DNA of 64,000 nt from Rhea pennata (taxonomy: Eukaryota; Chordata; Aves; Rheiformes; Rheidae): contig NC_084673.1 of the NCBI RefSeq assembly GCF_028389875.1, positions 19,009,501-19,073,500 of the forward strand, read 5' to 3'. The translations under genes and the position numbers were made by a program. Of this stretch, positions 1-64,000 are shown one piece after another (position 1 is the first letter of the stretch; the number at the start of each line of letters is the position of its first letter). A model generated the notes under the pieces. It was given only the letters and a program-made list of their open reading frames with translations, was not told the origin of the DNA and ran no database searches.

Positions 1-2340
1 AGACCTTCAGCTCTATTTTCCTTTGAGCTGTGGTCCAGATGTTTCCAAAGAAAATGCCTTGCTTATCCTGCTTTCCGTAGCATGCACGGGACTTGGAGGA
101 CAGGAGGTGCGAGCTGAAAAGGTGTTCCTGTGTCGTGTGCCCTGCGCGTGCCCGTAGGTGACGACAGCTCTCTGCAGAAGCACTGTGTGTGCCTGCGGCT
201 CCTTGTCTGGGCCGTCACCCCAAAGGTGAACATAGGGCTGCGTGGGTACATGCTGTCGTACTGTATTTCACAGCTTTTAGAGAGATTTTATGTGACTTTG
301 CTTGACGTTTGTAAAGTCTGAGTTATGTCTGAGTATCCAAAAATGGTGTTTTGCCAGTGAGTTTTATTTGTAAGAAGATAAAGAGGCGTTTTGGCAGGTC
401 CTAGCGGTACTCATAAGGTATTTTTGCAGCTGAGATGCTCTGTGACATACTGTGAAGCAGAGATGGCCAGACAAGATGTGGCAGTAGCAGCGGTAGCCAG
501 CTGTGTTACAAATCTGTTGTGCTCTAGCTCAGAGCAGTGGCTGTATCTCAGCCGTGCCAGAAGTCCGGTACGCAGGGCTTGGCGGTTGCAGCTGGGAAAC
601 CTGAGTGATAAACCGAAGCCTTCCTTGGCTGGGTGTTAGGAGAGGATCACCAGGATACAGAGGACCTGGAGCCACTTCTGTCCCCTGAAGGGGTTTGAAC
701 CTTTTATTTTTATTTTTTTTTTTTTTTTGGCAAGATCCATCTACTCACATCTTCATTTGAGGGGACTCGCACTCCCTTTTTGGGTGCATCTTGCACAGAC
801 AAGCTCTACCTCGTGCAGAGATGGGATGCCGGGCTGGGTGTGGAGTGAGTAATTGTCCACCAGGTTACCTACTGCTTTTGCTTTCTGTCTTAGGTGATTT
901 ATATAAGCAGAATAGCTCCACAGGAGATTTCATTTCACCACACGCTGCAACGTTGCTTTTGCAGTACTTGCCTGAATCTAACCTTCAGTTTTTCAGTTAA
1001 CGCTTCACTACAGGCTCCATCAGGAGGCAAAAATGTTTCTTGTTTTGTTCTTGGTGAGGTAGCTTGAGGCTTTCCTTAAGCAATTAGTCTGAAATAAAAA
1101 CTCATGAGCTCTCTCTCGCTGTCATACTGCCTAGACCATGATGCCTGCTGATGTCTGTTATGGCGTTCATATATCTATTTCAGGTTTGGCTTATAGATAA
1201 AGATGGGTGACTTCCTACCAGATTGGATCACTGCATAGTAAGTTTTTCTTAGCCAAGGAAGATTATGGGTCAAATTATGAGGGAAAACAACTATAAGTTT
1301 AAATGTATTTACTTATTTTACTAACGTATTACAGTCTTTTTCCTTATGCAAAACTACTGGAATGGAAATACGTAGGCATAAAGCGATGAACTGAAAAGGC
1401 CTGTGATTGACTTTTATCAGATTTTACAGAACTGTGGTATCTAAATTCAAAGCACTTCTTTAGTCTTAATTCTCCAGAGTTCAGAGATTTCAACAAGCAA
1501 GAGAGTTTGTCTGGACAACCAACGAAAGAATTACTGCAGCAGACTCGGGCAGTGATCTTGAGTTCTGACAGAGTAAATGCTGTCAAGGCCAGAGACTTGT
1601 GACTGATCCCTAGCCAGACAGGTCTAACTAGATGGAGAGTGTCGACCCCAGGCAGATGAACTGTTTTGTGCAAATCTGAAGTCAGCTTTCTCGCCTGGTC
1701 AGGCCCGTGCTCTTTGACTACAATTCCAGTTGATGGTAGGACTGACTCGAACTGTTCTTAAGATTTTTGATTGCTTTCTGCTGACTGTAGAAGGAATATA
1801 TTTACTAGCATACAGCTAGCCTGGGGAGATGCCACCTTCCTCCTCACCTTTACCTCTCTTTATCTCTGCCATAGCTTATGCTTGATCAGGGCATGGTTTT
1901 TTGTTTTTTGGGTTTTTTGTTGTTTTGGTTTTTTTTGTTTGTTTTTCCATTAGTCTATCCTAAATAGCTCATAATCTGATTAACAAAAAAAAGCATTATC
2001 CCTCCTTTACAGATAGGAAGCTGAAGTTTGGATTTGGTCTGAGGATATCTCTTGTTAGCTGCCATTTAACATTGCCCAGGGCTGAAACCACCACAAATTA
2101 GCACTAGCAAGTATGGTTATGAAATACTCCTTGCATCTATTATTTGATTCTCTCTCTCTCTCAAAAAAAAGGCTAACTAAGAAAAGAAAGAAAATGATTT
2201 GATACTTTATTCCAGAAAAAAAATGTTTATTTACATATAAAATCTCTGGGCTTAGTTGCAGTAAGATGATAACATAAGTATATCTGAAATTTCTAAAACT
2301 GTTCTAACTTTAAGGTCTTTTTCTTCCCCCCCCAATAAAG
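1..2340 (+). other. VBP1: VBP1 intron 1 (3' part)
   Basis: No exon was recognised here. The next exon downstream (2341) begins at the point where human VBP1 exon 2 begins, and the missing first 31 or so codons are normally encoded in a GC-rich first exon. This stretch is AT-rich and has no CpG island, so exon 1 is inferred to lie before the window. It contains a T-rich run near 710-728, a T/G-rich run at about 1896-1946 and a short TC microsatellite near 2150-2162. The short open frames here have no recognisable similarity. Confidence 0.6.
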
Positions 2341-5300
2341 GAAGATGTAGATTCCTTTATGAAACAGCCTGGAAATGAGACAGCAGATGTAGTTCTTAAG
2401 AAGTTGGATGAGCAGTATCAGAAGTATAAATTTATGGAACTTAACCTTGCTCAAAAGAAAAGGAGGTAAGTTATATTTTTTTGCAGAATTGGGAAATATT
2501 TAGCACAGCCTATTTTTAAAATAGGATTAGGATCTATCTTATTTAAATATCCGAAAAAAATGTTAGAAGAGCTAATACTTGCAGTACTTTTTCTGAAAAC
2601 CTTTGTTTCACTTTTTTTTCCCCTTCCTGAGGATTATAGCTATACTGCAAACTTTTGCATAAATTAGTCCTTAAATTGGTCCTTAGTCTTTAAGGTGAAA
2701 AAGACTGTTATATTCTTATTCACATTAGATTGAAAAAAGAGAATAATTTGATAAATGGTTTTATATCAAGCCTGTAACTTTTGTCTTACTAATTTCATCT
2801 CTCCTCAATAGCTTCAGTCTTGATCTGAAGCTAGGTAAGAAATACACTTTTCTTTTAAACACAAAATCAAACCTTTGAATAACAGTTTTATTTGAGATTA
2901 AACTACCTTGCATAGGGAAGAATCCCTTATAATTTATACCTGGTGTCTTCAGAGGCTTCTGCTACATGAGCCTGGTTGATTATAGGTGACTGGATGCCTG
3001 GAAGACTGGTGGGGATCTGAGCATCTCTGCTCATCTGCTGCAAGGGTTGTCCATGCCCTGGGCTCTGGAGAGAGTTTTTGTTTTAATATCACTAAGTCTT
3101 GTAGCACTAAACTGTTTGTTAATGCAGTCCGTGGTCCTCAGAAGAAACACACTTATTTATTTAATGTGCTGTGGTTTGTCTTTGTATCTCTTCTGAGGTT
3201 TCCCACTGCTCTGTTACATCAGAAATACGCAAAAATATGCCATTTTAGCAAATAGGCATAAGTTACTGTTAATAAATGTTTGTTACATTTTGAAAGTTGT
3301 ATGTATTGCTCTGCTTCTTTGTTGTGCTGAACTTCAGTATTATAAGAGGCAGGTGAGGCTGTAGAAGAGATGTTTTTACATGCCATATCTTTCAAATTTC
3401 TATTTTTAATTCTGGAAAGTTGTTAGAATGTCAAGTTTTAAAACAGATTGGATTATATAATAGAGCTGATCACTTGTTTAGGAAACTTTGTGTCTGTGTA
3501 AAATAATAAATTATGACTGTTGTTAATTCACAGGCTAAAAAGTCAGATTCCTGAAATTAAACAGACATTAGAAATTTTAAAACACATGCAGAAGAAAAAG
3601 GTAAACTATTTTGAATCTCTAATGAGTATGAGTAAAGCTAACTGCCTTTCCACCCTAACAGAACACATTGCAAGAAATGTTTTGGAGAGCACACTTAATA
3701 TGCCTTTAAAAATAACAGAATTGTTTTAAAGGTATGTAGTACTTTTTGAAAGCTAGTTCAAAAAAAAGTTAATGTTTGTAATGGAAACTTCACTTTTAAT
3801 AGTGTATAATTGCAACTAAACTTGGACTTAGTCTCTGTTCTTTATAGAATTTCTATAATGTTTTTACATTTTTAAAATGTTTTAGTCTTTGGACTCTAAT
3901 TTGAGTATTGAAGTAAAATTATGTATAATTCCTGAGAAGTTAATATAATATCAGTGGCAAAAAGCAGAGAAGTGTGCTCTTTACTGTGATTTTTATGTCT
4001 CTGATGTAAGTTTTCAGTGAAAATAGCAATTTTAAGTTTTATCATTTGTCATTAGGAATCTACAAATCCAATGGAAACCAGATTTTTACTGGCAGATAAT
4101 CTGTACTGCAAAGCTTCAGTTCCTCCTACAGATAAAGTTTGTTTGTGGTTGGGGGTAAGTAAAATGCAGCTCTTTTTGAAACTATTTTTAATAACTTATG
4201 GGCTCAGAAGAACCTGTTCATTGCTGTCTCTTCTGTATGCCTCAAAGACATTGTATAATTCTGTTCCCGTCTGCTTCTCCTGTAGTGGAGCAAACCAAAC
4301 AAGGCAATTTCAATGTTAGTAGAGGTTTCATCTACTATATTAGGTGCCTGTATATTATATAATCCTAAGGCTTTTAGAGAATTGTAATTTATTGGATTTT
4401 TTTCCCACAGAACGTATTCATAAATGCTTTTCTTATCACACTGTGGTTCAAATTACCATCCACCATTCCTTAGGATTGCTATGTGTCCAACACAACAAAT
4501 TGCTTTGGCAACTAGCTTCCCATTTTCTGTATCTGTTATTTGCATTTAGCACTTTACTCTCCTTTTCACCTAAGTTCTGGGAAATACTGTTTTTTTTCTT
4601 CCTTGTAGCGTTTTTTTCTTTTTCTCTTACCAGCATTTAGAGTTCTTACTAAAGATTGGTGGGATTAGAGCTTGAAACACAGATTTCTAAGTACTTAAGT
4701 GGTATCAGGTTGGGATAGTCCGTATTTGGAGGCTTTCTTAGCTGTAAAGACAACTCACCAATGTTTATTCTGAGACTTACAAATCCCTGATGTTCCCATG
4801 TGACTGGCTGCCAAAAGAACCTCTGGTTAAGACTAAAGCATTGTTGATAAATGCAGCTGTAGGATGCTGTCTGATTAGGCAGGTGCTCCCAAACCCTCCT
4901 ACTTTTTGTCCTGTCATAAGTAAAGCGATTCCAAGAGACTGGCTGCAGAATTTACAAACTGGCTTTTCTGGAGCATTGCAACCTTGATTTGTCACATGTT
5001 GGAGGAAGTTTATCCTCCTGATGGTTCTTACGGAAAAGCTATCATGAAATAGCACAAGCAGTTTATAATATTTAGGTGTCCTTTGCCTTCTGCCCTTTTT
5101 CCTCCTTGTGCCTTACAGTCTGTCTGTGAGTTGGGCTATGTGTATTCATTCTACTGGGGAAACTATAGCTTCCATTATCTAAAATGGAAATGGAAGATGG
5201 AAATAAAAAAAAAAAAGGGGGCTTATCACACTTCCATCTCTGCACAGTATTCCCTGGAGTGGTGTCTAGTTAAGTAGTAATAGTAGGTGTCTCTGTTCAG

Positions 5301-7072
5301 TACATAGCCCTTGAACAGGACAGAGCTTCATTGCTGCATCTTGACTTGATACTGCTTGTTTCTGTCTTCATGTGGTAGCTCCTTGCAGAAATGAAGATTT
5401 GTAGATAAAAGCCACTATAGGATGGGATAGGGCTCATGTGCATCTTATTTTTTTGAATACCTGTAATAATATTTTATCAACAACTTCTTGAACTAATGCC
5501 ATTAGGCAGTTTGCCAGTGTCCCACATAGGGAGATTCTGATTTTATACTTGAATGCGGCAAAAATTGTTTTAAAAATTACTTCACGCTTGATGCTGTTAA
5601 GAAATGTTAGGAGGTTTTTTGCTTTTCAAAAAAGATGAGATTCTGACACGTAAAAGGCTCAATGCAATCTATAGAGAGTGAAATCCCATGTTGCTTAGCA
5701 ATGAGGAGAGCGCTGCTTTTTCATGTCACTAGAGGGTTTTGTCTCTCAGTTACTTAAGTGGTGGAAGCCTCAAGTGAGTTCAGGCTTTGCTCTTCCTAAA
5801 TCTTGTAGTCTTGGCCTAACAGGGCAAGCTTCTGTTAATCGGATGAGTTATAACCAGGCTGAAATACCCATGCTACAGCTTATTTCTTGTAATGGAAGAA
5901 TAAAAGCTTTTCTAAGCTTAAAAATATTTATTTTTTAGGCCAATGTGATGCTTGAATATGATATTGATGAAGCTCAGGCTCTGTTAGAGAAGAACTTGTC
6001 AACAGCTACAAGAAACCTTGATTCCCTAGAGGAAGACCTTGATTTTCTTAGAGACCAGTTTACCACTACAGAAGTCAGTATCCTTTTATTCTTTGTGTGT
6101 GTGTGTTTTAATTTGCAAGGGAGGTAGTATATGTGATGGGTAATTAATAATTTCCAGACATGTTTCTATCTGAAACTAGCTTTAGTTAGAATTCTGTAGC
6201 ACTCCAGGAACTTTTTTTAGCAGTGAAACAGGGTTATTTTGTTTCCAGTGCTAGGCTGAGGATGAGTGGGTTTGATACGGCAAAGATTGTGCCGGTAATT
6301 GTATCCCTGTGAAAACTACTGAAATGGCTGCAGACCTGGACTGGGAATGACTTGAAGGTGTGGACTGGTGCAGTGGCCTCTAGAGAGAGTAAAAATACTG
6401 TTTTTTGGGCTGTTGGTAATAGTGCCTGAGTCAACTGCCACTGCGATGTTCTCCAAGCAATATAAGCACTGCTGGTGCTAGCTAATACGTTGCTTAACTT
6501 TTCCAACTTCTTCAGAGCATCATGAACCCCCTGTAGGGATTTTTTCTGTTTGTTTGTCTTTTCTTTTTTAAACTATTGTAGTGATGAGGACAGCCTGCAA
6601 CAGAAGCATTAGATAATCCAGGATATGAAGGCACAGTTACTAGTCTTTAATGTTGATATTTAAGATACCTAGTGATGCAGGATGAATGCCTGAAGTAGGT
6701 AAATATGACTGATAGGAGGCAGGTTGAAGTCAGAAGATAGCAGTAAGTAACACTAAAAATGCTTTTCTTTGTAATATCATCCTTAAGAGTGTTAAATAAA
6801 TGGTATAGATACTACAGTTGTTAACAAATATTAGTATTCTGGTGTGAAGGTTTTGCACTAAGACAGCTCTTTCATCAGTTGGTTTCTATTGACTGTCACA
6901 CGTGAAATGAGTTATGTGCAGCCAACTACATAACTTGCTTTTCCTTTTTTTTTTCTTTTTTCCTTAATGCATGAGCTGTTTCCTTAATTCTGTACCTTCA
7001 GATATGGCTAGAGTTTATAATTGGGATGTAAAGAGAAGAAACAAGGAAGACCCTTCCAAAAATAAAGCATAG
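2341..7072 (+). CDS. VBP1: Prefoldin subunit 3 (VHL-binding protein 1), partial: exons 2-6
   Basis: Five exons can be read: 2341-2465, 3534-3600, 4056-4154, 5939-6077 and 7002-7072 (stop TAG at 7070-7072). All have AG acceptors and GT donors, and the phases agree (0/2, 2/0, 0/0, 0/1, 1/stop). Together they encode 166 residues matching the human 197-residue protein from its residue 32 onward, for example KKLDEQYQKYKFMELNLAQK in exon 2, METRFLLADNLYCKASVPPT in exon 4 and MARVYNWDVKRRN in the last exon. The N-terminal residues must be encoded by an exon before the window. Known role: an alpha-class subunit of the hexameric prefoldin cochaperone, which delivers unfolded actin and tubulin to the CCT chaperonin in the cytosol; it also binds VHL. 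The two coiled-coil helices are carried by exons 2-3 and 5-6. Assignment is near certain; only exon 1 is missing. Confidence 0.97.
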
Positions 7073-8170
7073 TTTTGGCAATTTTAAATGTGGTTTCAAT
7101 TTCCAAATATTTTTTATTTAAACACCCCCAAAGTTCATTCTTAAGGGACTGAGTTACTTTAATCATTTCAGTAAATGGTAAAATATATAAAAATAAAAAC
7201 AATGGTGAGCACCATTTTATTTATTTGTAAACTCGGAATTTGGTTTCATGCATGCTTCATGAATTACAAATTATTTGAAAAGACACCAAGCAGTCTAGCA
7301 AAAGACATAGCATTTTGATGAGATCAGTCTGTCGTTAGTAAATTTCTACCTGAAAGTTTCAAAATGTGAGGTGCAAATATGAAATTGGGTCTGACGCTTC
7401 TGCAGGTTAATGTAATGTAAGAGTTTACTCTTTCATCTTTGTTATGTGCAGCTGATGAAGTTGTAATCAGCTTGGGCTGGGAAGACATGCAGCTAATGTT
7501 TTAGTAAGCAGATCAAGCACAGTGAAGTCTTGGATTTTGTTTCAGTCAGTTACTTCTTCGGCAGCATAACCCTACAAGCATTCCTGAATATCTATCCACT
7601 TGGGATAAACTTGATTTTAATAATTACTGGTTAGTTAACTGTCTGTTACTGAACTCTCAGCACTTTACCTGCAACAGTTTGTGACTCATCTTCAGAAAAG
7701 AATGGTGAATGGAGTAAACAGCAGAAGCTATGTCGAGACTGCAGGTGATCTCGCCCCGTTCTTTTTCATACATGTGCACACACTGCTTATTTTTGCAAAT
7801 GTGTTGAACAAGGACACCAAAATGCTGATAGCCTGTAAAGAAACCCCCATGTACGATTCCTTAGACAGATGTCCAGTTCAAATGTCTTAACACTCTCAGC
7901 CTACTAGGTGGTGAAACTTGTATTAAATATGGATGGTTCTCTGAAGTACCTCTTCTGGCGTTAACAGGTGGAGTATTTCTTTGGTTATTATGAAGCCTTG
8001 CAAGATTGTTGCCTTTTACCTCTGCAGTTTCTAAAATGAAATGCTCAGTGGTGATGTCAATGGCTAGTATTCACACTCTGTGACTAAGAATACAGGTTTC
8101 GCTACAAAATAAATGCAGATGTTAACTGTTCAATCTTCATGTAATAAACAATATACCTGTAAAGTTTTTG
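7073..8170 (+). other. VBP1: VBP1 3' UTR (inferred extent)
   Basis: AT-rich sequence after the TAG stop, without recognisable coding potential. The end is inferred from tandem AATAAA hexamers at 8108-8113 and 8143-8148, followed by a T/GT-rich stretch at about 8165-8180. An earlier AATAAA at 7192-7197 could give a short isoform. Confidence 0.6.
8143..8148 (+). terminator. VBP1: Candidate polyadenylation signal of VBP1
   Basis: AATAAA on the plus strand with a T/GT-rich downstream element (TTTTTGTACTTTTATTT) 15-35 bases later, the usual layout for cleavage near 8160-8170. A second AATAAA lies 35 bases upstream at 8108-8113. No transcript evidence is available here. Confidence 0.55.
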
Positions 8171-10490
8171 TACTTTTATTTCATGATATTAAAATAGTAA
8201 AACTAAACAGCTGTGGCAAACACCTTTTTGTGCATCTTTCTTTGTAGGGGAAAGTCACTGATCTTGTGCATAATCTTGTATAATGTTTTCCTGCCTTAAG
8301 GGTAGGGGTGAAGAAACTTGGTTGAAGCAGCAGATGTGGAAAAGTGTAGCTGCTGAATACAGGCTTGAGTGAAACAGTGGATATGAGTCAGCACATCTGG
8401 ATTTGTGAATACAAGCAAAGCGATCTGACACCACTATGGCTGTAAAAGAGTAAGAGCTGCAGAAATGGAAGTAATGGTAAATTCTTAGCACTGGTCACAA
8501 GTAAGTACTTGAAAAAATCTTATTTAAGATGAAAGAAGTATCTGTGGTAATTTCACAATTGAATTCAAGAGCAGGAAAGATGGAAGAAGAAAAGAAGTGC
8601 ATCACATGGGTAGCGTCTTCAGCAGGGAGCTGCAGGTAAGACTGACCAGAGAGGAGAAGAAGCCTGTGTTCCTGAGCATGGCAGAGGCTGTGGATTTGCA
8701 TCAGTTCTGTCCCTAGGCTTTTTTAATCAACTTGCTGTTGCATAAAGCGTTTCTCAAAACTTTCAGATAAAAATCATTTGGTTGTTACTGCGTAACTCAA
8801 CTTTTTCCTTGCTCATCTACTCAGTTATTTTCACTACTACATGATGCCAGTTTCATGAGAAAATGTCAGTTGTATGTCTTGGGTTCTGGCCTTTAGGGAA
8901 GAGGTTGTGCTTTCATCTGTGAATTCCCTTCAGGTTTTGCTTGGGCTTGGCCCTTCCATACCTCTTCTGGAGGATGATACTATTGTTGCAATGTCTTTGA
9001 TTTTAGCAGAGAAAATACGAATGTATCTAATAGCTAAGGTACTATTAGGTAACAGGTATCTGCAAAAGCTCTGCTAGACTAAAGCAGGGGCTACCCAAAC
9101 TGCAGGGGTGGGGGGGTGTTGTTGTTTTCGTTTTTTTTGTTTCTTTTTTCCAGAGCATCAGCAATTAAAAGACAGCTGCAAACATGTCCTGATTTCTCTT
9201 GTAGTTTTCTCTTCTGTTTGGATTAATGAGATTCCCAACAGGCTAAAGCATGCTTCCCCCCCTTTCTCTGGCTGCTCCTAAGGCAGAAACTGCCTTTCTT
9301 TGTTGTGCACAATGAAATGATGAGTTAAGCATTTATGTGCTGGCAAAAGTACTGTGTACAATACCAATGACCTAATGTTTTGTGTTAGAGCGGGGGGAGG
9401 CGGCAGCAGAGCTGGAAATGTCTAGTAGAGTCAATAGGTACCTGGGTTTGGGGGGGGGGGGGGAATGCCCATGGCAGTTATATAAGCCTGGTATTTTTGG
9501 ATATCAAGCAAAAAAAAGGGGAGGGGGCCAAGAATGGTAGCTTGCAGCTGGTGGATCTCTGTCCACTGTTGATCTGTCTGTCGCAGTTAAATCTTCGTTA
9601 CTGTAAGAACGAGATGTCAGAAGGTGCTTCCCCACCCCCTCCCCACTACTGCGGGATGTAGGTTTGGATGGAACATGTACAAGAGTGAAAAGTTCTGGGT
9701 TCTTCAGATTCTCTGTTTGTGCTCTGTGGGGTGGTTTTGTTTTGTTTCTATTTTACAGAATAGTGATAGTATTTCTCAGCAAGGTAGGTGGCTGGTTTTA
9801 AAGCAGAGGACCTGCAAAGGAAAAATGTATAGCAGATACTGTTGCAAAGGGTGTCTGCTGTTTATTGTTGATCTAGTCCATATCAGATTTTCAGTTAAGG
9901 TTGCTGTAGTACAGGTATTAGATGGCTACTGATAAAGAATGGAGAAGGGGAAAAAAACACTGAAGTTTCTTTACAAGTTTTGAATTTCACATTATCACAT
10001 AGTAACCATTTTGCTAAATACAAGCATATTTTCAATCACATACAGCTAAATACAGCATTATTTTCACATTTTGTTACGGTGCATAACAGAAAGCAAGGAA
10101 AGGCATATAGTATACTTTTTTTGGAGGTTCTGAGCAGTTTCAATCATCTAGCATGCAGACTGTTTTTAATGTGTGGTAAAGACCACAAAAAGTTAGCTTT
10201 TTTTTTCTTTTTTTTTCCTTTTTTTTGTCCTAGAGTAAAAGAGCTCCTGACCTTTATCCTGTGAAAGGTGTCACCTTCCGACTTCCCTAAATCCCTCTTG
10301 CGCTAGAAGTCAAAGCATTAAAACCAGTTGTTAGAAAAGAATTCTTAGCATAGCCTATAAGTTCTTCATCTTAGAAAAAACATCCCAAATTTTGTACAGA
10401 TGAATCTACATTTCCTATATTTTTAATAAGCTGTCTAGAAAATGCAAGGAATTAGAAAAAGATGTATATAATGATTTTTCTTATAATTTA
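8171..10490. other. Intergenic spacer between convergent VBP1 and RAB39B
   Basis: No gene recognised on either strand. It holds a G14 run at 9450-9463 and several T-rich runs (9125-9150, about 10197-10227). The short open frames have no coding features. The boundary with the RAB39B 3' UTR is uncertain. Confidence 0.5.
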
Positions 10491-10499
10491 ATATAACCA

Positions 10500-10580
10500 T
10501 TTATTACATCTAAGTAGTTAAGACTGCATACATTTTCTTCTGTACTGTTCCATACTTGTATTATAAATTCAAGATTTATT
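10500..10580 (-). terminator. RAB39B: Candidate polyadenylation signals of RAB39B
   Basis: Two minus-strand AATAAA hexamers (plus TTTATT at 10575-10580 and 10500-10505) lie about 2.6 kb past the stop codon. Choice between them, or use of a closer variant signal, cannot be settled from sequence. Confidence 0.35.
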
Positions 10581-12151
10581 CTTAAGGCCTGAATGCACTT
10601 ACTTATTTAGGCTTTCTGGGAGCAGGAAACGGGGAATGTCCCAAACCAATTAGACAAAGTATTGGTTGTCTTTACAGCATACAGAGCGAGAGGTGGTCTT
10701 CTCCCCCCTCCCCCCCAGTGGCCAGGTTCCTGCATGAAGGCTTATAAAATGTTGGTATTGCTAAAACTCTGCTAGATCCAAAAGTTTTACTGTCTTTAAT
10801 GTATGACTCAAGCTCAGCCTTTAGGCCAGCTTCTGGCTTCAGCTAGGCACTCCAAGACACACCTCTTGAGCAGTGTTGTACCCTCAAGAGGCTGAAGTGG
10901 TTGTTTGGCCTACTTATCATTCAAAGAGTAAAGACACTGACCCTTTTCTATCTGTTTGTCCTTGCATTAGTCAAAACAAGACTAATGGTCCTGATTTGAA
11001 GAGACCTTGTGCTCTCCGCTGGCGTCAGCAGAAGCTGCAGGTAGAGAGCCCACGGTAGCCAAGCTCTCGTGGCTCTCTCTGCATCAATCTTCTCCAGCTC
11101 TGCTTACCTAGAAAGAGATTTTTTTTATAAAGAGATTTTTTTTTGTACCTTCAGGACACTCAACCCAACCACCAGTGACTCTGCCTGGAATTTGATGGGC
11201 CTTAGCATAAGGTTTTTCAATGTGTTTATAGCCAGTTTCAGATTGACCAGGGGTCCTTGGCAGTGACAAGCTTCCCAAAATGCGCTGGACTGTTGCAACT
11301 CCTCCCTGCCACCAGTGCCCTCCCAGCAAGTACAACTCTGCTGTTTGCCCATAGAGTCCAGGAACTCGCATTGTTTCCAGAACACGAAAACTGTTACCTT
11401 TTTTTTTTTTTCTTTTTTTTTTTTTGCTTGTTTTAACAGCTCTAATATAGAAACCACAGATGTTGTCCAAAAAGACCTGCTCAGGTGCTGCAAACCATAG
11501 AACAGGTCCAAGCAAAGAAACAGACAGCGCAATAGCAACCAGGATACCCATACTTTCATAGGTGGCATAGCTTAAAGAAGCAAGAATTCTACTCTTACCT
11601 ACTTAGAGGGCTGAAAGTGAACACCAGATGCTTCTTGGGGTTTCACCTAATCCCTCCCCCCTAAGCAGGCTTGTGTGAAAGCTTGCAAGCTTGAGCAGAT
11701 GTCACTATAGTGGTTTTGTTTGTTTGTTTAGTAAGTTAAAACGTCCCAGGTTTGCTACAGGGGCATGCACTTCAAAAGCTTAAGTCAAAACTTAGCAGAA
11801 GCAAAGCTCAAGTAGTGAATGGTGTTCCCAGAAAATGGCCTTTGTAACTAAGCTACCAACCTATGATGACCAACCTGAGATGGATCTTCCTTTGTCAAAT
11901 TAAAACATGGAAGAAAACAAATTTTCCTCTTATTTTGTCTCTTGTGGCTTTCCTTCTCACCCACTCAGACACTTCTGTTCTGTGCTTCTCCTTCCCAGTT
12001 CTAGTGCTCTCTTCCACCGATGCCAAGAAAGAAAACGACACTTTAACAGCAGAAAGTACTGATGGAAGCTGCTGCTTTCCACGCTATTTAACATCTTTAA
12101 AAGCATATCTCACCTTTGAGGATGGCTGATGCACCTGAGTTAAGCTTTGCA

Positions 12152-12154
<3 letters not shown>

Positions 12155-12185
<31 letters not shown>
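12155..12185. repeat. T31 homopolymer
   Basis: Thirty-one T residues on the plus strand, an A tract in the RAB39B mRNA sense, inside its inferred 3' UTR. It could cause internal oligo-dT priming and so mislead 3'-end mapping. Confidence 0.9.
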
Positions 12186-13158
12186 CTCCTCCTTTCCATT
12201 TCTCCTTGTGGCCTTGGCTGGTTAGACACCTGAGAGGTCACTGATACAAAGACAGCAAGACGAAACTTCTGGTGTGTCCACCTGGCTGCAATACTCTAGC
12301 CTTAAGATTCAGAATATGAGGACATGTTTCTGGCTTCATGTTCCCGATCACTTAATTCTGTTGTCTAGCCCTGAACTCTGGATATTTTCAAGTTAATCAT
12401 CTAGGCAGATAATACTTAAATATTCATTGAATAATTACATCTGGAGCAGCAGTCACCACTTCGCATCCCAGTTCAGCACAGCAAGGAAAACATTGTTGGG
12501 GGAAGGGGAGTACCATTTAAATTTTAATTACCAATTAACTAGCTATTATTTTCCTCTTTAAATCCCTCATAATAGTCTTAATATATTGAACTAGATTCAA
12601 GAACATAAAAAAAGAAAATGCAGAAGTGTGTATACCCTTTCAGTAAACTCTTTTCCTGTGGCATTGGCCTTATGAGGAAACACTGCTGTTACATCTGTCT
12701 TCTTGGTAATAAACAGCTGCCACAAACCAAGATGTTTTCTTTCTTTCTCTCTCTCTCTGTCAGAGTGTCATACTACTAAACTACCCATACTGGGGCTGCA
12801 ATAGACGGAATGGAGCTATAGCTTGACTTAAAAGAGGACAACATGCAGTTCCCTGGCACATGCCATCTCATTCAGATCTGCCTATGTACGCACTCCCTCC
12901 TGCTCCCCCTCCTTTCTGCTTCCTGTCTCCTTACAACATACACATGCACCCTCACTCATTCTCAGGTTTGTCGCTCCCAATTCTGAAAGGTTATTTGGAA
13001 CAGAACATTTCTTTCCTGGCTCTGTTCTCTTGGGGTCCAAAACAACGTGGGAGGCTGTTCACAATGGGAGGGTTACTCTCCCTTCTGTCACACTGAGTTC
13101 ACTTAATAGAATACAGGTGGTTAGTAGAGTTCATCACCACTTTTCTCACTAGAAGAGA

Positions 13159-17869
<4,711 letters not shown>

Positions 17870-18374
17870 TCAGGCGGGCTCCATTTTGTGTCGCCGGGCC
17901 GTCAGCGCCACCGCGGGCGCCTCCCGCCGCCGCCGCCGGCTGTGGGGACGCGGGGCGGAGCGGAGCGCGCTGGCGGCGGCCCGGAGGGCGGCGGAGCGCG
18001 GTAGCGCGGTCCCCCCCCCCCACACGCCCCCTGCCGTGGCCGGAACTGCCGAAATGGAGGCGTGGCCGCGCGCGCCGCGCCGTGATGCAATGGCGGCCGG
18101 GCCGCGCGCGCTACCGCACTGCCTGGAAGAGCGGCCCCTCCTCGAAACGCGGGGCGGAGCGCGGGAGGCACCGCGGGCCGCAGGGCACCTCCGGCGGCCG
18201 CTCGCTTGCGCCGAAGCCCTGGCAACTTCAGCACCACAGAGCTTAGGGGAGGCGCTTTGCACTCGCTCCTCCTTACCGGGGCCGGCCTCCGTCCGGGCTG
18301 AGCACCTGGCGGGACCGTTACCGCCGCCGTGGGCGCTCGGCACGGGGCGCGCGCAAAGCCTGCCGGGGCCGCCG

Positions 18375-18416
18375 GCTAACGGCCGCCAGGTAACGGCCGC
18401 CGGCTAACGGCCCCCG
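18375..18416. repeat. Three-copy 14-bp tandem repeat with TAACGG
   Basis: TAACGG occurs at 18377, 18391 and 18405, exactly 14 bp apart, within units of the form GGCTAACGGCCGCC. An inverted copy (CCGTTA) lies at 18315-18320. TAACGG fits the MYB recognition pattern YAACNG. The array sits at the outer edge of the RAB39B CpG island. Confidence 0.8.
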
Positions 18417-18540
18417 CGCAGGCGAGCGGCGCCGCGCGCTGCCGCGCGCCAGGCTGCTCAGCGCCTGCCCCAGCAGAGGTTTCATCGTGACCCAGTGTGA
18501 TCACTAAAAATGGTGTTAAAATGCGTGTATTAAGCCATAT

Positions 18541-18545
<5 letters not shown>

Positions 18546-18575
<30 letters not shown>
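18546..18575. repeat. A30 homopolymer
   Basis: Thirty consecutive A residues about 900 bp upstream of the RAB39B ATG, followed by T-rich sequence. No retrocopy body or target-site duplication was recognised next to it. Confidence 0.9.
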
Positions 18576-18577
<2 letters not shown>

Positions 18578-18599
18578 TCTTTTTTAATTTAGGAAAGGC

Positions 18600-21500
18600 T
18601 TTTTCTTTCTTTCTTTTTAGGAAAGCGATCTCATTGTAAGGAGGTCTTCACACATCCTGCCAATGAAACACACAGTACATTCACAGTGACCATTACATCC
18701 ACTGGAGCCTCAGAAATGGGCATTTATATAGGTACAAGCTAGTTAGCCAGCTTGTAAATTGGAGTAGGATATCAGGCCATTTCTGGTCTCAGGGGATAAA
18801 ATGGCAGGGGATTATTTTTAATGCCTTTTGAAATACAATGTATTTTTTAAAGAAACTAAGCAGAATTGTCCCATTTTATGTACCTCAGGACAGGAAAGAA
18901 ACAATGAAGCAATTTGCACAGCAACAGAAACAGTGCAGAAATATAATATTAAACCCATAAATCCAAGTTATCAGTATATTAACCAGCGATTCATCGCCAG
19001 CAATCCTTTTTGGGGATCTGTTGCATTTTACTGTATGATTTCTGAGTATTTGATGCCCAGTACTTCAATCCCACAACAAACTGTGGTTTCTCTTAACTGT
19101 TTTTCTCTCGCTCCTCCTCCCCATACACAGTCCCTCCGTTCCCTTTCTCTCAGGGATTTGAAGCCAGCACAAGGCTTTTAAAGCATTCCTGAAAGTGGAA
19201 GTTGCTGTTGCGCTCTTAGCGCTGCTTTGGGGCGATTCCTGACAGCCAAGTGTCAGGAGAAACAGAAAGCAGGACCGCAGGCGAGATGGCCTGTGGTCAC
19301 TCTGCGCTGGCTCCCTGACAGCCTGCGAGTGAATCAGGCAGCAGTGTCTCTGGGAGGGCTCGAATGGGTGGCATGGTGCCCAGCAGATGCTTTAGCAACT
19401 CAGGGAAAAACTATGGCTTTCCTGGAGCATCAGGGACCTGCTCTCCCAGCAAATAAACACGTAGGATCCCACCACACGGGTATTATTTTCATCTTCTCTG
19501 AACACATGCATATAGATGAACACAAGCTATGTGAGTAGGCATCTGCGCTATTAATTAGCAGCGACCGAGCAGGTAGAAGAAAATGAGATCCTGGGAGAGC
19601 CTTTGTCCTGGTACAGTGTTAGCAAATGGAAACTCTGGTGTCTGAACGGAAGAGTAACCTAGATTTGCTGCTGAAGCAGGGTTGCGAGCTGGGGACAGGA
19701 GCGGGTGTGTCTGCGTGTGTGCAGACAGGTGCAACTGGAGCGCAGAGGAGAGCTACCTCGTTCCAGGGTGCTCTGAAGCCATCTGGGGCATTAGCCAGTG
19801 GCTCTCCCAAGACATTTCCTCCCATCTGCACGTTCCACCTAGCCTGCTGACAGTACCAGCAGTATGGACACTCATACAGAGGTGCATTAAACTAACTGGC
19901 CACAAAAACTACCTCGGCACAAGTGAAGGTAGGTGAGAAACAGACTGGGCTCTTGAACGTCCTGGCAGCCTCGGTGGGACACCATAAACTGGGTCAAAAC
20001 CAGCCATTGGCTTTACTGCAGCAGGCCAAGGGCAGCTCCTGTGCAGGCACTGTCTCAAACCCCACACTGACAAGCAGAAGTTGGTTCAAGGCCTTCCTAA
20101 GTGCCACCTCTGTACACCTGGGTGCTCCTCCTCTGCAAAATGAAAACCAGCCATGTACCAGCTATGACAGTGGGTCCTTCTTATTTAGAAACCTTATTTT
20201 AAGGCAAGAAAACTGGGGCAAAAAGAGAGAGGACTAGCAAACAACAGCCTCGCTTGTTAGCTTGCTGTTTCTGTAGCTATGAGAGTGGATATTTCTTATT
20301 TATTTAATACTATGTGATGAAGCTCTAAGGAGCTGCTCAGGCAGCACTTTTGCAACCCCTCTGCATTGCCACAGCTGAGAAAGAGCTGCGGGAGAGAGGG
20401 GGGGACAGGGAGTGTCTCTGAAATGCCATTTCCAAGTGCACCCATCAGGCTCTCAGCTGCCCTTCAACGCCCAGCGCAAAGAGGTGTGACACAGCCAGAG
20501 AGCCGGGACCTGTGCCCGCGCCCGAACCTGCAAAGGTGCAATGCATCAGGGAGGCATCGATTTTAACATGCTGCTGATCCAAAACAACCGAATCCACAGC
20601 TGGAAGAGTGAAGATGACCTAGCCTCAGTTGGCTTTATACCAGTGTAACTTCAGCAATAGGGATCTCTCCCAGTCACTGTCAGGCCTGCAAAATACATAG
20701 CACTTCCTGCTTTGTCTCTGGTTGATGACTTCTGGTACAGGCAATCTGAGATATCAGCTGCGTACTTGTGAGTCAACACTTTTAATTTAGGACCTGATGC
20801 ACCCTTTGAGAACTCATTACACCCGTCTAAACCCAGGTGCCCAACACACGCAGCCTTCTCACCTTGTTGCCAACTGGAGCAAGACCTGGTGCATCTCCCT
20901 GGTGGGGGTTTTACACCAAACCCCGCTTGTGCTGCAGTTCCTGACCACTGCTGCAATAAACTGCCCACAGCCAGCGCCCTGTGATGTATCACTAAAGCAG
21001 CCAGAGACCTGTCACTCACTGAAAGCAGCACAGCACGCTGTAGGCCACACATCAGCGTGAGGGGAGTGACGAGAATGGAGCTGGCTAACAACAGCAAGCA
21101 ATTTATTAGCTAGGGCCCCAAAACCATCCCTGTTAAAATAAGCATGTTCGGAGATGTGACACCCATGCACGTTACACTATTGACAGGGAAGCAACTGCAG
21201 ACAGAGTGCTAGCTGGTGCATGCTGCTGTAAAACCCAAGAACAACGGGAAGGCATTAATGTTTACTATTCAGATGATGCCCGCAGTTTGTCAGGGCGATG
21301 CAGGTAAGCATAAAGCCGTGGGCACCATGCAGCACTCAGGAGCTGACAGCCCAGCTGACAGCAGGCACTGGGATGGCAATGCAGGGCTCCTATGTGCCAA
21401 AGTGACAGCCCTACAGCCACTGACGGCAGAGGCACAGGGAAAGTGCAGACTATGGCACAGTGCCAGGAGACACTTGGGCCACTTCTGCCCCACGTTGGCT

Positions 21501-23700
21501 TTTGGCTGGGCTCCAATGTCCTTCACAGTGGTGGATTTTAGCAGCAGATTGGCAACCAAGAGCAGCCTCTGTACCTGGGAAACTTGTCTAACTGCCCGTT
21601 CCAAACTTAAACTTGTTGGCAAGATGTCTGTATTGAGCAGTGGAGTCTAGTGCATCAAGGTTGCTCCAACCGTGCTGGTTACTCTCCGGAGGTGGCATCC
21701 TGCAGAGGGGTCACTGGTCCCTCAGAGTCATACTGTATTCAGGTCAGAGGCAGTAAGGTGGACACATGCCTCAAACAGCCATGGTTGAGTGATGCTGTCT
21801 TTATATTAATGGTCATATTAATACAACAACATGTTACCTAAACATCTGTTCTAAACTAGGTGTTTAAGCTCCTTCCAGAGCCGAGTTAAACAGGGAGGTC
21901 CTGTGAGCAATTCATCCCCTCCAGCTTGATGGGCTGAACTGTCCTCTGCCACCGCTACTCTCCTTCCTTGGACTGTTGAGAAACCGGGTGACCAGCCCCG
22001 AGCAGCTGCCTGACTTCAGACAGCTTGAATTGCTCTGTCCTCTGAGCAGGAGGCTCTGCCTCCTCCTCGCTACACTCCTTCCTTAGCAGAACGGTACTGG
22101 GGAGACGGGGCTGCAAAGCTGGCCAGCAGCTTGCCGATGGGGGGACACAGGAGACACCCAGAACCATGGCCAAAAGACACATGTGACCTTTGGGGTGGAA
22201 GACAGTGCTTCAGGGCAGCGTTAGCATCTGCTCTGCAAACTGATGAGACAGGAGAGATGAAGCTGCAGTATAGTATGGTCCACATCACGCAGGGTGGACC
22301 CGCACAGCAGTAAGCCTGTCCCTGCATCCCTGGAAATGTGAGGCATGCAACAGCACCCAGCCTCGCCAGCCACCCCAGAGAGTAAGGGCCGGCAGGGTGT
22401 TTGAAGAGACCTCGCCATTCTTTGTAACACATTTCCCCATGGCAGTAATTTAAATGTCAGCTCATACAGTGGGATGGCTTAGTCCAGATGCAGCCCCTGA
22501 GTCTCACTTCAGATTATCATCATATCAAAAAGGTCATGGGTTGGCTGGCCGAAAAAGTGGGTCTCCTGTCAAAAGATCACCATGTCTGCCCAAGTCAGCT
22601 TGAGTCTGAGAACAAATATTTCCTCCACTAGGAATATTATGTCCCTGAAGCTGTTCACATCTTCCCAGGAAGAGGAACAGGATCTGCTTAGAGCAAACAG
22701 CAGCCATTACAATCAGGATAAATTAGTAATGGTGAGTGGGAGAGAGAGGAGGAAAGCAAAAGATTATTGTGAGTTCTCTTCCTACAGAGTGGGTGTCAGA
22801 GCTACCTACATTTCTTCCCCCTCCCAAGACCAGCACTCAGACTGCTCGATCATAGTGCAAGAGCTACTTGTGATTGTTAGCAGCAAGCAGGACGGCATTA
22901 CGGCTTGCTGCACACCTGCCGTCCAATGTCTGTCCTACTGGTAGCACTCCAAGTTAGGGCAGCACAGACAGGTCTCTACAGTGAGACAAGGCAGAATGTG
23001 CGTGTGTTTGCTCTGTTCTACGCCTGTAAACACAAGCCTTTTCATCACAAGCTGCCTGTTGAGGACTAATTGTGGAGGGCTTTTTGGTTTTGCAGGGACC
23101 TGGAATCTGTGGCTTTGTGTTGCTGTGCATTTTCCATTTTGTAAACTAAAGGATGCCAAGTAAGTCTCTAAATACTGACTGCAGTCCTGCAAAAAAATTC
23201 TGAAAACAGACCAGCAGAAATGTCCTCATACCCAGGTCTCCCTTCCCTCTAAAATGACCTGCTAAAGCAGGGCCCGTCTAGCTAATTCCGGCACAGAGCA
23301 GAGGCTGGATTGCCACAGCCCAGACACAAGCCCTGCCATGACACTGGCTACAGCACTCTAAAAAAGAAGCATCTGCCTACTTAACACCAATTCCTGGTTG
23401 CAGCCCACAGAGAAGGACGCTTGCCGCTCCCCGGGAAGGGGTTTCTGCTCCAGGCACTTTCCCGTGGGGGTGGGACAGCTGGCAGGATGCTCCGGAGCTG
23501 GCAGCCACCTCCGGCAGCACCCACCTGGCAGCGGCTTGGCGAGCCGCACGGCGCTTTCACGCGAGCTCCCCGACGTCTTCCCGCGAGCTTCACGGCGAGG
23601 TGTGGAGTGGCAGCTCCTCTCGGGCGGCCCGTCCGACAGTAGCAGCAGACAACTAGGGCACCTGAGGGGTGCAAAGTAGACAGGTTAAAAAAAGGAAAAA
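18600..23700. other. Intergenic region, no gene recognised
   Basis: Between the RAB39B promoter and the probable 3' end of the SYTL2-like gene. Open frames up to 148 codons occur on both strands (for example near 20.7-21.1, 21.2-21.65 and 22.1-22.4 kb), but they overlap each other and carry no domain, start context or splice structure that I recognise. A modest GC-rich, CpG-containing patch at about 23.40-23.65 kb may be regulatory. Confidence 0.5.
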
Positions 23701-23799
23701 GGGATTAAGTGATGAAAGATGTTAAAGTACCCAACAGCCAAATAAAACCAACCAACCAATCTAGTGCTGAATAGGCACAGTCTTAGTTATCAGGAACCA

Positions 23800-26700
23800 A
23801 AGTGTGTTTATTTATTCAATTTTTCATACACTGGTTTATTTGATACATATTTTTTCAATTAATTTAACAAGCCTGCAAAAATACAGCACTTTTGATTTCA
23901 ATAAATTGTGTTATTACATGGATTTATTTAGCCAGCAGTTCTAGTACTTTTCTCCCTGAATCTCTACAGTACTTCAAATTTCTTCTCCTTCAGTCTTGGT
24001 GAAGGATAGAGCTGAGCAAATATTTAGTAATGGATAATTAATTCAGCCGCTTCTTTTCCCGTCTCCTCTGAGACACTCACTGGATGTTGTTCAAGAGTCA
24101 GCAAACCTTTCACTTCTCATGTTTCTAAACTATTTTTGATGGTTTCCAATACTTGTAATGTGAACAATTCTGAATAGGTACAGACCACGAATTACACTGG
24201 TCTGACTAGGCAGAAATACCTTCTATAGTCTTGCTTTCTCTCCTTCCCTTACTTGTAAAGCGCTCAGGAAAAAGATACATAAATAAAGCATAAACTCAAA
24301 GAAAGCCCACTCACTCTGAAATGTGAACACCCATGGAAAGTAGTTGTCCAGCTCCACTTTAGATACCAAAGCTTGCTTTTATTTCAAAAGGATGCTGCTG
24401 GGGGGCCCCAGCCCATAACCTCAGGCCTCGGGGCCGCATTGGTGCCAGCATGGGATCGCGGCCCGGGAGCTGCCCGCTGGCACTGGGGCTGTGCACGGCT
24501 CCCACGGCCTTCGCTGGCTGCACCGCGCTCGTATTCAGGCACTCTTGAACACAATATAAAGTCCTTTCTTCTTGCAAAACTTTACTTACACAATTCCACA
24601 ATGAATTGGTAAACACGGAAAACTCTTGAACTGTTGTTTTTTTTAATTAAGCCCCGTCGATGTGACCATAGGCATCTGCCTAGAGACCTGAGCACTTTCT
24701 CTCTTACATGCAAAATTCACAGATGACGAATGTCAGCACCACAAGCCACACACTCAGGCCGTGTGCCTGCTGTCCACCAGCGCCTCTCGTCCTCCTTACA
24801 ACATTGACAGTAAAGTGCCTTCCATTCCTTGCTGATACAGAGCTTTCTACGTACTAAGTGAAACAGATACGGCATTGCGACTTTTATCACCTCAAATATA
24901 ACTCTGTTACAATTGTGAATGTGGTTTGGCAGTGTAATCTTTTACTCTGATAAACTATCAAATACCAAAGAAAGCTTCTTAAGTTAATCAGGGCTTAATT
25001 TAAATAAACAAGTCAGCAAAAGATTAACAAAAATCTTCAGTGGAATCTGAATGCATACTCTGTTCATGAAGTCTCAAGCCAAATTTACCCAAGCAACTAC
25101 TCTGGGATGAAAGTGGCCTGCTGACATCCTTTTCCTCCCTTTATTTGCACCACTAACTGAAGAAGATGTTAACTTTCTGGAACACCAACACAAACGTTTC
25201 CAGCTCCACTGATGGAAACAGTAGCTTTGGCAAAATCACCGCAACCATGTGTGCTAAAGCTGCGTGTGAGAAGGAGGAGCAGGCAGGTAACTCCGTTTTT
25301 GCCATGCAGAGAAATCAATCGAATCCTCCCAAGATGAGACCCAACTGGCCCTGCAGAGAGAACCCAGGCACCACCGTCCACGGCCAAAATCCCCCCGGCA
25401 CAGGAAAAGCCCTGCGGGACTGGGAAGTGCTTGGTGTGACAGCAGCCACCCTGCAGGTAAGTAACTTGGTTACAGCAAGCCACCCGCTCTGATGAGCAGG
25501 GCTCCTCATAGTTAAATTATTCATACGCACAAATACTCACGTGCTCAGCACCTAAATAGGTAAAGCTAATCATATAAAAACTCTCACCTTAGGCCCAATA
25601 TTGCTAGTTTATCCCACAGGGGTAATAAATGACCAAACCTTGGCGACTGAAACAGGCCAGGTTGGAGCAATACAAAGCATCTTTGGGTAGACATGCTATA
25701 TATACACTTCATGTCCTTTATTAATTTAGTCATTATTTAATTCTGCTGTTCTAAGGACTCTCTCTTAGTGCTTTCAGTACTAGAACTAGTACATATTCAA
25801 GTATAATCTTTTTTCCCCATCACAAAAATATCTTCTTTATTTCTTCCCCACAAGAGCTGTTGATTATCTTCCAAACATCTTCATTTTGCAGAAAAAGTCT
25901 TCTTAGATTTAGCATACATGTTTTCATTCATTTGTTTTACAACCATCTTTGCTAAGCTAAAAATTTATGCCGCATTTGGGTTAAAAATAAAATCAATACA
26001 TTAAAGAATATCAAAATATTCACAGAGCCAAAATCTAAGGTAAGATAGCTATAAAAATTTCTCCGCAATATTTCACTTACCTTTGGGCAAAAAATGGTTC
26101 ATTTTGACATGACAACATCTAACACCTCTCTTGCTTGCTTTTTTGTTACTCAGACCATGCTAAAGATAGGTATAAGGAGACCAGCTAATGACTAAGAAAA
26201 AACATTCTATTTAATCACAATATGTACATTTAAAGAAGAAATTACTGAGCTGCATTTCAAAATGCATTCATAATACCACTCTGTCACTGCTAATGTGCCA
26301 GATGCAAAATTCTTACAAGCACTGCCCAAAAGATAATTCCAACTGACCAGCATCGGGCAAAAGGAAGACCGGAGGGGCAATGAGATCCATGGACAGCAGG
26401 AGACTCTCCCCAGTCCCTGTAGCTCTGTCAGCTCCACTCTGCATGAGTTCACTCTCTGCTCACCTCTGCCATGATCTCCTGGGTTCCCACGCAGTTTAGA
26501 CCTTCCTTTCCTGATCCGTTGCGCCAGGCTAACACGACATGGTTTCCTACATCATTATTTCATAGTGAAATGTTTTGCATACAAGGCATTTCAGAGGTGC
26601 TGTTTGGCACATCAGTAATGTAACCATACTTTACATTTGGGCAAGCACGTTAGGTTATATTGCACTGAAACTGTCCTTTAATTGAAAAACTTGCCTGAAG

Positions 26701-27409
26701 TCACTGAGGAAGCCTGTGGGAAAGCTAGGAAAACAGCCCCTGGCTGCAAAATCCCACTAGCTGCAGGACCATCACTTTTCTCTTTCATATTAGAGCAGAA
26801 AGGAATTAATACATTGAATTTCTCATTGTTATCCTCCTCAGGTTGCTTCATTTTCTGCTTCAAACAGTCCTCTTTCTTTAAACTCACCTCGGATCTCAAT
26901 TTTCCTCACGTGACAGAAGCTTTATCACCAGCGACAAATGGACAGACAGTGCTGGCTGATGACTTGGAGCAATCCTACATCAAGTACAAAGTGTACCACT
27001 TGCAGGGGAGTATGAATAATACCATGCTGTAGCTTTAGTACAATTACATCTCTGCACAGGAAAAAAAATTACACCAGAAACAGTTAAAAAAAAAAAAAAA
27101 AAAAAGATATCTGTACCTCCTCTTTCCTGCCAGTGTTCCCAGAGTTTTATGGAATTCAAAGATACTGACTATAAACGATTAAATAAAAAGGCAAATGAAG
27201 TTCCTTCTTCTTTATAATCAAGCATAGCATAAGTCTAGCATCTTCTAGGTCCTCTGTTGACAAATCAGTACTTAACATCTCCAAAGTGCTGTCCATCAGT
27301 TGCCTAATTAACCTGGCACTTGTCTGGCCCACAGATGATCTCCATCACCTCTGTTCAAGAAGTTAATCCTAACAAACACATTCAGCCTTTCTGCAGCACA
27401 GATGGGGGG
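23800..27409 (-). other. SYTL2-like: Probable 3' UTR and flank of the SYTL2-like gene
   Basis: Downstream of the minus-strand TAA at 27412-27410. Minus-strand AATAAA hexamers (plus TTTATT) occur at 25836-25841 (the first one seen past the stop), 25717-25722, 25140-25145, 24378-24383, and clustered at 23807-23816, 23835-23840 and 23923-23928. The real 3' end could be any of these, so the UTR is 1.6-3.6 kb. An A20 run lies at 27086-27105. No coding exon was recognised. Confidence 0.4.
25836..25841 (-). terminator. SYTL2-like: Nearest candidate polyadenylation signal of the SYTL2-like gene
   Basis: Minus-strand AATAAA, the first canonical hexamer I found after the stop codon, about 1.57 kb downstream. 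Clustered alternatives lie further on, at 23.8-23.9 kb. Confidence 0.3.
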
Positions 27410-30400
27410 TTATTTCATTTTTTTCCTCCCCGCCAATGAGCGCAGTGGCAGCAATCCATCGATCCATTCATTGGCAGCAGACATCATCTCGTGCCAAAAG
27501 GCCACCTCCTCTTGCGTGGAGTCCATCCAGTCCACAGAGATGCCATAGCTCAAACCTTAGGAAGAATAAGAAGACGGTAACATTAGGAACAGCCCACAGA
27601 GTTTTTACTCCACACAAAAATACTCAATGGGATGTAAGTGCTGCAGGTAGGGTCTTAGCCTAAAAGGTGCTGAGTGCTGCTTGGCAAGGTGCACCCTCAA
27701 CACCTCTTGTTCCTCTGCTAAGGACCTCCACTTTACACCAGAGTTCAGAATGAAGTCAATGTAAAAGACCCAAATCACAAGAACTTTAAATGTGATCTGC
27801 CATGGAAAATAATATTGGGCTCAAGCTCTTCCTTGCTTCTTTCAGAGTGGTAAAGAGGGTCTAAAAGGCTTGCTTTCCCCCTTAAGAAATCTTGTTGTGG
27901 ACAGGAAGGGGTATACATCAAAATTATCTTGCTCTACATTTCATTTACTTAGGAATCAAACATATGATATTGTAAAAGTGTGTACATTTAATTCCAAGTT
28001 GATTATTCAACCAAATTTTCACATGCCTATTACTTGTCAACTACAGATCTAAATTTGATTCATAGCTAATCTTGGGGTTAGTATTTTCATATCTTGTCCA
28101 TAAGCTTATTCCTGTTGCCACTTCACACTGGACAGTTTACAACACTTCTGGTGACATGATAAAGACTGAAAACGGAGAACATAAAAGTAAATCTAATAAA
28201 CCTAAGTGCACCTGCAAGGCAGACCTTCCAGCTGCTACAGGCCTTTCCCAAATACCCTCAAGGGACAATTTTCTTTTATCACAACCCCCTGGGATCTTCT
28301 GTCTGTCTTTCGTCTCTCAGGGAGTCCTCTTGCTTAATAATAAATACACCCAGTTTAGAATTTTTTAGACATCCCACTTACTTACAAAAAAATACAAAGT
28401 TGAACATGCAATCTGTAAAAGCCTTGATATGGGGTACACTGAAAGCGACGATAGGACATTCAGAAAGGGATAAACCTCCACGACTTACAGCTGGGCAATG
28501 AAATACAGTCCCATCTGCTCTTTACAACTGAGATTTAAAAATATTGGACGTTTTCCTATCTTCAAAAGTGAGTAATCTCACTAAGTGAAACTCTTCAAGC
28601 TAAGCACAAGTCTAAGTCCTCCTCTGAACTAGAACCTCACGCCATTAACTCCTAGAGACAGAGACCATCTCCCAGTGAAGCAAAGGACACCTCAGCCACA
28701 GTCTTTCAGCACTGTATCATCTGAACCAAAAAATACACATTTTTTCCAATTTGTGCTTTACTTCCAGTTGCTGTAGTTTCAGTGCTGGCTCTCTACCAGA
28801 ACAAATAGTGTATCTAGCCCTGGTTCTCAAACAGCAGTTACTCCTGCTACTGAAGTATTTTAAGGGAGGAGGCGACATGAACAGAGTCACCAGGTGGTGC
28901 TGTCCCACGTGGTATTCAAGTTTCTATATTTTCATCTTCCTCTGTGAACACTCTTCACTCAGAGAAACAGAAATATATTAATGAGTAACATAGCCTCCTT
29001 GGGAAGGATAAGAGAAGTAAAGCTCTCTGCTATCTTCTGGAGCCAAGGCTTGAGTTCTTGAGTTTTGCCAGACTAGGGAGTTGATGTCGGCAGAAATTGC
29101 TGGAACAGCTGCCATCACAGTACTGGCGTCTGCTCCATCCCAGACCAACATGCGTGGTTGAAGTAGCAAGATCCACACTAATTACTGAGACTCCCCATGC
29201 ATTGCAGATGCTCTGCAACTTATCATTATATCATGTGACTCAGCAATATAGTAAAAGTGCTCATTTAAATGTAAAGAAAATTGCTTACCTGTCCCAAGGC
29301 CCAGCCTGATTCCTCCAAGGAAATGGTTGGTTAGTTTTTCATGATCCCACACAGTCAGTTCAACGCAAGCATCCTTTAGATCCTCTGTGTGAAAACCATC
29401 ATACACAATAGTATGATTGAAAACAGGGTTTGTGTCTCTTTTTATAACTCGGGTCTTCTGGTAACTCTTCTTACTTGTGTCTGGAAGCACATAGCTTTGA
29501 GAGGAGAAAAAAATACAGCATGTAGTACAGAATATCACTGAGGTTTCAGTTGCTCCTACAAAATTCTATACATGGGTCTAAACACACCTTAATTGTGAAA
29601 TAAGGAGGAATTGGGTCTCAAAGTATAAGAAGTCTCTATAGATTTAATGGGAAATGTTGATAATTCCTGGACCAAATCCTTTTTGCAAAGAAAATCCAGT
29701 TTTTAAGCAAGTACTTTCAGAAAGGAGGGTACAAACTTTAAAATTCCCTGCTTTCAGCAAAGCTTTTGGTAGGTTGACACTTTAAATAAAGAGATGGACA
29801 TTACTTTCAGATATTTCTGTTTTCATAGTTTTTCATCATTTAAGTGCCAAAGAATGCATTTCAAAATATTTATTCTTACTCAACAAACTTTTATTCAGGA
29901 GAATTCCATAAGGGTTTGAAATATATGGAAAACATGGTGAGCACTTCAAATGTCTCAAAAATCTTGAAATTCCTTTAAATTATTTTTAATTTTCTGGAAT
30001 ATTTGCAGCACCTTCTCCCATGTAACAGGCAGACCTTATCTCCCAGGCTGCAGAAAACATCCACACACTGAAAGCTGGAGAAGACCACAGCTGGCTCCAA
30101 GTGCCTATATGTCAGTCCTAGTGAGTCCCTAACACATTCTCAAACTTTGCACACAAGTTCGTATCACAGTAAAACTCCCAACTTCACATGAACGCACTGA
30201 GCTGAGGCACAGCACCCACACATTTCTTCCAGTAAGACATTATTGAGGTAAAATCACTTAGTGAGTCACAGATATTGGTTGACTGAGAACTTTATCACAG
30301 CAAGGATTTTTCTAATTTGGTCCCAAGCAAATAACAAGGGCAATTCTTCATCCCTACAGAACACGAGGTAACACATACGCTTTATAGGATGGAAGCACTG

Positions 30401-30603
30401 TTAAGTGAGCTGGAGAAAAGAGAAGAAAAAAAAACACTGCTTTGTACGTTCAACCCCTCTCTGGAGACAAAGACCCAACATCAAAGCATGTTCATGCACT
30501 TACCATTTCACAAAGGAATCAACTCCAGAAGGACGCAACTGCAGCAGGTCCTTGACATCTTTGACCCAAATGTGAACTTCACCAGAGGGGGGATTCTTGG
30601 GAC
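27410..30603 (-). CDS. SYTL2-like: SYTL2-like exons 14-16: C2B domain and C-terminus
   Basis: Exons 30603-30504 ([20 protein letters not shown]), 29494-29289 ([52 protein letters not shown]) and 27555-27410 ([20 protein letters not shown] ... LLPLRS, ending GRKKMK). VDWMDS and the preceding GLGTG are Slp C2B signatures. Calcium-ligand positions are mostly replaced, as in other Slp C2B domains. The stop is TAA at 27412-27410. Confidence 0.94.
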
Positions 30604-33600
30604 CTGCCATTTAGGAGAAGAGACAAACTCTCACGCCAGTCCTTACATAGCTAGCAAGAAGACAGGCTTCCTCTCCAGGGACTGGAGGGAGCAGAAATAT
30701 GACCTCTCTGTGTACTCACTTCATCAGGAGCTCTGCACTCCTCTACCTGCGTCCCATATTGTTACCACCAGCCCTCCACGCTTGCAGCTGCGGAGGGCAC
30801 CCAGTACCACTTGCTGGTGCTGCTTTGAAGCAGCAAAGAAGAACAATTTCTGAGCGAACTCTAAGCTCGTGCCTGCCCCATGATAAGAGGGACTGCATGT
30901 TGCTGCCATCACATCATAGCAGTGCCTATGGTGATCGTAACAGCTGCTGAGTTTAAGGCTGTTGAGCCCTTCCTCTCTTCCCTCAGTCTCCCAATAAATC
31001 CAGACTTGCAAATCACATATAGTCTGCAGATGGTGCTAAGAAGCACCAGTGTTGTGCCGTTGTGCTGATCTCTTAAGATCTTGCTCTAATGAGATTAGTC
31101 TTTAGCTAGCCCTAAAAGAGATGAGGCATTGCAAACTGCATACCTATGAACAGGCAATACTTCTTCTTAATGTGCAAAATATATTACCTAGGCTTCCTGG
31201 TGGGACATACTTAATAGACAAATTCATCACTCCTCGATGATCCACACCATTAATGGCAGAAAGACTCTGAAACAGAAACAGTTATGACTGACTAAACAAG
31301 GGCTTGTGTTAACACCACAGGGCAAGCAGCTTTTGAGTTTAATGCAGGGGCACAAACAGACAAGCTCTGATTTTGCATGGCTAAAACAGCCCATTCTCAG
31401 GGGCAGCCCCTTACTTTGTGATTCTGTTCTCAACCTTAGTCCATCAGAACTAAACGCTTGAGGATTCACAGCAAGGTTGCCCTTCGAGATGTGACCAGCT
31501 TGTGTCCAGATAACTAAACATCTCATTTCCAAAAGCTGGCTGTCCTCTATTTTCTGAAAAGGGATCTCAGATCAGACCTCTGAACCCAGAAGCATTCAAG
31601 AAACCGTACAGGCCTTATGAGAACTGGCACCTGAATATTTACCTCCCAAGGCATGTCCGATCACATCACCTAGTACTCTACTGTTTTTTCAGGGATAGTC
31701 TTTGAACGAATACAGAGAGAGGCAGAGGAGTTTCTGTTGATTAGTGTCAGATCACATTTATGAAACTCATTATCCCCAGAGAGCGGTCGTAAAATAAGAC
31801 CCAAGAAGGTCTGTGTTTTGAGCACTGCAAATATTGCACTAACATGGCCAGGGCTTGGGGCTGGGATGGAGGAGTTGTTTTACTCTCCAGGGTGCAATTC
31901 AGGCTGTTTGGCTCCACCTCACTGCCCAGAGACCTCAAGGGAGCCTTCCCTTCATGCAGGAAATTCACTGCCATGGTGCAACGCAGAGCAGCCGTCTGCA
32001 GGGCCTTCGGCCAGGGGCAGCGGGGGCTCAGCGGGACAAGCCCTGAGCTAACACAGCCCTGCTCAAGCAGCCAGAGAGGGCTTCTGCCACCCCGCAGGGC
32101 TCTGCAGTTGGGCTACGAAGCAGGACCGCAGCTGAGAGGCACTCACCCGGGGCTTCAGCGTGTACCAGTTGAGTTTCCTGTTACTCCAGTCCCAGCTGGC
32201 CAAGTCTATTTCGATCTCTCCCAAGAAACTGTTACGTCCCAGTGGGTCATTGTGCCAAACAGAGAGATTTAATTTTTGGATCAGCAATACCATTTTCTCT
32301 ATTTTATACTAGAGGAAGAAAGAGAAGCCAGGTTGTTCAAACCCTTGTGTTTTTAGCTCCAAAATTAAAATTTTCACGAACTGCTTTCAAAACTGGAAAT
32401 AAACTACTTAAAAGCTTGAACTAGCTGTGACTGAGAGCCACAAACTCATTCCACACATGCTCTTAAGGACTGGTCCTGCTCTGAACAACTCTTTTTTGTG
32501 CTGCGGTGATACCACCAGCACTCTAATAAAGCTCTTTTGCTGAGCATAGGGAAACTTAGCGCTCTTTTCTTCTTAGGACAAAACCAATTATTCTTTCAAG
32601 AATTATTAACATAGGTCTGGACATTGTTAAATAATTCTCTATGCTTTGATGAGTAAGATCACAGAATAAAGATCTGTCTTAATAGTCCCATGCTTTATGA
32701 CTGCAAGGCAGGGAAGGTAAGAAGAAATAAATAGCAGAGATAATCACATGAGCATTCAGAAATCCCTTCACCCCCAAACAATCCTTATACTGTATTCAAG
32801 AATCCAATAGAACAAACAAACCCTGAAGCCATCATATCTAAAAGTCTGAGCCTGACTCATAATGTGGGACTTACAGTAATATATTTAGGGATTCTCTTTT
32901 ATTTGCCCTCTGATTTTCAGCCTTTAGCATGCATTCATATTTTCACACTTACACCAGTGGGATCAGAGGACTTTTTGACACTGTTCTGGGAGTGGTAGTT
33001 TTGGGGAATTTCTTTTTGCCCTTTTAGTGCAACCTGAAACATTGCTGTCTGAAGCTCCTGCTATCAGAGCAGCTTATGGAAAGTCTCCAGTTACTAGACA
33101 CATTGGCATCCTCTAGTCTCCTGCTTTTAATGTATAGCAAGGTGACTCCTGCCTGATTCGGTTTGCTTGTTTTCACCCTCCAGTTCTTACAAAAAGATTG
33201 AAAGCATCAGTCAAACCAGCAAGTACAAATTTCTGATTTTTCAGTAGTTCAGAAGCTATTCAGAAGTCACATTTCTCTCTGGCTCCTTTCTCCTCAGTTT
33301 TCTGCAATCTGTCACTTTTCTCTGGTCCCTAATTTCCAGAGACAGTGTGAATCCATCCATTTGTCAGCTATTCCCCTCCCTTCCAGCTTCCAGTTCCCAG
33401 ACCTAAGGATGGTGCTTCAAGCTCCTTCCCAGGGAGCAGTCGCAGCTGCCCCTGGGCATTCGGGATGCCCTCACCAGCCTGATCGCAGTGTTTAGCAGAT
33501 GAGTAAGTAAGTACAACAGCACAAAGACTCACATGCCACCTTCCACACAGCCAAATCCATAGTCTCTGTCAATTCCCTTATTTCCAGTTCTCCCCATACC

Positions 33601-36600
33601 ACTGAATGTATTCAACAGTAAGCAGTAAATTCTCCTCCTCCGATGGAGGATGAGATGTAGCTGTGGCCACAGACTAAACACACACCAACCAGCCGGCACA
33701 CAGGAGCTGTGCAGGCCCAGCTCCTTCTCACTGTCTATGAGAAGTTCACACTCATTTCCCCCGCAGCATCACAGCCCCAGTGTTGTCCCCTAGTGTTACC
33801 AGGAAGCAAGTGAAGGACCCCTATCAAGAGGCTCTTTCACCATCTGGCCTGGCACAGCTGCCTGCTACAACACAATTTTTCACAGCATGTATTTGTGCTT
33901 ACCCTTAACACCTCATTATAAATGGGATTCACTGTTCTCTTCTTCACTGAGGTTTTCCTCTTACCCATTCTAGCTTTGTCTGGGAGCAGATAAGTTTTGA
34001 CATACCTGTAAAAGAAAACAAACTCCAGCTGGGTATTCGTCAGGATCACCACACTCTAATAAGTGAGTGAGATTTCTGAATGGTGACCTGGAATTTATGG
34101 GAACAAAAGACCCAGAGTTGACTCTCTGGAGCCAAAACTAATTAAGAGATCTGCTAGGGTGTTAACTTGGCTTGCACTAAACTTATAAATCTCACTGGCT
34201 GTGGATGGATACCACCAATATTCAGAATAAGCAGCTCCCTAGCCAATCTGCAAAGCCAGCAAGGATTTAAACATGGCCATATACCTATTTTCTGAAATGT
34301 TTGTAATGCAGCATCTCTGCACCTTCAAAATCAGGGTGAAATAAGAGAGGAGGGAAGCAGTGGAATGTCTCAAGGACTCTGATTTTAAGTCTCTCTCCTT
34401 CAGGGTTCAAATCTGAGCTTATTTTCATCACCAAACTAGAGATCGCCAACCTCTGTAAAACTGCCATTGTGTTACCTGATGGCACTTCTAAGGTTTTCTT
34501 TTTGCAAGGACATGTGTCTACATCTCCAGAGGTACTACTGAAATGCATTTGCCACAGGGAGACCAAGAAAGAACACATTCTTGTGATAACAGAAACTGTC
34601 TTTGTAGTGATCAAAGCGCACTCAATCTAATTCAGATTTTAGTCTACAGCAACATTTCTACTGATGCCAATGGCTCCAGACCATCAGCTGGAAAACTCCC
34701 AGCAGTAAGCATGCACCAGAAATCTGGAGGAGGGAGGAAAACATGACATTCACAAAGAAAAAAAAACACAAGAAAAAAAAATACTCCAGAACACAAAATT
34801 CCACAGTTTAGAAGTCATGAGGCACCCACGGATCAGATCTGCCTTTCTTCTCATCCACAACAGCTAGGTCCTTGCACTGGGAGACATGAATCTGGAACTC
34901 CCGGTTCTTCTCATCGTAGTCTAAAGCAAACTCAACGGTACCTTGGGCATCCACACTCCCAAAATCGCCACTGTAAACGCTGAGCACACTGCCACTCACC
35001 TGCCAAATGGAAAAGTAAAGTTAGTGCTATTGAAATAGGCAGCCTCCTGACTTGGTTTCTGGACCAAGAGGATGGTCTGAAAAGTGCATTCCCAGAGAAA
35101 CAATCTGCATATTCTGTTCCACAGTAGTACTACGCTCTTGACACAGTAGTGGTGCACATCTGCAGCTGCACTCACACGAGCAAGGGCTGCGGAACCAGGA
35201 TTTAAGAGAATGAGAACAGGACCTGAAAAAGGGTCTCATAGGGATGTGCTATTCCAGACTAAAATTAAGAAGCACTAGGTGACTGTTCTCCTGAACGCTC
35301 TACCAACACCTAACATTTTCACCCTCAATCCCAAAGCATTAGTCAACTGAGTCCAATCTAACTGGGTACCACGTGAGTCCTTCCCTTCGCCACACCTGCA
35401 GTAAAAATGGCTGCTGTCCTGACCCAGTCGCATCATTAAGAAATATATTGAGAGAACTTGAACTATCTTTATACAAACTTCTTACTTCTGGTAGATGGAG
35501 TTTCCTCTCATTCAAATTTTAAATTAGGCTAGTAAAACTCATACCAATTAGAAATATATGCCAAGCTATTACTATCCTGTTGCTTGCTCATAATGTGCAT
35601 GGAGCTGTACAAAACAGACATAAACACAGTCTCTGTCTTGAAGAGCCAGTGTCCCACCAGACACTGTTGCCTGTGTGTGTCCACTAACCACAGATGCACA
35701 CAAAAATGAGGTTTCGGCAAGTATTAAACATGAATTAAGCACCCAAGAGCCACTGCTTTCCTGGAACAATTTTTTTATTTGCCCGTAGGCCTTGGGATTC
35801 TTTTTTCAAGGGTTTAAGTCTTCCACTGGTAGAAAGTGATGAAGCAGAAACAATACACAGGTCCAGAGGTCCAGAATGATGAGAAAATTTTCCATTGCAC
35901 AAATCAGTCATTATTACTGATGGGATAACATAAAAGGCTTACAGTTTACAAAGCAAATAACTAACCCTCTTGGCACATTCTATGATACAGTCATGCTCAT
36001 TTAATCAGATAACTTCCCTGATAATTAACCTAATTCTTCTCTCTCTCCTACTTCCTTTGGTTCTTAATTTCATTCTATTTTAGCCTACAAGAACCTACTA
36101 AATATCTCCTCTCACTTTTTGGAGTTACATTTACCACCCAATTAAGATACTCACCTCAACAGAGAATCTAGACTGAGATATTCAGGAACATGTGACTATG
36201 GACACAAAAGGCTCATTTAATGCTCCAAGACGCTCCAAACACAGAGAACGACTCATATGCCCCAAAGTTCTTTTTTTTTGGGGGGAGGGGGGGGAGGGAG
36301 TACTGTTTGTTGTTTCTTTAAATGTTTATCTACTTTCATGACCTCTCCCTACAAGCCTTGCTTCACTTATATTCTTTAAACCTCACATACATGTTTTAGA
36401 GCTGTCTTCAACAAAAACACAGCAAACTTGAGCCCTTTTAAGTAGTTCCCTGCAAAACACTGGCTATTAGGAATCCCTTCGACATGCCTAACTAAACATA
36501 CTCAGCTCTTTTAAGCTTTCCTTAGAAGTAAAGCTCTAAATAACACTTCTGCTGTCCACACCTTTGCTCTGAATTCTCTCTGGTCTGCTGATAAAGGGAA

Positions 36601-39600
36601 GGATGAGCTTGCAGAGGGCACCAGTTTGCAGTCCTAGCCCTGCCGCAGCTGGATCACGAACAAGTCACTTTATAGCTGTGTGTCTCATTTCCTCACCTAA
36701 AAAATGGGCACTCATTTCTCTGCATACTGCCAGACTTCAGAGAAGCCACACTTTGGAGAAGGGGCTTACCCTCAATTTGGCTAATATTGGTCCAGTAGGT
36801 CTCTAATTTGGGATGGTACCTTGAAATATTATTGTAACACAAGTAAGTTACAATCACCATCATTCTTTTAATACTGTACCATGCAGAAACCAACAGGATA
36901 CTCTAGAGGCCATATCATCAATATCAGCTTAAATGCAGTGTCACCGTATCTGACAGCAAAAGAAACCCTTTCCAGCGAGATGTACGCGTTAAGTACCTAC
37001 CGAGGAGACAGATGCCATGTCGGAGGAGTGGCTGCCAATGCTAGGCGTCTTTTTGTGCTTGTTAAACTGGAAGCTGATTTCTGAAGCCGTGTCTGATTCA
37101 GTCTGCTCAGAAAATAACAAGCATCTTTAAGCCCCACAGTATGACCACTTTGAAATACTACAGAGGAAAAACAACAGCTCAGCAGAGCCCCATGAAACAG
37201 AGTGCAGGTTACAAGAGCGGAGGAGAGTGCAGGCAGCCTCCCTAGAGGCATTCCCTCTGACCGACAGAGCAAACGTCATCATTAACTGACTCCAAACAGA
37301 CCTGAATGCAGCCACCCAGACTCTTAGGAAGAGCATGTAATGGTGTGGTTTGAGGCAGAGGGAAACACTAAAACTGTTACAGGATAGAAGGGTTGGTCAG
37401 GATTAATGAGATTTTTTCTTACGCTTTTTTCTCATTTATTTATGACATAAATGAGGCATCCTCTAGAGCAAGCACTGTCAGTGTCTACAAGAAACACTTT
37501 CTTGCAGCTGACTGGCATTCAGGGGATGCTGTGATTATTATTCCAGCAAATTAAGATTTCAGTCCTACCTCAGACAGCAGGAGAGGAGAGGATCTGCTCA
37601 GCTCTTTCACTCTGTTAGGTTCAAGAAACTGATGGGGTATCAAATGAGGTTTATTGTACGCTGTAGGTACAAACAAAAAAAAGGCAACAAGTTATTTTGT
37701 CAGAAGGATAAAATATAAGAAAGTCTCATTCTTGATTAAGGTCACAAAGAAGGAAAAAGACCTAATGGAAGGCACTGGAGTATCATGCACTTGCCCCATC
37801 TCTGTTGTTGGGCTCTGAAGCTGGACCCTCCCCAAGACAAGAACTGCTAGTTAAAATTTTAAAGCTATTTTCAAATTGTTTTCGTTCAGTGTGTGGTAAT
37901 GTGTATTCTCCCTCTAGTGGCTAATTTAATATGCTTATTAGCCTAAAGATGCAACTTGTTTGAACCACTTTATCTGTGTAGATGTAATTTAGAATGAAAA
38001 CACACAAACCTGCCCCCTGTCAAAGAAACAAAACATGCTAACATTTTCATCTCATCACATCCTGCATACAATAATGCCTATACGAAAAAGATATGAAATA
38101 TTTATATCTACAATTTCAGCATTGCATACACATCTCAAATATTCTGCTAGGCAGACCAAGAGATGGGCAAGGGAATGTCTAAAAGAAAAAAGTGTGAAAG
38201 ATTCAAAAATGCATCAAGTTAGAGAGAAGGCTACTAGACTGCTTAAATGTCTAACTAAAACGTATTTGTTCTATTTTTAACTTTCTTCAATAACTTCCTT
38301 GATGACAAACCTCATTTCAAAATAACTAGTTTGGTTTTAGATGATATATGTAGATAAATAGCTTTGCATATATACACACTTGCTTAATGCTAGCCATGCT
38401 GATAGAGTATTCAATGCTCAAGATGCCCAAGAGCTTCTTTGATAGTAAAGATGTCTATTTAGTATTTTTACTTCTAAACATGAGCAAAATATTAAATTTA
38501 CCCTCTCTGCAGGTCATTTGTTAAATTGTAAACAAGGAAGTGCAACACAGTAGAGGAGGGTTTCCCAGGGTGAAGTTTGGTGTCCCAATTAAGTTTTAAT
38601 ACAGCGAGCATAAAATCCTGATTTTCTCTGGGGAGACCAAGACGTTGAACTGCGATTCGTGGGGGATCTGAAGCTTCATGACACTGCCTCATAAGACAGC
38701 TCGCTCTGTCATACGATGGGGAATGCATTTGGTGTGAGGTCACCTGATGGTGTGCGACAGACAAGGCAATACAACGTGCAGTATCCACAGAGCCCTGTTG
38801 GGGACTTCCCTCCTTGTCATAAATAGGAGCTGGGTTTACTTAAACAAATACGCTCTATCCTTTCCTCTGAATAGCTTTACCTTTACTTAGGCATTATCTT
38901 CACAATCTTTGCCATCTCAGTCTTAGGCCTTATGTTTTGGTTTTATGCAAGCTCTTAGCCGCTTTCTTGGGCCTGGCAGCTTTCAACCACAAGTGCCTTT
39001 CTTCTCCAAGCCCTCTCCCTTGCTGCTGCTTCCTTCGGCTGCTCAGTAGTGCAAATAGGTTTCCCGGCCGCCGACTTCTTGAGCTTTGCTGCTGCTTCCT
39101 GGATTGCCTTCTCCTTAGCCTCTCTTGGTTTCTCAAAAAGAAACCCCAAACACGAACTGGGTTCAGCTGGTAGCTGGGGAGGGGATTGGGCCAACAAGCT
39201 CGGTCTGACACACGGGCTCTTGGAGAGGGGGAAATGGCCAGGTTCAGTGCTGCGAGCAGCAGAGGCACAGGTCCCAGAGTGCCTGTGGTGGGAGCTGACT
39301 TGCAGGCTGTGTGCACGGTCTGGCGTACCTGATGGACCTGCTGAGCGGGCCGCCATATGGCCTGGTCCCACAGTACATCAACAGGGAAGAGGAGAGATAG
39401 GGACAAGCTTTTTGCCAAACCTTTGAAGCCCTCATGCTCGTTCCTGCACACACTGTGTAACATACCATCCATCTAGCTGCAATTTCCTGGCTCTCAATTT
39501 AATTTTAGGCACTATAAGCTCTCTAATTTGATGATGAAACAATATGTCATTTTCCTTGCCTGGTACAAGCACAGAAGCACCAGGGATGCAGAACTCAGAT

Positions 39601-42600
39601 GTATTATATTGCCTTCAGGGAATGTGAACCAAAAAGCAGAAAGGAAGATGTTACTCACTCTCTGTGGTTGTGTAAATGTTCACCATGCTCTTTGCAAGAT
39701 TAACGCTGTTTGCTCGGGCCAAAGCCTGAGCAGCGGGAGAACGATTTCCATCTTTCTCTGCAATATAGAAAAATCCAATCAACATGGTGAATAAACACAA
39801 ACAGGCAGTGTGTCAACAACCGTCTGTGTGAGTGTGTGTGTCTGTCTGTCTGCTGGCTTGTTCACTCTGCTTACAACACATCGCAGTTACATTACACAGG
39901 GCTGCTTCCAAATCATCTCTCTTTAATGTCTCTCCCCATGAAAAGCTCTTCACTCTATGATGGAAAATGAGAACACTGGATTAACCCAGCCCCCCAAACA
40001 GATCTTCCAATGTAACACAGCCATCTGCTAATATCATCCTGAAATGAATGTAAAAATAATGCAAGAAATGTGAGAAATGTTAAGAATGATCTGGTATATA
40101 AAGGAAATATTTCTGTTTACTTGTAGTGCAACTCAGGATTTTGACGGAGATGTTCTGTGGGGTAGATAATAAGCCAAGAAATGGCACTGTTAAAAATGAA
40201 AATCAACACAGTGAATGAAAATGAAAATCAGGCGAGTGTATGGATAATCCTCTGAAATGCATCTTACTCAATTCTTTGAGGACATTAAATTTGGAAAATA
40301 AGACATAGAGAGCTCTCCCTCAGTCTTTGCTTGGTAGTGAACAAGACTCAGGGCAAACAGAGCCCACATTTAAAGCAAATTGCAGTTAAGAAGAATTTTG
40401 CTCATATTAACAATCACCACAAGAGTCTGTCAAACCCAGAGTAAGAGGCTGATAACATGGCAATACTATCGATACCTTTAGGGTTGAGAACACGGTGTCA
40501 GAGCTCAGAAAGATCAGATGGCTTGTTCAGTCCTCTTTCATTGCAATTTAGTATCCAAATTCACTCGCAGAGCCCCCAAAGGCCAAGATTTTCATTAAAC
40601 ATTGATAGTCAGCTCTGCTCAACTTGAGAAAAGCATGTGGTGGTATCAAGGTAGCCTAATGGCCAACATATTTGTTAAACACATTTTATTTCTGTTGTTT
40701 ATGTCTGATACCATGTAAATAACTTACATACCACCACAAAGAATTCCTCTAGCCCTACATTTGAAAAAAGCACAGACTTGCCAGATAGTGAAATAAAATG
40801 AGTTCACGTGAGCTGCTGCAGGTAAGGCTAAAGAAATGGAGAGCAGCTCTGAGCTGAAGAGCTGTCAGGGAAGGGATTAGGGCCACCAGGCAGCAAGGAG
40901 GAAGGCAAGGGAACCGTATACCACTGCACTCATCTACACCTGCACTGCACTAAGCAGAAGATTTTAATTTCAGGGGTGTTTGCTGAACACATTCCACACA
41001 TACTAATTTTGCACAAAATGTAAAATGAGATAAACACAGAAATGGAGAAAACGTGCAAAATGCAGAAGGGATCGGGAGGAAAACAGACTTAGGGAAGATG
41101 CTCATTGGGATTTCACAGGGTACAGCTACAGCCCTCAGTACCTGAGTAAACAGCTGAGTCCATTCCCTGTGCGACTGCTCTCTCTCCAGATGGTTCACCA
41201 GGTGTTGGGTTGTCTGAAGACTCGCACATTTTTTCCTCAGGTAGCTCTCCATTTATTTCCATGTTATTAAGAGTGCCCAAATCAGACCTTCGCTCTTTCT
41301 CATCATCTTTCTCACCATCTGCAAGTGTGGGCTCGATCAGTATCTGCACCCTGCTCACAAGTGAATCCACTTGATGCTTGCGCTCTTCTGCCATGATAAA
41401 CTCATCTGTAGGCGTCTCTGGCTCAAATGTGCTGCCAGACACTTCTTTGGTAGGCGACTCTATTTTGATGGAAGGCACTCGCACAGGCAATCTGGATTTC
41501 TTTGAGCAGCACTGTGCTGCCTTCTCTTCCTCTGGCACAGGCAGCTTCCCATTGCTTTCACTCAGCGAGTTATTTTTTGTAGGCAGTGTGCCTTTGCTCT
41601 TGGCATACATGGATCTATGACCGAAGGAAACTGAGCCCTTTCTTGCAGGGACTACGTAGCTTGGTTCTTCCTCACTAGAAGATAAAGTTATTGTCCTTTT
41701 ATAGGGGGTTCTTGTTCTGGTAGAAATGATCGATTTTTCTTCACCGTCCTGGCTTTGGCTGGACTGAACAGAGAGCGAACGGCACAGCCTGAACTGCCTG
41801 GCGTTTGCCTCCACGGAGCTCGGGTCCTCGGAAACATTTCCCCCTGTCACAGAGTCTGCTGCCTTCTCCCAAAAGTTCTTCAAGTTCCTGAAGTGTTCAC
41901 GATCTAGGCCAATATCCTCCTCTTTATTACTCATGGAAGAGATTGTATAGTTCATGCCTTGTTTCACAGTCCGGCTGCTTTCTCCCTCTGCACCAAGTGG
42001 TTTGGAGCTTATCAGCAGCTCCTTCTTTGTGAAGCTGTTCTCAGCTGGGCCTGTGTGATTCTCAGATTGCTCTGATCTGGAGAAAGTTCTGCTTGGTTTC
42101 TTCTTAATCGGTATCTTGCTGGGACCATACATTTCTTCAGGTGGAGTTTTTGCCACTGCTGTGGTGCCAGTGGCCCCACTAACAGCATCTCCTCCAGCTG
42201 AACTGCTGGGTTGAGACACAGCATCCTCGGAAAGCTTGGCCGGCAATGGAGATACTCCATGACCTAAAACATTGACAGATGTTCACATGCAATCTCATAG
42301 TATCACAGAGTATTTCCCCCAGAAGGTTTACGCTACAGCTTCTCAAAGGGAAGCCAGAGGGTAGTCTCCAGAAACCACTAACATTTTCCTAGTCCTTCCC
42401 CATTTTGTAACTTCAGCAAGTCCCTTTCATCTGAAAAAAAGAACAACCAAACCTAGCCCCTCTTTGCCCTTCCTTCTTCACTGTACACACAAAGAAAGCA
42501 TCTTGTCTCTTGCTGTCTGATGCTGAATAATAAAAACTCAAATGGCTCACTGAACAAAAACCTTACCTTTTCGAGACACATGCAAGCTGTCTGTTGCAGC

Positions 42601-45600
42601 CACAAATGGATTTGTTCCAGTGTCACTCTCTGAGGACGAGATATCAAGTGTACTGGATCTCTGAATGGAAAACAAATCCTATCAGTGTATATCAACTGGC
42701 AAGATGGAAAAAATGTCTTTTATTTGAGCACAGACACCAAGGCAGACAGTCTCTGGAGCCCCTGCCAATAGACATAGATTGCATGAAGTTCCAAGGAATA
42801 ACAAAAGAAAATGCAGAGGCCATTGCCGTATTACCTTGTACGATGCATACAGCAGGACAGGACGTCTTGGCTTTGGTTTTGGCAAGACTTTATGCCCCTC
42901 TGCAGTATCAAATGCAACTGCACTGGATCTGTGGGAGATGAGAAACACCTCAGGAAAGAGATGAGGGTAGGACACCCTCTGCGGGCGTCCTCTGCACAGG
43001 CGATCTGCCAGTGCAGTGCCAGGTAAGCTCTGTTCAGTTACGCTGCCACTCCCATCTACTGATCCAGCCCAACATATTCTGGCTCTCCAGAGCTGGTTTT
43101 CTTCATCTCTTTGGAATGACTTGAGGACATGTTAAATGGCCTGAACTTAGAGTAAGGACAAGTCTTCCACTGCAGACAATAAAGAAGTTGCTCAATAAAA
43201 ACAATGGTGTCAACTTCCAGGCTTATTCAGACTTTCCCCCTCTGTGAGAAAACTGTAGGGCAAACATGGGATGTGGCAGTGCTAAAAGAGCACAAAGTTA
43301 CACAGCAGGGAGATGCCTTTCCAAACTTTGACCCAAAAAGGAACAGGTCTGGCTGCTCTACCCTTCTCCACACAGGCCAGCGGCTTAGCCGCATTCACTG
43401 AGAATTTATAAACAGCAGAAATCATTACAACGACAATAGTTAGGACAAAACTATAGTATGGGATATAGATATCCATGCTTGGAATATAAGTTGATTGTAA
43501 ACTACTTGGTAAAAAAAAATAGAAGAAACACACATCACAAGCAGTTTATCTGACTGCTTCTACCTTCCTTGGAAGAGTCCAGTTGTGGTTGTTCTCCAGA
43601 TGAGAAAAGCAGTCACACTGGACCACTGGTGAGATTTAACATAGGAATGCTTTGTGCTTAAGCTTGTCTGAGAAAAATTAAGTTTTTCAGAGTTTAATCA
43701 AAACAAAAGAAAAAGACAAGGAACACTGCTGCGCTGGTAAAGCAGGAGCATCTCGAGCAAGTTGAGGCTGCATTTGTGTTAAATAATTCCCTTTGATCAG
43801 CTGCAAGAGGTCAGGAAGCACTGTCAAGGCCCATATTTAATAATTACTTGGGGCAACTGTCACCTGTGAAGAGTGATTCCTCATTTTGTTGACAAAAATA
43901 CGCAAAGAGATGGGAACTACAGTAAATGAAAATGTGAATATTTTAATGGCTTCTCCATAGCTCGTAAATATTGAGTGAATTCAACGATCTGCTTGGTGAG
44001 GTGCTTTTACTGGGTGTTTCTGCACAGTCAGCAGAACTTGAAATTCTACCAAGCTCTGATGCAGAGGGCTGAGCACTGGACACAGTGGTCAGCGCTGGCA
44101 GGAAATGACCAGTTTCCTAAACAGTTCATTTTGTTAGCATTGCTCCATGGCAAAAATTAAACAAATAAAAATCACAATTACTTTGAAAAACTACCCAGAA
44201 TATCCAGACATTAGCGACAGCTTCCATTTTACTGATGCCTTATCAAATCACGCAGGAAAAACCTTTCTGGGATAAGCACATTACCACTTAGTTACTGGGG
44301 GAGGATTGATATTCTGACAATTCCTGGAAAAGGGATTTTAAAAATATCCTATATCACATATTACTAATAGGGTTTTGGGAATTCAGTTAATAGACCAGGG
44401 TCGCATTCAATTTTCCTTAGAAGTAAGAGCAGCAGCCAGCGCCTGGCGTGAGCAGCCGGGGTGGCGTGCGGCCAGGGTTACCTCTCCTCTCCTGCGCCAG
44501 GAGCACGCTCGGGGACGGGAGGACTTGCGGCTGCTCTGCTGTCCAGACCGCTCCGGATGTGCTCGTTAGGCTCATCTGTTATACAGCAGAGATGATTGAG
44601 AAACGACATGTCAGTGAACGTGCAATAGCCACAATGTTTTACTTGGTGAAAATGAGGGCTCCTTACACGATTCCCACCAGCACAAGCCCTGGGGAATTTA
44701 TGTGGGGCGGCCGATGGGGGTCTGCCTGCTGCCCCGCAGAGCGCGGCCACCAGGGCAGTGTCACCTGCGATCCCCACGTGGCAAAGCACCTCCAGGCCTC
44801 TTGGACCTGAGAGCCCAAACAGAGTTGGCTCATGCCTGACTAATGACAGGAGCTGTCACATCACAAGAAACCTTAGCAGGGCACTGCTGGGGCTGTCAAT
44901 AAAGTTAATCCGTTCCAGGATTTAAATTCAGCTATTTCCTGTTTTGACTCAAAGTCATCCGATCTTGGCAAACAAAGGAGAAGGCCAATACAGTTAATGA
45001 GGAGATCCCTGCTATTTTTACTGGCACAGGGCTCAACTGCGTCTTCTAAGCTCTATCTGACCCTAAAAAAGAAAAATAGCAGAAGACGGTAACCCTTAGA
45101 ACAACCTGCTCAGATAAAAGGTTGCACTAGACATTCAGCTGACAAATATGCTTTCTTGCTACTGTAAAACCATAAAGATTAAAACCTCAGTGATGCAAAA
45201 TTTAGCTTAGTTTGGCCAACAAAAAATACACAAGGTTTGCACGTATTTATTCACATGCAGCTATGTCTATTTAAAAGCGTAAATTCACTTATTACAAAAT
45301 CTGTCAAAACTTTTTTAGCCTAAACTTCCTTACATAATGGAATCAGAGGCTCAAAGGCCTCATACATGACATTAAATAATAATACTGTTATTTGTTACCT
45401 GTTCAGAAAACTCCATCAAACCCAACAGCGGATTAATCCTAGAGCCAGCCTGTAAACACCATTTCTACACCGCCTGGGTGGTGCCATCCTGCCCCAGGGC
45501 AGCCAGCCTGCGGGTAACGGACATATCCCATCGGGAAGCACCGCGAGTCAGAAAACAGCTGCAGTCCCGATGGTTTTCCTCCCGCCTCGCACATGGCCCT

Positions 45601-48600
45601 GTGGCCTTCCCCGGGCTGCCGTGGGGTGGAGGTGGCGCACAGCAGGCTTTGCTGAGAGCTGGCTCCCATTTTCTCACAGCAAGCCTTTGGGGAGAGGGCT
45701 GCACCATGTCCATGTAAACGCTGCTCTGAAAAAAGCGCCATAGAACATTTTTTCGGGACTGAAAAGCCTTGACATGGTTGATGGCACATGCAGGAAGGAC
45801 ACGTCACGTGCAGGCCTGGGAAAGCACACTGAGGAGCATTTATTTTTACAGCCAGCCACGTACTCCCCTCCTGCCCCAAACCTGAGGGAGGGAGACGCCA
45901 GCAGGCAAGTGGCCTGGAATCAGAAGAACAAAACACAGCTGCCATGTTTTCACTCTGCCCATGGTGGTTAAAAAGACCTTGACGACCAAAGACCATGTTC
46001 CTCTCTTACCTCACTTCTAAAGGCATGGCATCATGTTCGTTTTTTTCTGACATCTCCTCCTCAGAGAACTTCTTAGGAGGGCTCCCATCTCAAGATTGAA
46101 CAAGAAGCACCAGCAGGTGCTCATCTCCTCTCATCCAAATTACCGCCCATCAGTACTGCTCAGTCACTACCACACTTAAGCTTCACTTAACCACAAACAA
46201 ATAGCTTATCAGTACATTGTAACCCATCAAGATAAGTAAAATGCCCTGGGTAGCTTTAGGATGAGACAGAATAAGAGATAAACTCCATTGGAAATTAGCA
46301 GTGGCCTGACCAGTATATATGCATGTATGTATGTATACGTATATACACACACACATATATACATATGCATATATACACACATACAAACACACACACACAC
46401 ACACACAATCACATATATTGGTGTGTGTGTGCGTGCACAGCCACAGCTGGTGTGATGCCTTAGCCGCCTCCCCCGTTTCCTAGCACTCTCAGACCCAGGC
46501 ATTCGGCCCTTGGAGAAAGCACTGCTATGGGTGCTGTAGGAAGCTATCTTGCTTTGGCAGGTGGATCAAACAGCCTCTCTGCTAGACAGCTTTTAGCTCT
46601 TGTGCACTGACCGTACCCATGCTAAAGGTGAAGTTATCACCAAATCCAGCCAGTTGCCCAGACTGAGACGTTGCAGCCACGGCGTTTCTCGCAAGATGTA
46701 CAAACTGCTTGTCACCTCCAGCCCAGCAAAGTTCCCTCGGCACCGAGCTGCACAGCTGCCCGGGTTGCAAGCTGCCTGGCTACGTAGCAATGCCCACGCT
46801 ACTTCTGAATAAACCAGCACAAGCACTGGGAAGGGCAGAACTGGGGTAACCTTCAGCTCATCTCAGCCTAACTTACTCTGCTTCTCACCAGATTAAATAA
46901 GCCAATTCTGAGGGTGCTGTCACGGATAGCCTCATTACAGGAGCCACCGAGCTTGCCCTCAACTTGCTCGCTCATCTCTGTTGCTTCATAGACTGCAACT
47001 TAAGCATAGGGTAGGTATCTATTCTATATTTATGTTGCTGCCCCACTACCAGTGTCTTCTATTTATAATCAACCGCAACTGTGAAATTGCTCAGGGACTC
47101 GATGCAGCCATCCCTTCTGAAGGTTAAAGCATTGCTTGAGAAAAGGTCACCGGGCCTTCTTCTGTGCAGGTATGAATTTCCACCCCTTTCAGCATATTCA
47201 CCATTCAGCATATAGCATTCTCAAAGGGAATGCCAGAAACTACCTCAATAGGGTTGTTCCGGGTAGGGATTTTCTCATTTCATTCCCTAACACAACTATC
47301 AAAGACTTAAATCAGGATTGAAAGCCCTGGAGTCATGAAAATATTACATTTATTTGCTTAGATGAATATGGACCCTTCATCACCTTGAAAGTCAACAGCA
47401 GGTGAGTAAACCTGATCTCTCCAGGAGAAGAAGGAAAACTTGTCAAGATGGCAAGCAAAGGCCCTTAGCTCATCTGTTGTAGACTGAACCTGAGTTGCAT
47501 GGCTAAATTATTTGGAAAGGGTCTCGTCCCTCCCCTCGATGGGCTAAGCGTTGTTCTCACTGGTGCAAGCCAGCATGAGAAGCGCTTGCCCTCCCGTGTG
47601 AAGGGAGGCTGTCTCTGTATAGTAACCACTGCGGGTGCTGAGTGTGCAACAGATAACAGGGAGGTGAAAATACTAGCTGCAAAATCCTGATCCTCAACCT
47701 ACACTGTAAAATGGCAGTGAGAAGAGGAAGCAAAACAGTCACATTATGCCTGTGATCTATCAAAATAAGGTGGAAAATAAAGAGAAAGAAAGAGAAGAAA
47801 AAGTTGAAAAGGAAGAAAAAGGGCTAAGTCACTATAGTAATTTAGTAACATTTGCTTCATCCTTCTTAAAACAGCATTAGTCAAGTACCCAAAATATACA
47901 AGCAATTGATCTCCAGAGGTCCCTTCCAACCTCAACCATTCTGCGAATCTGTGAAGCAAAGACAAACTTTGTATATTAACGCAATATTAATAAGGAAATT
48001 ATTTTAGAGGATAACCTGAGGCCACATTTCATGTAAACATCAGCAGTAAAGGTTAAATTGAAAACCAAAAGCACTTCAAATTTTGCTTTGCTGAAATGGG
48101 CTGCAAGCAAAGGAGGCTGATGCTACTAGCAAGGCACAAGGCAAATGAATCCCATTCACTGCTGACTGTTTGTAGAAGTAAGGCCACTCATCTGACCTGG
48201 GACCCTTTCAGTGGCAAAGAGGCTGCTGAAGTATCTGTCTCGTCACACAAAGAGGGTACAAGCAAAATTGCACATCCTCAAAAAGCAGAGCAGCCGTGCA
48301 GAAACAGCCAGTCTACTCTGTCAAGCTGGAAAAGGTTTTACATGTTTTCATATTCTGGAGATATGATAAAATAGGAAATTTAATTTAATAAATTAATAAA
48401 TAAATTTAATAAATTCTTAATACAAGGATAAAAGCAACTCTTTGTGTAAAAAAAAAAAAAAAGAGGATTCTCAAGTACCGAAGTCCCTAGCAAGTGTTTA
48501 GCTTTGAGTATGTGTCTTAGTAATGTTGAGTTAGGAGAAGTTAACTCAAGTTGGACTTTAGAGAGGGGAGCAAACTAATGTTACAGAGAGATACTGGTCA

Positions 48601-51600
48601 AGGAGGCTGAATAAACAGAAGAACAATCTTTATTGCTGCTACACCACAGCAAGAAATGTAGCTGGGCCCAGAAAACCGGGCTGGACTGGTGGAGATGACA
48701 TTTGAGTTTTGGACGGATGGAAGGTAAGTCTGACTTTACCGCAACAGAAGAGAGGCCAGTGACGACATTAAGGAGCGTGGCAGACTGCTTAGAGCTGTCT
48801 GTCAAAGCCATGGCTTCCCCAGAGCAGCAGCAGCCAGTTACTTCGCAGCCATGTCCGAGTATCTGTGATTACTCACCCCGACAAATAATCAACCTGGATC
48901 TCTTGTGTGAGACTGGGATACAGTCCCAAAGTCCTGCTGCTGAGTCAGTTGGCCTGTCTTCATGTGCAGGACTGGATGTGAATCATCTTCAGTTCTGCTC
49001 TGCACAAATGCTCAGCACAAAGTGCCAGCTCCAGGCTGGTTACATTTGGACTCTAAGCACAGTCCTGCTCATTTCACACAGGGCTGCTTTCTTCTCTTCA
49101 CAGCCCTGAGCCATCAAATCTGATTTGTTCTTTTTTATATACAACCATGAGAGTTCAGCTGCATGTCAAATGACATGCAGTGCATCTTGCCTTCTGCTAG
49201 AATTAGCCCAAGGTCCCAGACATACTTTGCTGAGGCACAGCGGCCTGGGTACTATTCAGACCTGGCCCCAAAGCCCTTTTCACTTTGAAAGCTACCTTGT
49301 GCCTAGGAGTTTCTCCCTCATAGAAAGCTGGGCATGCTGCACTGTACTGACATCCCCCTCTCAGAGGAGGTAATTTCTGCCAGAAGAGAGGCACCCCTCT
49401 CCTTCTGCAGAGCTGACCCCACTGTCCTGGGTTCTGCCCTCAAAGGGGGCTGGTGAGAGCAGCCAGCTATCCTGCTTTTACCGGAGCAGTCTAGGAACTG
49501 GGGGTCTTTGACACAGTTTGGTGCCAGAATTTGTACCATGTCATCCCTTTCCCTAAGTCCTCGGGCAGCTTCAACAGGAAACAATTCCAGCAATCTCTTA
49601 CAAACAGATGTTTTGGAAGAAAGAAACCGAGGTGAGGAGAAGGCATCTACTGCATGTAGCTGGTGCACAGGCTTTACCTCTGCCGCACTGTAAGTTTTTC
49701 CTTGGGCCTTGACTTCGATAATCAGATATTTTTTCTGGTACTGAAAGCTTAGCTAAGAGCCCTCTCACTACATATACAGGTGGTCTCTAACATTACATAC
49801 AAATGGCTCCCTGATATAGGGAGACCTACATACCTAACACATTTTTTCGGACCATCACTTCGTTTTGTTAAGATGCACGCTAACATACTTACTTTCTAGC
49901 TTGCCTTTTTTCCTTCTAATTGATGCCCGAAGCAGATCTGACCCTTCTAAGTCTTCTTGAAATCGTTTTGCCTTCACTTCTGAAAACCATTCACCAGTCA
50001 CGAATTTCTTCTTCTTTTCATCCTTGATGGAGCCCTGAATCCGCCTAAAAGTCAATAAGAACATTACATACTAGAAAGGTCTCCAAGGTTTCAATGTCCC
50101 CAACCTACCTTTATGACCACTGTACATACAGCGGAACTGCCTACTACTACAAAGGATCCAGGGATTTTTTTTTTGCAATCACAAGGGCCAAAAATGCTTT
50201 AAAATGAAAGCTGATTCATGTTTTATTCAGAAAGGAAACAGTACCTTGTAAACACAGGCTTTCACATCTTCCAAACCTTACAAATCCCAAATGGAGCCAC
50301 TTGGCAAGGAGATTTGTCCATTTGTTTTGTACCACAAGGGTTTGGGAAGGGGTAGGGCTACTTACAGATCCTACACTTCTCTGGTTTGCTTGTCTATTAA
50401 CCTCTTTCTGACCTGCAAAAAATTTTTAGACCAAATCTGATGTAAACCATCAAAACGAATTATGTTTTTTAGGGGACCAATCTGGCCCTGTAGCATTCTC
50501 CATAGACATTACTCCTCTCCCTCTTGCCGTGCCAGTTTTGGCACACAAACAGTTAGCTCTCCTTCCTGAACACAGCTTCTCTTACTGTAACTGGCTTGGG
50601 CACACCCAGGGCTGGTTTTTGGCACCTAAACCCGTCAGTGCTCTTTTTGCTAGCCTGCAGTTTGAACTGGCCCCCAGTTATTTTGTTTTGACACAGAGGT
50701 CTGCAGAATTCACTCCCTTTCAGCTGGCACTGCCTCCCACTGCTCGCTAGAGAGACCTGACAGGCCAAAGGAATCAGCCATCTCAATCCAAATCCCAGTA
50801 GGAAGAAGGGGTCAAACATCGAGCTAATGGTGGCTCCTTAAAGGGTCACACTTGCCGGCCTAAAGGCCAGCGTGCCACAAAGGCGTAGGTTTATCTGGCG
50901 ATGGCGTGGGGTAACGGGCTCCCTCCTCAAGCCTTTGCAGTCAGCAAAAGCAATCCAAGCCAGGTAGCTGCACAGTTTCCCCAGCCAGATCGCTCCCACG
51001 AAGGTCTCGAGGAACTAGCCCAGAGGATATTTAGGAACATATTTTAATTTTGCTGACACCCAATCAGTGTAACGCCATTGACTTGGCTTCCCCCAGCAGG
51101 CACCTGTTGACAGCTCTACCGGGGTGCATGCTGGAGACAAGAACATCCACATTTGCCCCAGAAGTCTCACTGCATTTAACTATACTAATGGCAAAGGGCA
51201 CTTGGCACCACCCTCACTTAGGATCTAATCCATGTCATTCTGGAACAAAAGTCTTTTGTGCAGCAAACAAAATGAAAACATTCAAACACTGTTTTTCCCC
51301 CAAATCTCCACTGCAGAGCAGAATTTTTGCTGCATTTCAGGAGGAAAAAAAAGGGAAAAAAGAAAAATAAAAAGTCAGTCATTTATGTTACTATTCAAAG
51401 AGAAAGAAGTGGTTGCAGACACATACACCTCAAACCTAAGTCACTCCCATGCCACCACCAGTTCTCGGTCTCTCTAGCCCATGCCCCTGCATGTGGGCTC
51501 CCCAGAACCTGCTGCAAAGGCACCATACCCCCCTCCAACCCTGAGCAGCCCTCATGCAGGCGCTTACTCTTTTCTGGCTCAACAGCAAGTCAAAGAGTCA

Positions 51601-52506
51601 CATCCTTCACTGGGGTAAACTGGCACCGTGCCACCTGTGCTAACTGAGCTACTCTCATTCCTCCCAGCGGAGGACTCGGTGCCAGCTTCCTAAGCCTGGT
51701 GCATCCTGTCAACCCAGATGGTCTGATAGCTGGCATTTAAAAAGTGACAGCAGCAACAAGCAACCCAGATCAGCCAGACCCAAGCGCCGGGATGCCCAGT
51801 GGTAAGTGCACAAAGCTGACAGCTATTCCTGGCACTGAGGCAGCTCCTGCAAAGCCTCTGGCAGTTGCCATAGCTTCTCCCTACCCCTCGCTGCCTGCAC
51901 AACAGCCGATGCCTAGAGACCCACCTCAAAGAGCACCAGAGGGATCCTGAGAAGAGACGGGAATGGAAAATCTCATTTAAAAAAAAGGTACTCTAAGGTA
52001 CTTCTACGCTACCAGGTGAGCAAAACAAGGTAGCAGCTACTCCTCTACTCTGACCTCAGACACTCAGAAATCAGTATGTTCCTTCCCAGAGCTGGGAAGG
52101 GATGCCTCTTCATACCTCTGAGAGCTACTGCTAACTCAAAAGGAGAGTCTAGCCTTGCAATCCTGCAGAGTGAATGGCAGCAACAGCAGGCTGGCTAAAA
52201 AAGCAGGAAGGGCAAAAAAACCACCCTTCAGGTATGAGCACGAAGGGACAGCACTGCTGCAGCCTGCAGCTCTCCCAGTGTGCGCGCACACACACACACA
52301 CAGACACACACGCATGTGTATACCCCCCTTCTCTCTAAAAGAAGCAGAAAAATCTGCTCTGAGCAGTGGGAGCTCAGAGCCTGCTGTTACCGAATGCTCT
52401 CTCACCTGATACGATCCTCATCCTTCTTCTTCAGCTCTGCATCTCTCTGCAGAACCTTCATTAGCTTCTCGTACTCCTCCTCACTCAGGAAGCTTAAGTC
52501 CAACAT
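27410..52506 (-). CDS. SYTL2-like: Synaptotagmin-like protein, SYTL2 type (Slp2-like), complete 16-exon CDS
   Basis: Coding exons in transcript order: 52506-52406, 50044-49893, 44575-44482, 42928-42835, 42660-42567, 42263-41142, 39757-39659, 37660-37569, 37102-37001, 34999-34830, 34005-33903, 32308-32147, 31266-31188, 30603-30504, 29494-29289, 27555-27410. All have AG/GT borders; lengths sum to 2916 nt and phases agree at every junction, giving 971 residues plus TAA. Domain order: Slp homology domain (residues 1-90) with no FYVE-type zinc finger between its helices, which places it with SYTL1/SYTL2 rather than SYTL4/SYTL5; a 560-residue Ser/Glu-rich linker; C2A (from about 651); C2B (from about 830). 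The C2 pair is closest in my memory to SYTL2. Known family role: Rab27 effectors that tether vesicles to plasma-membrane phospholipids. SYTL2 itself lies at human 11q14, so a gene beside RAB39B is probably an ohnologue. Intermediate alternative exons may have been missed. Confidence 0.93.
31188..34999 (-). CDS. SYTL2-like: SYTL2-like exons 10-13: C2A domain
   Basis: Exons 34999-34830, 34005-33903, 32308-32147 and 31266-31188. The exon 10/11 join rebuilds [18 protein letters not shown], with the polybasic [11 protein letters not shown] following; exon 12 holds [20 protein letters not shown]. By alignment from memory to synaptotagmin-1, calcium-loop aspartates are partly kept (VVD, SDP and the ND of WHND) while two loop-3 positions are His and Ser, so calcium binding is likely weak or absent. 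The basic strand could bind acidic phospholipids. Exon 10 starts directly with GTGAGT after its CAG acceptor. Confidence 0.94.
36271..36300. repeat. T9 / G-rich tract
   Basis: A T9 run followed by G6AG8AGGGAG on the plus strand, within the SYTL2-like intron between exons 9 and 10. Simple sequence; its G runs could form a G-quadruplex. Confidence 0.8.
37001..39757 (-). CDS. SYTL2-like: SYTL2-like exons 7-9: C-terminal linker
   Basis: Exons 39757-39659 ([10 protein letters not shown] ... [14 protein letters not shown]), 37660-37569 ([20 protein letters not shown] then [10 protein letters not shown]) and 37102-37001 ([20 protein letters not shown] then [14 protein letters not shown]). Junction phases are 1/1, 1/0 and 0/0. 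The last exon runs straight into the [14 protein letters not shown] start of the C2A exon, a transition seen across Slp proteins. Confidence 0.9.
38930..39480 (-). other. Possible old processed-pseudogene-like segment in an intron
   Basis: Inside the intron between SYTL2-like exons 7 and 8. Two overlapping minus-strand frames look more protein-like than their surroundings: one opens with [19 protein letters not shown], which vaguely resembles the end of an SLC25 mitochondrial carrier; the other has [20 protein letters not shown], a charged helix. I could not name a parent gene and see no clear poly-A tail or target duplication. It may be chance. Confidence 0.2.
41142..42263 (-). CDS. SYTL2-like: SYTL2-like exon 6: large linker exon (1122 nt)
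   Basis: One exon encodes about 374 residues of low-complexity, mostly disordered linker rich in Ser, Glu, Lys and Pro. Visible elements are [31 protein letters not shown] (a helix also recalled from SYTL2-like linkers), [18 protein letters not shown] and EPETPTDEF. The true exon starts upstream of the TTG that a simple ORF finder would use: GT CAT GGA after TTTTAG, completing a Gly codon with the preceding exon. The donor is TCAG|GTACTG. Confidence 0.9.
42567..44575 (-). CDS. SYTL2-like: SYTL2-like exons 3-5 (three 94-nt linker exons)
   Basis: Exons 44575-44482, 42928-42835 and 42660-42567. Exon 3 ([20 protein letters not shown]...) is the least certain, but it is the only piece I found that enters in phase 1 and leaves in phase 2, as its neighbours require; its donor is AG|GTAACC. 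Exon 4 carries the basic-proline stretch [17 protein letters not shown]. Exon 5 carries [18 protein letters not shown], a Ser/acidic then NPF motif. NPF can bind EH domains in other proteins; whether it does so here is unknown. Confidence 0.8.
46313..46437. repeat. Compound microsatellite (ATGT / TATA / CA / GT)
   Basis: About 125 bp of alternating purine-pyrimidine sequence: ATGT tetramers, TATACACA blocks, a (CA) tract, then TGTGTGTGTGTGCG. It lies in the SYTL2-like intron between exons 2 and 3. Such sequence is prone to Z-DNA or cruciform formation and to length variation. Confidence 0.9.
47890..47957 (+). mobile_element. CR1 LINE 3'-end fragment
   Basis: AGAGGTCCCTTCCAACCTCA followed by ACCATTCTGCGAATCTGTGA closely matches the conserved 3' terminus of avian/reptilian CR1 elements, which end in short ATTCTRTG repeats. 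Only the last 60 or so bases are clear; upstream sequence is too degraded to follow. The element is plus-oriented in the SYTL2-like intron. Confidence 0.75.
49893..52506 (-). CDS. SYTL2-like: SYTL2-like exons 1-2: Rab-binding Slp homology domain
   Basis: Exon 52506-52406 begins with ATG and encodes SHD1: [20 protein letters not shown] and a basic/acidic helix ending DRIR. Exon 50044-49893 encodes SHD2, with the hallmark [13 protein letters not shown] and [11 protein letters not shown]. In Slp proteins the (S/T)GxWF motif contacts Rab27. Exon 1 ends in AG and exon 2 starts with G, rebuilding an Arg codon. The zinc finger present between SHD1 and SHD2 in SYTL4/5 is absent. An AG at 52527-52526 or 52512-52511, just upstream of the ATG, may be the acceptor of a 5' UTR exon. 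Confidence 0.92.
52278..52320. repeat. (CA)n microsatellite
   Basis: GTGTGCGCGCACACACACAC followed by more CA units and ACGCATGTGTA, about 85 bp inside the intron from the SYTL2-like first coding exon donor (52405). Confidence 0.85.
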
Positions 52507-53784
52507 CTTCCCTGCAAAGCTCTTCAGACAGCTGAAGCAATGACAGAGCAGCGACTAATCCAGTGCAGACTGCAGCAATGCCATGGGCAGCCTCCTGTGC
52601 AGACTGCCTGGTGTGCTGAGCGAGAGGAGGCTGGAAAAAAAAAAGACTTCACAACAGCATGGCTTGGATGGAAGTTGTGTTCGCATCTGGGATTGCACTT
52701 CCAGGCACTCAGTGGCTTGTCCCTGGCACGTTTCTCTGCACCACATGCCTTTCCATGCCAGGAAAATTATCTCAGAAAAATTACGTTGCTTTGCTTTTCT
52801 TCAGGCACGGTTGCAGCAATTTGGGAGCCAATGTCAATCAAGCAGGCACGTACGGGAAGGAGCGAGCTTGCCACACACCTCAGCTGCCTCAACTGGCATG
52901 GAAGATCGTCTTGCAAACAGCCACCCCAGAACCTCTGGCAGGCGTTTTCCTCAGCAATGAAGTCTGCCTCCGTGTTGCTCAGGCATCCCTGCAAAAAAAT
53001 AGCACCGAGATGCCTTTTATGATAAGCACGACATATGGTAGCCGAATGTGTACATTGGAGTTTTTTATTTGTTCTTCAGCACAAGTTCCAAAACAAGCTG
53101 CCCTACTTTTCTCCGTCTCCTATAGCTCCTTACGCAGTATTAACCTAACCACGAAAATACTTTATTTTAGCCATTTTCCTCCAGGCAGTTGCCTTAGCAT
53201 GCTGTAAGCAAAATATGCACATGAATACTGAAATCACTTGCTTTCTTTTTATCTCCTCTCTTCTTTTTCCCACTTCTTTCTGCTCTAAACAAGGCCAAGG
53301 ATAAGAAGCTCGCCTTTGTAAAGTAATCAAAAAACGACAATCCAAACGGCAATCTGCAAGCACTGTTACTGCACGTTAGGCTATAAAATACCAGAGGCTC
53401 TTTTCTAGCATGTACACGCTTTGCCTTTCGCTGCACCGGCATCTGCTATTCAAACAATATGGGTGCAGATCACTTAGCATTTCAACGGACACCAAAAATG
53501 GCCAGAGGCTGTGGGGGCGTGGAGGAAGAGCAAATCATGCGTTGCTTTGCTACTTTATTCCTCTTCCTCTCCCCCAGCCACCTTGAGGCAATACAATACA
53601 CCTCCGAGGGAGGAGATTTTTTGCCCCTGCCCAGGTGAGCAGTTTCTGGCTCTCCAGATGGGATTTTCCAGCGTTTCCAAGCCCTGTCTCACGTGACTGA
53701 GGGTTTCATCATACTTGGCTTTTTCTCTGAGAGCCAAAGCCTTGGGAGTCAGATCATTAAAAATAAGTAAATCACAACTTTCAT

Positions 53785-54080
53785 GGCAAACCTGATTTGA
53801 AGGTGATCTAGTCCCCTCCTTAGCATCAAGGCCTGCATCACCCCTAGTCGCTGTCTGCCTAATCTGCCCCTATAATCCTTCTCTGCAGCCATCTCCATGT
53901 AGTTCCAGACTTAAAGGGTCTTCCCTCAGCCTCTATCTAAATGTAACAACTCCAGCTCCTTCAGCTGCTCCTCAGAGTTGTGCTTTCGATCATTTTTGTC
54001 ACTCTTCTTTAAGCTGTCTCCACATGATATAAATCTTCCTTGAATTGACATATCCAAATCTGAACACAAATATTTCTACT
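53785..54080 (-). mobile_element. Degenerate CR1 LINE fragment
   Basis: Read on the plus strand, the order GTGATCTAGTCCCCTCC, then GTTCCAGAC, CAGCTCCTTCAGCTGCTCCT, CACTCTTCTTTAAGCTGTCTCCA and finally CAAATCTGAACAC follows the order of landmarks in the antisense of a CR1 3' region, so the element is on the minus strand. Identity is low and the copy is old. Confidence 0.6.
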
Positions 54081-55734
54081 GAACTTTGCTCATTTTACAT
54101 CATCTTACAGATTTACACCATTTTATGGACAGTACACTCCCAAACCTCTGCCTTTTTCACAGCAGTCTAACAACATGCCCAAAAAAGATTAAGTATTTGA
54201 CCTTCATACTTAGAAAGAAACACCACAAAACACAAAATATAAAGGCTAAATACTAAAAAATAACAAACATTATCATCAAAACTTGCAATTATTGCAAAGT
54301 AACTTTTGGAGGGAAGGAAACTTAACAGTTCATGTTTCTTCGAGGTAACCATTGCTATGCTTGTCACACTGCAATTACAGCTTTTATCATCTGAGAAACC
54401 ATTAATACCATTTTAAATAGGTCAAACTGAAACAGTAATAAAAAATCTTGATGGATTTCTCCTGTTAAAACCTACATTCCCTTCAGCTTGGAATGCAACT
54501 GCAGAGTTTCACTTTCGTGAAATGATTTTCAGTCATCTACCCTTTCTGACTCTCAGGCACAATCTCACTTCTGCAACGACAGATTTAGAGAATTTTTTTG
54601 GACAGATTTTATTTTTCAAAGGTATCTAAGGACATGTTCCTCTCAATATTTGCTTTTCTAGAACTTTTCATTTATTTTTAACAACATCCCAACATATGGG
54701 CTGAAATTACTTCAGAAAACATTTTAAGCAGAGGTTCATATTTATTCATCAATGTAAGAGATAATGAGAAAAATAATAAAAGCTACTTCTTCTCAAATGG
54801 CCTTCTTCCCCCATCTTTGTATATTCTACCTTATCGGAATAGTTACGTTAGAAGGAAGAGACTCACAGAAACCAAAAAGCCAACTCCTCCTTTTGTTTTA
54901 AAATAGTTAAAAATCAAGCCACTTGGTGCAAACAACTTTGATTTGCTCTGTTAGATGACACATAACCCTCTCACCTCTCAAAGTGCTGTTTATTAAGAGT
55001 TCAATGAGCACAGTGGTGGGCACGTGATAAATACCCAAAGCTGTAAATCCAGAAGAAAGCCAGTTCTCTCCTTAGCCCTTCCAGCAGGCGCCCATTCCCA
55101 TGACGGAGCTGCTCTCTGGCAATAGGAGCAAGACTGAGTGCTGAAAGGGGGAACTGCCTCCATCCTGACTACCTGCCTCTGCTGAAGGCTGCAAACAGGG
55201 CAAAGCCAAGGACTGCTCACAGGTGCTGTGTCACCACATACCTCCATGGAAAGGGGAACAGACCTCTTGGGTCCTGCTGCTTGTCACAACACAGCAGATG
55301 CGCAAAAAACTTATGCCGTTATTAAAATGAAGACCATAAATCTAAGCAGAGGAATACACTGGGTGTCCAAAGGACTTTTCTCATCTAACTGCTCTTCTCT
55401 GGAAGAAAACATCACAAGGAGATCAACTCGCATGCCCTGTGGTGTTGACAGACGCTGGGTGTGGAGGGTGTTGTGGAGGCAAGCAGAAGTGTGACCTATC
55501 CTTGCACACCTGGCTGCATCTCTTACTGTCATACCTTTTGATTGCTTTGGCCACCACCCCAAAGAGAAGCAAATGCCCTGGCCAGCTGAGAAGATCAGTG
55601 ACACTACATTATGCTGCTGTGCAGCTTATCAAAACCAGAGCCTGCGCACTGGTGAAGAAGCAAGGCCAGCTCTATTAAAATAGCTTAATGGGATCTGTGC
55701 AAACCCATCTTGCAGAAAATGTTTAGCGTTCAGT

Positions 55735-55970
55735 TTAAAAACACAGGAACGACCATCTAAGGCTGGACTGAGGGACCCTGTAACTCACTAGCCCATCTTC
55801 CAGACAGGCTAAAAGCATATTGCTGGAGCAGAGCAAGTCTACAATGAGCCTCCCCTTATATGCTCCCGGCTGCCAGCAAGTCTGTGGGCTGGGACTCCCT
55901 GAACCAGAAGCAATGCCTATGTATTTCACAGATTTTTCTAATTACTTTCTGAACATGCATTAATTTTAAG
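55735..55970 (+). mobile_element. Old interspersed repeat, family not named
   Basis: The sequence around AAGTCTACAATGAGCCTCCC, GCTCCCGGCTGCCAGCAAGT, GGACTCCCTGAACCAGAAGC and TGTATTTCACAGATTTTTCT resembles, from memory, a moderately repeated amniote element found in bird and crocodile transcripts. I cannot give its family name with confidence. Confidence 0.4.
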
Positions 55971-57903
55971 CATTTGCAATATTCTTACAGCCTCACAGCC
56001 TCACTTTGCCTTGAGAGAAAAAGTATCTCCATTTGTTTTGACCTGCCACTTGCTTGCTTCATTAGATACCCCTAAATCTTTTATTACAAAAAAAACAGTA
56101 ATGATTACTCTGCATTCACCTACCTGCAGATCTGTGCTGTAGCCACAGTTTCTCTTCCAGAGGAAGAAAGTTTGCCTATTTGCTCATCCCAGATGGCTCT
56201 CAGGGAGCTCTGATCATCCCTCTCACCTTTCTCTGTACCCCACCTAGTTTACTGCAAACTGTTCAGGTGCGAAAAGACTTCCCAGAAGCTACAGTCTCCG
56301 ATATTGTAGTCTGAGACTCTGGTCTCCGCTGCCATGAAAGGTCCCTTGGATGGAGAAGAGCCCAGATCACCCGCAGAAAGGCTAGGAGGGACAACAACGG
56401 AAGGAAGAGACCTTCCTTTTTGTCAGCTGCCTGGACTGCACTCTGGCAAGGAGCAGCAGTCCCACACACTTAATAGCTGGCAGCTAGGCAAAGGCAAGGT
56501 GCTGAGCACAGGGCTGGAGAGACTCCTGTTCACACTAGCCAAAACACAGAAATCAATGAACTGCCCAAAACTGCCCTTTTCCCCCTTCAGCAAAGCATCA
56601 AGTGGGAGTCTTACACGTATTCCCCTACCACCAACCCAACAGCCTACCACAAAAAGTGAAGGGGCAAATAAACACCAACCTTTCTTCGGCATGACAGCAC
56701 AACACTGTCTCGCAGGAAAATAACTGTATTTGAGCAACCAAGGCAAAGCAGCCTACAATACTCATTTCCTTGTTCCTTGATGCTTTGCAGCGTGTGCTCA
56801 CACATGCAATCAAAGCCAGCTGGATTAGCCACGCCAACAGTCCTACCTCTTTCCATCCAGACCAGCAGGCATTTCAGGGAGCTGCACAGGGATCCTGTAT
56901 CACATAGCTGCACCTGCAACAAACAGCTCAGAGAGGCAGCTCTGGAGCCGCTTTCCAAAATAAATAGTTCAACAAATCCCAAGTAGGATTTTTGCAAGAA
57001 TAAAAGCTATTTATGAAAGAATGTTACATACCGCTTGCTTTAATTAGTATATCTTCTACCTTCAGGTTATTTTCCTTTTCTTTACAGTGGAGAAGGATAT
57101 TGTTCCAAGTTTTTCTTTTTGTTTGTTTTTTTAGGTAACTCCCCTTCAGATAGTTTTACTGGGCGAAAATTAAATGCTTGCTTAGCCTAGCAGGCATGAA
57201 ACAGCTGCTTTTGGAAAGGGCAGCAGCTCCTTCAGCATCCCCTTCTTTGCGCTGTATTTCCATTCTCTTTCTGGGAGATTTAACTCAGCTCCAGCTCAAA
57301 ACAGAACTATACTGATGCTCTTACTAACCTGTGCACAAACTGCTCAGCTTCATAGGACCAGATCAGTGCTCTGCTGCTAACTGCCTACAGACGTGAACCA
57401 TCAACAGACTATCTGCAGGGCACTCCAGTTACTGATCTGATTTCCTCGTGTGCTCCTTTCCTTCTGAACGCTGCGTATCTTCCTCAGAGCTGGGATGTGC
57501 ACAGATTAGTAACATACACCACAGGCTAAGCAGATTTCACTGACTAGACACTGCTTTGCTTGCAAAGAGGGTAAATTTAGGAACTTTTACCTGCCAATCT
57601 GGTAGTCCAGATCTGCTTTTATGACAGAATATTTAACTCCTCAATTTCATCGCCTAGATCAAGGAAGGATCATTCAGCCCCACCTCATCTGTTGACAGCT
57701 GGAGCTGCACATAGGTCCATGTAATAAAGATACGCAAACTTCCCTATCCAACACATAACAAAGCCTGGAACGGATAATACTGATCTCACCAGGCTATTCA
57801 TAGCTAGATGGAAAGAGTGGCATGCTGGAAAGGCTGCTTGTCTCAGCCCATACTTCTTTATCACTTATCCTGTCACAATGCAAGGAAATAACCTCCTGAG
57901 GCT

Positions 57904-58215
57904 CTACAATATAGGGACATTTCCCAGTACCCATATTAGCCAAGACAGCTCTTGAGGGCAAGATAAAAACAAAAGTAGCATTGTAGCAGTGATGGATGTG
58001 GTCCTGGCTCCACGGTCATTTTGCAGTTCCCAGCATATGTTGTATTGAACAATACCAGAAACATTCAATGCCAAAACTGCCATACCTGTACAGAGCCCAT
58101 GAGCAGCCTCGTGCCTCTCTCTAGCATGCTGCAAGATCCACTCCCACTCCTCCTCCCGTATAATTTCTTCAGGTGTCAGTAACATGAAATACTCAGTCAC
58201 ATTGCTATTGCTATT
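57904..58215 (-). other. Unassigned open reading frame with a good donor site
   Basis: Open from 58215 downwards on the minus strand, with an ATG at 58185-58183 and the charged, Trp-containing segment TPEEIIREEEWEWILQHARE followed by RHEAAHGLC. A consensus-like donor CAG|GTATGG lies at 58086/58085. If spliced to an AG at 52512-52511, the frame would enter the SYTL2-like ATG in phase. No family recognised; it could be chance, a 5' exon, or a relic. Confidence 0.25.
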
Positions 58216-61200
58216 TTACAGCTAAAACACTAACATCCATTATAATGCTCACACACATAGCATCGTAACAGTCGATAGGCCTCCTTTACCAGCAGAGAAA
58301 AAATAAAAAGTGTACTCTAGAATGATCTTTCTCTTTGGAAGAGACTGGCTGGAAGTCAGCATAAAACTTCCGTCTGTTAGGGCTGGACTGGTGTCTCCTT
58401 GCCCTGAGTCCAGTGCTGCAGCCGTAGCCAGACAGGGCGCTGCAATGCCAGCTTCTACCCAACGCAGGAGCTTCCTGTTCGCCAGCGCCCGCGTGCGCCA
58501 GCCGCAGCCAGCCCCGGCTGAGCGGCTGTCCCTGGACACGCGTTTCAGCAGCCCCGGGCTGGGAGTCCGCGAGCCAACAGGGCTGCCGCGGCAGAAGGAA
58601 GCCAGATGTGCAAGTCTCACACAGGAAGTCTCACATGAGACTTGTTGGGCTTTTGGCAGTTTTGATGAAAATGCTAACCTTTCCACACGGACCAGCCCTA
58701 TAGGCTCAGTCATACACGTAGGAGCACTACTGCACAAACCTGCCAACATCCCTCTCATAAACTATCAAACCGCTGGAGAGCAGCGAGCGCGGTGAGCGGG
58801 CGACCTTTGCGCTGTGAAACGCAGCGGCTGCAAAGGTGGCCAGCCGCTGTCCTCCTGAAAAGCCACGTAGCTCAACAGCTGAAATCCCTACCTAGGTATA
58901 TTCTGCTTGCGGTCTTGCTCACGCCACTAACCTTCTTCCTATCTCTGTGCCCTCGTCTCCCCTCTCACTGCCATGAAACGTCACGTCAGATGCAGGACAG
59001 CTGATATGAAGAAGAGTATCTTCGAAGAAAGCAATTACTGTGGCCTCCCAGAGCAGTCCTCATACAAATGCATCTGTTACCATCCTAGAGGGAAAGTCAA
59101 GGCCAGACCACAGCAATGCCTCACCTTTCCCAGCCGGTTCTGTGAATGAGTCAATGGTTTGATCTCACCCGTTGCCAAGTGGAAAACTGGCAGCAAAGTA
59201 ATTACTCGAGCTCAGCCTATCATAGATTTTACGCAGTTTGCTCGATGCAGTGGGGGCTGTTCATGACACAATTTGTCATTTCCACCTAGAGGTGATGATG
59301 AAAAACTATCACCTATCGATAAACACAGAAGCAAGCAGCCTTGGCATGCTCCAAGAGGCGGGCTGGCCCACTGATGGCTTTCGCTCCCATGGGAATCCCA
59401 GCCCCAACAACAGCAGAACAACAGATACGGCTCAGTTTATCACGAGCACAGCGGCCTTGAGTGGTTTCCCTCAGTTTCAGTCATTGCCTCAGACACTTTC
59501 TGATAACACCCAGCACAATGGAGAATCCCAGCAGTTTTATTAATACCTTTTTCTTCCCTCCCTCCCAGCAGTCTTAGTTAAGGATATCCATTGATCAAAA
59601 ACGGCACTGAGATGCTCTTAGGCTCAGAGGAACTGCAGGAATTTATCAGAGCGATAGGCTATCCAGCCCAGCCCTATCAGTAGGTATTTTAGAGCAACAA
59701 TGCAATGCTAAGTGGAAAAACTCCCCTATTTAGTGTATGTGGGGAGTGCATAACCGAGGCAATGCTCTACTGACCACATCAGAAGGGGCGAACTCTGCTT
59801 ATCTGTGCTTACCCTCAGAAATAGCATGAAGGTACAAGACTCACACTATTACAAAAGGTTTTAAGGCTTCAGTCTCCTTATGTGAGGCATAAAGATTTTT
59901 GTCCCTTATACATTTCTACCCAATCCAATGTAACCATCACATGAGTAACCACCTACACTGAACTCTACCCCTCTCCTAGCAATTGCATGGGTGAAATTTG
60001 CATTACCTACAATATACTTCCTTTTATCCACTTTTGTTTAAATGAATCATTGTACCTAGGGTAAACAAAAGACTGAGCTTCTCAGTCTTGATCATTATTT
60101 CAGAGCCAGCAACACCAAAAACATCCCATCCGAGGAAAAGTGCGACTCAGACTCTGTAAGACCAATAAAGCTTTTCTACCGCTACTAAACTGGCAATCCA
60201 ACACTTCAGTTTAAATATTTGAGCCTTCTGTTTATCTCGTAGGTGGGGACTATTTGCAGATCTAGCAGGATGTAGTTCATTGTAATTCTATGGATTGCCA
60301 GAACACAAATAAACAAGCATAGCGCCTGGGACACTGAGCAAACCTCTAATATCCCGGTTAACATGGATGGCAGTGTCCCAGCTGCACGAGAGGATGCCAG
60401 CGTTTTAGACACCTTGCTTTGACCGTCACACAGCCAGAGCAGCTCTGCCTCTGCTCGGCCCCAGCCCGCGCGCAGGGTTCTGGCGGAGCCACACAGCGAC
60501 TACGATGCCCCTCGCGCGGCCAGGGCAGAGGCTGGCACGGGCAGTCCCTGCTCCGCAGAGCTGTAGCAGAGAGTTCAGTCTTACAGCCAAAAGAAGGGGA
60601 GTTACACAAAACAAAACACGAAAATCCCCAGTTCTTCACCTCCTTGCAACTCCCTGTTAATTAATTTGCAAGAAGGCTTCATCATTGCTCCTTAGCTGTG
60701 AACTAAGCTGAAAACCAGCTCCTCACACAGTACTGCTGCATTTCTGTTGCAGTCTCCACGAAAGAAATACCCTGTTGTCCAGCCTTCCTCCACGCAAGCA
60801 AGGGAGAACAGTCATGTTATATCACCTTTAAAGAACCTGATTGCCCTGTCTGCAGTCTTTTTAAGAGATAAATGCTACAAGCATCTCCTAAAAGCATCTT
60901 CGCAGCTGTTTATCTGTGACTTGAAAAAACAGCAACAAATAAATAAATGATATATACAAGTGAGAAATTAACAGTTTAAAGCTGGAACATTGTAGGTGAA
61001 TATTACACATTTAGACAAATCATCTCCTGTCCCCATTTGTCACTCGCTTATCCTCATAACGTGGAACCTTTCAACAGAATTAAAAAAATACATAAAATAA
61101 GTTTTGGTCATGTTCAAATAAAGAAACTGCAGGCCTGGAAGATGGAGAAAAAAAGCAACCACCAATATGAACTCTGGGCTTTTATTTTTGACCCTGAAAA

Positions 61201-63119
61201 ATATTTGCTGCCCTCAACTTTGCTTCCTTTCAAGCATGATTTCCCCATGTTTGCTTCCATTTGTGAGATGTCATAAATCGCTTTCCTGACCCTGCTTGTT
61301 ATGCCCCAGCAATACCGAGCTCACCTGCCTGGTGATCTGAAGTAGGTTAGATTGCTCATGTTACTAAAGCACACAGTAGCTAAAAGCCCCATCGCTTCAC
61401 ACGTTTCCACTGCGGTGGGTTGGTGACTCATCCCTCCCAGCAACCGGGACTCAGCACCAAGTGCTGAACCTTCCAATCAGAAGCCATTTTGTTTGAGGGA
61501 AAAAAAGAAAAAAAAAAAAAGGAAAAAAGGAAAGAAAAAAAATCCTTTCACATAACACAGCAGGAGCTGAGAGGTCAAAAATCCACAGGGACAAATGCCT
61601 TTGCACCCCTTTGCCTGCTGAGCTCAACACTGGGAGACAGAGTGGGCTGCTAACACCCATGGGAAGCAAGTGCTGTTTGTGCAGGAAACTTCGGATACTG
61701 CGAGATTCTTTCCTTCTGCGTCAATGATTATTTTTAAGCCTCAGCCACAAGTGGATGATTCTGAAATAAGTAATTCAAAGAACAGGAGGAAGGTAACTGC
61801 AAAACAGTGGTGTATATCTTGTCATTCCTTAAAATAAGCTACATCTGGAAGGCATAATTCCCTCCAGAATCTGGGAAAAGGAAAGTTTTGGAAATAACCT
61901 TTTAACAAGTAATCGCCTGACCTGCAATTTCTAGTTTCTTGGTGCCAAAACACGGAAGAGCTTTGTCCAGAGTCTGGGGTCAGCCCCCACATAATGAAAG
62001 AGGAGAAAAATATGAAGCTCGTGTCCACACTTGATTTAGGATCCCTCACCCTTCTTAATTTTCAGCACATTCCCAAGTCTGGATTGGTGTAGACTGGTCC
62101 TGGTTTAAGTACAGGAATGCATTATGTTACAATTTTGAAGTTTTTTTTTCCCTCACTCTCAGATATTGCAAATGGAAACTCCATAGACAGTAATCTCATT
62201 AGCTATGGCTTCACCTTTGCTCAGAGACTTTTATCCAAGAGAAAACAAATTCATACATGGGAATATTTTTTAATAAATTGGCTCCTTTTCTTCCAGGAGT
62301 AATGCAGCTTTCTGATGCAAACACAGGCTCAGTCATGAATTCACTTACTGAAGCCATTTCTTTTGCTCTAGGGGTAGGATAACTTCGGTGGGATAAGAGA
62401 TATTTCTGGCAGTACCTGTTATCTACAGTAAGAAAAATCAGCACTTGATTCCACTCTCTGCCCCTTACAGTGCTCAGTGTTATATGAAAGGTCTTCATGC
62501 TTAAGTCTTCCCAGAGAAGGCTGGTGTACAGCATCTAAAGAGTTGGGGAGATGAATACTCCCAGAAGTGTCCCATCTGAATTCACAAGAAAATAATAAAA
62601 ATCAGAGGCCATACTAATTTCACCACAAAAGCACAGATCTCATAATTAGGCTTTCTCTATAGGAGAAAGCTACAGTAAGGCAATTAACCACAGGCATGAC
62701 AATAAATACATTTACTTAAACTAGCACAAAGCTGTGTGTGGACACCAGCTGTCATTTAGTTTAGCTCAAGATAAAGTTTAGGTAAACTAAAGTGAAAAAA
62801 TCAGACACAGATTGTACCAATTTAATTAAATCACTAAAAATAAGATCAGTTTGAGATGATCATCTGGTACCATTTTCTTGGGCAGACAAGGTGTTTCTTC
62901 CGTCTGTGCAGCTCCATGGATACTAACAGATCTTGCAGGGAGGTGAGGAAGAGACTTTCGGATAAACATGACAGGCCCACCTGTATCTCTGAACAGTGCT
63001 GCTTCATTCCTGGGTGCTCAAGCTCACCAAGGTTTAGGAGCTTTTATGTGAGCAGAACTAACACCACCTCTGCCCAAACCTAGTTGCATGGTATGACACT
63101 GCTGCGTAAAAAGCGCATT

Positions 63120-64000
63120 ACACTGCCGAAGGGCCAGACCGTCGGCTCGCCGCCCGCCCGACCGCTGGCCGGGGCATCGAAGCGCCGTAATTAGGCGGCG
63201 ACGCTGCTGGTGGCTCTGCAGCTCTGCCCGGCGAGCTGCACCGCCGCAGCAACGCGGCAGGGCTGGGCGCCCCGAAACGAGGTGAGCTTACTCAAGCTCG
63301 CGCTTGAACATCACAAACCAAAGCGGTTGTCAGCCAGGTGCAACGCCCTCCGTGGGTGAACTCTGGAGAACGGCTGTCCTGATCCCTGCTGTCTTCTCCC
63401 CTCCGAGACGAACTGCCCCGTTCGCTTCACTTTGCAAAAAGGTAACTTGATTTTGATTCAACAGTCGCTGAAGGGCACCTACTTCTCCCCGCGGATTTGC
63501 AGCCCGCCCGCACCTCCAGAACAGCCCTCCGCTCGCTCGCTGCGAACAGGCGCTCCCCGCCGCGCCCGAGGTGCAGGCAAAGCCACGGCTTCGCACGCGG
63601 CGCGACCCTGCTGCGGGGCCGACCGCGCTCCGGGGCCTCGGCGCGGCGGCGCCGGGGAAGCCGCGGGGTGACAACGCGCGGCCCGCCGCGCACCTGCGGA
63701 GGAGCAGCTTCGCCGCCGCCGGCTTTACTCAGTGCTCATTCACTGACCGACGGGGGTGAGAACGGCACGACGGGCCGCGCGAGGGCGGCCGCGGGCCGGG
63801 GTGGCTCACGCAGCAGCACCGGGAGCCGCGAAGGGCGCGGGAACTGGCGGACGCGGGGGAGCGAGGGCAGGCGGCGGCGGGACCCGCGCGAGCGCGCACA
63901 CGGGGGCGCGGGCCGGCGCGGCGGCGGCAAAGCCCCGGCCTGCCGCGGGCAGCCAGCGGCGCCAGGCGGCGGAGCCGCCCCCGAGCCGCCGCCGCCGCCG
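63120..64000. promoter_or_regulatory. SYTL2-like: CpG island at window end, candidate SYTL2-like promoter
   Basis: GC and CpG content rise sharply from about 63.12 kb to the window end, which closes in a CCG-triplet run. It is upstream of the minus-strand SYTL2-like gene, and minus-strand donor-like CGCAG|GTGCGC lies near 63692/63691. Plus-strand donor-like sites (ACGAG|GTGAGC near 63279; GGGG|GTGAGA near 63756) mean a divergent plus-strand gene beyond the window is also possible. No protein-coding exon recognised; the open frames here are GC-driven. Confidence 0.5.

What the first reader, a model, noticed from the sequence alone, without database searches (positions are those of the whole stretch)
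27410..52506. A complete SYTL2-type Slp gene sits beside RAB39B, where human Xq28 has none
Sixteen exons join without a phase error into 971 codons with SHD, linker, C2A and C2B. The sequence shows a zinc-finger-less SHD and SYTL2-like C2 signatures. To my knowledge human SYTL2 is at 11q14, not far from RAB39A (11q22), and human Xq28 runs VBP1-RAB39B-CLIC2 with no SYTL gene. The simplest reading is that RAB39A/SYTL2 and RAB39B/SYTL2-like are paired ohnologues from genome duplication and that mammals lost this copy.
Basis: partly seen in the sequence, partly recalled or inferred. Interest (0 to 1): 0.75.

Follow-up and report, generated by a model that had tools for sequence, protein, structure and literature searches.

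The report
Sixth synaptotagmin-like gene beside RAB39B
This bird-like genome carries a sixth, apparently intact member of the synaptotagmin-like (SYTL) vesicle-tethering gene family next to RAB39B, an ancient sister of SYTL2 that the human lineage appears to have lost.

Summary
The gene is real. On the minus strand, 52506-27410, lie an SHD without cysteines, a long linker, and C2A and C2B domains, 9.8 kb from RAB39B, with VBP1 beyond. I placed 13 exons; the last 11 join in frame to one terminal stop. It is not a moved SYTL2: the genome search found six SYTL loci, and the SYTL2 orthologue is at C1:209.8 Mb (SHD 49/53 identical to the solved mammalian SYTL2 SHD; the window gene 28/53). A six-gene tree pairs the window gene with SYTL2 (ultrafast bootstrap 98), with SYTL1 next; one alternative is only borderline rejected. 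Adding mammalian SYTL2 puts the duplication before the bird-mammal split, with modest support. Chromosomes pair up: SYTL2/RAB39A on C1, this gene/RAB39B on C11, SYTL1/RAB42-like on C23; myotubularin, melatonin-receptor and CLIC genes tie the same blocks. A published gene list of the human RAB39B interval names no SYTL gene. Best reading: a vertebrate genome-duplication copy ('SYTL6') lost on the human lineage, probably still a Rab27 effector. No other vertebrate genome could be searched, so its spread and date of loss are open.

The parts
52406..52506 (-). exon 1 of the SYTL gene: start codon and SHD first helix ([33 protein letters not shown])
   Evidence: 34 columns align with the SYTL2 exon on L040, 23 identical (67.6%)
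49893..50044 (-). exon 2: rest of SHD with TGEWF motif, no cysteines
   Evidence: exons 1-2 match the SYTL2 SHD 3bc1_B, E 3.2e-13
42567..42660 (-). probable linker exon (acceptor choice uncertain)
   Evidence: donor score 7.2, chain stays in frame
41199..42263 (-). long linker exon; donor may be 41316, 41199 or 41142; weak match [10 protein letters not shown] to the giant linker exon of SYTL2
   Evidence: 389-aa open frame; E 0.039 to the SYTL2 giant exon among 154 open frames tried
39684..39757 (-). probable short linker exon (weak donor, 1.2)
37001..37102 (-). last linker exon, ESDTASE...VSSV, homologous to ETDTASES...LSSV in SYTL2
   Evidence: 57% over 37 columns, L019
34830..34999 (-). C2A exon 1
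33903..34005 (-). C2A exon 2
32147..32308 (-). C2A exon 3
31188..31266 (-). C2A-C2B link exon
30504..30603 (-). C2B exon 1 ([10 protein letters not shown])
29289..29494 (-). C2B exon 2
27410..27555 (-). last coding exon (VDWMDST...) and stop
13162..17644 (-). RAB39B, two coding exons, same strand; its start codon is 9.8 kb from the SYTL stop codon
   Evidence: (human protein as recalled)
2341..7069 (+). VBP1, five matching stretches
   Evidence: human protein as recalled

Best explanation
The gene is a sixth synaptotagmin-like gene (here called SYTL6), produced with SYTL1 and SYTL2 by the early vertebrate genome duplications from one zinc-finger-less SYTL gene that lay near a RAB39-type gene. 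Shown here: the SHD-linker-C2A-C2B layout, agreeing intron phases, the SYTL2-sister position, and the matched chromosomes. Inferred: the SHD binds GTP-Rab27 on secretory or lysosome-related organelles, and the C2 domains hold the plasma membrane by binding phospholipid without calcium, so that the protein docks vesicles before fusion, as is proposed for Slp1 and Slp2-a. Also inferred: the human lineage lost the gene and makes do with SYTL1 and SYTL2.
For: Six SYTL loci found in one genome. The SYTL2 orthologue is elsewhere: 49/53 identity to the solved SYTL2 SHD 3bc1_B (mouse, as I recall; the output names no species) against 28/53 for the window gene. Tree of six genes over 374 columns: window gene with SYTL2, SH-aLRT 96.1 / UFBoot 98; alternatives AU p 0.040 and 0.051. 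Quartet with 3bc1_B: the duplication predates the bird-mammal split, SH-aLRT 95.9, alternatives AU p 0.041 each. The window gene's branch (0.27) is no longer than that of SYTL2 (0.34), so it is not decaying fast. RAB39A C1:199.04 Mb, RAB39B C11:19.02 Mb, RAB42-like C23:4.40 Mb, on the chromosomes of SYTL2 (C1:209.8), window gene (C11:19.04-19.06) and SYTL1 (C23:4.85). The three best myotubularin matches are at C11:15.14, C11:15.17 and C1:204.29, which I read as MTM1/MTMR1 and MTMR2. Melatonin receptors at C11:15.34 and C1:205.51. CLIC genes at C11:23.05 and C23:5.72, read as CLIC2 and CLIC4. The SHD keeps a TGEWF motif and matches the SYTL2 part of SYTL2-Rab27A fusion chains (7opp and others). 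Slps bind switch II of GTP-Rab27a through the SHD and phospholipid through C2 domains (PMC9088006, passages). Gene names of the loci outside the window are my assignments from similarity and recalled human synteny.
Against: The AU test does not quite exclude (SYTL1,SYTL2) as the closest pair (p 0.051). In the quartet, KH and SH tests are borderline (0.052), and it rests on 53 residues. The families used to show the paralogon were chosen from prior knowledge of human Xq28, 11q and 1p36, not blindly; melatonin-receptor and CLIC families also have members on other chromosomes, and myotubularins on many. SYTL2 and RAB39A are 10.7 Mb apart. No expression data. About three linker exons are unconfirmed and several splice sites are weak. 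No Rab27 binding was tested.
Confidence: 0.82

Rival explanations
1. It is SYTL2 itself, moved to a new chromosome in this lineage.
For: Its nearest relative in the genome is SYTL2 (228/363 identical).
Against: A separate SYTL2 locus, with 49/53 SHD identity to the solved mammalian SYTL2, its own giant linker exon and the C2 exons, is at C1:209.796-209.839 Mb.
Confidence: 0.01
2. A bird- or reptile-specific duplicate of SYTL2 that landed next to RAB39B by chance, so mammals never had it.
For: Only one genome was available; the pairing with SYTL2 alone would fit; the quartet test is based on 53 residues.
Against: Mammalian and bird SYTL2 group together with the window gene outside (AU p 0.041 for the alternative, KH/SH 0.052). 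Divergence from SYTL2 (63% identity) is as deep as that between SYTL4 and SYTL5 (62%). The neighbourhood repeats across three chromosomes.
Confidence: 0.09
3. The gene is decaying or already a pseudogene.
For: No expression data; several weak splice sites; part of the linker unresolved.
Against: 11 exons read in frame to one terminal stop, start codon and SHD exons intact, branch no longer than that of SYTL2.
Confidence: 0.05
4. An intact Slp that no longer uses Rab27 but another Rab, possibly the neighbouring RAB39B.
For: The SHD is only 28/53 identical to mammalian SYTL2; the Rab gene next door has stayed linked.
Against: The TGEWF motif and the helix [11 protein letters not shown] are kept; linkage of ohnologues needs no functional partnership.
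Confidence: 0.08

Closest known systems
SYTL2 (Slp2-a, exophilin-4)
   Same: SHD without cysteines, long linker with an outsized exon, C2A and C2B; 42/78 SHD, 96/143 C2A, 90/142 C2B identical to SYTL2 of the same genome; C2A loop 3 reads WHND in both
   Different: A distinct locus beside RAB39B; the linkers hardly align; SYTL2 of this genome carries a 195-bp tandem repeat in its giant exon, the window gene has no such array
SYTL1 (Slp1, JFC1)
   Same: SHD and tandem C2; 199/357 identical; lies with the RAB42-like and CLIC4-like genes on C23
   Different: Outside the pair of window gene and SYTL2 in the best tree; its matched exons span only 3.3 kb
SYTL4 and SYTL5 (granuphilin type)
   Same: Tandem C2 whose matches end at the same exon borders; VTGEWF in the SHD of SYTL5, as in the window gene
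   Different: More distant: 132/252 and 142/288 identical (after a register fix); their SHDs carry zinc fingers (recalled)

Membership tests
Synaptotagmin-like protein (Slp/SYTL) family | N-terminal SHD | tested here: met
   phmmer to the SYTL2 SHD 3bc1_B E 3.2e-13
Synaptotagmin-like protein (Slp/SYTL) family | tandem C-terminal C2A and C2B | tested here: met
   Pfam C2 in two exons; exon-by-exon match to five other SYTL loci
Synaptotagmin-like protein (Slp/SYTL) family | binding to GTP-Rab27 | not testable with these tools
   only sequence similarity is seen
Synaptotagmin-like protein (Slp/SYTL) family | no transmembrane segment | not tested
   no topology tool was run
Zinc-finger-less Slp subgroup (SYTL1/SYTL2) | SHD without a cysteine zinc finger | tested here: met
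   the 84-residue SHD of exons 1-2 contains no cysteine
One-to-one orthologue of mammalian SYTL2 | groups with mammalian SYTL2 inside the SYTL2 clade | tested here: not met
   49/53 for the C1 locus against 28/53 for the window gene; quartet
Ohnologue from the early vertebrate genome duplications | lies in a paralogous block with other duplicated families | tested here: met
   RAB39, myotubularin, melatonin receptor, CLIC; families chosen in advance from recalled human synteny
Ohnologue from the early vertebrate genome duplications | duplication older than the bird-mammal split | tested here: met
   SHD quartet, 53 columns, AU p 0.041 for both alternatives; KH and SH borderline 0.052
Ohnologue from the early vertebrate genome duplications | present in several vertebrate classes | not testable with these tools
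   the collections on hand offered no other vertebrate genome

The most novel reading that the evidence does not exclude
A Rab gene and a Slp effector gene have been kept on the same chromosome in three copies since before the vertebrate genome duplications, and the RAB39B-SYTL6 pair, still only 10 kb apart here, works as a functional unit in which SYTL6 serves RAB39B as well as Rab27. Losing SYTL6 would then have left human RAB39B, an intellectual-disability gene (PMC4422130) also linked to Parkinson disease (recalled), without its original partner.
Probability: 0.07. Interest if true: 0.75.

Novelty: new member of a known kind. Interest (0 to 1): 0.46.

Why it matters
The Slps are listed as five, Slp1 to Slp5, in work on mouse and human (PMC2329822 and PMC9088006, passages). 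A sixth, SYTL2-sister gene means that the vertebrate ancestor probably had at least three zinc-finger-less Slps, that work in birds on Rab27-dependent secretion may have to count one more effector, and that gene names carrying 'SYTL2' outside mammals may mix two genes. It also adds a gene to the RAB39B neighbourhood that the human lineage appears to be missing.

Tried and rejected
Translocated SYTL2: rejected, second locus found. An ab initio chain for the middle linker gave implausible exons (for example 46775-46617) and was dropped; a stricter scan between 49800 and 37110 left only the 42695-42567 region and one at 37660-37569 that I did not use. Comparing 154 open frames of the linker region with the SYTL2 locus gave mostly weak matches; the one kept (E 0.039, giant exon to giant exon) is suggestive only, and a stronger one (E 3.6e-5, 47975-47880 to L039) looks like a shared dispersed repeat, since the same place matches in a second frame. 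The tree and one identity count had a SYTL5 block out of register by one column; the tree cited is the corrected one, and the corrected identities are. A first run of that tree with 500 bootstraps ended at the time limit with no output. In the SHD quartet I had filled one unread SYTL1 residue by guess; one search repeats it with that position blank and gives weaker support (KH and SH from 0.042 to 0.052), and the numbers cited are. Pfam on 52600-64000 (six frames) and 17700-27400 (six frames) found no family over its cut-off; one DUF5888 match far below its cut-off was ignored. Not scanned with Pfam: 1-17699, the plus strand of 27401-52599, the minus strand of 40001-52599, and one minus-strand frame of 26001-40000. 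The genome searches score only the best candidates, so six SYTL loci is a lower bound; weak SHD-like matches at C2:50.26 Mb (E 0.036) and C1:198.78 Mb (E 0.73) were not followed. Literature: 'SYTL6' 1 paper, a sea cucumber study not opened; sytl2a/sytl2b/SYTL2-like terms 4 papers, from their titles not about this gene; RAB39B plus SYTL 13 papers, none on birds or family evolution judging by titles; Slp/SYTL2 with evolution terms 9 papers, 8 listed, none on SYTL family evolution judging by titles; SYTL1-5 plus chicken 0 papers; SYTL with ohnolog or avian terms 73 papers, the 15 listed hold neither SYTL1 nor SYTL2, the other 58 unseen. Two more searches served other points: Slp domain terms, 0 papers; RAB42/RAB39 terms, 6 papers, not opened. 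Genome annotations in public databases could not be consulted, so automatic annotation of this gene elsewhere is likely and unchecked.

Full report
What is in the sequence. The window lies at G000:C11:19009501-19073500 of a 1.27-Gb assembly in 180 contigs; size and chromosome lengths suggest a bird, which I infer and did not test. On the minus strand from 52506 to 27410 there is a gene with an SHD, a linker and two C2 domains. I located 13 exons. The SHD exons (52506-52406, 50044-49893) and the C2 exons (34999-34830, 34005-33903, 32308-32147, 31266-31188, 30603-30504, 29494-29289, 27555-27410) have AG/GT borders with agreeing phases. Adding linker exons 42660-42567, 42263 to one of three donors, 39757-39684 and 37102-37001 gives an 11-exon tail that reads 727, 766 or 785 residues with one terminal stop. 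Several sites are weak on my simple matrix: donors 34830, 31188, 41199 and 39684 and acceptor 42263.

Is it SYTL2? A search of the same genome with the joined conserved exons of the gene found exon clusters at six places: the window; C1:209.796-209.839 Mb; C23:4.853-4.856 Mb; C11:7.126-7.131 Mb; C1:125.559-125.594 Mb; C3:61.829-61.836 Mb (only the best candidates are scored, so this is a lower bound). I name the five others SYTL2, SYTL1, SYTL4, SYTL5 and SYTL3. Two names have direct support from solved structures: the C1:209.8 SHD is identical to the SYTL2 SHD 3bc1_B (mouse, as I recall; the output names no species) at 49 of 53 positions, the window gene at 28 of 53, and the C11:7.1 C2A is identical to SYTL4 (3fdw) at 92 of 117. 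The names SYTL1, SYTL3 and SYTL5 rest on similarity and recalled human sequence and positions. So the window gene is a sixth gene, not SYTL2 moved.

Where does it branch? On 374 aligned columns (SHD, C2A, C2B; SYTL3, SYTL4 and SYTL5 fill only 217, 255 and 292 of them), the window gene pairs with SYTL2, with SH-aLRT 96.1 and ultrafast bootstrap 98; SYTL1 is next and SYTL3/4/5 lie outside. Pairing it with SYTL1 is rejected (AU p 0.040); pairing SYTL1 with SYTL2 is just short of rejection (AU p 0.051; KH and SH 0.040). Leaving out the long-branched SYTL3 does not change this (96.9/98). Identities: window gene to SYTL2 228/363, SYTL1 199/357, SYTL4 132/252, SYTL5 142/288, SYTL3 90/207; SYTL4 to SYTL5, 158/255. 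With 3bc1_B added for the 53 shared SHD positions, mammalian and bird SYTL2 group together and the window gene stays outside (SH-aLRT 95.9; alternatives AU p 0.041 each, KH and SH 0.052). As a side check, the C2 domains of human SYTL2 as I recall them are 111/149 and 115/136 identical to the C1 locus and 92/146 and 90/136 to the window gene. The duplication therefore most likely predates the split of birds and mammals.

The neighbourhood. RAB39-type genes fall on the same three chromosomes: RAB39A at C1:199.04-199.05 Mb, RAB39B in the window, and a RAB42-like gene with the same exon break at C23:4.402-4.403 Mb. Other families tie the blocks: the three best myotubularin matches are C11:15.14, C11:15.17 and C1:204.29 Mb, out of 66 matches on many chromosomes; three close melatonin receptors lie at C4:33.95, C1:205.51 and C11:15.34 Mb; CLIC genes include C11:23.05 and C23:5.72 Mb among five loci. 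The C1 members RAB39A, MTMR2, MTNR1B and SYTL2 sit within 199.0-209.9 Mb. I chose these families because I recalled their human positions (Xq28, 11q, 1p36), so this is a test of a prediction, not an unbiased scan; CLIC and melatonin receptor families also have members on chromosomes outside the three.

The human side. In the int22h1/int22h2 Xq28 interval, the genes listed are part of F8, FUNDC2, CMC4, MTCP1, BRCC3, VBP1, RAB39B and CLIC2, and the word SYTL does not occur in the main text (PMC4422130, passages and term count). Slps in work on mouse and human are given as Slp1 to Slp5 (PMC2329822 and PMC9088006, passages). If the duplication predates the bird-mammal split, the human lineage lost this copy. 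Whether all mammals did is untested.

How it works. [quoted passage not shown] Slp1 and Slp2-a localise to the plasma membrane of cytotoxic T cells; single knockouts kill normally while a dominant-negative SHD reduces killing (PMC2329822, abstract and passages). The window protein keeps the SHD helix and TGEWF. Aligned with synaptotagmin-1, C2A loop 3 reads [10 protein letters not shown] where synaptotagmin-1 reads YDFDRFSKHD, so two calcium-ligand positions (recalled) are not aspartate, as in SYTL2; I expect calcium-independent membrane binding. Rab27 binding and docking are inferred. The 52000-54750 stretch around the start codon has no CpG island, unlike RAB39B, which would fit tissue-restricted expression but proves nothing.

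Verdict. A real, intact-looking and ancient sixth SYTL gene; new member of a known kind. The searches named in Tried and rejected found no paper describing it; database annotation could not be checked.

Noticed in passing
L055:539-2126 (G000:C1:209812539-209814126): The giant linker exon of SYTL2 in this genome holds about 8.1 in-frame tandem copies of a 195-bp (65-residue) unit, 96% matches, probably a recent coding repeat expansion.
   Followed up: partly
G000:C11:23048408-23051724: The best CLIC2 match, which in human is near RAB39B, lies 4 Mb away on the same chromosome here.
   Followed up: no
window 16750-18500: A CpG island (68-82% GC, CpG observed/expected 0.94-1.05 in 500-base steps) covers the RAB39B first exon and probably explains long open frames on both strands there, such as 16850-18004.
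   Followed up: partly
window 47880-47975: A stretch within the SYTL gene's span matches DNA at the SYTL2 locus (L039) in two frames, probably a dispersed repeat.
   Followed up: no
G000:C23:4402238-4403297: A RAB42-like gene is 450 kb from SYTL1, a third RAB39-type/SYTL pair on one chromosome.
   Followed up: yes
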